Shown here: in pieces, positions 1 through 64,000 of the stretch | Position numbering within the stretch: position 1 is the stretch's first letter | How the letters are laid out: each line of letters opens with the position of its first letter | Assembly (NCBI RefSeq): GCF_000003605.2 | Contig: NW_003129863.1 | Span: forward strand, 185,037 to 249,036 | Length of the DNA stretch: 64,000 nt | Direction of reading: 5' to 3' | DNA from: Saccoglossus kowalevskii | Taxonomy: Eukaryota > Hemichordata > Enteropneusta > Harrimaniidae | Notes under the pieces: generated by a model | What the model was told of the DNA's origin: nothing | Database searches by the model: none | The model's input: only the letters and a program-made list of their open reading frames with translations | Program-made: the position numbers and the translations under genes

Positions 1-55
1 TGTGAATAGGCGGGTTCGAAGAACCCTCACCTAAATCAACAGTGATCAATCTGCG
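1..55. repeat. Fragment of a dispersed repeat end
   Basis: The first 55 bases resemble 5198-5250: both read (ta)aatag-g-gggttc-aagaaccct, then cctaaat and a short divergent run. The same motif occurs inverted at 4947-4985. It is therefore a dispersed repeat, probably the end of the element family that lies at 4.9-6.7 kb, and it continues off the left edge. No coding content is visible. Confidence 0.45.
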
Positions 56-509
56 TGGACTTGAACAAATATATTGAAAGATACTATATATAATAAACCT
101 CAATTTTGTGATACTGAGATATAGATATGACTTCGTATTTTTATTTCACTTTTACACACGAAATGTCACATGTTAAAATAAAGAAAATTGCATTATTGTT
201 ACAACCACGTTGAGTTCTGCCTTAAATAGGTCTTGATATGTGACCAAAGCTCATAATCTGTCGTAAAATAACATTTTAATATTAATGTAATTGTGACATA
301 CTGACTACTCCGGTGAGGTACAATGTGACGTCGAAAAATATGAATTTGAGGAAAAAAATCACATTGACATTATTCACGCATGCGCACTATGTCTCGCATC
401 TGACGCCACTATGGCCTTTAGACGTAAAATCACACGCGTTTCTATTTGTGATATTTCAGTTTACAACTATATACATCACTTAATCCCCCCCGAGTACATC
501 TGTTGCGCA

Positions 510-3500
510 ATGGACAGGCGTACGTATCAATGGACTTTTGCTATTTTGTGCGGTTTTTCATGTGTGTTTTCCCTGTTATATCTATCTAACCAATCTATTC
601 TCAGCCAAGGTAGGTACCAGCTTATCAGTGAATAAGTATATTCACATATTTTATTTGTGAGTACTTTTTGGTGTATTTGTTTGTAGCTTCCATTCGATGA
701 AATAATAATTCCAATAAAATTCACCCCAGTAAACACTGCATATTTCAGGAAAAAAAGCATATATTGTATATTTTTCAAATAACAAAAACAGACACAATAT
801 GAAAACAACCTGCACAGAAGTTGACATACGGTTAATTAAAAATGAAACAAGGGGATCGATTCAAGTATACTTGAGCTGATTGGCTCAGATGAGCATGTTG
901 ATGGGTGTTACGAATCATACCTGTATTGCCATAATTGACTTATATCTTAAACATGTTCCAGGTCCACAGCAAACTGAATAATTTGTTTGTTGTTATTATT
1001 TCGTTAAAATGTATAAGAAGAAGATTTTTTAAAGAATTCAGCCCCCCTAGACCGCTAAAAGTATGATGTTTTGATAACTTTCAGTTGTATATATATCTGT
1101 GCTTGAATTTGTGGCCTTTATGTGGGAAATTGACAACCATATTTTGTGACAAATTCGAATGTTTTTATTTTTCTCTTAATGAATTGATTTGGCGCTACAT
1201 GCAACATATTAAATTTATCGCTTTAATTACTCACCCACAATGCCAAACTTGTTGAACATTATTGCTAGATATTCAAGATGGCGGAAAAAACACGTGACGA
1301 AACAACATTTTTTCATAAGAACATCGGCCATGTCACATGTACATCAAGTTAATCAGTTAAAAGACTCATGAGAAATAAAAGCCCTAAATTGTAGTCAACT
1401 ATACCAGAAATAGAAGATGACGGACAAATAACGTGACTGATAACATTATTTCATTATTTTCCCACAAAACGTTTTGACCATACATGTACCTGTAAAATAT
1501 AATAAAGTGTGTTTGCTAAAGCACGCATGGGAAACACATGCACCAGATTTTGGCATTGTTTTTTTTTTCAGAAAAACAACATGGTGGCCAAACTACGTGA
1601 CCGATCAACATTTTTTATATTTCTAAAAATGGTTTCGCCATAAATGTTACATGCAAGATTTCAAGTCGATCGGTGATCGGTAAACTATCAATTTTTTTTT
1701 GTAAACAGCTTTGAACATTCATGCTATATATAAGAAAATCAAGTTGAATGTTCGATTTTGCAGAAAATCTAAGATGGCGGCGAACCACGTGACTGATAGC
1801 ATTATTTTATATCCTTAGTCTTGGGCCATATATATATATACTATACTACCTCTGTCAAAAAAATCAAAGATGGCATTCAAACCACATGACCAATCACAAA
1901 AAGCTTTGCAAAACCAAATGACCATTATATTTGCATGTTAAAAATTCATTTGTCAGCTCAATGTGTTCAGTGGTTCAAAAGAAAAAAAATCTTTTTGAAT
2001 ATCTAATTTCAAACTACTATTCTTGAAATTTCCTGGACTTTTTTGAGTATCGTCATTGCACATGTCAATAAAAGGTTACACATCTATTTGAATAAATATA
2101 TCTGTTCTTTCCGTCTGGCGCGAACAAAATCCAAATCCGTTATTCGTGAGTGTGCGCACGTTTTTTTCTTTTCAACATAATCATGCTTTTTCGTATACTG
2201 ACTATTTGCGCATGCGCACAAATATGAATTAAAGAAAGTTATGTATAGAAATTAAATATAGCAGAAACACAAATGCTTTCTAATTTTGACAGCAAATATC
2301 TGTAATATTACTTTATGAGTGTTCTAGCTCATACAATGATACCATTGTTTCAAGGTCACCCATATCAAAATGAAGACGGTATTTCACTATAAAAGAAGTT
2401 ATTTATTTTGGACATCTTTTTATAAATTTGATGACACTACTGATGACTATTGTAATAACAAAACAATCATATGAGTCATGTCGATTTGTGGAATATCATT
2501 TTTCACATATACGCAAAAGAAAACCTCAAAACAACATGGCACATGACTGTTACAGCTGTGGTGGCAAAGATGGGACTGACTTGGGTCGGGGCCCGTCATG
2601 CCACACAATACAGGTCCCGGTGGAAATGTGACGTCGCGTTTCTATGTTCCACGGGAGATGAAAATTGGATTTGATTAATTATAGTAATTTTCTGGATCCG
2701 GCCTCTCTACGTTATATTCGTACTGAATCTGAGCTATTGTTCAATTCAATTCAATTATTGAATATATAACAATGCATTGCATTTATTTATAGTTAATGTG
2801 AAGATGAAGTTAAATAGGGTTTTCAATTCATTTAAAAACGACGCCGTCCAGAATACAAGAACCAATATTGACAAGTTTACCACCGCATCTACGCCACTCT
2901 TATCAAGAAGTACGTTGAAGTCTAGGGAGAACAGCGAAATATTGACAACAGCACGAGTACCCAGAATCACGGAGAATCATAGAGACCAAAGCGAGTCCTC
3001 GACAACAGAACGGGATCGCAGAAACACGGTTAGTTTTAAAGACATTACGAATTCTTATTTTGTAGTGTGAAATGGTTTTCCAGCGCGTGGTTATTTTGTG
3101 TATCTACTAGCTATGATGCTCTGTGAACGTAATTTTATAATAGAGCGGCTTTGTCACAAAGAGTGATTGCATACCAAAAAACTGACTTCATAATCATGGA
3201 GTAAGTTCATAACAATAGAATGAGTACATGTCAATACAGTGAGTTCACGACAATATAGTCTTCAGAACAATATATATGCTGGAAAAATAGTGAGTTCATT
3301 TCAGTATTGAGTATGTAACGACATACTATAGAGTGTAAGTTAAAGCAATTTGTGAGAAAGTAAGCCACTACACAGATTCTACTATTTTACGTGACATTGA
3401 TCGTTTTTATCAATCTTCTTTGTCCACCTGTAGATGCTCGGCTGGAAAGTAATACAAAAAAGAAGAAAAGAGCATGTTGCTATGATGTGCCAACAATATC

Positions 3501-4240
3501 CAGAACTGAGTGCTGAGAGAGTCAAGTATAACAATCTTCTTGTCGACGACAATTACAACATTCTCTACTGTCCAGCAGCAAAGGTTGCTAGTACCAACTG
3601 GCGAAAGGTGTTTCTTGTGTTGCGGGGAACTTTCAAAAACGTATCAGAAATACCTGGCAACCGTTTGGTGTATCGGTTGAATTACCCACATTTGGATAGT
3701 TACACCAAATCAGAAATTGAATTACGCATGCGCACATACACCAAGTTCATGTTTACAAGACACCCCATACCTAAGCTGCTATCTGCATATATTAATAAAC
3801 TCGGTGATTCCCCGCAATGGGTGCTCCTGAAAAAAATACGCCCATGGATGACTGTGGTGGATAAAATAAATTATGCATCAAACAAGTTAAGTTTCAGTGA
3901 TTTTGTTAACCATATATTGAAAACAGATTCGAACCAATTAAATGAGCACTGGGGATTGATTACAAATCAATGTAATCCGTGCAATATCGACTATGACATT
4001 CTTGGAAAATTTGAAACACTAAATGAGGACAGCGAGGGCGTACTGAAGGCAATCAACGCAAGTAATATTGTTGATTTCTCTTCATACGCTCCACACAGAA
4101 CGAACAGTTCATCGATTGATGTATTGGTTAAGTACTATAGCCAACTGTCTAAACAGCAAATTGAAGGACTTTATTCAAAATACGAAATTGATTTCCGTTT
4201 ATTTGATTACAACGCTGCCGAGTTTTTTAATCTGTCTTAA
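510..4240 (+). CDS. Carbohydrate sulfotransferase, HNK-1/CHST8-14 type (3 exons, 380 aa)
   Basis: Exons are 510-609, 2793-3028 and 3434-4240; introns are phase 1 and phase 0 with GT/AG ends, and the joined frame is open. The family transfers sulfate from PAPS to sugars on glycoproteins or glycosaminoglycans in the Golgi. Residues 9-25 form a signal anchor after a short cytoplasmic MDRRTYQW, as in type II Golgi enzymes. Exon 2 is a Ser/Thr/Arg-rich stem. The 5'-phosphosulfate loop is CPAAKVASTNW (158-168) and the 3'-phosphate loop FTRHPIPKLLSAY (219-231). A later HWG plus C-x2-C (292, 295) before IDYDILGKFE is also typical. The length fits the family (about 340-420 aa). I chose the ATG at 510 because it directly precedes the anchor; an in-frame upstream extension to 411 lacks support. 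The acceptor substrate cannot be told from sequence. Confidence 0.88.
1265..1900. repeat. Degenerate repeat with AAGATGGCGG and CACGTG cores in intron 1
   Basis: Inside sulfotransferase intron 1 a loose unit recurs at about 1270, 1407, 1571, 1762 and 1864. Each has (A)AGATGGCGG or a variant, then about 10 bases, then (C)ACGTGAC and an AT-rich run such as AACATTTTTT. Spacing is irregular (about 100-190 bases). The rest of intron 1 (610-2792) shows nothing I can name. The cores resemble a YY1 site and an E-box, but a decayed tandem repeat or old mobile element explains the pattern equally well. Confidence 0.5.
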
Positions 4241-4357
4241 TTCGAGGAAATAATCTGATGTAAAATTACTATAATCACCACTCGCCACCGAAGGGGTCAA
4301 CGAATTTGTTAAATTGTAAAAATGGTATGTATTGAAGAGGTGGTTTTCAGTTTACCG

Positions 4358-4518
4358 TCATCGGTTGATGTATTGGTGAAGTACTGTAGCCAACTTTCGA
4401 AGCAGCAAATTTAGGGACTGTATCCAAAATACGAAATTGATTTTCGTTTATTTGATTACAACGTCTTAATTCAAGTAATTGATCAGGCTGATGTAGAATT
4501 ACTATATTCACCACTCGC
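4358..4518 (+). pseudogene. Tandem partial duplicate of the sulfotransferase 3' end
   Basis: This stretch repeats 4109-4286, which covers the last codons of the sulfotransferase and the start of its 3' flank. It still shows a TCATCG-TTGATGTATTGGT start and the codons for the Y-E-I-D-F-R-L-F-D-Y-N end, but an in-frame stop (AAATTTAG) replaces the Ile-Glu codons. It lacks the catalytic part and cannot make an enzyme. The same duplicate is present in the inverted copy at 50857-51017, so the duplication is older than the inversion. Confidence 0.75.
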
Positions 4519-4946
4519 TTTGTATTTTCATATAGTTGTGAATTCACGAGATCATGTTTGTATTAATGTTTATATATCCACATAAAGGGAATTCATGTCC
4601 ATATTTGTGACAAAAATTGCAAGAGGTATTGTGGCTTAACGAGATGGACAAGTTAGGTATTAGTAGAGCCTACACGCAAATGGATAAAGAGAGTACGAAT
4701 CTTGTTTTTGGTCCTCAAATAGTGTTTAATTTTATCCTATTACTGCAGGACTAACTGAACGATAGTTTTATATTCTTTAATTCTATAATCAATCGTTTAT
4801 CTATATTTGTTTCATGTATAACCAATTTGCATGAATAATCAACTTATTCTTTTATTCTATTTTATGAAGTTAGTTGAACACGATTGCATCTGTATGTTAT
4901 GACTGTGACACATGAGCTCTTGACGACGTTCTTTCTGCTTCCTGGC

Positions 4947-5245
4947 TCCTGAATTTAGGCAGAGGGTTCTCGGAATCCGCCTCTGGTCAGTCAAACTGAC
5001 AATTTTGAACTGTAGGCATTAATCTGCGATTCAGCCAATGATGGAGAAATAAATCAAGGGAAGCCCCATGACATCAAGAGTTTTCTTCTTGTCTACTCGT
5101 CACTCTGGTTCCTTCTTTCTCTGCACCGAGGACTAAGCCAACACTACGGAAAAAAAGTGGGGGTTTGGGGGACCCAGAGTTTATGGTGGGTATGAACTAT
5201 GTAAATAGATGGGTTCCAAGAACCCTCTGCCTAAATTCACTATGT
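4947..5245. repeat. Short inverted repeat pair (4947-4985 / 5205-5245)
   Basis: The left copy reads gaatttaggcagagggttct and the right copy contains its complement, agaaccctctgcctaaattc, giving arms of about 35 bases with few mismatches. Bases 1-55 carry the same motif in the right-copy orientation. It probably belongs to the terminal repeats of the fossil element next to it. Confidence 0.6.
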
Positions 5246-5392
5246 TCAATTACAATGTTCAATTTTGAACTCTAGGCAGAGTCAGACGACGATATGTGGC
5301 GGGTTTCTGAGTAAACAGAAAGGGATGAAAAGTGTGTCCCAGTCCGGGACAATGCTCTCCAGTAATAGACTACGTTATACCACCTAGTTAAG

Positions 5393-5912
5393 ACCAATGA
5401 AGGAAATGGTGTCTGTCCGCAAAATTGCTGAGACTAACTTATCGCCTATGCACAGGGATCCCTGTGGTCGTTCAGAATGGGTCAGCAACCAAAGTCTGAC
5501 CTACGACGGACCCATTCTAAAGAGACCATCCTCATTGGATTGAGTATCTCTTAGGTAGTAGTAGTTGATAAAGACTTTCTGCGTTCTCCAATGTAGGAAA
5601 TGGTGTCTTACCTTGCCTGTGCCGTACCGTGGCAAAAACCAAAATGCTGCCGCCGTGACGGGGTTCAGTGTGCCCGAGAATGCTAGACCCCAACCCAAAT
5701 TCTGGGGTAACTAGCTTTTCAAGGAAGTGCCGATGGTATAAATCTGTCCGCAAAATTGATGAGACTGACTAATCGCCTATGCGCATGCGCAGAGATCCCT
5801 GTGGTCGTTCAGGCTTAGTCAGCAACCAAAGTCTGATCTACTTCGACGGGACCCATACTAAAGAGTATCTCTTAGGTAGTAGTTGATGAAGACGTTCTGC
5901 GTTCTCCAGAAG
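5393..5912. repeat. Direct repeat, two copies about 330 bases apart
   Basis: The stretch from ctgtccgcaaaattg through aaagtctga to ttctgcgttctcca occurs at about 5413-5590 and again at about 5745-5910, with small indels. A further aggaaatggtgtct is shared by 5400 and 5595. Repeated blocks beside a recombinase-like region fit the split direct repeats of DIRS/Ngaro-type elements. Confidence 0.6.
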
Positions 5913-6739
5913 CCTGCCCTCAGAATATGTTCAAGGGGGCACCTGACGCTAGTGAGTTAGCAATCGCATGGACCTCATGTGTCCGTACTTGGTGTCTCGA
6001 TAGACCCTGTGTCTAAGAAGCTGAACGATTAATAACTCGAGCCAGTGATCCACCTGGTCATGGAAGTTTGGGAGGCTGGTCTGTCCTGCGTACCCTGGCC
6101 ATAACATATAAACCTGTGCTTGCTGTCATGCCTCAACCTTTTAGTATGGCTTTCGTCGCTACTCTGCGCTCGAACTGGGCACAGAAGCAACTCCTCCTGA
6201 TCCTCTGGGTTGGCAATTTTGCTCATCGGGGGATGACGATCAGGTATGGAATGGTTCCTGGGGTTTTCTACCCGGCGAGAAACCTGATAGCTCAGTCCGA
6301 CGCCTACCTGGTTCCCCTGTTTGGGGTCTAGGTGGGTGACAAGGCTGGCCTATAGCCAACAACTATAGAGGACAAGTCCATTTCCCCCAAACGATGGACG
6401 AAAAGTCAGCTTCCTGGCCAACAGGGGGATGGCATGGATCTCCCTTTCACTACACCAATCAGTGTACGTACGTCATTTTGAGGTGTAGGTTGTGTTGGTG
6501 GAATCCCCGTTCGCCCTGGCCAGGACGTTGGCAGTCCACTCAGAAAAGTCTGAATGAATGTAAGTGGTACATCGCTGAGCTCAAAGGCCATTTGGTTGGG
6601 ACAGCAGATCCGGAAGTCCGGAAGCACCCCTGCTGTTTCAACTAACATTTCCAACAGTAGTGGAAACCAGACCTTGCAGACTGCACAGATATTATTGACA
6701 GAAACCAATTCATACTCCCCTTTCTTCCTCTAGCTATAG

Positions 6740-7440
6740 AAACGAAATCGTTAGAGCTGAACCGTCTGAGTAAGATGTTGAAACATATTCAAAGTCATTC
6801 CGCGTGTATTGAACGCCACAAGATATTGATGAATGCAAGGATAGTTGTTGACACTTAACGTCAAGTCATTTGTGTCTGACGAAATATATTACATTGGACC
6901 TTGTCTTGAGATCTGAAATGACGTCCAAGGAAGATAAATCAAAGACTGAAGCGCGTGTAGACATTGATAGAAATGGCAGCAACATAACAAATTCATGTCA
7001 ACAACACGGTTCTATTGAAAAAAACAACTATATATGACAAATAACCCTCCACAAGTTGAGTTAATGTTATACCATAAACAGGCAATGTTACTGATCTTCT
7101 GCCAGAAGATGATGACATGCCTCTATAATAACTCAAATTATATCACAGAGAAATCAACAACTACTTTGAGTAGACACTTGTAAGCATATGTTTGGGTGTG
7201 TACTACATGAATATGTGCAGCACTGGCTCCAGGGCACTGATTTTTACGACAGATTGTTTTTGTAAATGATCTCTCAATTGAACGTTATCCGATGATATTA
7301 ATCTACTGAATTTTTCAGGGATATATGTGTCGGCACTGAAGGTCGATTTATTCAAATACAGACTATCACCCGAAAATGTACAGTTTTGGTGGCACTTCCA
7401 TATATTATAAAATCTCACCACTGAAAGTAACCGCTGTACT
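6740..7440. repeat. Sulfotransferase 3' flank, inverted copy at 49541-50215
   Basis: Read on the minus strand, this stretch matches 49541-50215. Shared blocks include the one around gtcggcactgaaggtcga (7330) and the one around acacgcggaatgactttga (about 6793-6811). No gene is evident; an open frame at 7203-7514 (minus) is not kept in the copy. Together with the sulfotransferase copies it shows that one block of a few kb was duplicated and inverted. Confidence 0.75.
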
Positions 7441-7514
7441 AGTCTGGAATGTATGATAGTCTGTACTTTTCGTTTCCGTTGCGTAATATACAAGAAAACT
7501 CGCATTTGAACCAC

Positions 7515-9060
7515 GTGACTGCAGTGGGATTACTGAATCGCACGTGGTATACTCTGCAATACAAAATATAAGAACTGCATGTTTGGTTATAGCGCCCTCA
7601 GTGTAGTCTATAAATCAACCAAATGTGATGATACAATATGCCTCAAGATTGCATTGACCACAATACCGAGTGTTGGAATACATCACAGGAGAGAGTGACG
7701 TCATTTATATACATCTATGCCACACGAAATATAATCCCCCCGAAAGATATTTCATAGCCATGTACGCTTTGTGATCGCTTGAAATCGATTTCATTTCATG
7801 CGCGTCCATTGAATGTGTGTGTAACCAATAGCGTTACAGTATGCAGTTGACGCTAGGAAACGTTCAATGAAACAGAACAGAAATGAGCGAAATTTATCTA
7901 CATCACACACTTGTATAATCTAATTTTATAAATCATTGTAACCACCGCAACGTCAGTACATTGATCGTTGTTTATGGTCTATTTATTAATTTCGAACGAA
8001 TGTGTTTTTTTTTAAGAAAACAATCTTGACATGTTTCTACACTTTCATTTTTCATTCTCACAAACTAAATATAAGATAACTTGTTCATTGAAACTAAAAC
8101 TTAATTGTGTGTTGCTCACTGGCCAATAAAAATCGACTGTTTATATATGACTCTTATATCGGTCATGTCAACAAGGATATAAAATAAAAAGCGTGACGTA
8201 ATTATTAAGTACCATGCCGTGAATTTAACTTCTTCGTCCTTGTATCTTGATGAGTGGAATATATAGTTTCGTCAAATCGATTAAATATATCTCATTAATT
8301 TGAGATTTACGCATAACACAACTCGTATTGCATACGGAATCAATGTACCTAATTTATTGCGGAGGGGAACAGTTTTATACCTGAGTACAACACTGTGGGT
8401 GTCATTGACATATATGCTACAAGCTAATGTACAGTGAGTGTATGTGACTGCTGAATATTAGTTTTATTTAATATTAGTAATATTAACAGACTTTAACTGC
8501 ATATGACATTTTAACTATAAGTATTACGACTGGATTACGATGTTAAATACAAAAATGTGTTTTGAATTACCGGTACGTACTATTAATTTTAAAAATGAGC
8601 ATTCGTGTAATTCAGATTTTACAAAAGAAATACTATTTAGTGCATATCAAAGATTATTATGTATATTGTTAGTGAGGTTATCCATATTTTGTTTTTATTC
8701 TATACCGTAAACCTTTACAATAAAGTGCGCCCTCATGTGATGAAACGTTTCACATGAATTGACATGGTTCGAATATAAGCAATAACACTTTTTCTGAAGT
8801 TGAAAATACAGGGTTTCGTTAAAATAATATCTGCTTTTACTGTATACAAGCAGACATTTTGTATTTGTCACCATAAAAAGACGTCTTGCTTGACTCAACT
8901 TTCGTATAGTCTCCCTTTCAGTGATAAATCCTGAGTGGTCTATGACGTTTAATTCGTAGGTAATTTAGAATATAGTCACGTAATTTAGAATATAGTGAAT
9001 ATTGACGAGTGCTCGTAACAGAGACATATTTTAAAATGTGTTTACACTGATAACATGGTA
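7515..9060. other. Intergenic, nothing recognised
   Basis: AT-rich sequence with short chance open frames only. I found no domain, RNA gene, or repeat with recognisable ends. Confidence 0.5.
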
Positions 9061-9079
9061 AAACTAGCAGCCTGTCGGC

Positions 9080-9890
9080 TGATATAGCTCCGCTGTTGGT
9101 GATGCATGCTCTGAAAGCAATGACTAAGAAGCAAATTAAAAAAATCCTGGCTGCTTAAATATCGACACCAATTTTCTTGATTTTATTGCAGAGAATATTT
9201 CACTAAAATTAGAGATTCGAATATATCGTCATGAAATTACCAAAGCTGACAGTGATTCACCCAAGGTACCTACAAATACAGTTACAAAGCAATCGGATTA
9301 GCAGTTTTCAAGAAGAAGTTGAAAATAACGTTTTGACCACAAATTACAAAAATAAATAGAATTGAAGATATTGTCACAAAATAAGGTCCACCTGATACAC
9401 ACCATATACCATATCAAAGTAATTGGACAAGGAGTTGTCAAGGAGAAGTCGAAAGTATAATTTTTTAACAAAAATATTCATCAAAATTAGAAAATTGAAG
9501 ATGTCGTCACAAAATCAACAAATCTGACAGAGGTCCACCTGATGTACCTACATATACAATATCAAAGCAATCAAACTAGCAGTTTTCAAGGAGAAGTCGA
9601 AAATATAAATTTTACCAAAAATGACAAAAATATTCATCAAAATCAGAGAAATAAAGATATCATCACGAAATGAACAAATCTGAGAGAGGTCCACCCAAGT
9701 ATCAAAGCATTTGGGCTGGCGGTTTTCAAGGAGAAGTCGAAAATAGCATTTTTGACCAAAAATTACAAAAATATTCGTTATAACTAAGACAATTGAACAT
9801 ATCCACACGAAATGAACAAATCTGAAAGAGAACAACTCAAGGTACTTTTCTAGAAAGTTTCACAGCTACGCCGACAGCGGAGCTAAAAAA
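9080..9890. repeat. Four-copy tandem repeat framed by a short inverted motif
   Basis: A unit containing g(c/a)(a/g)gtt(t/g)tcaaggagaagtcgaaa starts near 9301, 9432, 9580 and 9720 (spacing 131, 148, 140). Each is followed by an AT-rich run and a gtccacc(t/c) segment. The array is framed by atagctccgctgt (about 9085) and the inverse acagcggagct (about 9877), which suggests a small non-autonomous element. A related gtagagctccgctgt lies at about 62328 inside another repeat. Confidence 0.55.
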
Positions 9891-10369
9891 TCATTAATAT
9901 TAACAATATTAAAAAACAAAATATATCAAATGATGCGTTTCATGATCAAGCACTTTGCATTATTGTACAGTAATCATAAAAAACGATAAAGAAATCACAT
10001 AATCAAATAAGTACTCCAAAATATTAACATTAATACGGTAAGTTCGAGTGTAACATTTAAAAAAAACAGACAGATATATAGTTGTTGTAAAAGATAATAT
10101 CAATCGCATGAAGAAGTGTCATCGACTTATGTGCAGCTGAATAAGTTTGTTTACCCTAATTAAACCTTCCGAGAAACTGTAGATACAATATCCAATATCT
10201 GTGAACATTGACAAACAGATGAGTAATGAACTGAAACGAACAATAACAACTTTGAACCCTTTCCTCACTGACTTAAATGAAAAGGCCCAATCTCTTTCCA
10301 TGTGGTATTGTTGTCTCGAATGCAATCCTTCCGGTCACATCAAATTTCTGAGGAAAAAAAATAGTTGAA

Positions 10370-11275
10370 CCACAGTCCCTCTATCCCCGGTCTGGAAACG
10401 GTCATTGTATTAGGTGTGAATTGGCCTCCTTCCCTGGCAAAGGCGCATTGCGGGTATGGGCAAAGCATTGTCACGTGATCAATACACAGCCGGCCACTAT
10501 TCTTGACATCGTCAGTGTTATGTATTTTTTTTACAACTTAGTTGTTTATTCCAGAATTCGTGCTTTTTCACATAATTTTTTAATCAGGATATCTGTATAA
10601 GGTCATATGTTAGCCGGCGAGTAGTTCTTTAATTCATCTATTTTACCAGCAGCGACACATTTTCGCAACCAATTTCATACCTTTACCCAGATATTTGTCG
10701 TTTTTGATTTTGGGGTGATTGAAATGAACTCTATATTATTTACCATACTTCTCGGCGCGAAACCAATATTTGTCTTCGATTTTGACATTTTATGATCGAA
10801 ACATATCACTAAAAATTGGTGGGCTGATTTGTTATTTGTCACACCGCATTTTATTAATGTTAAATTTGTTTAGCGATGTCAGCATGTTGGCACGCGAAGT
10901 TATTCCCTATTAAAACGAGAAAATAAACAGAATTCCCGATATTTATCTTTGCATTGCAGGAGCTGGATGTTTATGAGTTGGTAGGCTGGTTGTGATGCGT
11001 ATCAGAGTTCAAAGACCCCAAATTTCATAGTGATAATTTTGTTTACATGTTTGTATACGTTGTGGTTGCCCGAATTTGAAGTCAAAGTGAAGTCATACAA
11101 TGAGGTATCGCTTTGCATGACGGTAAATTTTCCGATTTTAATGAATATCTTGACGGTATTGTAATCTGTCTGACTTCCTGACTCCCTCGGCCCGGATGTG
11201 AACGGTTTGTTTACCTGCACCGCGGTTCGAGACTAAAGAACGCCAGTTTCCAGATCGGGGATAGAGGGACTGTGG
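10370..11275. mobile_element. Non-autonomous TIR element, 906 bp, TSD TTGAA
   Basis: The left end reads CCACAGTCCCTCTATCCCC and continues (G)GTCTGGAAAC. The right end is its complement with one or two changes, giving inverted repeats of about 32 bases. Directly outside, TTGAA occurs at 10365-10369 and 11276-11280, consistent with a 5-base target-site duplication. No transposase-like frame is visible inside; a 72-codon frame at 11002-11220 (minus) has no recognisable feature. The family is not recognised. Confidence 0.75.
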
Positions 11276-11280
11276 TTGAA

Positions 11281-12828
11281 CACAAAAAAAGCATTAATTT
11301 CATTTATTGCAATCCCATTCACACTCATTCCTTGATTTAGCATACATGCACTAGATCTAAATGCTTGTATGCATACAAATATAAAAGCCCAAGGAGTTCA
11401 AGAGCAGTGATTTCATTTTATTGAGATGTGCCATGTGCGCTTTTTTACCTTCTTGGTGTATAAACCTAATTTCAACAGCTTCAGTTGGCGAAAATTTATT
11501 TTTTACACACGGCGTCACAGTTCGCGCTAGAAGACTTAAATGAGCTACGCATGGATAGGAGTTACACACTGCTTGAGTTTAGGCGTATGTCAACACCATT
11601 TTTCTACAAATATACTATACGTATGTAGATATACTGTAAAAACAGGCAAAATACATAACAAAATCATACTCAGCGGTGCCATATGTCCCACGACAAAATC
11701 CACGACTATCAAATTATTTAGAGAGACGAACTGCGCAACCGCAGATCAAATGATTCAAAACGAGTAGCTGAGCTCTCAAGCAAACTTACAGCAAGAGATT
11801 AAAAACACGCTAATCGCTACAAATTCATGGTTTACACTCTAATAAGATAGTCATATAATGAAATCAAACATGGCGAACTAACAAGTATTGTCACTTATCG
11901 TTTTTTCAAGTTCGGGAGGAAGGTACCCGAATGGAGGTAGACATAGAACATATCTACAGGCAGACACAGGCTTTCTTGGTCATTATGTAAAATGCAAGTG
12001 AATGGTGTAAGTTTTAAGGCGTACCCTAACGATTATTAGAATAGCAGCTAGCATGGTATTGTAATTATCGTTTGTATTATAGACTTTTATAAAAGAGGAA
12101 TATGAGAGACAGGCAAACAACAACAAAATTCAGAATATTTTTCTTGCAGTCTCTTTGTAATCTCTCTAGTTTGCAATCAGATTAACTTAGATTAAACAAA
12201 ATAGATACCATCTGCGATATTAAAAATGGTCGTAAAATATAATTATATAATAATTATATGTCTGAACATTTCATTACTGATTAAGCATTATTTTCAGAAG
12301 CGAGTTTCTAACTTTATATTGTAAATTATTCGAAGCTTTGATTCATGATCATTGCTACAAAACATTTACGGAGGATGGTAACAATTAACCACATTTGCAC
12401 ATTAGTTATTTTTGTTGACTTAAATGAGATTTCCAATAGAACTGGAAATAAGTCTTTTTTTAAGATGAATGGCCAATCGATCATTAGGGTTTAACATCCC
12501 CAGCCGTATACCGCTTTTTATGAGTTTTTATGATTATTGATTGCTCTCTCATGCTGTAATACTTTGGTATTTATATTCTTTGTGTTTACTCTGTCATTTT
12601 ATATAACGCGTCTAGATGTGCATCAGTTATTTAATAGTATTTATTAGTAAATAGTGGTATTTAACCAATATCGTAAATCCCAAACTTAATCATTCTGATC
12701 ACTCAAAAAACAAGTCCGCGCAAATGAGGTGGTGAGTTATCCAAATTATTATATCTGTGCTGATGTTAAGTTGGTATTTAAAACATAGACTCTATTAACC
12801 TGTCGTGTCCTATCGATTGCACCAGTTT
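11281..12828. other. Intergenic upstream of receptor A
   Basis: AT-rich, with no domain-bearing frame. The last few hundred bases should contain the receptor A promoter, but I see no convincing TATA box. Confidence 0.4.
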
Positions 12829-12836
12829 TCACGTCA
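12829..12836 (+). promoter_or_regulatory. CRE-like site upstream of receptor A
   Basis: TCACGTCA lies 31 bases before the first ATG of receptor A (12867), one base from the perfect TGACGTCA. Receptor B has TGACGTCAC at a similar distance (35-41 bases) in all four of its first-exon units. The shared position suggests a conserved ATF/CREB-type element near the start site; binding is inferred. Confidence 0.4.
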
Positions 12837-12866
12837 CTATGAGAATAGTTGAATGTTACGGCAACT

Positions 12867-15800
12867 ATGAATCCAAAACACCAGTCATATGAGATGAACC
12901 ACTACTACTGGACAGTGTTCACAAGTCTTCTGGTCTTGGTATGCACAGAAGGTAGGTCTGATAGTCTAAATGTGACAGAGTGTATATTTTTATCGTCATT
13001 GAAACGACGTGTATGTGCAACAGCAATTGAACTTTGTTCCGTGTGTTGAGCTGTGTTGTATCTCATAGACAGTGTGTGTAGGCTAAACCTAACCCATCCT
13101 GCCATTTACTTCGTTTCGGCACTACGGCTGCATTTTGTGTGGTTTTTATTTACAAATATTTCCCCACTCAGTAGCAGTTTATGCATACATCGGCATTCAC
13201 GAATATTTATTTACTCTAGTTTAAACCGTCATTGCTTCTGATAAGTGTCTTTGAGTATTTCGTACTCTAGTATGATAATTAGAAAATTTTCAGAGTGTTT
13301 GTTGTAAAGAAACGTGCCGGACGTGTTAGCAAAGACATTTAACAAACACAATTTGAAGCTAAGCCAAATGCAAATGCATTTTTTTTATTTTCCCAAGACT
13401 TCGACAGCTCTTAGCGCATTAAATTTGTATGGTTTGCTTAAACTTTTCGATCTGAAATGTACTATTTTTTACGACGTCGCATGTAATTCACTATTTTTGT
13501 TAAACACAATGCCAATTATTACATAAACATTTGAGAGTCGGTTGTAGTGATGTCTTTAAAATTGGTAATTAGTTATATGAAATAATTTACAACAACATTA
13601 TTTGCTTTGCTATGTGACTATGTGTACATAGCCATTCCTTTTTATCATATTTCACTTGGTATACGGCAATGACAATTCACTATTACATAGACATACATAC
13701 TATATAAATATAGGTACCATCAAAACGTTGATATTTAAAAATTCGAATATTAAAGATCGCAGTAAAATACTCAATAATCGGCAATGCTCTAACATACATG
13801 TTCATAAATGTAAAACAGAAATCAACCACTCAGTTACTAATAAGATAGTCGGCATGGAGGTTGTTGATATCCTCTATATTCTAATCTCTGAAAAATATAT
13901 TACTGTCATTACTGGCATAATACTGAAATTATTGTTTCAAACAATAAAAACAAGAATATAATGAACCAAAACAGTGATGGAGCTAGACGCATATGTGTTA
14001 TATTAGTCAGGTACCAGTCAGAAATGATCTCAGTAAAATTGCAACATGCGTTAGTCACAATACAAAAGCACAGCAAATATTTATAATTCGTGGAGAGCGA
14101 TTAATATGAATTAAAATGTCATTAATTTCTGGATTCTGTAATCAATATAAACATTCTTCATCCATGCATACTGTCTGAAGCGTGCATATTTATTGTGAAG
14201 TGGTACTTCTGTTCCATTACCACATGCCACGAGATAAGTGTTCTATTTTCTATTGATGTGATAACACGCGTTACAACTTGTATAGCAGCAGTTGTTTCGT
14301 GTATTTTTCAATATTCGATTACTTCTCAGCTAGTTATTTCCATAAATACTATATGTGTACTATACACATTCATATATTGTATAATTTAAGGTCACATATC
14401 AACCAATCAGATACACGTGAGTACACACACATGATAACACGCACGCAAGTGCACACACTGCAGATGTTCAAACTCATCGCATCACTATTTGTCGCCAACT
14501 TAATTCTGATTATTATACATGTATATATTTTACACACGATTCGGCACTATAGACAAAGGTTAATGCGATATCTTTACTATCTAATCTGGGACTTCGATTA
14601 ACACTGTGCTCTATTTCGTTCAGCATTCATACTTTATGACATTTGCAAATTTTAGTGCAGTACAAACATATGATTAAGTGTACGCGAGTTGCTATTTGGG
14701 GTTACGAGAAACAAGAAAACGTCGACTGAAATATTTCAAAGATACTATAGGTCGGCTCATACAATCTGAATTGATACATCTCGACATCGAGTGGTATGTC
14801 AGCATGTAAAACGAGATTCGATGTTGGCAGGCGTAATGAGCTAGATTAGATGCCGCCTGTTATCGCGAGATTTTGAAACATTTACGAATATTAGACTAGT
14901 GAATCGGCTAGGATGGCTGTGGGCAAGCCTTTCGTACGAGTCCCACGGCAATGTACTGAAGTCATCGAGACAGCCGATTAGTGATGACAAAGACGTGTCA
15001 AAGATGTTGCTATTACTATAGTAACTGATAAGAACTCATACGATAACCATTGCTGTATACTGCCTCGAGTTTGTTAATGATGACACTACCTGATAACAAA
15101 GAGTTATCACAGTTGCCAGGCTTTTTATTTATGTTACTATGGCATTTTGAACATTTAACGCGATGTCAAGAAAATGAAACACTGTTTGAGGAACACCGTC
15201 TCGTCTATTCTCGCTCACAACGAGACCTTGGTGGTCATTCAGTTTGCGCCTGGGATCTATTATGTATATATTTGGCCCAATTGCATTATTGCCATGGTGA
15301 TTTGATTTATTTCACTGGAAAATGAGTTCAATGATGATAATCTGTCAGCTTTGAATAAGTATGTTTTATCTTCTAGATGTTCGATTTCTGCCAACTAATG
15401 TCAGATTTCAAACAGTCAATCTGAATTCTACGTTATTATGGGATCCACCAGAAAATGCCACCGCTGATGACGTCATCTTTTACACAGTACGGTACCAAGA
15501 GTATGTCATTTGTCATTTTATCGTTTGTATAGTTTTGTTATTATTCCTTAGAAATATGGATAAAATGTCTTATGTTGTCATTTTAACCCTGACCCTTACT
15601 TTATCAGTTGAATAAAAACTATAAACTAGAGTGTGCAGTATAGTTCATTTGCTGTTCATAAATTCGGGAGAACTAAATATTTATGCTCAAATCTCTCAAA
15701 AAAATAAAACCGCAAATATTTACCTGATGTTGACTACTAGCTCCTGTGGTTAAGAAACAAATAGCGATTCGCCGTGTTCTGTTTCGCGTCAATTCCGTGA

Positions 15801-18800
15801 AGGACATACATGTGAGAGTATACACTGCTTAATAGTATAGAAATTATTGGTTATTATCGGAATTCAAAAGACGACTTGGTTAGCCAATACACAGTACTCA
15901 AAAATCTTACCACAAATGTATTATAGAATTGCTATAATACTACAACTTTATATGAACTATTGCTATTTTAAAGATTCAAAAGTCGCCGCGCAGAGTGCGT
16001 TTGAATTACGTGCGTTATAAATGCTGCATAAGAAAAAAATTAGGTTGAATGTTATTTCATGTCATAACGCCTTTTCTGCGGCATTACAATATAACATTCT
16101 ACTTGTAGGGAGTCTCAGCTGAGTGAAGAATGGTTACAAAAGCCAGACTGCTATAATATAACAGAAACAGTTTGTAATTTTGGTGCAGATTTTAATTACA
16201 TCTACACGTACTGGTATGCCCAAATAAGGGTAATGAATAATGTGACCCGATCTGCTGATTGGACAGAACCTGAAATAGTACAACCAATGTTCGATGGTGG
16301 GTACCATGTTTATTGTGACATTCGTCATTTCAATCCTGACCTCATAATTATTCACATTGTTTTTAGCGCTTTGACCCAGAACTGTTGAAAAAAGGAATAT
16401 GCCCATTTGCTCCTGCCCTATCACATAGCATATACAAAATACAGATAGGCAAATGAACTACTAAATTGTCGGTGGGGAACAAGGTATTCTGTGAGTTAAT
16501 ACATAAATATATGTACATTCTTCATGACTAGAGCATAGTATAGGTCCAGCAATGTTTTTTTTAGTTTAACAAAATCTGTTCAACCCAAGCTTCGTTTATA
16601 AAACTTCCTGTAGCGAGGCTGGCCTTAGTTACACTCGTAATAATAATTGTATCATTGTATTGTGAGTGTATTAAACAGTAATCAGTAATCAGAACCGTAT
16701 TGATAATTAAACATTTAACACAGGTATCATCGGACGCCCTGAGTTTACCACAGTAATTGCATACAGCTATCACATCTATTTAGAATGGTTAGCACCAGAG
16801 ACACCATTCAGTAACTCTGATGGCGGATATCTACGAATGGACGATGTAATGACAGTTAATTACAATTTTACATACTGGAAAATAAACGAAACTAAAACTA
16901 AGGTAAATCTATAAGATTGTACATTTGTCTTTATATCATCAAAATATTCGAGCTCGAAAACGCAGAAATAAAATATAATATATTATACTATCTTGTTTCC
17001 ATTCAAAGATGCAACAGTATTTGGGAGAAGACAACAGCGTAACTCTGATGGAATTAATAGAACCTGTAATGTCTTACGAAATTGTACTCCAGGGTGAAAC
17101 ACAAGGAAAATATGGAATTCCGAGACATATAACAGTTTCCAGTATGTCATTTTATATTAATCCAACTTCAATTTCAACTCCTTGATTAGTCACTAGTACG
17201 CGTCAATGGTCAATCTTTCCAATTATTATACAAAATATGCCAGATTATGCGATTTCCTTGGTCAATCTGTGGTCACATGATGTCATATGAAAAAAAGAGA
17301 ACAACAATGAACAGATAAAACTGATACAATTCAATATTGTACAGTTGAACACATGTTACCCACACATTTATCTGAACACATGCTACTAAGCTCAAAACCA
17401 AACAAACCATGGTCACTGGAACAGTGTTGTTTAGGTGACCCAACTTCTCTCACTCTGTTGAAACAAACATATCCTGTTGCCTTATGATTTTCAGTAAGTG
17501 CATATTGTACTATTGCGGCATTGTAACACAAACTTTATGTTCTAGATGTTATTGGCGTTCCAACAAATATTAAATATGTGACTGTGAACTTAAACTCCAC
17601 ACTTACGTGGGATCGCCCGATCAACATATATAACGATGAAGATGTATCATATACTGTCAGATACCAAGGGTAAGTATCCTCGTGCGGACATCCGGGCTTT
17701 TTCACGGCCTGGCAACCATCACGGTGAAAACAAAGACCGACTCAGAAAACTCTACCTTGGGATAGTTATTGGGACTTTTCTCAACAGTGTAACAAATACC
17801 CCTATATGTGCAACATATATACATTCCGTTGCTCAGGATTACTTCAAAGTTGAGTCTGTGCTGTTTCCCCAACTGTTGCCTTCTTCGACGGCGTAAACAC
17901 ATCATGTCATGAAAAGGTCGATGCTAATGCTTTAAAAACAAGAAGTATTCCGCATATATTTATATATTTGATGAGAGAGTACAATAAAAAACAGTGTTCT
18001 TCAGGCATAGAAAATTCGCTTTTTGGGTTGGGAGTTACGGCTCTGTGGTTTCGCTTTTGTTTCTATCTTGTGATGGTACAAATCAGGGGCCTTTAGCGGC
18101 ACATTTCTGTCATATTATCAGGACCGTACTGAGTAGCTGAGTGTCATTGATATTTTATGTTGCTATTGATAGCTATGCAGCCATGAATAGTGATATTTGT
18201 CAGTAGTATATGTACAGGCTTTTGAAATAGCATAAACATATAATGGAAACTATTATAAATTATTTGATAAAAGGTTTTGAACTGCAAACTAATAGCAACA
18301 TCCGTAACACAATAAACCAGATCAATCAATCAAATCATATCCAAGAGTTGTCACAGTTTGCATGTAATTATCATGTAATTATAGCATGGCAAATTGCATG
18401 ATCTAATCTACTTACAGATGTGGCGACGGTCCTTATCTGGAAAAGCCTGAATGCACAAACATTAAGACTACTGTGTGTAATTTCGGAGCTGACTTTATGT
18501 ATTATGAAAGTTGGTGGTGTTCAGTCATTCAGTGTACAAGCGTACAGTTTAACAGTACAAGTGATCTAACGCCTCCTGTACATACAATTCCCAGAGAGGC
18601 TGGTAAGCATCTGCACTATACATAGCTTTTCTTTCTTGCTTTAAGACAGCAGTGATTATTTTATTTTGATGATTGGATAGTATGACTGTGAATAATGAAC
18701 TTTGGCGTCGATTTTGAACCTTACTTTGCTAACTGGCATTACCAAATACAGACATTGTTTCGTCTTCGACGTATAAGAGAGACATATTAATGAGCAACTA

Positions 18801-21800
18801 AAGGCGGATATGTTTAATAAAAATTATGGAGAGATGATAGATAGACAAATTTAGGGAATAAACAACCGCATTTGAATGTTCCAATCAATAATGCACAATT
18901 CTCGACTGTGGCTAGTCTCGATTGTTGCTTTGGTTTATTCCGATTTACTAATCTCCCTTTTATTAGGTATCATGGGACCTCCTAATATAACAAACATCAC
19001 TGCTGGCAGCGATCAGATATACTTGTCATGGAAGGCACCGGAGACTCCGTACACCAATATAATCACCGGGGAACCCAAACTAGTCAGTGATATCATGAGT
19101 GTCTACTATAATTATACATATTGCAAAGCAAATTACACAGACTTGTGTGTGAGTATGAATTTTTTTTTCATTATTTTCTGTTTTAGTAAATATATTGACT
19201 ACACAAACTAAGTCTGATTTGGGATTATGTTTGTCTGTTCCAGTTGAAGATATTGTAATATTTTATTTCTAGCAACATAGCAGTACAGAAACTAAGACGA
19301 ATATGCTTTTACATGAGTTCATAGAGCCATGGACGTCTTATGACATAAAAATACAAGGCAAGACTAATGGAAACTATGGCATTCCTATAAACCTGGTTAT
19401 TTTTACCAATGAAGCAGGTAGGGTGATTGAAATAATGTTTTGATAGATGTAAAACCATTATTATATTAATTGTTGTTAAAGTATACTTGTTGAAACTACT
19501 ATGACTTTCTGGCAGTTATTATACCCCAACGACTGCGAGTACCTAAACGGGAGCTGGTGCAAAGACGAGTAGGGGAAAGTTGTACGATGATTTCGACGGG
19601 CTTAATAGGTTTTCCTGCATTTCCATCGCAGGTTGAATGTTATTACAGCTTACGTTTGTTAGTAGCTTCTTCCTGTTGTGTAGAGGTGCATTATTGCTTC
19701 ATTAAATCGGATGTTGATTTTAACAAACAAGTTATTTGGAATCTCGGTTATAGCGAAAGTCTTCAGGTCTTTGGATATTTACTTAACTTCAAATTTTATT
19801 AGCATTGGCAGTAAACCTCATACTGGAACAATGGAGACAAGACGGACAGCGATAATAGATGTGTTAATAATTCGTCCGTCTATAAAATGATTCTTACTAA
19901 TTATAAACCAATTGAAATTTAACAACTGTTTTATATGAATGACATGCAATTCTGCTAGTTCGGACCACAATTCATAGGTCGTGTCGGTCGGTCGGTTCAT
20001 TCATTCATCCATCCATTGTAAGCCAACAATATCACACTCACGCAACGCACTGATATACAACAACCTTACAACATTCACAATGCATTAGAAATATATTCTG
20101 TATCTAATATATTCCAGCACCGAGTAAAGGAGTGAAAATAGCTATAGTAGAAGTTCAACCACCTGTTTGTGAGGAATCTCCTGACATAAGAAACGTAACA
20201 ATCAAGTGGAAGGTAAGCCTATATAATTTTGAAATGTCTATAAAAAACATTAAACGCAAATGATCTCATCGCCGAGAGTGAGGGGGCCACGTGACTTCTT
20301 TCTGTCCCTCATATAGTGTTATAATATCTCCCACTGGGCATCATGGTGTTTACTGTTTGATTTACCCTTGTAACCATGGTGTTTATAAAAGAGAACGTGA
20401 TGATGGAAGAGAATGGAACACTATTTGTTTAATGGGCTAAACAAATCTCGTAGCTATCTCAATCTCATCAATGTCTCTGTGCCCATTTGTGTCGGAGGCC
20501 CAAGTCTTCAACGACATTGAGTATTTGTCATCAGAATGTTGTATGCAAATTTGTGCAATAATGAAGACTTGTATTATTACATTAGTAGTTTAGGATGGAC
20601 TATAGGTACGACCATGAGGGCGCTGTTCATATTGGGATGCGATGACGTCATACGGGGATGGATGACGTCACAATGGGAGGCCGTGCATAGATGAGCATAA
20701 ATAATGACGTCACAATGGGAATTCGTGCATAAATTAGCATAGATGAGAACCATGGCCGTAAAGGGGTTCATTTGAATTAGGATGACGTCACAATGGGATA
20801 TTGTGCATACATTTGCATACATAAAATTGATGTGAATACGAGGTCGTGTCGAGTTCATCGTGAATACATTTGCATAAATTACCATCATTTTTTTAATTAT
20901 TTTTTTTAATTATTTTTAATAATTTTTAATTATTTTTTTTAATGCAAAACAAAACAATACAAAAACAAACTGTATACAGATGACATAAATAATGACGTCA
21001 CAATGGGAATTCTGCATNNNNNNNNNNNNNNNNNNNNNNNNNNNNNNNNNNNNNNNNNNNNNNNNNNNNNNNNNNNNNNNNNNNNNNNNNNNNNNNNNNN
21101 NNNNNNNNNNNNNNNNNNNNNNNNNNNNNNNNNNNNNNNNNNNNNNNNNNNNNNNNNNNNNNNNNNNNNNNNNNNNNNNNNNNNNNNNNNNNNNNNNNNN
21201 NNNNNNNNNNNNNNNNNNNNNNNNNNNNNNNNNNNNNNNNNNNNNNNNNNNNNNNNNNNNNNNNNNNNNNNNNNNNNNNNNNNNNNNNNNNNNNNNNNNN
21301 NNNNNNNNNNNNNNNNNNNNNNNNNNNNNNNNNNNNNNNNNNNNNNNNNNNNNNNNNNNNNNNNNNNNNNNNNNNNNNNNNNNNNNNNNNNNNNNNNNNN
21401 NNNNNNNNNNNNNNNNNNNNNNNNNNNNNNNNNNNNNNNNNNNNNNNNNNNNNNNNNNNNNNNNNNNNNNNNNNNNNNNNNNNNNNNNNNNNNNNNNNNN
21501 NNNNNNNNNNNNNNNNNNNNNNNNNNNNNNNNNNNNNNNNNNNNNNNNNNNNNNNNNNNNNNNNNNNNNNNNNNNNNNNNNNNNNNNNNNNNNNNNNNNN
21601 NNNNNNNNNNNNNNNNNNNNNNNNNNNNNNNNNNNNNNNNNNNNNNNNNNNNNNNNNNNNNNNNNNNNNNNNNNNNNNNNNNNNNNNNNNNNNNNNNNNN
21701 NNNNNNNNNNNNNNNNNNNNNNNNNNNNNNNNNNNNNNNNNNNNNNNNNNNNNNNNNNNNNNNNNNNNNNNNNNNNNNNNNNNNNNNNNNNNNNNNNNNN

Positions 21801-24800
21801 NNNNNNNNNNNNNNNNNNNNNNNNNNNNNNNNNNGGGCCATGGTCCTCATTTATGCTAATTTATGCACGAATTTCCATTGTGACGTCATTATTTATGCTC
21901 ATCTATGCACGGCCTCCCATTGTGACGTCATCCATTCCCGTATGACGTCATCGCATCCCAATATGAACAGCGCCCTCATGGTCGTACCTATAGTCCATCC
22001 TAAACTACTTACATTGGTATTAAATATTCATGCTCAAATAAATCGTAAGAAAACAATTATGGAAACTTAAGTTAGTATGGCTTCAAATAATACATTTGTC
22101 CGCCAATCGCCAAGATTTCGGTTCTTTCGCCGTGGTTTGGTCATATCTAATACTTTCTTCTGGGTGTTGAGAGATTGGGTCAAAGCATCCTCGAATGTTC
22201 AGTCTTGATCAACGGAAAATATCAATCGGTTAGCTTTTTTTCAGTTGTCAGTAGGTTATTGGCATTCAAATTAACGGTATTGGGAACGGAAAAAATAAAA
22301 ACATATATTCGATTTAGTTGGCCTGACAGCCCGATCAAGTCCCTAAGTACATATTTCTCCTGCGACATTGGGATTTACCGTAAAGCCATATGAAGGAGAT
22401 ATTTCAGGAAGCATGTACTATGTCGCCTGGGTTAATTATCATGTTGTAGGAGTTATTTATAAAAGCACTCCCTTTGCATGGCATGCATTTGCGGCGGGTT
22501 TACGTAGTCCAATATCTTAAACGGCTATAGCTGTGAAACAACAAACCACTTGGTGGAATTACTTCATTTAATTTCAAAACAAACATCTACTATTTACATC
22601 ATGGATTCAAATGCTGCCTCAAAACAGACACGTATCATAGTATATAATATCATATCATAACTGTTTTATCGCAAAATTTTTTATCTGTATACATAGGAAA
22701 CTTACTTGATTGAAATTTAATTCAATCCTGTGAAGCAAAACAATAATATGAACAACGAAAGTGTATTGTAATTCCATTGCAGCCCATAGACGAGGAAGAT
22801 CATAATGGAGTGTTAACACGTTATGAAGTACACTATAGCTACAGTAATACCACTTTACAAATACAGAACATTACAGATGTCAGTGCCACGTCTACACTGC
22901 TTACTGATCTATATAGATGGGAACAGTATTATATCACAGTCAGTATCTGTACTAGTGCTGGATGTACGGAGCATAGAGATGCACCTTACGTTTTAGAACC
23001 TGATAAAGTAGGTAGGTTGCATTATGTTGTGCTACTGTGATGATCATTGCTCAATCACGACACTAATTAAATGATGGCGATGGTGAAAAATTACTATATA
23101 AGGTTATAGAATTAATAGTTCTTATTTCCAATATAGCTCTTGGTTCTCCGAGTAAAATCCAGGCAGAACTAACATCGTGGAACTCATTCAACGTGTCATG
23201 GTTACCACCTGATAATGATGAATGTATTGTTGGTTACAACGTGAAGTGTGAGAATGGTTGGTCAGCTACGAGCGTGTTTGTTCGTGATGACCTCTATGTA
23301 AATTTTACCAATCTCTCAGTATCTTTTTACACTATATACGTGTCGGCTGAGATATATTCAAATTACAATTCATCTGTGAATGGTTCTCGTGTAGTAATCA
23401 GGATAACAATTCCAGGTATATATACTATTTATATATGTGTGTAATATAATATTCAATTCACCAGTGTTTGGGTACCATGCAGTAACTGGTATAAACATTG
23501 CAGGTATGTATACTATACTATATATGTGTCTGCAGGGATATATTCAGATTACAATTCATCAGTGCTTGGGTACCATGTAGTAACTGGTATAAACATTGCA
23601 GGTATGTATACTATACTATATATGTATCTGCAGTGATATATTCAGATTACAATTCATCAGTGTTTGAGTACCATGCAGTAACTGGTATAAACATTGCAGG
23701 TATGTATACTGTACTATATATATATGTTTGCAGTGATATATTCAGATTAAAATTCATCAGTGCCTGGGGTACCATACAGTAACTGGTATAAATATTGCAG
23801 GTATGTATACTGTACTATATATATGTCTGCAGTGATATATTCAGATTACAATTCGTCAGTACCCGGGGTACCATGCAGTAACTGGTATAAGCATTGCAGG
23901 TATGTATAATATACAATATATATGTCTGCAGTGGTATATCCAGATTACAATTAATCAGTGCCTGGGGTACCATGCAGTAACTGGTATAAATATTGCAGGT
24001 ATGTATACTGTACTATATATATGTCTGCAGTGATATATTCAGATTACAATTCATCAGTACCCGGGGTACCATGCAGTAACTGGTATAAACATTCCAGGTA
24101 TGTATACTGTACTATATATGTGTCTGCAGAGATATATTCAGATTAAAATTCATCATTTTTTGGGTACCATGCAGTAACTGGTATAAACATTGCAGGTATG
24201 TATACTGTACTATATATATATATATATCTGCAGTGATATATTGAGATTACAATCCATCAGTGTTGGGGTAGCATGTATAGAATCAATCATCATAGAACGA
24301 GGTGAAGGAAATCAGTCACCCTAGAATACAATGTTCATTGTTTAAAGAAGTGTAAGACATTAACACCTAGATCACACTATCCAATTATGTAACCACTGGA
24401 AGACTTTTAAAGATTCAATCACTCTCAGTTAAAATGCCGATAGAAATGTTGGGAGACTAGTATAGAATCTGTCACCATGAACAATGTTCATGACTAGAAT
24501 GTTTGGGTGATTTCTTAGAGAGTGGATGGTGTTGTTGGAACAACTGCAGGGGTCATTCACCTTAGCATACAGTTGGGTGAAATTGTTTGTAAAATTGTAA
24601 AAAAATGCTTTACAAACCAACCTGTTAGGGCGGCAAACCAACCAGTTAGGGTGGAGTTTAAGAATTATTTAATTTGAATACTATATATATTCATTTTTTC
24701 TCAATTAAGAAATTGATGAACAATTTGTAGGGAATCATGGGCTTGGATGGAATTGCTGGAAGTCATTTAGGTAGTCGCCATGGAATGAAATGTTCATGTA

Positions 24801-27434
24801 TAAATTGTTGAAACACTTGTAAGGAACAAATCATCATTTGATCACAATGTCCGTAAATTGCTGAAAAACTTTCAAGTAATCTTTCCTCGTAGATTGCAGT
24901 TTCCATGAATGGAATTATTAAACGATTTGTCCATGTATAGGATTTGTGACCTATAGGAAATAAATCGCCATAAACTGTAATGTTATGGTCGGAATTGTTA
25001 TATAATTGAATGTGTTATATAACCAGTAGGAAATAAATCGCCATATAGTGGAATGTTTATGCATAGAATTGTTGGAATACGGATTAATCACCGTGATTAC
25101 ATACTCAGTGAATAAAATTGTTGGAAGACGTGAAGAAATAAATTCACCCTAGACGGCAAATTGCAAAGAGTGAATGTTCAACCTAGAAGGCAAAGTCCAT
25201 GAAATAGATGACAATCAATCAATCAGCGTACAGGAAATCGATCAGCCATGCGCTTTTCTCGGACGGAGACGGAATTTTAGACCTCTAGATTACAATAACT
25301 TTGTAACCAGTCACCCTGCATTGAACTGTTTGAAAACTTGTTTTGTATCAATTACTCAGACTGCATTATCTAGTAAAATTATTGCTAGACTAGCCAAGAA
25401 GGCCATGGAATTCTAAAGGAAGATTTAAAGAGAATCAATAATTCCTCAATGCAATTTCCATTGAGATGAGATATACAAGATATTCACAGTTAGATTCAGA
25501 TGAAGTATAAATAATCAAATCCACTACTAGGTAATTCAAAGCTAACTGCCCCGTTTCATTCATTAAGGTGGCAATAGGGGTAAAATGTGGTAAAATTATG
25601 ATTCGTGTATTCTAAGCTATCCTGAACATTTATATCTGGGTGAATACGGTAGTGTGTATGCCATACTAATCATTGTCTAAGGTATTATCTGACTGTCAAA
25701 TTCGCAATTGACACATAACACATAACTTTGGTAGCGCTGGAGGCTAGATGATCGCATCTCAAGTTGTCTTCATCTGTTTTGTCTTCTAATTATGGCCATA
25801 ATTTTTCACATGTTTTACGACTGATGCTGCCTTAAATTATTACAGTACCACTTCACAGAACGTTATGTGTTCCTTTGGTGTCAGAAAGAAACATGATTCC
25901 AATGAACAACTTATACAATTAAAACAAATTTAAAACGTTATTTAAGCTTGGATAATTGTATTTCATTTTTTACATTCTTATAGGCACTAATGCAGCCACT
26001 AATGCGGGCACTGCTATAATTGTTGTGACATTGGTAACATTATTCTTATTAATTTTCATCTGCTTGCTGCTGGCAATTTATCATATTAAACGTGATGCTA
26101 TTATAGCATTTGTTTCCAATCCACTACCACAAAAAGTATGGCAAGATTATATGGTAAGTGACGATATATTATTATGGAAATATATATGTAAATATATCTA
26201 GTATCTTTAGATGCAGGGATATACATGTCCCATTATGATTCAGACTTGTTCCTCAATGCGCTTTGCCCTCCAAATGTCGCATTTCTTTTTTGTGAGTATT
26301 TGTGTCGTTAGAACATCACCCATTTTGACTATAAAACCTCAATATTTAAATTTTAAAATTAAAAAAAAAATCGTTTATAGTGATTTCCCCACTTCTGCAC
26401 AAATTGTAAAAGCGTTATAAATGTTATTATTATATTAAATACATCAATAGATTAATTTGAATTAAATGAATAGCTGACGCCACTTTGAACTCTATATTTA
26501 CGTTGGTATATTATTAGCATTATAAAATGCAAAACAAATGACTGTTGCTGTTACAAATGTGTTTATTTATTCATGGAATATGTTCACAGTACAGCCCGTG
26601 ACCATGTCTAGCCATGGACATAGAGTTGAAGTAAAGCCATGCAGTTGAATTATTTTTTTATTTTTAGCAGTATATATGGTTCCTCTTTCAGAAAATTCAT
26701 TTTAAGCAGCTTTGTTTTGGAACAGATAATTGCAACTGTGTATTTAATTTTTATTGTTTGAATAGGTGACTCATAGTGTTATGTGTCACTTGTTAAAAGT
26801 GCACTCACCATCCTTACACAGACACTGATGTAATCCGTCTAGTAGTGATGTTTACATGACCAACATCTAATTTGTTATACTGCAGAAAATCACATTCAAA
26901 GTGGAGGAGTATCAAATTGCCGTAGATCCTGATGACGCAGATGAAGAATACGATACAATACGTGAGAGCAGTGATACAACAAACGTAATGATAACGACAA
27001 CATCAACTACAATAACATCACCAATTGCAACATCAGAGGCATCATTATCTGACTTATCAGTGTCATCAGCAATTAGTCATAATTCGGTGAATGGAAATGA
27101 TGGTATTGAACTCAGACATAATGTGTGGAAGCAGCTGTATTGGAAGACAGAACCATCACTTCCCTTAATGAATTCTGATAATTACGTCCATAGACAAGAT
27201 GAACAACCAGAACAATCGCCTGTTGAATCATCTTGTGATATTCCGTCTTACAGTCATATGTGTGCCAACTCACGCGTATCTAGCATTAGTTATTTCGATA
27301 ATAAAGATGAGAATGATTTGCGCAAATTTTATAATATATTTCTTGGAACCATTGGTGATGAAACTCGCGATACACCGAATATCAAGAATCAATATTCTAA
27401 GGTGACCGAGCCAGGAGGTGAATGTAACTCATGA
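12867..27434 (+). CDS. Receptor A: class II cytokine receptor-like, 888 aa, 14 exons
   Basis: Exons: 12867-12951, 15377-15500, 16109-16296, 16724-16902, 17009-17141, 17546-17669, 18418-18602, 18967-19148, 19273-19417, 20118-20212, 22783-23011, 23137-23415, 25984-26153, 26886-27434. Intron phases are 1,2,1,0,1,2,1,0,1,0,1,1,0, and all junctions join in frame. Domains: signal peptide 1-28; D1 29-132 with C84-x7-C92; D2 133-236; second D1 237-339 with C290-x7-C298; second D2 340-448 (GIMGPP start); fibronectin III 449-556 and 557-649; membrane span about 660-684; box 1-like NPLPQKVWQDYM 695-706; tail to 888. Tail tyrosines include EEYDTI (728), NYVHR (806) and QYSKVTE (876). The D1-D2 pairs resemble IL10RB/IFNGR1, and doubling recalls IFNAR1. 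I infer a plasma-membrane cytokine receptor signalling through JAK. No WSXWS motif is present. An alternative start is the ATG at 12894. The tail appears shortened compared with B. Confidence 0.8.
20578..22015. mobile_element. Foldback/TIR element with TGACGTCA arrays, TSD TACATT
   Basis: It sits in intron 10 of receptor A. Inverted arms begin AGTAGTTTAGGATGGACTAT at 20584 and end with the complement at 22009. TACATT flanks both sides (20578-20583, 22010-22015). The arms match over at least 170 bases. Each arm carries internal short repeats of (a)atgacgtcacaatggga. Perfect TGACGTCA palindromes are visible at 20643, 20663, 20705, 20783 and 20993 on the left, and 21881, 21923 and 21943 on the right. 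The middle is hidden by the 817-base gap, so any transposase would be unseen. The arms are non-coding. Confidence 0.8.
21018..21834. other. Assembly gap (817 N) inside the foldback element
   Basis: An unbroken run of N. The gap lies between inverted arms, where a hairpin-forming or repetitive core would defeat sequencing or assembly. Its content and true size are unknown. Confidence 0.99.
23430..24275 (+). repeat. Minisatellite (about 9 x 98-104 bp) built from an exon end and splice donor
   Basis: Copies of GGGTACCATGCAGTAACTGG recur with the T of GGTACC at 23473, 23571, 23669, 23770, 23869, 23968, 24067, 24165 and a weaker one at 24269. The unit is homologous to the 3' end of the last fibronectin exon (compare exon 8 of receptor B, N-Y-N-S-S-V-F-G-Y-H-A-V-T-G). 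It includes the donor CAG|GTATGTATACT and a TCTGCAG acceptor-like end. At least two units (23536-23601, 23634-23699) are 66-base, phase 1-1, open segments between AG and GT; others carry stops or one extra base. It lies in intron 12 of receptor A, and B and C lack the array. Confidence 0.85.
24290..25983. other. Rest of intron 12 of receptor A
   Basis: AT-rich, with repeated loose phrases such as ggaatgttcatg-atagaattgttgga between 24300 and 25150. This hints at an older decayed tandem repeat with a unit of roughly 60-100 bases. No exon with usable splice sites and receptor homology was found; in particular no match to the 33-codon cassette of receptor B. Confidence 0.4.
25984..26153 (+). other. 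Receptor A transmembrane and box 1-like exon
   Basis: Exon 13 opens with a short stalk (GTNAATNAGT), then a hydrophobic run AIIVVTLVTLFLLIFICLLL, and ends with NPLPQKVWQDYM. The matching exons of B (45005-45153) and C (57991-57843) end with F-S-S-P-I-S-K-M-K-W-H-E-Y-V and F-S-N-P-I-S-K-R-K-W-H-E-Y-I. The shared P-(L/I)-(P/S)-x-x-x-W-x-(D/E)-Y just inside the membrane is where JAK-binding box 1 lies in cytokine receptors. Confidence 0.75.
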
Positions 27435-27780
27435 AACACATTGGGTGAGGCAGCACCAGACGAGTCATATAATTACGGTAAAATGACAGGAGCTGATGAT
27501 GGCTCAATTCTGCTTGGCCCAAACATCCACTGATAATATTCCCTCTAGTGTTGCTGATGTAATGAGTATGTATTTCTAACAACAGTCAGACGCGCTTCAC
27601 GGCCCAATGAATAAGCCATTCATTTATGATGACTTTAAAGTAGAAGACCTCAGTTACATCACGTCGGCAAAAACACCTAACGTAGCATTGAGTAAAAATT
27701 ACAAATTTGTTCTTGAAAATGGGCATTCACCAATTGACGAATACGGCTTGTGCCAAGACACAGTACATTAACACCTTGTT
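27435..27780 (+). pseudogene. Decayed former C-terminal tail of receptor A
   Basis: After the stop at 27432-27434 the sequence still reads like the receptor B tail in shifted frames. N-Y-G-K-M-T-G-A-D-D-G-S-I near 27469 parallels D-N-Y-S-R-V-T-E-A-D-N-G-L-I of B. An open stretch near 27585-27773 contains Y-D-D-F-K-V-E-D-L-S-Y and N-G-H-S-P-I-D-E-Y-G before a stop. The tail was probably once longer, comparable with the 415-residue tail of B; alternatively a downstream exon is still spliced in. Confidence 0.55.
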
Positions 27781-29660
27781 GGAGGAAAAAAAAACAGCCG
27801 GACACAAATGAGAATGTGGAATTACCGAGGAGGTGCCAGTCAGAGATGTGCCTGAACCACATGTGGATGCGAATGTTCAAGGCAAGCCAAGTAATGTTGG
27901 TCTTATATGAATGACTGTTAACTCTCTTGTTAAAACCACAACAAATTATGGTGATAATTAACTGATATAATATGAAAATAGCATGACTTTCAAAGATATA
28001 GCTGAACAATCAACAAGGAAAATTGTTAGCCATTTGTGTAAACAGTAACAGTGCTGACAGTCAACAATTTGTAATGGTACGCAGCATACATATTTCGCAC
28101 ATATTTTCTGGTACTAAACACAGACATAGTTTTCTCTTCTTTCTAGAAAATTCAACATTAATTTGAACCTTACTTTATTAAATTAGGATATTCTATATTT
28201 CTTTCTAAAATCACTAAATTTAGAAGCAAACAGAGTGACAAGACACCATATTAGTGGAAGGTGCACAAATTAAAGCAACAGATGAAAATGAAATGTTTTG
28301 ATGAAGAAGGAAAAATTAATTGGCATCAATTGGCGTTCAAACATGATGGGTTGGGGTCTTGGCGTCGAACATAATGTGGCAATTTTTATGTTTGTTCTGG
28401 ATTATGTGTGATTTTGAACATTGTATTGTATAATGGTCGACTGTAAGCAGGGGATGTAATTGTTTATTACATATAAACTGTAAATTACAGTAATTTGCCA
28501 TGAAATATCATTAGCAATGTCTGCAATAGATATGAGGCAACATAGTCCCTTTTAAAAGTTTGTTCTGGTACACTTTGAGCTACAAAGAAGTATTTTGACA
28601 CCCTATAATTATTGTTGAATGTTATGATTGTGTAATATGACCTTGATAGCTGGATTATTTTACAAACAAGGGCACCAGGAACCATTAAATAAAAATGCAA
28701 ACTAGTCATCTGTCCACGAATTAAAAACAAAAACACCAGGGTGAAGTCAACACCAGGCTGCAGGACATGTGCTATGATTAATCATCAGAATAATAGAAAT
28801 AGTTAAAACCGTACGTATAGATGAACTCATTGAAATCAAACCGTGCAACTTCGAGAAGCATCGGAAGCAAATGGCAATGTTTGAAAATCGACGCACCAAT
28901 GACACTTTCTGAATGTCAGGGTTTTGGTATTAATAAAAGTATAAGAAATCGGTGTCAAATATATGTTTAAAGCAGTCCGTTGGCACAATAGTTTTGCAAA
29001 ACGGTAACAACGAAAATTACCTTCAATTCACCGTGTATTGATTTATTTCCAGTCTAGAAATAACATTGAATATGTCATGTACTATAATATTTTTAAATAT
29101 TGTGGGAGCATTTACCTTGTACTTTAGTTTTCTTCAATTTGTGTGTTTGTTTGTATATGTATAGAAATAAATCTCCATAGTGTATGCCATCATGAGCACA
29201 CAAAACACAACTGATGATCACTAGGTGGCGTACATCAAATACAATATGGTAAGTGTGACAGGTATTTTTGATGTTTAAAAACCTTTCACTTAGGTAACCG
29301 GGGTTCGGTCGTTTTTCACGCTAGACTCACAAAAAAAAACACACACACAAGCTCCATTCATGTTCCAAACGATTCTCCGCCAAGTCCCTGGTTTTCACCC
29401 GAGACAGCATGAAATCAATCTTTATTTTTTGTCACTCCTTAACCAATTACAATCAGTATAAGAGACTCCAAGGCCTTGCCTTCAAACAAACAACCAATCA
29501 CATGAAAGTTTTACACAACATAATCAATTAATTAATCGTCAAGCTATTTAGCAAACCCACTACTATATGTCAACACTAACTAATATTTATGGGGTAATAG
29601 TCTTGCACTAACATTCCACAAAGATACCACATTAGTTAGAATCGCAAACAAGATTGGTTA
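27781..29660. other. Intergenic between receptors A and B
   Basis: AT-rich, with no supported gene. Probably the 3' untranslated region and flank of receptor A. A run of A and CA dinucleotides lies near 29330-29350. Confidence 0.4.
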
Positions 29661-31000
29661 TAAGATGTTTTTGGCTGATTTCGACTAGCTCGCCATCTGG
29701 CCTTGTCATTAACCTTTATCAGTAGATGTCATGGCAACCACTGTCAAACTGACTGACCTCATCACTTAACCCCTATCAGTAGATGCCATGTAAATATAAA
29801 TCATGACATAAGTATCACTGTATTTGTGTGAAAACATACATCATAGACAAACGTCCATCAGGTGTTCAGGCGTATGTTTGAACAGATGCGTAGCTATTTG
29901 GTTTGCTAAGTTGTGCCAGTCATATCTTGCACTGCGAGTCTAGCTCAAACAATGCCCGCACTTAGATGAGGAGGTACAGGACATGTATAACTGCTGTAGC
30001 CAATTGACCGATACGAATTTAATACTTGGCGTGTTTAGACGACGTATCATTGTTACGGCATGCAATATAAGATCAACGTGCCGACAAATCATTGGCAACT
30101 TTATCGTTATGTTTAATCATGAGCATTCCATCACTGAACTTTATTCCGTTTCTCACGCGTGTGCCAACATTCAAGATCCGGCATAGAGTTATTTGTATCA
30201 GTATGAAAATGGTGGTCTCAGCAGTGAGTCCCCGTGTTAGTTGAACAAGGACTCGTATTATACTGGAAATACGGAATATCGAACGCTGGAATTAATGTTA
30301 ATCTGAACTGTGGGGCCAAATCAGCTATTATAACTTAATCAAAGGGAAATTGAAGCGTTAACATGTTTACTTAACATCAACAAAGACACGTAATGGCGTA
30401 AATACATTAACGACATACAGATTCGGTCCGTCATTTTGTAAACTCATATCCGGTTCAAATTTGAATCTCAGTCATGTAGAAACAGATGCTGGGTGCCGCA
30501 CATGAGAAATTACTACATTTCCATTAAGTCCACGGTTTATCAGCACGTATAAACAAGGCTACAGTTTACTGTATGTCCCAGTGGAATATACCACCCTACT
30601 GCTATACTATAAACTTATGCTATATCATAAATCAACATAGCATAATTTATAAGTCACCATTATTCATTGTATAACGTGACCTTTGTATCCACAATATTGT
30701 TTAAATTTACAGTCCAATAACCTTGAAAACGGTGTAATATTTTGGTAACTATTAACTCGATGGAATTGTATCTTCTAATTAGAGCTATTAGATGCTGGTT
30801 AGTTATTAAAAATAGTTGGACAAATTGTGTTATTAGGCTGGACAATAAGTTAGTTTAAAATAAATTTAATGTCATGTGATATAAAATAAATATGAGTTAA
30901 TCAAAAATAACGAATTCATCACCAACTACTAGTATCAGAGTTTTTCGTTATAAGAATTGATAAAACACAAACTGTGTTAAGCCATCAGTTAGGCCTGTGG

Positions 31001-31008
31001 TGACGTCA
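31001..31008 (+). promoter_or_regulatory. CRE palindrome, receptor B unit 1
   Basis: Perfect TGACGTCA, 35 bases before the ATG at 31043. A possible TATA-like run, TATAAAAT, lies at 30880. Conserved in all four units. Confidence 0.5.
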
Positions 31009-31042
31009 CTGCAAAAAGCTTTTGACAGGTTCCCCATCTGTC

Positions 31043-31106
31043 ATGGCAATGACTCGTCACATATTGACGGTGCTTGCGAGTCTTTTGGTCCTTGGACCTG
31101 TTAAAG
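31043..31106 (+). CDS. Receptor B first exon, copy 1 (signal peptide)
   Basis: The exon encodes MAMTRHILTVLASLL followed by VLGPVK and one extra base, ending AAAG|GTAAGT in phase 1. It joins in frame to the exon at 37320 (G+CA gives Ala, then T-D-V-G-P-P-R-N-V). It is a typical cleavable signal peptide. If used, splicing must skip copies 2-4, which lack an upstream acceptor site and so would simply stay in the intron. Confidence 0.7.
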
Positions 31107-32923
31107 GTAAGTGAAAGTCTCAACTGAATATATACTTGAGTCGGTCTACTGCACGTATTTCACAATAAATAATGTACTTTGGAAGTCCGTCCAGAGTGTC
31201 TTTCTAGCGTCGTAAAGATCGAGAATAACAACATTCCGCACTGTTGTAATTTGTTTGTGTTTTTGTCGATTTGACAATATACATTTGGCTGTTAAAATAT
31301 CTTTACTTGCGAACGATATCCCTTTAAAACACAGTTCTGTCGCCATTTCTGTTTTCGTATTTCTTGTATCGACTGCTCGTAAAATTGCCGAGTTTGCTCT
31401 CTTGGTCGTTGTAATTTACTGTATATCAGCGTAATTACGATTCATGACTGTTATGTCTAAAACTGTTTTTATGAGCCCATATGCCGTTAATGGCAATGTG
31501 CTGTATTTTATTCCATTTCTGCGACTATATTGTTATCAAACATTGGTTGTATGTAATCTTAAAAAAACTGCAGACTCATAAGATGTTTTTGGCTGATTTC
31601 GACTAGCTCGCCATCTGGCCTTGTCATTAACCTTTATCAGTAGATGTCATGGCAACCACTGTCAAACTGACTGACCTCATCACTTAACCCCTATCAGTAG
31701 ATGCCATACAAATATAAATCATGACATAATTATCACTGTATTTGTGTGAAAACATACATCATAGACAAACGTCCATCAGGTGTTCAGGCGTATGTTTGAA
31801 CAGATGCGTAGCTATTTGGTTTGCTAAGTTGTGCCAGTCATATCTTGCACTGCGAGTCTAGCTCAAACAATGCCCGCACTTAGATGAGGAGGTACAGGAC
31901 ATGTATAACTGCTATAGCCAATTGACCGATACGAATTTAATACTTGGCGTGTTTAGACGACGTATCATTGTTACGGCATGCAATATAAGATCAACGTGCC
32001 GACAAATCATTGGCAACTTTATCGTTATGTTTAATCATGAACATTCCATCACTGAACTTTATTCCGTTTCTCACGCGTGTGCCAACATTCAAGATCCGGC
32101 ATAGAGTTATTTGTATCAGTATGAAAATGGTGGTCTCAGCAGTGAGTCCCCGTGTTAGTTGAACAAGGACTCGTATTATACTGGAAATACGGAATATCGA
32201 ACGCTGGAATTAATGTTAATCTGAACTGTGGGGCCAAATCATCTATTATAACTTAATCAAAGGGAAATTGAAGCGTTAACATGTTTACTTAACATCAACA
32301 AAGACACGTAATGGCGTAAATACATTAACGACATACAGATTCGGTCCGTCATTTTGTAAACTCATATCCGGTTCAAATTTGAATCTCAGTCATGTAGAAA
32401 CAGATGCTGGGTGCCGCACATGAGAAATGACTACATTTCCATTAAGTCCACGGTTTATCAGCACGTATAAACAAGGCTACAGTTTACTGTATGTCCCAGT
32501 GGAATATACCACCCTACTGCTATACTATAAACTTATGCTATATCATAAATCAACATAGCATAATTTATAAGTCACCATTATTCATTGTATAACGTGACCT
32601 TTGTATCCACAATATTGTTTAAATTTACAGTCCAATAACCTTGAAAACGGTGTAATATTTTGGTAACTATTAACTCGATGGAATTGTATCTTCTAATTAG
32701 AGCTATTAGATGCTGGTTAGTTATTAAAAATAGTTGGACAAATTGTGTTATTAGGCTGGACAATAAGTTAGTTTAAAATAAAATTAATGTCATGTGATGT
32801 GATATAAAATAAATATGAGTTAATCAAAAATAACGAATTCATCACAAACTACTAGTATCAGAGTTTTTCGTTATAAGAATTGATAAAACACAAACTGTGT
32901 TAAGCCATCAGTTAGGCCTGTGG

Positions 32924-32931
32924 TGACGTCA
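32924..32931 (+). promoter_or_regulatory. CRE palindrome, receptor B unit 2
   Basis: TGACGTCA, 35 bases before the ATG at 32966; same context as unit 1. Confidence 0.5.
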
Positions 32932-32965
32932 CTGCAAAAAGCTTTTGACAGGTTCCCCATCTGTC

Positions 32966-33029
32966 ATGGCAATGACTCGTCACATATTGACGGTGCTTGC
33001 GAGTCTTTTGGTCCTTGGACCTGTTAAAG
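32966..33029 (+). CDS. Receptor B first exon, copy 2 (signal peptide)
   Basis: Identical in protein to copy 1 (M-A-M-T-R-H start, G-P-V-K end), with the same GTAAGT donor and phase 1. Open and usable as an alternative first exon. Confidence 0.7.
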
Positions 33030-34842
33030 GTAAGTGAAAGTCTCAACTGAATATATACTTGAGTCGGTCTACTGCACGTATTTCACAATAAATAATGTAC
33101 TTTGGAAGTCCGTCCAGAGTGTCTTTCTAGCGTCGTAAAGATCGAGAATAACAACATTCCGCACTGTTGTAATTTGTTTGTGTTTTTGTCGATTTGACAA
33201 TATACATTTGGCTGTTAAAATATCTTTACTTGCGAACGATATCCCTTTAAAACACAGTTCTGTCGCCATTTCTGTTTTCGTATTTCTTGTATCGACTGCT
33301 CGTAAAATTGCCGAGTTTGCTCTCTTGGTCGTTGTAATTTACTGTATATCAGCGTAATTACGATTCATGACTGTTATGTCTAAAAACTGTTTTTATGAGC
33401 CCATATGCCGTTAATGGCAATGTGCTGTATTTTATTCCATTTCTGCGACTATATTGTTATCAAACATTGGTTGTATGTAATCTTAAAAAAACTGCAGACT
33501 CATAAGATGTTTTTGGCTGATTTCGACTAGCTCGCCATCTGGCCTTGTCATTAACCTTTATCAGTAGATGTCATGGCAACCACTGTCAAACTGACTGACC
33601 TCATCACTTAACCCCTATCAGTAGATGCCATACAAATATAAATCATGACATAATTATCACTGTATTTGTGTGAAAACATACGTCATAGACAAACGTCCAT
33701 CAGGTGTTCATGCGTATGTTTGAACAGATGCGTAGCTATTTGGTTTGCTAAGTTGTGCCAGTCATATCTTGCACTGCGAGTCTAGCTCAAACAATGCCCG
33801 GACTTAGATGAGGAGGTACAGGACATGTATAACTGCTGTCGCCAATTGACCGATACGAATTTAATACTTGGCGTGTTTAGACGACGTATCATTGTTACGG
33901 CATGAAATATAAGATCAAAGTGCCGACAAATCATTGGCAACTTTATCGTTATGTTTAATCATGAACATTCCATCACTGAACTTTATTCCGTTTCTCACGT
34001 GTGTGCCAACATTCAAGATCCGGCATAGAGTTATTTGTATCAGTATGAAAATGGTGGTCTCAGCAGTGTGTCCCCGTGTTAGTTGAACAAGGGCTCGTAT
34101 TATACTGGAAATACGGAATATCGAACGCTGGAATTAATGTTAATCTGAACTGTGGGGCCAAATCAGCTATTATAACTTAATCAAAGGGAAATTGAAGCGT
34201 TAACATGTTTACTTAACATCAACAAAGACACGTAATGGCGTAAATACATTAACGACATACAGATTCGGTCCGTCATTTTGTAAACTCATATCCGGTTCAA
34301 ATTTGAATCTCAGTCATGTAGAAACAGATGCTGGGTGCCGCACATGAGAAATGACTACATTTCCATTAAGTCCACGGTTTATCAGCACGTATAAACAAGG
34401 CTACAGTTTACTGTATGTCCCAGTGGAATACACCACCCTACTGCTATACTATAACCTTATGCTATATCATAAATCAACATAGCATAATTTATAAGTCACC
34501 ATTATTCATTGTATAACGTGACCTTTGTATCCACAATATTGTTTAAATTTACAGTCCAATACCCTTGAAAACGATGTAATATTTTGGTAACTATGAACTC
34601 GATGGAATTGTATCTTCTAATTAGAGCTATTAGATGCTGGTTAGTTATTAAAAATAGTTGGACAAATTGTGTTATTAGGTTGGACAATAAGTTAGTTTAA
34701 AATAAATTTAATGTCATGTGATATAAAATAAATATGAGTTAATCAAAAATAACGAATTCATCACAAACTACTAGTATCAGAGTCTTTCGTTATAAGAATT
34801 GATAAAACACAAACTGTGTTAAGCCATCAGTTAGGCCCGTGG

Positions 34843-34850
34843 TGACGTCA
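34843..34850 (+). promoter_or_regulatory. CRE palindrome, receptor B unit 3
   Basis: TGACGTCA, 41 bases before the ATG at 34891; the longer spacing comes mainly from the extra taacgc found only in units 3 and 4. Confidence 0.5.
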
Positions 34851-34890
34851 CTGCAAACAGCTTTTGACAGGTTCCCCTAACGCATCTGTC

Positions 34891-34954
34891 ATGGCAACGA
34901 CTCGTCACATATTGACGGTGCTTGCGAGTCTTTTGGTCCTTGGATCTGTTAAAG
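34891..34954 (+). CDS. Receptor B first exon, copy 3 (signal peptide)
   Basis: Variant peptide: M-A-T-T-R-H start and G-S-V-K end, so two residues differ from copies 1 and 2. Same donor and phase. Confidence 0.7.
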
Positions 34955-35069
34955 GTAAGTGAAAGTCTCAACTGAATATATACTTGAGTCGGTCTACTGC
35001 ACGTATTTGACAATGAATGATGTACTTTGGAAGTCCGTCCAGAGTGTCTTTCTAGTGTCGTAAAGATCG

Positions 35070-35119
35070 NNNNNNNNNNNNNNNNNNNNNNNNNNNNNNN
35101 NNNNNNNNNNNNNNNNNNN
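35070..35119. other. Assembly gap (50 N) inside the first-exon array
   Basis: A 50-base N run looks like a placeholder of unknown size. The sequence before it matches unit position about 31209, and the sequence after matches about 30552. Either most of a unit is missing, or two near-identical haplotype contigs were joined. Confidence 0.95.
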
Positions 35120-35569
35120 AAACAAGGCTACAGTTTACTGTATGTCCCAGTGGAATATACCACCCTACTGCTATACTATAAACTTATGCTATATCATAAA
35201 TCAACATAGCATAATTTATAAGTCACCATTATTCATTGTATAACGTGACCTTTGTATCCACAATATTGTTTAAATTTACAGTCCAATACCCTTGAAAACG
35301 ATGTAATATTTTGGTAACTATGAACTCGATGGAATTGTATCTTCTAATTAGAGCTATTAGATGCTGGTTAGTTATTAAAAATAGTTGGACAAATTGTGTT
35401 ATTAGGTTGGACAATAAGTTAGTTTAAAATAAATTTAATGTCATGTGATATAAAATAAATATGAGTTAATCAAAAATAACGAATTCATCACAAACTACTA
35501 GTATCAGAGTCTTTCGTTATAAGAATTGATAAAACACAAACTGTGTTAAGCCATCAGTTAGGCCCGTGG

Positions 35570-35577
35570 TGACGTCA
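35570..35577 (+). promoter_or_regulatory. CRE palindrome, receptor B unit 4
   Basis: TGACGTCA, 41 bases before the ATG at 35618, as in unit 3. Confidence 0.5.
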
Positions 35578-35617
35578 CTGCAAACAGCTTTTGACAGGTT
35601 CCCCTAACGCATCTGTC

Positions 35618-35681
35618 ATGGCAACGACTCGTCACATATTGACGGTGCTTGCGAGTCTTTTGGTCCTTGGATCTGTTAAAG
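35618..35681 (+). CDS. Receptor B first exon, copy 4 (signal peptide, nearest to exon 2)
   Basis: Same variant as copy 3 (M-A-T-T-R-H, G-S-V-K). It is the last copy before unique intron sequence and so the simplest candidate for the standard first exon. Donor AAAG|GTAAGT, phase 1, joins the acceptor at 37319. Confidence 0.8.
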
Positions 35682-38600
35682 GTAAGTGAAAGTCTCAACT
35701 GAATATATACTTGAGTCGGTCTACTGCACGTATTTGACAATGAATGATGTACTTTGGAAGTCCGTCCAGAGTGTCTTTCTAGTGTCGTAAAGATCGAGAA
35801 TAACAACATTCCGCACTGTTGTAATCTGTTTGTGTTTTTGTCGATTTGACAATATACATTTGGCTGTTAAAATATCTTTACTTGCGAACGATATCCCTTT
35901 AAAACACAGTTCTGTCGCCATTTCTGTTTTCGTATTTCTTGTATCAACTGCTCGTAAAATTGCCGAGTTTGCTCTCTTGGTCGTTGTACTTTACTGTATA
36001 TCAGACTATTTATTGATATTCGTAGTAATTAGTGAAAAAGTAGTACAAGCTATATATGCAAATATACACGCAATTAATCATCGCTAGGACATTTAAAAAA
36101 GAACAACAATTATTTACATAATTTATATTTAAATTTGAAAAAGCGGCAAAGCGCATTTCACCTCCTACGTTTCTGGGTAGCATAAGGAAAACCATTTTGT
36201 AAGCGGTTTGAAAGAGTTTCTTGAAATCGGTTACTGCGAATGCGTAAATCTCGTTTAAATTATTGTCTTCATGTGCGTGATTCCAGCACACAAACACTGT
36301 TTTGTCAATACGCCTGCGTGAAAATGTCTGGGCACCCTCTACAATCATTATTCATCAATGAATTACATTTACTGTTTTGACGCATGCGCGACTCGTCAGT
36401 CAAATTTACCAGAAATTTCATTTTTAGAACCATGATACAATTTATCAGACAGATCGGTGTCCTGTATGTCTGTAATCCTGATTAATGATTTTTATAATCA
36501 TGTGATACTCTGTCGAGTATCATCATACTTTCAGTGAACTCACATTCTTCTATTCAAGTATTGTGTACCTACAGGACTAACAGCAGTTACCATAACAATA
36601 TTGTGTGTTTTTTGTGTCGAGGAGCGATCAGAATGAGTAATTTTTGAATGGAGTATGTACATATGTTAATATGAATGTCTGTTTCTCTGTAGTATTATTA
36701 ATGGTTTAAACAGTAAACCCATATCACGACTAGTAATGTCATGTCACATTATAGATTTTAAAAATGCGATTGTGCGATTCATATTTTTTTCTTCAAATCT
36801 CGGTATAAATATTGGTTCAATTTACAGAAGACCGGTAACATTTTATGTAATGAAATTGTAAGACTGTTTAGTGGTTGAGCAAATTGAGTACTAATCGTTA
36901 TAGCCCGCGGGATATAAATAATCACATCTATTTTAAATAAATGGAGGGAAATGTGGATTAATCTCACCGTTGGTAATAAGAATAAGTACATAAACATATA
37001 ATAGCTATAATGTCCTTCCCCAATATCCGGTGTTGATACTCATACTACGTTACACTGTATTGTTTTAATTTATATTAAGTTATTCAGTGAGGTTAATCTA
37101 GGTCTGTGGCCCGTATGAAATGTTAGAATTGTTAGATTCAAGCTTGACACATGAGTACCGATCATGTAAGTCGGCGCCCTCTAGCGACGAAGTGCCTCTG
37201 TGATTTTTTTGATCCGTGAATTCGGGCAATAAAATAGTAGTTGAAGTATTCGTTTTTTATTTATTTATTTACTTTATGTGGACAAACAACTAACAATGCA
37301 TTATTATATTAACTTTTAGCAACAGACGTTGGTCCACCAAGAAATGTTAGATATATAACCGTCAATATGAACGCCACACTTGTATGGAATCGCCCAGCTA
37401 ATGTTACTGACGAAGAGGGCGTAGTATATACTGTCAGATACCGATCGTAGGTGTATTTTCTCATTCATCATCATAGTCAAATCACATGATGCAATGACAA
37501 CACATAATCAATGAATACACTATATTTAAATCGCCACAGTCGCCATGCACACAGTGTATTTCATGCGAGCTGGATAAGTCGCTTTATGAACCACTTGCGC
37601 GCGCATACTTGATATTGATTGCAACATAAACATGTACGCCCGATATTGTGCTTATCGAGATACCAAAGGATGTCACGAAAAATTCTTATTTACCGATTAC
37701 CATTAGACTGACATATTTGTCTTTTCCGACATGACAACATTACGTATCTCGTTACATCCGGGAAGGTGGTCTCTACTTGACTTTGAATGCAAATGGCCGC
37801 CAAGGTCTCGCTCAGAGCGTTAAAGTTTCAAAACTTATTTGCTCCTTGAATATTGTTTCATTCTCTGCCGCCATCACTCTTCTCGCCCGCTGCTCCTATA
37901 TCATAGTTACAAACGCTAGGAAATATGTGAAGGCCGTGTTGGAAGGTAATGGAAATGTTGTATATTTTGTAAGCGAATGAAGATTTTCGGTAAACTGCGT
38001 AAAGTGTCTGCAACCCCTGATACCCCATCACCCGAATTCATATACGTTTCGCAGTCTGTAAGATTCAGCTCTTAATATTTATCCATCACAACTGACATTA
38101 GTTATTTAGTGGTTTACGTGCAAGTGATATTTACAAGGTACTGACCGAACATGCAGTCAAACAATCATACAACACTAGTTGCCTCTTCCCGTAACGATCA
38201 AATGAACCAAGAGTGAGTTGCATGACGCGATTGGTTGAAATAATCTCCTCATTTATATAAATTAATATTCACGATCAATGTAAGCCTGGCCTTTCGAGCA
38301 AAGTTGTGACAAAAAGCTTACCGTTACGAGGAGAAAAAATAATCGATATTACGAATTCATAGAGAATGCTAAAGCACATTGATATTTCAATCTATTATTT
38401 CTTTTTTCAAAATTGCGCATAATGTTTTAATAACTTTTACCAGTGATAAGTTACCTAATTAGTATGAATTTCGAGAAATCACTGTGTGTACATGAGCAGT
38501 TTTGAACGCGATAAAATCACGCGTAGAACTCACTCCTGCAAAAAATCTAGTTGTTGGTTGAATTGTTTCGATGATTATTTATTAAAGAAATCACTGAATT

Positions 38601-41600
38601 CACTACATATATTTGTAAATGGGACGGCGCACTCTTGTGCCAATCCTCCTGTATTAAACTATGCCTATTTTATATATAATTAAGATGTTTGTTCTTGTTT
38701 ATTTCTGTCAAAATTTTGGCCAGTATTTTCAGCATATTTGGTTTTGATTTATCATTAAAATATAATTTTACCAGGCGGTAAAACATATCTCATTTGTTGA
38801 TATGCGTTTTCGTTTTCGTTTTAATCGTATTTGATTCGCACGAGATTCGTCTGCTGCCGAGCCCCTATAGTTTTCTGTCATGGTGCTTGGATACCCCAGA
38901 AAGAACTGGCTCAGAAAATATCCTGATTGGCCGAGAAGCAATAGATTAACTGTAGATTATCTTGATTCCAGGCACGTTATGAAGATAATTGGTGATGATT
39001 GGGTGATTAAAAATGACTGTGAAAACACTGTGGCACACATGTGTAATTTTGGCGCAGATTTTGACTCTTGCGTTGACATTTGGTATGCACAAGTAGCAGC
39101 ACGGCGAACACCTGGTGATCAGCAAGGTAGTTCATGGTCCGCAACCCCCGCAGCTGTTCAGCCATGTTACGATGGTGAGTTGTATTGAGTTATAAACTAG
39201 CACTCGAATATGCTTGGTAAAATGTATGTCATAGCCGCGTATCGTCATTCCAGGTGGGTATTAGGCATTATCTTTAGAGCAGCTTGTATTATTTGTGGAT
39301 TAGATAAGGCTTTTGCGTCCAGTGTTAGTACGGCAGAAGCGCTCGCACCTTCTTCAAATCAACCCCCACTCAAACATGTATACATACTTCCCACGGGTGC
39401 GATTGTATTGAAACAATGTCAAGCATATCTTCACATTGCTATCAACAAGCGTGATTTCTAAAACAATATCCGTGTCGCTTTTAGCAAGTATGTGGTATAT
39501 TGGGTATTTTTTTTTTGGGTATTGGTTCGGATTGGAATTCCTCTCCAGCCATGTATATTCAAGACAATATACACAATAACTGATTTGTAAACTGAATGAT
39601 TATTTTATTCTTCCTGTGCTTCCAGTTCATCAATTTTTTCTATTGGTAATACTGTAAAACCATTTATTTACACTGACATTTAATCTCATTATTTTGACGT
39701 TTTAAGCTTATTCGCTGGGTTTTAAGTTCACGAACTCGACAAGGGAAAAATGAGTTCTATTGTTATTTTACAAGTCCATGTGGATTTAATTTAGCGGATA
39801 ATACACATCAGCGAAATCAAAACCCAGTGAATACCTAAAGCATTTACAGTACAGTTAGAATCTAATTATTTTCATCCAGGTAGTTCCCCTTTTTGTTGAA
39901 TGTATTCAAATGAGGAGTTTCGATGATTTGGGTATATCTATAAAAATTAATATATATGCCATATTATTTATATATTACTGAAATTTATTCAGTAAATAAA
40001 AAACAAGACAATTGTAGGAAGGTGATTGGCCATTTTATAATTAGAAATTATCTAAATCTTTTCCAAGAGTCTCAAAACCCCAGAGTAGTACCTAAGCCAA
40101 AATATAGTTACAGCAAGTTATCGTAATCGGCTGATCAATAAGTAAGTGGAAGCCATATTGAACAAACGCAAATTATGTTGCACAACATGTCCAACTCATA
40201 TTATTATTATAACATTTTTCTCATATTTTTGGAAAATGTACATCAGCTCATATTGTATATAACACCCATATAACACAGTTTGGGTTCAATAAAAGTGGTA
40301 ATATGACTCAATAATATCTAACCTTTATCATCACACTGATGAATAATATACGTACATAAATGAAATATAATAGTTGTGTGCACCGGATGGCCATATTTTG
40401 ATTATGCAAATGAGTCATTTCTTCAACCATAACGACTCATTTTATGACATCACATGTAAACCTCTATGTTTTTGATATATTTTTGTCATTTATAGTTAGA
40501 AATGTTTTTCACCCACAACCGTTTGACAGATTGCTTTGAAAGTTGTTGTTGACATGGACACATCCAGACTTATTATTTGTATGGCATTATATGCAAGTGT
40601 CTATTTTTAGTGCAGTTTGTTTTTGCTCATTGTTGGCATTTTGTGACTTCTTCTCCGAAACCTCCTGCCACATTGCTTGGTCAACTTTCAAGTTTGTTTT
40701 TTGGTGAAGATCTCCATTTATTGTGATTTATTATTATTATTATTTTTGGATTTGTTCTCTTTCCCATACTTTATACATGGAATCCAGTAGACAATTGTAT
40801 CAATTGGAAGCTAGGCTTTCTCAGTACACATTATCTTGGAAAATAGACTGGATGGGCCAATGTTTACCAGAAATGCTCAAGTTCAGATCAAGGTCATGTC
40901 AAGGTTTATACGTTTGCTTATGTTATATGGTGACACTGAACACTAAGGATAAGAGGGATTAAAATACCTTTAAAAAAATCTTCAAAGCCGGGCCAGGGTC
41001 ATCTCATGGTCACATGCGGACTGCATGTGTGTTGGTGGCCAGAAGGTCACCTCTCCGTCAAGATCTGTTATTTATCTCATATGGACTTCGAGGGGCGTGT
41101 ACTGAAATGCTACGAGTTTTAGCTTGTTATCATACACATTTGTTATCGACACACAACATGGTTAAAAAATCGCTGGTTGTACCTTCTCAGACATGTTACC
41201 GATAAGTCACAGCCCTGGCTCATGGACTAAATACAGTCAAACAGAGTGGGGATAACCATGGGAAATGATTGCATGGCTCGCTCATCGGGTGATAATTTAA
41301 TATAGTGAAAAAAACTACTAATGTATTGTTTATTGGTCATAAAAACAATGCATAATAATCTATCGACCTAATAGAATCCGCACGTATTGCAATATAATAA
41401 TATTATGCCTTTATTAACAAAGCGAGTATTGCAGAAATATAGTCCAGGTCTACATCGACTTTTTGTAATCGCTGGCATACTTGTGACTATTAAAATGGTG
41501 TAAAATTGGGGTATATGTTTTCGTTGAAGAAATATTAAAACCCTAAACATAAAATACCTTTGAATTACGTAAAATGTAGTTTTAAATCTAAGGATGTCTT

Positions 41601-44600
41601 AGCGACTAAATGGTTCTTAAACTTTACTTCATGGTTTTATTATAAAACTAAGTTTAAATAATTCTTATTGCAGGGATAATTGGACCTCCTGAAATGACTA
41701 ATGTAACGGCTGGAAGTGATTACATATACATGACATGGCTGGCTCCTAAAACACCGTATATAGCCTATAAACGTATGAGTGATCGAACGTCAATCAATTA
41801 TAATTTAACGTATTGGAAAACCCATAACAATAATGTTACTGTAAGTATCAACATGTTTATAGCGTTGTATACAATTAAGCAAAAGTTGCTTTGGTACATA
41901 CTTGGCTGATTTGTGATAGTAAATAACCATTTGCTTTATATTGTAAGCTATGAACTATGCTGAGAATTCACTGACGAACACTGATCAACATTGTGTTGAG
42001 TTGACACAGTGCTATTCTGTGTGATGCATACACCTATCAATCAATACACATATAATAAAATATAGATGAGTTCATAAAAGTTTGACCTAAGTCTACCGCT
42101 CATTTACACGTTACGCTATTTGCTCGCACAAATGTCAAATAATGATAGTATACCGAATCAGTACCACCAACATTAATAATTGTGCTTCAATTTAAATATT
42201 TCGTATACGAACTTCTTTTACTAGTAGTCCAATTAACTAATTTATATATGTGATTTGCATATCAGAATCGCATTTTTAGTTTATGTTCACTTAAACTGGC
42301 TAATTTGTGTGTTGTTAAGGTACATTCCGATTTGATCAATATACCCCGAGGAAGGTGTTGTTAAATATCATGTATTTTGTTTATATTTTTTTAGAAAAAT
42401 ATAAATTTAGGAAATAGAAGCTATGTGATATTGAAATATTTGATCGTTCCATACACTTCATATGATATTGTTGTTCAAGGCTGGACTATTAATAATGGAT
42501 ATGGTACTCCAAGAAAGTTGACAGTAACTACCAGAGAAGCAGGTACAATGATAGGAATGAGACGAACAAATCTTGTAATGAGATAATACAATATTATATG
42601 ATAAAATATATGATCGAAACGAAACGAAACGATACGATACGAAATGACATTAGCTCTGTTTAACTTACTTAGATATTGTTTCTTGGAAAATATGATCTTG
42701 ATATTAGTTATAACAATTGTTATATTGTTAGATCAGGATTAACTATTTTATATTACATGGTTACACTATCAATTGCCTTATGCATCGTTTAATTTTCTTA
42801 GCCCCGGCAATCGGTGTTGATAATGTAACACTGGGAGTTCTGTCACCTGATTGGAAGTCCTCGCCAGATTTGAGAAACGTTACCGTTGCTTGGTCTGTAA
42901 GTTTTTTTTATTTTGATTAATAAATACTTTAAATAATCTTATTTACTTATTGGCACGGCCAAAATGAGCGACGATAGGTATTCCCGTGTGACACGTCCTA
43001 CATATTGTACCTGTTCGTATGTACGGCGGTGATTGTTATTGTAATTACTAAAACAGTTGGTGCTAATGTTTATAAGTGAATGTCATTGTTTTATGTCATT
43101 AGAACATGGTTGAGTTCGGATATATTGAAAATGTTGTTACTATATTTTGAATCAATCCATGGCCTTTATACTTGTCTATGTACTGAGTATATGTGGTTTA
43201 TATAATACGGGCACATTGCAACTGTTATCTGAACAACTACAAATTTTTGAATTACTACAAATTATAATACTTCTTTAAGGAATTGTGTTGTCGTTCAAAA
43301 TCTTAACTTATTGTGAAATTTCCAGCATTGATGTCAATATATGGATCAATCAGAACACTGGGATGCTTATTACACAATATGAATGTTGTGATACATTATA
43401 TATAGAATAGATACGATAAATTCGTCACCTTGACATTTTATTCTATTTCAATAGCATGTCGATTAATACTGTAATTCCATTTCAGCTCATAGACGAAGGC
43501 GCCCATAATGGAGTGTTAACACGTTATGAAGTACATTATAGCTACAGTAATACCACTCTACCAACACAGATCATTACAGATGTCAGTGCAACATCGACAC
43601 TGCTTACTGGTCTATATAGGTGGGAACAGTATTATATCACAGTCAGTGTCTGTACTAGTGCTGGATGTACGGAGCATAAAGGTGCACCTTACGTTTTAGA
43701 ACCCGATAAAGTAGGTATGTGTCTTAATCGGGAAAGTGGCCATTGTAAGACTAGAACACACATTTCCATATCTAGAACATGTAAATGTAATAATAATCAC
43801 AATTGTCGTTTCTCTTAGAGTGATCAGATGTTTCAAATAACGCAATTTATGACGTGCCGACCTGTTGTTTTTTAGAAACATGGGTGGCGGGTTGCAGAAA
43901 GATGTATTTATACCCAAACCTCATATAATCTATAACGAACTTATTCTATTATGTAATGTATTGCATTGCGTTGCATTGTTTTTTTGAATGTCATCACTAT
44001 TCCCATCCTAATGTGCTCTTGCTCGTTCTCTCCTCCACCATTTTTTTGTCATTTCCTCGTCCACTAAAATAATTTTATCTATAAAAACAGAATCATTTTG
44101 TGTTCTATTTAGAGCTGGATTCTCCAAGTGAGATGTTGGCACGACTGACGTCATCGAACTCATTCAGCGTGTCATGGCTGCCACCGTATAATGATGAATG
44201 TATACTTGCTTACCACGTAACATTTAATGAAAGACGGTCACCAAAACGTCGTGAATTTTTGTCTGATGAAGAAAGTGTGCATATTACGGACGTGCCAGCA
44301 GCTTATTACAGTATATTTGTGTCTGCAGAGGTATATTCGAATTACAATTCGTCAGTGTTTGGGTACCATGCAGTAACTGGTATAAACATTCCAGGTGCGT
44401 ATACTATATCGTATATTTATCTGAAATGATACATTCAGACAATTCACCAACATTTCAGATATGCCTCGAGCTAACACCACGCCACTTCAAGTTGTTTCTG
44501 GCTACGTCCTTACAATAGCTATCTGTCCCGTGACGTATCCTCCACTAAACATTTCAGGTATATATACTTTTATACTATAATGTCTGTAGTAATTTATTAT

Positions 44601-47114
44601 TACTATATCTTAAACGTGTTCTTCTTCGATATATTCGGCGATTCCGACATTTGTATTTAGGATAAATTCGTAATATTCACTGATAGTTAAAAAGGCGGCA
44701 ACGTTTTCTACAAATAAAAGCTTGTTTAAAAAAAGTACTTTTCTAGTAAACGTAAAGTAGTAAATTATTGAGAACAAATAAAACAGTAAAAGGGTACTGC
44801 TTGGAATGAAAAAAAACAAATGATAAACAAAAATTGTCTGCTATCAAAGCTTAACGGAGTATCTGAACAAAAGAGACAAGCACAATTGTGATATTACTAT
44901 CATTAGACTATATAGACCGTATCGAAAATAAAAACGAATTGTATACTTTTACGAAATATTTATACCGCTATTTTATATACAGTGTTATTGGTTATTTCTT
45001 GTAGGCACAGATGCAACTAAAATATATATAATTGCTGTGGTATGTATTTTAATATTGGTATGTTTATGCTTGGTACTTCCATACTACAATTGGGACGCCT
45101 TGAAAAAAATGTTCAGCAGTCCTATCTCCAAGATGAAATGGCATGAGTATGTAGTATGTATTGTTTAACAAATATTAAACAAATTATATTATATGAGATT
45201 TTTTACGAGAATGCCACAAACTATGCACGAAGGCAGTGAAGTAAAGTAACAATGTGATCACGTACTGTCTAAGTGCATATTTTGTTTGCATCCTTGTAAT
45301 AATGCTATTATACATCTTCCCGGGCCGGGGTCGCTCAGTGTTGGAAGGCAATTATAACTGAGCAAGATAGAAAAATCTGTGGCACTTTCTTGCCATGAAC
45401 ACCATGACCAAATATCCACGCACTGAATTGTGGGATACAGATGTTTAATGTTGATATGTATTATGCAAATATTAGAGGTTGTTAAGTACAAATCTCGAGT
45501 ATATAAACAACTATTGTTAGGGGTGATTGTGTAATTGCCGTTATCAGTATAATTTGTATAATTTTCTACTAAGTCTAAATAAATATCTGTACATAATCGA
45601 TGAAATTACAATTCATAATAACCGATGAGTTTTGAATGCCCCTTCCATAATAAAAAAATCGCATTTTTAGAACCCCAACACATAAAACATGTTCAATGAT
45701 ATCACTTAGTAGGAAATCAACCCAAAATAACCTAATGTGACTGCTACTTCTGAATTTGGTGCGCGCACTAAAGTCATAATGTTAAAAGTCACACTATTTA
45801 AGACTAAACACTACGAAACTTGACTGATTGATTTATCTATCTAATTTGATCACCTGTCCTTTGCAGCAAACCATGTTGCAAGAGAAAGAACATTCTTCCA
45901 ATGATACCTTGAAGTTCAACGAACCAACTGAAGTATACGATTCAGTATCTCCTCATGTCTCAAGTCTGAAACCAGTTGCATCATCTGTATTCCATGTTTC
46001 GTCGACGATGAATAAGAGTTCTTTGAGTGAGAATAGTGGAATCGAACTTGTGATGGATATGAGTCATCAGAAGCCAGTAGTTAAAGAGGTAGAGACCGTA
46101 ACCATAGCAGACGAACTTTCCACAACATATTCTAATAACTATGTCCATAGACGAGCGAAACAACCCAGTTCAACACTTCATAGAACATGGAATGATATTT
46201 CATGTTACAGAAAATTTCGATATAACTCTGTGACAATGAATATTAGTGACGACGATGAGGGTGATTTTGATTTGAAAAGATTTGTTAATGATTTCTTTGA
46301 TAGAATGAGTGATGAAACTGAGAATGTGTCTAATATCGATATTGACAGTAGTTGCCATGAACTATATACTAAACCAGTATATTGGCGCGATTCTTCTAAA
46401 ACAGGCAAGGGTGAAACAACGAATTGCTCAGATAATTACAGTAGAGTGACAGAGGCTGACAATGGATTGATAAGGCTTCGTCCAAACAATAAAATCCAGA
46501 GTGATTCATCACCACACATTACAACGTTAACGGGTGAGGATCTTTGTGGTACACTTTACAAAGAGATCCATCCAGATTTGACTCGTACACCATCACCAGG
46601 TATTCAAGTGCCAGACGAACAAATGTCAGCTGATACCTCTATAATTGAGGACCTTATTGAACCCTGTTTGGAGGCTGTACCTGAAACGCCGACCGAAGAA
46701 ACTTGTGAGAATAGTCAATCCTTCAATCATCTTGAATTGTCGGACATTTTTGATTTTCAAGTTGACGATAGTACATCATTAGGAGGAAATGAACATCCAT
46801 TGATGTTGTTCAGTCCAATTTGCGATTGTCATGGAGATGACTCTGATCAACATACATTGAAAGGCGACAGCACGGTGGAAGATTATTCATCGGTGGGGGA
46901 GAATATTGAACAAAACTGTGCCAATGATGAAGTTACTGGGAGCAGAATGTTACAATTGATTGAAAGGCGTGTGGCAAATTCAAAACGACAAATAAGCACA
47001 GGAATAACAGCAACCCCTCTACTCAATAATGTTATGTTACATGCACAGAAAAAATACAACGTTCATGATCTTCTGATAGATGATGGTGAAGATGGCATGC
47101 TTATCACAATATAG
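35618..47114 (+). CDS. Receptor B: class II cytokine receptor-like, about 903 aa, 10-11 exons
   Basis: With first-exon copy 4 the exons are 35618-35681, 37320-37446, 38972-39174, 41674-41840, 42395-42542, 42802-42896, 43486-43714, 44113-44394, (cassette 44459-44557), 45005-45153 and 45867-47114. Phases are 1,2,1,0,1,0,1,1,(1),0, all in frame. Domains: signal peptide 1-21; D1 22-131 (GPPRNVRY start, W-N-R-P, C80-x7-C88, then N-F-G-A-D-F); D2 132-236 (GIIGPPEM, then W-L-A-P-K-T-P and L-T-Y-W-K); fibronectin III 237-344 and 345-438; membrane span about 445-466; box 1-like SPISKMKWHEYV to 488; tail 489-903 in one exon. Tail tyrosine motifs: EVYDSV (512), NYVHR (580), NYSRVTE (679), TLYKEI (719). 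The D2 start is strikingly like that of vertebrate IL10RB. Ligand and kinase are inferred by family only. Confidence 0.82.
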
Positions 47115-47760
47115 ACCAACTTACACAATCGAATTTTCCCTGGAAATGGTGAAATACATGCGTAATCAGGTGTTACAGTTTCTGACTAATGAAGAATTTG
47201 TGTACCAACTGTAATCACACTGTGTGTGTTTGTATGTCCTCTCAATTATTGTTGGTATGTGTGTATGAATATATTTGTTTGTCGATTCTGAGCGTAGTAA
47301 GCTTGATTGGGCGACACATTCCTATTAGACCTTTCTAATAACGAAGATTTTTACATAAATTTATTTAAACATTTGTATACGTTTTATACCTTCTTGAAAA
47401 CGGATATTTTAATTGTTAGGTTTGATGCTACATATAACGTCGATGTTTTAACAATTTTTATTATTTCAGTGCTTCAGTTTGTGTAATCAGCTGACGAAAA
47501 TACAATATTACTAAAAAACCTTTGGTAAAATATGTTGTCATTCTTACATCAATATTTTGCAGTTCAATTATAACAACGTGTAATACTGTACATACTGTGA
47601 ATTAATATAATCCCGCGAGATTATCTTTGCTTACACAAAATAACCGTATCTAGAATTTGTAAGAGTGTGAAACTAATACAAAATTGTAAGATCAAGTCCA
47701 TATTTAGGATAATCAACGTCCCATAAATTATGGATTTTATCTAATACAAAGCAATCGACA
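40868..47760 (+). repeat. Left arm of a large inverted duplication
   Basis: From intron 3 of receptor B through its 3' flank, this stretch matches 55300-63372 in reverse orientation. Exon lengths are identical (167, 148, 95, 282, 149), and introns and the downstream flank also match (for example ttgtgtaagc and the atattttgcagttcaattataacaacgt region near 47560). It contains fewer insertions than the other arm. Confidence 0.88.
44459..44557 (+). other. Candidate 99-base symmetric cassette exon of receptor B
   Basis: Bounded by ACATTTCAG and G|GTATAT, phase 1-1, open for 33 codons (starts D-M-P-R-A-N-T-T-P-L, ends P-P-L-N-I-S). Including or skipping it keeps the receptor frame, and it would lengthen the stalk before the membrane. 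The C counterpart at about 58400-58498 has an in-frame stop. It is therefore either an optional exon or a by-product. Confidence 0.45.
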
Positions 47761-48690
47761 TTTGCTTAAGGTAGAGTTGCAGTTTACCTGACAGGTATTT
47801 TATTTAGTTGATTAGGAAACCAAGATGACCTCCCTTGTCCACAAAACTACATATATTCGGAAAGCTTATTGTATAAATTTTAAAATTGTCTTAGTATTTG
47901 TTTTCTATGGACACTGTAGTTTAAAATATGCACAGAAATGTGCTTTTTTGGTCAAAAGTGATTTAAAAAAATTAGCTTCTAAACCATGCTTCTGTTTCCT
48001 GTCAAAATTGGTATATGGGTACATATGTTTACTATGAAGAAAATGCCGTCTTGAAAACTGTCTACCAGTCTCAATTTAGCGGGGCGGCAGCTCAAACTTC
48101 ACTACTTCAAGTTTATGCATAAATTAACACCCAGGCTAGTTGTCTGTACGATTGTTGTAACACTGTTCAACCAAAAACAATACCCCGACGGTGTTTTGAA
48201 GATAAACACATTGTAAATCATTTGTGAAAATTTCAAAACAAAAAGTCAAAGCGTCTAGGAGCTATTTCTTTTTTAAAGTTCTGGGATGTGCACTAAAGAG
48301 AAGCTGAGATAATTGCTAATTTACATAACAATTCACTCAGTAAGAAGTTTGCTAATGCTCATAATTAAAATGGCTGTAACAGTTCAAAATTTAAATGTAT
48401 TATCGTTTTGTTAAAAGTTAAATATAGTGCATAATATGGAGATCCCGTCATTTATTTTTTTTACCATGTTTCCTTTTTTATTATTTATGTACAGCCTTGC
48501 TAAATCTTGTTAATCATTCAAAAGAGAAAATGTTTGCACCTGTTATCTATATTTTAAAATCGTTTTTTGTGTATGTTCCACTAATCACAATTATACAAAA
48601 TTTTAACAGTCTATAGCCAAGACTGTTTGGATAATAAAAAGCCAAAAAATAAATTTCACTCCCAAGTGCCCACGAACCTGCATCTCTACC
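47115..48690. other. 3' flank of receptor B
   Basis: 47115-47760 is shared with the C flank and is probably 3' untranslated region and termination sequence. From about 47760 on I see only AT-rich unique sequence. Confidence 0.4.
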
Positions 48691-48699
48691 TTAATTGCT

Positions 48700-49480
48700 A
48701 AATTTACTACACAAAGAATTACATGTACTTAACTTAATATTTGAAACTGGCTGGGAAATCGTTGAAGTCAAAGGACATCCACTGCGCCAATGCTCAAATT
48801 TCCCGCACGTAGAGCATGCTCCCAGTTTCTTTGAACTCTCCGCCCTCGTAAATGTATCTGACTGGACCTGGTATCCCTCTTGCTGTGGTGCCAGATATGT
48901 ATGCTAACGTGGTTGCTAGGAAAAGGAAAATTTGTTATGCTTTTTCTTGGCTTCAGAATCTTTACGTTTCATGTCGGCTTTGGCAATGGCTTTAAAATAC
49001 GTTTTTCGTATGCCTTGCATTCTTTAACAACTTCCAAGCCCAAGTCTTTCCTATCGGCAAGCCGAACAAATTTTTGCCGCCGTGTGACTAAGTTCATACC
49101 TTCGACCAGGTGTCCCTTCGCCGCTGAAGTATGCGAGTTTTCTGTTCAGACTGCCTCCACTTGTCCTTTAGCTTCTGTAAAATAATCGGACACATGTTCG
49201 TTATGCAGGAACAGATCTTCGCAGCCTTTATTGTTAAAAATAGGAGTGACCTGTTTCTGAATGCCCTTGAGTGCTTGTTATTTGCACGAGGCAAAAAGTT
49301 GTGGAAATGTTGCCATTGTTGAGTTAAAACTGGAGAACCGGGCATTCAAAAGCTTGTCCATATCCGCTAAAAGCTTATTGCTTGTTTCTCCAACCGCCTT
49401 TTATACGACGTGTGATTCAGTAATCCCAATAAAGTCTTGCGGTTTAAATGTTTTCTTGTATATTACGCAAATGAAATGAA
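48700..49480 (-). mobile_element. Fossil DIRS-type gag-like fragment
   Basis: Minus-strand reading shows a zinc knuckle, CSTCGKFEHWRSGC (C-x2-C-x4-H-x4-C, about 48784-48825). Further upstream in sense lies a basic stretch with R-R-Q-K-F-V-R-L-A-D-R-K and a Lys-rich run. This arrangement is typical of the gag-like protein of DIRS-like elements. It is broken and incomplete, with several breaks, and no full element is visible around it. It may belong to the same family as the fossil at 4.9-6.7 kb. Confidence 0.55.
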
Positions 49481-49540
49481 AAGTAATTACCATCATACAT
49501 TCCTGACAAACACAGTGGTTACTTTTATTGGGGAAATTGT

Positions 49541-50215
49541 ATAATATATGGAAGTGCCACAAAATCTGCACATTTTAGGGCGATATTCTTTATTTAAATA
49601 AGTCGACCTTCAGTGCCGACACATATATCCTTGAAAACCCCAGTAGATTAAAATCATCGGATAACGTTCAATTGAGAGATCATTTACAAAAACAATCTGT
49701 CGTACAAATCAGTGCCCTGGAGCCAGTGCTGCACATATTCATGTAGTACACAACCAAACATATGCTTACAAGTGTCTACTCAAAGTAGTTGTTGATTTCT
49801 TTGTGATATACTTTGAGTTATTATGAGTCATCATCGTCTGGCAGATGATCAGTAACATTACCTGTTTATGGTATAACATAAACTCAACTTGTGGAGGGTT
49901 TGCCGTTATTATTGTCATAGTTTTTTTTCAATAGCACCGAGTTGTTGCCATGAATTTGCCATGTTGCTGCCATTTGTATTATGGTCTACACGCGTTTCAA
50001 TCTTTGGTTGATCTTCCTTGTCTCCATGGGTGTCGTTTCAGATCTCAAGACAATGGTCCAATGTAATATATAATTCATCAGACACAACTTGACTTGACGT
50101 AAAGTGTCAACAACTATCCATCCATTCATCAATATCCGGTGGCGTCCAATACACGCGAAATGACTTTGAGTATGATGACTTTCGACGTCTTACACGGAAG
50201 GTTCAGCGTTGCCGT
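49541..50215 (-). repeat. Inverted copy of the sulfotransferase 3' flank (6740-7440)
   Basis: Contains tcgaccttcagtgccgacac and the block around ccaatacacgcgaaatgact, complements of 7330 and 6800. From 50216 to about 50640 the sequence differs from the first copy, where the DIRS fossil lies; I see no gene there. Confidence 0.75.
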
Positions 50216-50782
50216 TCCCGTTGGTTGTTTGTTATTTTGATTTTAAAAAGCTCACTCTTACTTTAAACAAACTAATTATTTCACGTGAACCATTTCTGTT
50301 TTGACGAATAATTACCGAATTCTTCATCGCTAAATTTGAATTTTCCGCCTTCATCTGCACCATTCACACTCAAAACTACAGATCGCGTATTTTTTTTAAT
50401 TCTTTTTTCATATTTCGTTTTTATCAAAAATAGCTGAAATTCTTCAAAGATTCCTTGCTCATATGATTGTTGGCCAATTGGCAAGAATTTGTAAGAAACA
50501 TCCACGTTTCAAATAATAAAGTAACAATCACCTGTCACATGCAATTTCTAATTTACTCGAAAGTGAGGGTTACTTTCACTTTCCATCGTTCAATTTGTCG
50601 GAAATTTGGTCTGCAGTGACAGGATATAATGAAACACTATTTGAGGACCGAAAACAAGATTTGCGAATTTCTTACTCTCTTGTCCATTTGCGTGTAAGCT
50701 CTACTAATACCTAACTTGTCCATCTCGTTAAGCCACAATATCTCTTGCAACTTTTTGTGACAAATATGGACATGAATTCCCT

Positions 50783-51017
50783 TTATGTGGATATATAAAC
50801 ATTAATACTAACATGATCTTGTGAATTCACAACTATATGGCAATACAAAGCGAGTGGTGAATATAGTAATTTTACATCAGCCTGATTATTTACTTGAATT
50901 AAGACGTTGTAATCAAATAAACGAAAATCAATTTCGTATTTTGAATACAGTCCTTCAATTTGCTGCTTCGAAAGTTGGCTACAGTACTTCACCAATACAT
51001 CAATCGATGACGGTAAA
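50783..51017 (-). pseudogene. Inverted copy of the partial sulfotransferase 3' duplicate
   Basis: Complement of 4358-4600. It reads openly on the minus strand through S-S-I-D-V-L-V-K-Y-C-S-Q-L-S-K-Q and Y-S-K-Y-E-I-D-F-R-L-F-D-Y-N, but has no catalytic region or start of its own. It lacks the stop present at the same place in the first copy. Confidence 0.7.
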
Positions 51018-51129
51018 CTGAAAACCACCTCTTCAATACATATTCGAATAATTCCTTTCATTTTTACAATTTAACAAATTCGTTGAACCCTTCGATGGCG
51101 AGTGGTAAATATACTAATTTTACATCAGA

Positions 51130-51843
51130 TTATTTCCTAGAATTAAGACAGATTAAAAACTCGGCAGTGTTGTAATCAAATAAACGAAAATCAAATTCGT
51201 ATTTTGAATAGAGTCCTTCAATTTGCTGCTTCGAAAGTTGGCTATAGTACTCCACCAATACATCAACCGATGAACTGTTCGTTCTATGTGGAGCGTATGA
51301 AGAGAAATCAACAACACTACTTGCGTTGATTGCCTCCACTACGCTCTCGCTGTCTTCATTTAGTGTTTCAAATTTTCCAAGAATGTCGAAGTCGATATTG
51401 CACGGATTACATTGATTGTTAATCAATCCCCAGTGCTCATTTAATTGGTTCGAATCTGTTTTCAATATATGGTTAACAAAATCACTGAAACTTAACTTGT
51501 TTGTTGCATAATTTATTTTGTCCACCACAGTCATCAATGGGCTGCGGGAAATCGTAATTATATTCCTGATTGGGGTAACTATCCAAATTTGGGTAATTCA
51601 ACCGATACATCACACGGTTGCTAGGTATCTCTGATACGTTTTTGAAAGTTCCCCGCAACACAAGAAACACCTTTCACCAGTTTGCACTATCAACCTTTGC
51701 TGCGGACAGTAGAGAATGTTGTAATTATCGTCTACAAGAAAATTGTTATACTTGACTCTTCCAGCACTCAGTTCTGGATATTGTTGGCACATCATACCAA
51801 CATGTTCTCTCCTTCTTTTTTGTATTTCTTTCCAGTCAGGCAT
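51130..51843 (-). pseudogene. Broken sulfotransferase copy (exon 3 only)
   Basis: The minus strand begins with the same CACCTGTAG acceptor and ATG as exon 3 of the + strand gene (M-P-D-W-K-E-I-Q-K-R-R-R-E-H). The frame shifts inside the 5'-phosphosulfate loop (CPQQRLIVQTG instead of CPAAKVASTNW). A deletion of roughly 110 bases removes the 3'-phosphate loop between D-S-Y-P-N-Q and the T-V-V-D-K-I-N-Y stretch. The C-terminal third (H-W-G-L-I-N-N-Q-C-N-P-C) is well kept. Similarity continues into intron sequence up to about 52150; exons 1 and 2 are absent. It cannot encode an active enzyme. Confidence 0.85.
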
Positions 51844-52164
51844 CTACAGGTGGACAAAGAAGATTGATAAAAACGATCAATGTCACGTAAAATAGTGGAA
51901 TCTGTGTAGTGGTTTACTTTCTCAAAAATTGCTTTGATTTACACTCTATAGTCTTCGTTACATACTTCAATACTGAAATGAACTCACTATTTTTCTAGCA
52001 TATATATTGTTCTGAAGACTCTATTGTCGTGAACTCACTGTATTAACAAGTACTCATTCTATTGTTATGAACTCACTCCATCATTACGAAGTCATTGTTT
52101 TGGTGTTCACTCACTCTTTGTTACAAACCCGCTCTATTATTACGTACATATAATATCTTGGTGA

Positions 52165-52710
52165 TTGTGGTTTGTTTTGAATCTGTAGTTGTTAAATCTG
52201 TTACGTGGGGTCTGGCCAGTCTGACCAACATACTGGATACCACATCCGGGTACTGAACAGGTAAGGAGGTATATAACATTTGTATACTCACAGGTAATGT
52301 TTTTATGGATTGTGTACTGTTGTGTCGTATTAAAACTTTTGAATATGGTAGCAGAACTGACGTGCTTACATGTTTTACAGCGAGTTAAATTAAATGGTGT
52401 AAAGCCAGTGGAATCGGAAGTAGTGGATGATTGAAAGTAACCAGGTTGTCTCGAATGTTATTGTTTTGCAGTGGTTTTGTCAATGTGCCCTGCTTGTAAC
52501 AGAGAATTAACTAGACTTCTAGCTTGACTGGTGAATAACTTAGTAGGAGCGGATGAGAGTGCCTGATATGTGGTGTTCTCTTGGAGGTGGTTATGTATTT
52601 CACTGATTTAAAACTCTCTGTCCATTATAGCAATACCCAATCCCTTGTCAGCAGGTTGGAAGACGATATTTTTGTCCTTTTTAAGAATGGCAAGGGCATG
52701 CTTTTCTTCT
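52165..52710 (-). mobile_element. Penelope-like retroelement fragment
   Basis: On the minus strand, near 52700-52630, the sequence reads NIVFQPADKGLGIAIMD, the start of a Penelope-type reverse transcriptase. Near 52400-52180 it reads R-C-K-T-C-K-H-V, then Y-T-I-H-K-N, then VIYLLTC and GIQYVGQTGQTPRNRFNNY, the Cys-rich linker and GIY-YIG-type nuclease start. The two ends of the element's protein lie only a few hundred bases apart, so most of the polymerase is missing. It abuts the end of the duplicated sulfotransferase intron (about 52150). Confidence 0.8.
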
Positions 52711-52962
52711 TTTATAGTTTTTTTTGTTTTTTTTGTTTTTTTTGTGATAAATATTTCGTATTACCCATAAACAAAAAAATTACAGGACTCTTTTATAGTT
52801 TATTTGTCTTTGTCTTGACTAATCTGCCGACCTTTCTATCGAACTCGTCATGCCCTTTTCACCATAGTATGCTGTCACCAAACACCGCAAATCATCGCGG
52901 AATAACATGCTACTTTCCACGGAAGATATTTGCGATCAGTGCACATTTTTATAGCAATATAA

Positions 52963-53112
52963 TTTTAAAGCGGAAGGGTCGTCACCTGCGCACGCGCAGG
53001 AATTGAGTCCCAAGCTAAAAACGCAAAGGCTCATGGGTAGATGCTTGTTTTTAAACAATGACAGGCAATGGCCATCTGACGCATGCGCAGGTGACGACTC
53101 CTTCGCTTTAAT
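52963..53112. mobile_element. MITE with TTAA ends, about 150 bp
   Basis: Left end TTAAAGCGGAAGGGTCGTCA then CCTGCGCACGCG; right end is the complement with few mismatches (GCATGCGCAGGTGACGACTCCTTCGCTTTAA region). Arms are about 32 bases and TTAA stands at both borders, as in piggyBac-type or other TTAA-targeting MITEs. The internal 80 bases are non-coding. Confidence 0.75.
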
Positions 53113-54655
53113 CTCAATAATAATGATGAACCAATTTTAACTGTAATTGATGTCTTTTCGGCTGCTACTGGCTTGCGCCGCTTTTCCTTTTACTTGGTAT
53201 TCTATGCAAGTTACTCGTTCAAACTTAACTCTGCTGGTACCTATACTGGAGCCATCATCGCCTGAGAACATTCAAACACAGCTATAATTATCTACATAGT
53301 ACTTGGCTACACTGAAAATGTTACTTTGGAATAGGACAAGGGAATACTAACAATTGATTAACAAAAAACACAGTATTCATCCGATAGCTAAACAAATTAG
53401 ACAACAATTTCTAGATCAACACAACATTACGTATACATGCCATTTTAATCACCAACTCGCATTAACACATCGCAATGTGCTTATCTTGTTGTTGATTCAA
53501 ATTCCTCCTTGCTCATCACTGGTGGATCCAAAAATTCGGTAAGGGGGTGCGCTCCTATTGACCTCCGCGCAGCTTCGGTGGGTTTGTAAAAGTAATTTAT
53601 CAAGTTGTTTTTGCGGACTGAAGGGGGGAGGCAGGCGCGCCTCCTCCTAAATCTGAGCGTGCTCGTCGAGATAAACCGGCTGTAATTCAATGACCATCGC
53701 TCGCATACGTTTTCTTGGCTTGGGTAGCGTGTACGAACTGTATCGGGAACGCTCCTTGGAAAATCACCTATGTTTCGTCAGTTATGCTTTAATAACAACG
53801 TATCGTCTTTGGTATTGAACAACGCCATCCTCGCCATTCGCAATCCAGGTATCGAATCGTCCAAAATAAGTTTGACGATGAAATCCACACGTTCATGGAA
53901 CACTGATAAAACACACACGCACACAGGGCGCCAAGTTAGTGCAACTCTTACCTTTATTCATTAAACCTACACGCACATAAACGAAAGGTGGCGCTATTCA
54001 CTGGTCTCCGCAAATCTGGTCAATATTCATTGTCAAAGCAAATAAATGAACCCAAGGTCGCACAAACAACAACATATTATAACAACATAAAACAAAGTTC
54101 ATCACAATGTCACAAAATATATGCGTATCATAAATAATATGTGTTATAATTAGCGGCATACTATTACTCATCGGTGGTTTAATTTCGCTATTTTCATATT
54201 TATTGACGGGGTTTAAATGCACAGATTCGCCAGTAGTTTTAATGTATTGTCACGTGCTCAAATTGAGTTAATTCAGCGGATTTCATTCATCAGCGAAATT
54301 AGTGAAATTACATTCCAAGAAATAATTAATGCGTTTAGAATATTGTGTAACTGGTAACGGTTACAAAGTAAAACGGCTTACGTAATTTGATACCTAGGAC
54401 TGCACAGCACAAAACACACCCTGACCGTTGGCGGCGTTAGGATCGATGTAACTCATGCATCATTTTCACGTATCATGATGACCTTTGTTCTAACCGTTAA
54501 GATAATGTCTTACGTGTGTTACTGTGTTTTATAGCCTGACGTTATTATTATCAATATGTTTCGGAGAATTAGGTCACATTTCGGTGCTTTATTTATATAG
54601 TCGTATATTATAATGGTACACAATTTAATTACATACTGGTCATAAAATTCACAGG
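53113..54655. other. Spacer, nothing firmly recognised
   Basis: A locally GC-rich segment at 53500-53660 (ggtggatcc, gggggtgcgctcc, aggcgcgcctcc) looks like a decayed transposon piece. The rest is AT-rich without a supported gene. Confidence 0.35.
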
Positions 54656-54877
54656 AAATACACATTTATTGTATTGTTAATATTCGCGGCATTTACCACC
54701 TTTACACAGAGTTCACCCACTCAATTCAGACTGCAATCAGGCGAGGAGCGCGACAGAAACCTATCTAAACTAATTGAGTTTGTGTCAGCCGCTAGTAAAT
54801 GTTCAGCCAATTTGTATCTATATCTCAGTGAAATATTGTGTAGTGATTGCAATATTAATGTTACACATAATTAAATG
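54656..54877 (+). other. Orphan open segment with exon-like borders
   Basis: After a TTCACAG acceptor-like site (about 54655) an open frame reads L-L-I-F-A-A-F-T-T-F-T then R-L-Q-S-G-E-E-R-D-R-N-L-S-K-L and N-I-N-V-T-H-N before a stop at 54872-54874. It has a hydrophobic start, several Cys and a predicted helical look, but no ATG and no known domain. It could be a terminal exon of an unseen gene or chance. Confidence 0.15.
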
Positions 54878-54906
54878 TTTGGAAACAGTAGTAATCAACG
54901 CTTAAT

Positions 54907-55284
54907 ATGGATAATATGCGAGATATGCTTCAGATTGGCGTAGAGAGAACGCTGGTCGGGACGTCTTTTATAATTTATTGTCAATTTAGCCTTTTTACCT
55001 TTATTCTTTTTGTAAAGCATAAAAGATGTTTCGATTTTCCCAGTCTAGACGGTTCTTGTCAACCAGTACCTACTCAAAACGTAATAGGTACGACTTCCTA
55101 CACTGCTTTTTCCAATTATCATATGTATTTGGAACACAAAACATCGCGCAGGCCAGCCTCAATCGGAAAATATCTTAAACATTTCCGGAAGTTCTCGTTA
55201 ATGACCTACGGCTATGACACATGTGTCACAGGAACGGGCGCGTTCACATTTTATTTAGCAAAACGTCATTACACTAATGTGTAG
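54907..55284 (+). CDS. Uncertain 125-codon open frame
   Basis: An ATG-started frame with a hydrophobic stretch near residues 18-36 and a basic C-terminal half. I recognise no domain, and it has no counterpart in the other arm. Its length is longer than most chance frames in this AT-rich window but not decisive. Confidence 0.15.
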   Translation: MDNMRDMLQIGVERTLVGTSFIIYCQFSLFTFILFVKHKRCFDFPSLDGSCQPVPTQNVIGTTSYTAFSNYHMYLEHKTSRRPASIGKYLKHFRKFSLMTYGYDTCVTGTGAFTFYLAKRHYTNV

Positions 55285-56030
55285 TTGAAGTCAAGTTTTT
55301 TTGACAGCTGAGATCCGACCTAAGCTAAAGGCAATTGAAATACGAACTTGATACGAATTTTGTAATAATTTCACTCTCTTACAAATTCTAGATATTGTTA
55401 TTTTGTGTAAGCAACGATAATCTCGCAGGTTTATATCAATTCACAGTATGTACAGTATTATACGTTGTTATAATTGAACTGCAAAATATTGATGTAATAA
55501 TGACAACATATTTTACCAAAGTTTGTTTTCAGTGATATTGTATATTTGTCAGCTGATTACACAAACTGAAGCACTGAAATAATAAATATTGAATACTCGT
55601 TTTTCGAATAATTATATATACAAATGTTTAAATAAATTCATGTAAAAATCTTAGTTATTTAGAAAGGTCTAATAGGAATGTGTCGCCTAATCAAACTTAC
55701 TGCGTTCACAACCGACAAACAAATATATACATACACACATAACAACAATAATTGAGAGAACATACAAACACACAGTGTGATTACAGTTGCTACACAAATT
55801 CGTCATTGGTCGGAAACTGTAACACCTAATTACACATGTATTTAACCATTTCACGAGACAATTTGATTGTGTAAGTTGGTCTATATTATGATAGGCATGC
55901 CATCTTCACCATCATCTATCAGAAGATCATGAACGTTATAAATTGTCGGTGCATGTAATAATATTGAGTAGAGGGTTTGTTGTTATTCCTATGCTTCGTT
56001 GTCTTTTTGAATTTACCACGTGCCTTTCAA

Positions 56031-59000
56031 TCAATTGTAACATACTGCTTCCAGCGACTTCATCGTTGGCACAGTTTTTTCAATATTCTCACCCACCGAT
56101 GAATACTCTTCCACCGTGCTGTCGCCTTTCAATGTATGTTGATCAGAGTCATCTCCATGACAATCGCAAATTGGACTGAACAACATCAATGGATATCTAT
56201 TGCCTTCTAACGATGTACTATCGTCAACTTGAAAATAAAAAATGTCCGACAATTCAAGATGAGTGAATGATTTACTATTCTTACAAGTCTCTCCGGTCGG
56301 TGTTTCAGGTACAGCCTCCAAACAGGGTTCAGCAGGGTACCCAATTATAGATGTACCAGCGGGCATTTGTTTGTCTGGCACTTGAATACCTGGTGATGGT
56401 GTACGAGTCAAATCCGGACGAATCTCTTTGTAAAGTGTACCACAAAGATCCTTACTCGTTGAAGTTGTAACATGTGGTGATGAATCACTCTGGATTTTAT
56501 TGTTTGGACGAAGCCTTATCAATCCATTATCAGCTCCTGTTACTCTACTGTAATTATCTGAGCAATTCGTTGTTTCACCTTTGCCTGTTTTAGAAGAATC
56601 GCGCCAATATACTGGTTTAGTATATAGTTCATGGCAACTACTGTCAATATCGATATTAGACGCATTCTCAGTTTCATCACTCATTCCATCAAAGAAATCA
56701 TTAACAAATCTTTTCAAATCAAAATCATCCTCATCGTCGTCACTAATATCCGTTGTCACAGAGTTATATCGAAATTTTCTGTAACATGAAATATCATTCA
56801 ATGTTCTTAGAAGTGTTGAACTGGGTTGTTTCGCTCGTCTATGGACATAGTTATTAGAATATGTTGTGGAATGTTCTTCTGCTATGGTTACAGTCCCTCC
56901 CTCTTTAACCACTGCCATCTGATGATCCATATCCTTTGCAAGTTCGATTCCACTATTCTCACTCAAAGAACTATTATTCGTCGTCGAAGAAACTGGTTTC
57001 AGACTTGTGACACGAGGAGATACCGAATCGTAGACTTCAGTTGGTTCGTTGAACTTCAAGGTATCATTGGAAGAATGTTCTTTCTCTTGAAACATAGTTT
57101 GCTGCAAAGGATAGGTGATCAAATTAGATAGATAAATCAATCAGTCAAGTTTCGTAGTGTTTAGTCTGGCCATTAACATTATGACTTTAGTCATAATTCA
57201 GAAAAAAACAGTCCATGGGCCACATTAGATTATTTTTGCTGACTTCCAACTAACTGTGAGGACTAAATGATATGTGGTATCATTGAACATGTTTTGTGTG
57301 TTGGCGACTTTTTTAGTCTGGGAGTGGCATTAAGCCTCGTCGGTTATCATGAATTGTAATTTCATCGATTATGTACAGATATTTATTTAGATTTAGTAGA
57401 AAATTATACAAATTATACTGACCCAGTAAGTAGGAAAGCGGCTATTACACGTACACCCTTAACAATAGGTATTTATATACTCGTCACGGCGTAAAGACGG
57501 GATTTGTACTTAACAACCTCTAATATTTGCATAATACATATCAATATGAAACGTCTGTATCCCACAATTCAGTGCGTGGTAAAATTTTGTGGATATTTGC
57601 TCTTGGTGTTCATAGAAAAGAAAGTGCCACAGGTTTTCCTAACTTGCTCAGTTATATTTGCTCTCTAACACTGAGCGATTGGGCCGGGAAGATGTATAAT
57701 AATAGCATTATTACGAGGATTCAGACAAAATATGCACTTAGACAGTACGTGGCTACATTGCTACTTCTCCTTATTACCTTCGTGCATACTTTGTGGCATT
57801 CTCGTAATAAATCTCATATAATATAATTTGTATAATACATACTATATATTCATGCCATTTCCTCTTAGAGATTGGATTGCTGAACAATCTTTTCAAGGTG
57901 TCTCGATTGTAGTATGGAAGTACCAAGCATAAACATAATAATATTAAAATACATGCCGCAGCAATTATAAATATTTTAGTTGCATCTGTGCCTACAAGAA
58001 ATAACCAATAACACTGTTAAAATAATGGTATAACAATTTTATTTTCGATACGGTCTATATAGTCTAATGTAATTTTAGTAATATTACTTTCTTGCTTGTA
58101 TCTCTTGTTCAGATACTTCGTTAAGCTTTGATAGCAGACAGTTTTTGTTTAGCATTTGTTTTTTCGTTCCAAGCAGTACCCTTTTACTGTTTCATTTGTT
58201 CTCAATTTACCTCTTTACATTTTTAAAACAAGCTTGTTCTGGCATGATTTTGAGCAGCAACACCTTTTATTCGTAGAAAACGTTGCCGCCTTGTAACTAT
58301 CAGTAAATATTCGAATTTACACTAAATACAAATGTTGGAATCGCCAAACGAACACGTATAATTTATAGCAAGAATAAATCACTACAGACATTATAGTATA
58401 ATAGTATGTATACCTGAAATATTTAGTGGAGGATACATCACAGGTCAGATAGGTATTGTAAATGCGTAGCCAGAAACAACTCGAAGTGGCGTGATGTTAA
58501 CTCGAGGAATATCTGAAATGTTGGGGAATTATTTGAATGTGTCCCTGCAGACAAATATATGCTATAGTATACATACCTGGAATGTTTATGCCAGTTACTG
58601 CATGGTACCCCAACACAGACGAATTGTAATACGAATATACCTCTGCAGACACATATATATTGTAATAAGTTGCCGGCACGTTCGTAATATGCGCAATTTC
58701 TTCATCAGACAAAATTTCACGACGTTTTGGAGATTGTCTTTCATTAAATGTTACGTGGTAAGCAAGTATACATTCATCATTATCCGGTGGCAGCCATGAC
58801 ACGCTGAATGAGTTCGATGACGTCAGTCGTGCCGACATTTCCCTCGGAGAATCCAGCTCTAAATGGAACACAAAATTATTCTGTTTAGATATATAAATTT
58901 TAAGAGAGAGAAAGAGATTGGAGGACAAAGAAATGACAAAAAGTGTGGATGAGAAATTGAGCACAATAAGGGTGGAAATTGTAATTGCTTTAAAAAAACC

Positions 59001-61738
59001 TCATACATTCATTATTGTATCATTTTCAACAACATTGTATAATAGCATCTGTCACGTGTGGCATATTTGTAGAAAACAGATTACCATTACATTTAACGTG
59101 GTCGCAAACACCTTCTAGATANNNNNNNNNNNNNNNNNNNNNNNNNNNNNNNNNNNNNNNNNNNNNNNNNNNNNNNNNNNNNNNNNNNNNNNNNNNNNNN
59201 NNNNNNNNNNNNNNNNNNNNNNNNNNNNNNNNNNNNNNNNNNNNNNNNNNNNNNNNNNNNNNNNNNNNNNNNNNNNNNNNNNNNNNNNNNNNNNNNNNNN
59301 NNNNNNNNNNNNNNNNNNNNNNNNNNNNNNNNNNNNNNNNNNNNNNNNNNNNNNNNNNNNNNNNNNNNNNNNNNNNNNNNNNNNNNNNNNNNNNNNNNNN
59401 NNNNNNNNNNNNNNNNNNNNNNNNNNNNNNNNNNNNNNNNNNNNNNNNNNNNNNNNNNNNNNNNNNNNNNNNNNNNNNNNNNNNNNNNNNNNNNNNNNNT
59501 GCTCCGTACATCCAGCACTAGTACAGACACTGACTGTGATATAATACTGTTCCCATCTATATAGATCAGTAAGCACAGTAGATGTTGCACTGACATCTGT
59601 AATGATCTGTGTTTGTAGAGTGGTATCACTGTAGCTATAGTGTACTTCATAACGTGTTAACACTCCATTATGGGCGCCCTCGTCTATGGGCTGAAATGGA
59701 ATTACAGTAATCGACATATTAGTGAAATAGGATAAAATGTCAAGGTGACGAATTGATCGTATCCATTCCATGTATCGATTCATCCATACTGTAATAAGCA
59801 TCACAGTGTTTTGATTGGTCCATCTATTGACATCAAGGATAGCAATTTCACAATATGTTAAGATTTTGAACCAATTTTAAAACAATTCCTATTATAAATT
59901 GTAGTAATTCGAACATTTGTAGTTGTTCAGATAACAGTTGCATTGTGCCCGTATTATATAAACCACATATACTCGAGACTGGAGTAATCACGGCAAGTAT
60001 AAGGGCCGTAAATTGATCCAAAATATAGTAACCAGATTTCCAATATATCCCAACTCAACTATATACTGGTGACATAAAACAATAGCATTCACTTACAGAC
60101 ATAAGCACCAATTGTTTTGGTTATTACAATAACAATCACCGCCGCACATACGAACGGTATACCAATCGTTCTTCATTTTGGTCGTGCCAGTAAGTAAAAA
60201 AAAATATTAAAAATGAAAAGTTCTCATCTTTATTGCATCTTCAATATTTATTGATCAAAATAAATAACTTACAGACCAAGAAACGGTAACGTTTCTCAAA
60301 TCAGGCGACGACTTACAATCAGGTGACAGAATTCCCAGTGTTACATAATGAACACCGATTGCCGGGGCTGAAAAATTAAATAAGGCATAATGCATTTAGA
60401 CGCAATTGATAGTGTGTCTATGTGATATCAAAAATCGTAGTTAATTTTAATCTAAAATTATATCAATGGTTATCATATAATTAATATCAGGAGCACAAGA
60501 GCTTATTTCATATCGTATCGTATATTTTATCATATAATATTGTATTATCTCATTATGAGTGTAGTTCGTCTCATTCCTATCATTGTACCTGCTTCTCTGG
60601 TAGTTACTGTCAACGTTCGTGGAGTACCATATCTATTATCAATAGTCCAGCCTTGTAGAACAATATCATATGAAGTGTATGGAACGATTAAATATTTCAA
60701 TATCACATAGCTTCTATTTTCCAAATTTATATTTTTCTAAAAATAAATACAAAATACACACAAAACACATGAAATTTAATAAAACCTTTCCCTGGGTATA
60801 TTCATTTGATTAAATCGGAATGTACCCTGGCAACACACAAATTAGCCAACAAAGTTCGATTCCGATATGCAAAAGCAGAAGTTGATTTTATTTACATATT
60901 ATTTTGTTGATACAAGTTGAAAACTCATCAGATATATGCTTTGTATGTGAATTTCGACGAATAGCATGCAAATTACATATATAAAATAACAAATAGAACT
61001 AATACTATGCTAATTATATATACACAGTATATAATAGGGCCACTAGTATACCAGTTGTATATATAAAGTGATCAATTTGTCTATTGGTATGTAAATCACC
61101 TATATGAACCAGTTATTTTTATTATTAATATTCAAACAACACGTACAATTTATATATACAAACTAGTTAATTAGACTACCGTAAGCGAATTGCATATAAG
61201 AAGTAGTTAAATTGAATTAATGTTAGAGGTACTGATTCGGTATACCATCATCATTTGACATTTGCGGTCAGGCATTAGCGTAACGTGTAAATGGGCGATA
61301 GGCGCAGGTCAAACTTTGATGAACTCATCTAAGTTTTACTATATGTGTATTGATTGATAGGTGTATACATCACACAATAGCAATGTGACAACTCAACTCA
61401 ATGTCGATGAGTGTTCGACAGTAAATTCTCGGCATGGATCGATCATCAGTTGAATGACTGAATGACTTACAATATAAAACAAATGGTTATTTACTATCAC
61501 AAATCAGCCAAGTATGTACCAAAGCAAATTTTTCTGAATTCTATACAACGCTATAACATGTTGATACTTACAGTTACACTGTTGTTATGGGTTTTCCAAT
61601 ACGTTAAATTATAATTGATTGACGTTCGATCACTCATACGCTTATACGTTGAATACGGTGTTTTGGGACCCAACCATGTCATGTATATGTAATCACTCCC
61701 AGCCGTTAAATTAGTCATTTCAGGAGGTCCAATTATCC
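56031..61738 (-). CDS. Receptor C: inverted paralogue of receptor B (5' end beyond window)
   Basis: Minus-strand exons in order: 61738-61572 (D2, GIIGPPEMTNLTAGSD), 60736-60589, 60367-60273, 59690-about 59462 (end in the gap), 58858-58577, 57991-57843 (membrane span, F-S-N-P-I-S-K-R-K-W-H-E-Y-I) and 57101-56031 (tail). All lengths before the tail equal those of B, and splice sites and phases are kept. D1 and the signal exon should lie right of 64000. The tail keeps EVYDSV, NYVHR, NYSRVTG and TLYKEI but loses frame near G-E-N-I-E. The last 60 or so residues of B are thereby replaced by a short T-V-P-T-M-K-S-L-E-A-V end. All four motif tyrosines remain, so it may still work; otherwise it is a young pseudogene or a poor-quality allele. 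Confidence 0.75.
59122..59499. other. Assembly gap (378 N) in receptor C
   Basis: N run covering the last 38 or so bases of the fibronectin exon that starts at 59690, plus part of the following intron. Confidence 0.99.
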
Positions 61739-62234
61739 CTGCAATAGGAATTATTTAAACTTAGTTTTATGATAAACCATGAAGTAACGGCTAAGAACTA
61801 TTTAATCACTAAGACCTTCGTAGATTTAAAACTACATTTTATGTAATTCAAAGGTATTTTATGTTAGTGTTTTAATATTTCTTCAACGAAAACATATTTC
61901 CAAACTTTACACCATTTTAACAGTGACAAGTATGCCCGCAACGGCCACCGACATTATGCATTGTTTTGATGACCAATAAACAAGTAGTTTTTTCACTATG
62001 TTAAATTATCACCCGATGATCGAGCCGTGAAATAATTTCCCATGTCCAGCCCCACTCTGTTTGACTGTATTTAGTCCATGAGCCAGGGCTTATCGGTAAC
62101 ATGTCTGAGGAGGTACAACCAGTGATTTTTTTAACCATGCTGTGTGCCGATAACGAATTTGTATGATAACAAGCTCAATTTTGTAGCATTTCATTACACG
62201 CCCCACAAAGTTCATATGAGATAAATTTTAAATG

Positions 62235-63130
62235 TGGTGAGGTAATTGTATCGCATCAAAGTAAGTTTTTACGAGAGCCCATAACAAAATGAGCAAGGAT
62301 ACATTTTAAACAAGCGACCTTGCGGTCGGTAGAGCTCCGCTGTAATTGACAAGTACAGAGTGCAGTGGCAGTTACTGCCTGAATTGAAGAAGTGGAAACT
62401 ATGACAAAGGTGATGTTCGCACGCAATAAGAGCGGGCAATAGAAGCTGGCAGTAATTAACAGTAGATTGTAGTCTCTTTCGGGCACGCCCTGAACTTTGA
62501 CAATATTTCACGCTTTTGCCACAAAAATGCGATTATTCATTTAATCAAATCGGCTGCAGTCACATCAAACACAAATGTATTTTCGAGTATTATATATCAA
62601 TCGAGAAAGAACTAATAGTAGATTGAATGTATACTAGTCACTGTCCGGCACAACATATTGTCACTTGCCATGTAATCATGCCCTAAACTAGGTCCATATT
62701 TAACGTTTTTCGCACATAAAATGCGATATTATTTATAATCAAATCGGCTGCAGCCACTTCAAACACAAATTCATTTTTGAATGTTATATGTCAATTGAGA
62801 GGTGACTAATAGTAGATTAAAATACATTAGTCATTATGCGTGCTCTCAATGTGTGCTAGCTTCTATTACGTGCCAACTTCACACTGGTGAATCTTACCAC
62901 AGTTTAGTAATTGTGGCAATAGTCACTGGAAGCGCATATCCTGTAATTGGAAACGTATGTAATGCATATATGTATAATTGATGATGTGTGTGTACAGGAA
63001 ATTAAAGCTGAAACATGAATTTCTTTTATTACATGAATATATTTTTGCGTTACTCTACATGTGACTGAATTGAGAATGACAAATTTAGACAATATGAGAA
63101 AGTGACATGCGATCTTGAGTTGACCTTGAC
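62235..63130. repeat. Insertion unique to the C arm, with an internal tandem pair
   Basis: Absent from the matching place in the B arm (about 41060). It contains gtagagctccgctgt (62328), like the repeat at 9085. It also holds two copies of a block around atcaaatcggctgcag-cac (about 62521-62645 and 62712-62840) that share the motif ctaatagtagatt. Probably a non-autonomous mobile element; exact ends are not clear. Confidence 0.5.
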
Positions 63131-63379
63131 CTTTCCTTGAAAGGTCTTGATGGAGAGGTGACCTTCTGACAACCAACACACATGCAATAAACATGTGACC
63201 TTGAAATGAACCTGACCTGGAGCCTTGAGGTGACTCTAACTCGGCCTTAGAGATTTTGGGAAAGGATTTTAGTCCCTCCCACCCTCACTGTTCAGTATCA
63301 CCCATATAAAAGCAGGAAACTTATACAACTTATAAATGAACTTGATCTGAACTTGAGCAATTCATTTCTTGAGACATGG

Positions 63380-64000
63380 ACAAATTATCTCATGCGTCTT
63401 GCCCGTCATTCTTTGCTACGGCTTAGGTTCAGATAATACAGGAATCTAGCTAGCGACAAAACTATTCTTTTGGTAACTGCAGATTCTACTTCACATTCAT
63501 GACGGGGCAAAAGAAACAGATTAGACAAAGTGCATGTCAGTTGGATTTGTTACCAATTCATAGCAGTGTGGAGGTTCTGTATGAGCTATGATTATAGAAT
63601 TATGTAAAATTAGATGACAGTAGATAGTCGCAACAAGACTTCGGCAACCATGTTACACCAGGGAACTTTAATACAAAAATCAAAAGTTATTTCAAGGGGG
63701 CGTTATAACGTCAAATTACATGAAATAGTGTAACATACTTGGGATTAATAGGTTTAGGCTTAGCAAGAACCCGGAGCAAGAAGCAGAGATTAGGAAGTAT
63801 TCGCCAATAGCCTCTAGCGTTCAGACAAACTGTTGTAGCGTAAACCATACAAAAGTCGCACAAATGCACAATTGTTTGACTTTATCGGTAAACAATACAA
63901 TAAATGATTCAGTGAGCTATGGTCAGAAAATATTACGCTAGAAGCATGCGTGTTTGGTGCAGCTGTGATATGTTAACAAACATGTCAGTAAATGATTATC
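63380..64000. other. Window end, nothing recognised
   Basis: Should be intron 3 of receptor C if the gene is complete; no exon is visible. Confidence 0.35.

Follow-up and report, generated by a model that had tools for sequence, protein, structure and literature searches.

A cluster of class II-like cytokine receptor genes in an acorn worm, most likely Saccoglossus kowalevskii

Interferon and IL-10 receptors are usually ascribed to vertebrates. Might an invertebrate genome encode such receptors as well? The question is raised by a stretch of DNA of 64,000 nucleotides (the window), in which a preliminary description, made from the letters alone, noticed three paralogues whose paired domains, D1 and D2, bear hallmarks of class II cytokine receptors. 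The genome looked invertebrate in that description and proves to be so: its mitochondrial contig carries an inverted COX1, as published for Saccoglossus kowalevskii, and the host is thus a hemichordate, not a vertebrate. We found no report of class II cytokine receptors in hemichordates in the open literature, a scope that leaves outside most subscription journals, bioRxiv, and NCBI and InterPro predictions. The cluster very probably encodes single-pass, JAK/STAT-coupled cytokine receptors of class II (interferon / IL-10 / tissue factor), belonging to a hemichordate that is most likely S. kowalevskii. What is new relative to the known class II receptors is most likely a pair of additional membrane-proximal FN3 domains together with the absence of the cysteine found in the second domain of IL10RB.

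Extent of the locus and structure of the genes

The window holds three receptor genes, A and B on the forward strand and C on the reverse strand. The earlier count of three therefore stands for genes but not for D1-D2 modules, which number four, as gene A holds two. The stretch first singled out runs from the ATG in exon 1 of gene A (position 12867) to the 5' end of the D2a exon of gene C (61738). The cluster extends past the window, spanning about 145 to 267 kb of contig C2165, and with the neighbouring contig sequence the total comes to five receptor genes (A, A', A'', B and C), all at a single locus.

Gene A (+) has 14 exons and 13 GT-AG introns, and its one unbroken frame of 888 residues opens with a putative signal peptide, after which come a pair of D1-D2 modules in tandem, two FN3 domains of ordinary type, a membrane helix and a tail. 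Exon 1 (12867..12951) provides the start codon and the putative signal peptide, MNPKHQSYEMNHYYWTVFTSLLVLVCTE, recognized by eye, and ends at a phase 1 donor. In module 1, D1 is built from exon 2 (15377..15500; VRFLPTNVRF...WDPP...YTVRYQ) and exon 3 (16109..16296), which carries a C-x7-C pair as CYNITETVC, and D2 from exon 4 (16724..16902; IIGRPEF...WLAPETP...YNFTYWK) and exon 5 (17009..17141), the end of which was set by a GT donor. Module 2 repeats the plan, with D1 in exons 6 (17546..17669) and 7 (18418..18602; CTNIKTTVC) and D2 in exons 8 (18967..19148) and 9 (19273..19417; EPWTSYDIKIQG). The two halves of the third domain, D3, lie in exons 10 (20118..20212) and 11 (22783..23011), and D4 occupies exon 12 (23137..23415). 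Exon 13 (25984..26153) encodes the membrane helix, with hydropathy up to 3.36, and a juxtamembrane box-1-like motif, SNPLPQKVWQDYM, before a phase 0 donor; exon 14 (26886..27434) adds a cytoplasmic tail of 182 aa and the stop codon.

Gene B (+) has one D1-D2 module, and its frame, modelled to 879 aa, is intact from D1a to the stop; a signal-peptide exon was not found. Its exons encode D1a (37326..37446; VGPPRNVRYITVNMNATLVWNRP...), D1b (38972..39174; CENTVAHMC), D2a (41674..41840; IIGPPEMTNVTAGSDYIYMTWLAPKTP...YNLTYWK), D2b (42395..42542), D3a (42802..42896), D3b (43486..43714), D4 (44113..44394), the transmembrane segment with the box-1-like SSPISKMKWHEYV (45005..45153), and a tail of 415 aa with the stop codon (45867..47114).

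Gene C (-) likewise has one module, of which D2 lies inside the window as described, but both D1 exons fall just outside it, at 251305-251421 and 249490-249690 of contig C2165. Within the window follow D2a (61572..61738), D2b (60589..60736), D3a (60273..60367), D3b (59500..59690, cut off by a run of N at 59122-59499), D4 (58577..58858), the transmembrane segment with the box-1-like SNPISKRKWHEYI (57843..57991), and the tail (56031..57101). The frame of this tail leaves that of B near its end, and similarity to B continues to 55884.

The intron phases are 1-2-1-0-1-2-1-0-1-(0-1-1)-0 in gene A and 2-1-0-1-(0-1-1)-0 in gene B, the first intron of which is not seen. The two exons per domain and phases 1-2-1-0-1-0 of the class II layout are thus found here, a phase pattern that may be common to class I genes too. 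The accessible part of one study gives 1-2-1-0-1-0 for most IFN-upsilon-R1 genes and likens it to the phases in receptor genes of other interferons (PMC8863823).

Around the cluster, 144 kb of joined sequence and 20 kb upstream were covered (a 10-kb downstream piece is all N), and no synteny with the class II clusters of vertebrates was seen in them. Among reading frames of at least 115 aa in ten contig pieces, those recognizable by eye were the receptor frames of A' and A'', two frames for sulfotransferases and one TMEM69-like frame. An Rfam scan of the window at gathering thresholds gave 0 matches. A genome-wide search with Pfam Tissue_fac gave a single match over the cut-off on contig C3100; read by eye, its translation is that of a common FN3 exon from a different gene, and it is not counted as a sixth receptor.

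Affinity of the D1-D2 modules

The motifs that first drew attention to the locus are all present: PP-x-N-V-R in D1, as GPPRNVR in exon D1a of gene B; W-x-x-P, as WDPP, WDRP and WNRP; C-x7-C in the D1 domains of A and B, in the forms given above; IIGPP, WLAPKTP and LTYWK, all in exon D2a of gene B; and EPWTSY in module 2 of A. The C-x7-C pair occurs in D1 of 7/7 aligned modules (the alignment leaves out module 2 of A'', which has a stop in its last exon). By itself, C-x7-C is weak evidence, because the same spacing recurs outside D1, in D2 of A module 2, in D4 of A and in the membrane helix of B. Chance resemblance is excluded instead by profile matches, namely those to Tissue_fac, the best PDB match of B, and those of a profile made from the seven modules.

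All four modules exceed the 27-bit cut-off of Tissue_fac, the Pfam model of the class II D1, with 49.4 bits for A module 1, 33.4 for A module 2, and 33.2 and 32.5 for the other two (the D1 of C being taken from outside the window), at E-values of 4.5e-13 to 8e-8. Three of the four reach or exceed the 21-bit cut-off of Interfer-bind, the D2 model (21.0 for A module 2, 23.9 and 25.3). The fourth, A module 1, gave nothing against that model at E<=1; nevertheless, its PDB alignments reach the D2 domains of IL20RA and IL22RA2. On E-value, generic fn3 (5.2e-5, under its own cut-off) beats Interfer-bind (4.2e-4) for D2 of A module 2.

Comparison with the PDB by phmmer places IL20RA (3.7e-13; 28% identity across 154 positions), IL22RA2 (4.7e-8) and IL22RA1 (7.3e-8) among the top-scoring matches of A module 1. 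For B, the best is IL10RB (E 1e-8), covering almost all of D1-D2, and of 17 rows the top 14 are class II. The 7-module profile finds IL20RA (1.6e-18), IFNAR1 (5.2e-14) and IL10RB (9.6e-12), with class II in all of the top 16 of 31 rows; its top generic FN3 row is DSCAM at 0.008. Class II receptors thus lead, and FN3 domains of the RPTP, fibronectin, contactin or sidekick type are not the best matches of D1-D2. The class II affinity claimed in the preliminary description is therefore borne out by profile search. As an internal control, D3-D4 of gene B yielded class II in 0/30 PDB rows.

In D2 the modules depart from the family. A cysteine pair there is generally conserved across class II receptors, and these modules lack it: the residue aligned to the cysteine of IL10RB (in TTYCVQVRG) is Asp or Glu in 7/7, so that B reads TSYD where IL10RB reads TTYC.

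Alternatively, these might be ancestral or divergent class I receptors, akin to gp130, Domeless or the growth hormone receptor, with a superficial likeness to class II. Two FN3 domains next to the membrane would suit such a receptor; five class I growth hormone receptor rows (7.7e-4 to 0.0022) outrank those of IFNGR1 and IFNLR1 when A module 1 is searched alone; and one source, in its accessible part, reports that S. kowalevskii has a gene like IL6R (PMC13203501). We consider this improbable, as the 7-module profile separates the best class II match from the best class I match (0.036) by about 16 orders of magnitude, no class I Pfam family matches the modules at E<=1, WSxWS occurs nowhere in A (888 aa) or in B as modelled (879 aa), and the D1 cysteines of A module 1 are limited to the C-x7-C pair.

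Possible function and partners of the receptors

Ahead of the membrane, D3 and D4 are two generic FN3 domains, best matched by those of the RPTP, fibronectin, contactin and sidekick type. We know of no class II receptor with comparable domains, the ectodomain otherwise consisting of D200 modules only, followed by the membrane. Hydropathy indicates a single membrane pass. From the box-1-like motif onward there are 9 tyrosines in A and 12 in B, and three motifs, [NS]-P-[LI]-x4-W-x-x-Y, E-x-Y-D-x-[IV] and [DN]-N-Y-[VI]-H-R, are found in 5/5 genes.

By analogy, we infer the type of ligand, the binding of JAK, the pairing of chains and a role in immunity. If they work as the known receptors of the superfamily do, their D1-D2 'D200' modules would hold a secreted cytokine of helical type in the elbow where the FN3-like domains of a module meet, with the D3-D4 pair serving as a stalk. 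The ligand would drive the pairing of two chains, for example one of the two-module A type with one of the one-module B type. Pairing would bring together JAK kinases, presumably held at the juxtamembrane proline/tryptophan motif, and these may phosphorylate tyrosines of the tails and so recruit STAT.

Are the partners encoded in the genome? On contig C1295, a STAT SH2 query finds a match at 5.8e-5, Pfam STAT_bind gives one weak match (0.97), and the frames beside the SH2 match look, on inspection by eye, like the DNA-binding, linker and SH2 parts of a STAT. Judged by these frames, a STAT-like gene is present. Genome profile searches with Pfam STAT_alpha (no match at E<=0.001) and with Pfam IL10, for the ligand (no match at E<=1), found nothing, but their controls were equally silent, and these negatives are no evidence of absence. 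JAK needs its FERM domain to bind receptors. In the accessible part of its source, the JAK reported for S. kowalevskii has a TyrKc domain only (PMC13203501), which could be a partial gene model.

That JAK, if complete, would favor a different role for proteins of class II ancestry, perhaps as a protease cofactor like tissue factor or in adhesion. The matching D1 model does bear the name Tissue_fac, and the FN3 legs resemble those of adhesion-type proteins. The tails, however, measure 182 aa in A and 415 aa in B and carry the tyrosines counted above, the juxtamembrane and tyrosine motifs are kept in all five paralogues, and the PDB rows for the modules include no chain named tissue factor, so a non-cytokine role appears quite unlikely.

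Among the paralogues, dN/dS is 0.36-0.45 in four comparisons, point estimates that lie below 1; A-type comparisons were made without the D2b2, D3a, TM and tail exons and the B-C comparison without tails, in each case setting aside D3b and D4 where one copy is cut, as well as any codon that is a stop or contains N. A functionless, decaying cluster is very improbable: the frame of A'' does break in D2b2 and TM, the tail of C leaves the frame of B and the tail of A is shorter than that of A', but no break interrupts the 14 exons of A, or B between D1a and its stop codon, these ratios speak against decay, and assembly error is possible given the stretches of N close by.

If the cluster does encode class II cytokine receptors, the presence of ectodomains of the interferon/IL-10 receptor type in an acorn worm, an invertebrate relative of the vertebrates, suggests that part of our antiviral signalling dates back much further than has been assumed. 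A published account, in its accessible part, calls the antiviral immunity genes of hemichordates 'a provocative and open question' and describes upstream interferon sensors (TLR3, RLRs, IRFs) as conserved; the receptors make that question directly testable. Tentatively, they may be the receptor half of an antiviral system of the interferon/IL-10 type that predates vertebrates. The deuterostome ancestor would already have had class II receptors, and in the acorn worm the TLR3, RIG-I-like and IRF sensors would act upstream of a helical class II cytokine, whose signal these receptors and an ancestral STAT would relay. We hold this to be doubtful, and slightly more so in view of the early drop of Mx-associated genes in a published poly(I:C) series, so far as its accessible part describes them.

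Comparison with known receptors

In gp130 and Domeless, FN3 domains stand between a cytokine-binding module and the membrane, and the tail on the other side signals. The acorn worm receptors resemble this class I layout of module, FN3 and tail, but differ from it in the missing WSxWS and class I Pfam matches noted above. Among invertebrates, an oyster protein, CgIFNR-3, is described in the accessible part of its source as like an interferon receptor and as interacting with CgIFNLP (PMC8218723). It comes from a mollusc, and the likeness noted here is that of its published description.

Gene B resembles IL10RB in its one D1-D2 module and in an alignment over residues 1-194 of 212 that includes IIGPP-x-M, LAPK and Y-N-x-x-Y-W-K. 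It is unlike IL10RB in having D3-D4, the 415-aa tail and the D2 Asp in place of Cys. IL20RA, IL22RA1 and IL22RA2 have a single module and are not known to have FN3 legs. No one-to-one orthology with A module 1 is claimed for them: that module is 28% identical to IL20RA, as against 43-45% to A module 2, B and C.

Gene A shares its two tandem modules with IFNAR1, which the 7-module profile also matches. Exon counts of 7 for IL10RA and IL10RB and 11 for IFNAR1 are given in the accessible part of one source (PMC3877593). The 11 fit four exons per module plus one each for signal peptide, membrane and tail, as in gene A, whose 14 exons amount to the IFNAR1 plan with three exons for D3-D4. Gene A thus differs from IFNAR1 in the two generic FN3 domains that these exons place before the membrane, and in its host phylum, Hemichordata.

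Receptor genes of the window and of its contig

Reading of the DNA and exon modelling gave three receptor genes in the window, which comes from contig C2165 (324,751 bases) of a 572-Mb genome. The preliminary description had spoken of three paralogues with D1-D2, the class II-type binding module. The three genes stand, but the D1 exons of the third, C, fall a short way outside the window. Gene A (12867-27434, + strand; 14 exons, 888 residues) has an open frame from ATG through to stop, with GT-AG ends at 13 of 13 introns, and encodes a putative signal peptide (assigned by eye), D1, D2, D1, D2, D3, D4, a hydrophobic helix, and a tail, in that order; the only segment with a 19-residue hydropathy above 1.6 is the membrane helix. 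Gene B (37326-47114, + strand) has one D1-D2 module, D3, D4, a helix, and a 415-residue tail; exon modelling found no signal-peptide exon for it. Gene C (61738 down to 56031, - strand) is a close copy of B, its D3 interrupted by a run of N. Between binding module and membrane lie two generic FN3 domains.

An 8.3-copy minisatellite of 99 bp (23454-24275, + strand) occupies the intron of gene A 3' of D4. Its unit derives from the D4 exon, of which it holds the 3' end together with the GT donor region, and many copies resemble a spare partial exon. Genes A and B are separated by a tandem 1.92-kb repeat (29660-36012) of two full and two partial copies, 97-99% identical, the array being interrupted by N at 35070-35119; it has no match in Rfam.

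Searched against the whole genome, module 1 of A gave at least 30 exon matches at E ≤ 0.1 among the 34 best candidates, which were the ones scored, and all 30 of these matches fall at 156-267 kb of C2165. With neighbouring sequence and exon searches added, the contig carries five genes, A' (-), A (+), B (+), C (-), and A'' (-), in a cluster at 145-267 kb that includes the window, A' and A'' being further copies of A beyond it. The mirror-image order, A-B / C-A'', is what an inverted duplication of the A+B block would be expected to leave, and is consistent with one. Values of dS are similar for A-A'' (0.143) and B-C (0.130), and likewise for A-A' (0.157). The dN/dS ratios, as point estimates, are 0.36 for A-A' (442 codons), 0.39 for A-A'' (458), 0.40 for A'-A'' (366), and 0.45 for B-C (446). 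Two copies look damaged, A'' in the D2b exon of its second module and in its transmembrane helix, C close to the end of its tail; given the runs of N nearby, which within the window stand at 21018-21834 and 59122-59499, assembly error is a possible cause. The tail of A' reads as a 589-aa open frame (C2165 145306-147072, - strand) in which the motif 'FTHLGLSDILYFQDD' recurs. The B and C tails contain a motif like it, and the tail of A ends far sooner than the A' frame.

Also in the window is a sulfotransferase-family gene (3434-4240, + strand; Pfam Sulfotransfer_2, 1.9e-42), with a second copy, 91.5% identical and not one open frame, at 50611-52140 (- strand); two similar ORFs, judged by eye, lie downstream (C2165 275516-276289 and 280244-281056, - strand). 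An ORF fragment at 52140-52457 (- strand) looks by eye like the GIY-YIG portion of a Penelope-like retroelement and has no significant Pfam match.

Family assignment of the D1-D2 modules

In Pfam, Tissue_fac (class II receptor D1; cut-off 27 bits) exceeds its cut-off in all four modules (49.4, 33.4, 33.2, and 32.5 bits; C's D1 taken from outside the window), and Interfer-bind (D2; 21 bits) reaches its own in three of the four (21.0, 23.9, and 25.3 bits). Module 1 of A has no Interfer-bind match at E ≤ 1, and in its module 2, fn3 (5.2e-5, below fn3's own cut-off) beats Interfer-bind (4.2e-4). No class I family matched the modules at E ≤ 1.

Against the 177,635 distinct sequences of the PDB set, module 1 of A alone drew 28 rows. 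Class II receptors account for 20 of these and take the lead, with IL20RA (3.7e-13) first, then IL22RA2, IFNAR1, and IL22RA1. Growth hormone receptor occupies ranks 13-17 with five rows (7.7e-4 to 0.0022), above the rows of IFNGR1 and IFNLR1. Gene B drew 17 (15 class II), the best being IL10RB (1e-8, over residues 1-194 of 212). A four-sequence profile gave 28 rows with class II receptors filling the top 16. With a profile from seven aligned modules of the cluster (A'' module 2 omitted), class II receptors made up 22 of 31 rows, including all of the top 16. Its best row, IL20RA at 1.6e-18, compares with 0.008 for the first generic FN3 row (DSCAM) and 0.036 for the first class I row (IL13RA1), so that, at the level of sequence profiles, the class II reading of the preliminary description is upheld against generic FN3 and class I domains. 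As an internal control, D3-D4 of gene B gave no class II receptor in 30 rows, RPTPs and fibronectin leading. Taken together, these searches show a signal that belongs specifically to D1-D2 and to the class II family. We claim membership in the class II superfamily on these sequence comparisons, not orthology to a single vertebrate receptor, because module 1 of A shares 43-45% identity with A module 2, B, and C, and 28% with IL20RA.

Intron phases in gene A run 1-2-1-0-1 (module 1), 2-1-0-1 (module 2), 0-1-1 (D3-D4), and 0 past the membrane exon; in gene B, 2-1-0-1-0-1-1-0. Most IFN-upsilon-R1 genes are described with phases 1-2-1-0-1-0, an arrangement likened to that of the receptor genes for other IFNs (PMC8863823). 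Class I genes may have the same phase pattern, which makes it better evidence for a cytokine-receptor module than for class II over class I. There are 7 exons in each of IL10RA and IL10RB and 11 in IFNAR1 (PMC3877593), and these numbers fit a signal peptide, 4 or 8 module exons, membrane, and tail. Gene A has the plan of IFNAR1 with three exons added for D3-D4.

Host genome and published immune systems

On the mitochondrial contig, COX1 has seven in-frame TGA codons. Among 12 ORFs named by eye, ten share a strand while COX1 and ND6 lie on the opposite one, ND2 stands ahead of ND1, and the codons include 59 AAA and 1 AGG (the ORF ends extend beyond the genes). A published comparison (PMC3121625; also PMC2697986) reports that, relative to Balanoglossus, S. 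kowalevskii has COX1 inverted and ND1 or ND2 transposed, uses AAA (Lys), which Balanoglossus is missing, and leaves AGG unassigned. Gene order and codon use match; the genome is therefore that of S. kowalevskii or a close relative, not a vertebrate, as the invertebrate look of the window had suggested.

No paper in the literature searched joins 'class II cytokine receptor' and 'hemichordate'. The main text of a poly(I:C) study of S. kowalevskii (PMC10210618) contains neither 'cytokine receptor' nor 'JAK'; it presents type I interferons as a hypothesised novelty of vertebrates, reports enrichment of 'cytokine activity' in one gene cluster that responds late, and finds Mx-associated genes lowered early after poly(I:C). 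That early decrease lends no support to an interferon response of the vertebrate kind. A 2012 paper (PMC3296744) states that no system of cytokine receptor signalling is apparent in sea urchin. From oyster, an IFN-receptor-like protein is reported (PMC8218723). Names such as 'receptor-like' may already stand in automatic gene predictions for the cluster.

Proposed signalling and known receptors

Outside the cell, the predicted proteins have one or two class II-type modules and a pair of FN3 domains; they cross the membrane once and end in a long tail. All five genes carry a juxtamembrane [NS]-P-[LI]-x4-W-x-x-Y, immediately cytoplasmic, and the tail motifs E-x-Y-D-x-[IV] and [DN]-N-Y-[VI]-H-R. 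The same genome has a STAT-like gene, its parts named by eye, with linker 'ISWANFNRENLSGKQFTFWKWF', SH2 'GTFMLRYSDGSIGGVTIAWV', and 'LVNLYPDIPK'. Its SH2 frame (within C1295 68483-71620) reads on into a tandem array holding many copies of its own 'GTFMLRYSDGSIGGVTIAWVAQDPNTGKSI' segment, an exon-derived repeat in a signalling gene similar to the D4-derived minisatellite of gene A.

A helical cytokine would bridge two receptor chains, perhaps a two-module A with a one-module B (a pairing guessed because the cluster holds both receptor types); JAKs bound at the juxtamembrane segment would phosphorylate the conserved tail tyrosines, and STAT would then be recruited. JAKs bind receptors through FERM. 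The sole JAK reported for S. kowalevskii has the TyrKc domain alone (PMC13203501), which slightly lowers our confidence in the full explanation, although the gene model behind it may be incomplete. Judged from sequence, we still consider it quite probable that these are hemichordate JAK/STAT-coupled class II cytokine receptors with putative ligand-driven signalling.

The C-x7-C spacing, put forward as a hallmark, is invariant in D1 of all seven aligned modules, but it is weak on its own because it recurs elsewhere in A and B. In D2, the Cys of IL10RB 'TTYCVQVRG' aligns with the Asp of gene B 'TSYDIVVQG', and the position is Asp or Glu in seven of seven modules. The predicted binding module is of class II; in phylum, FN3 pair, and lost D2 cysteine, the putative receptors are unlike known ones.
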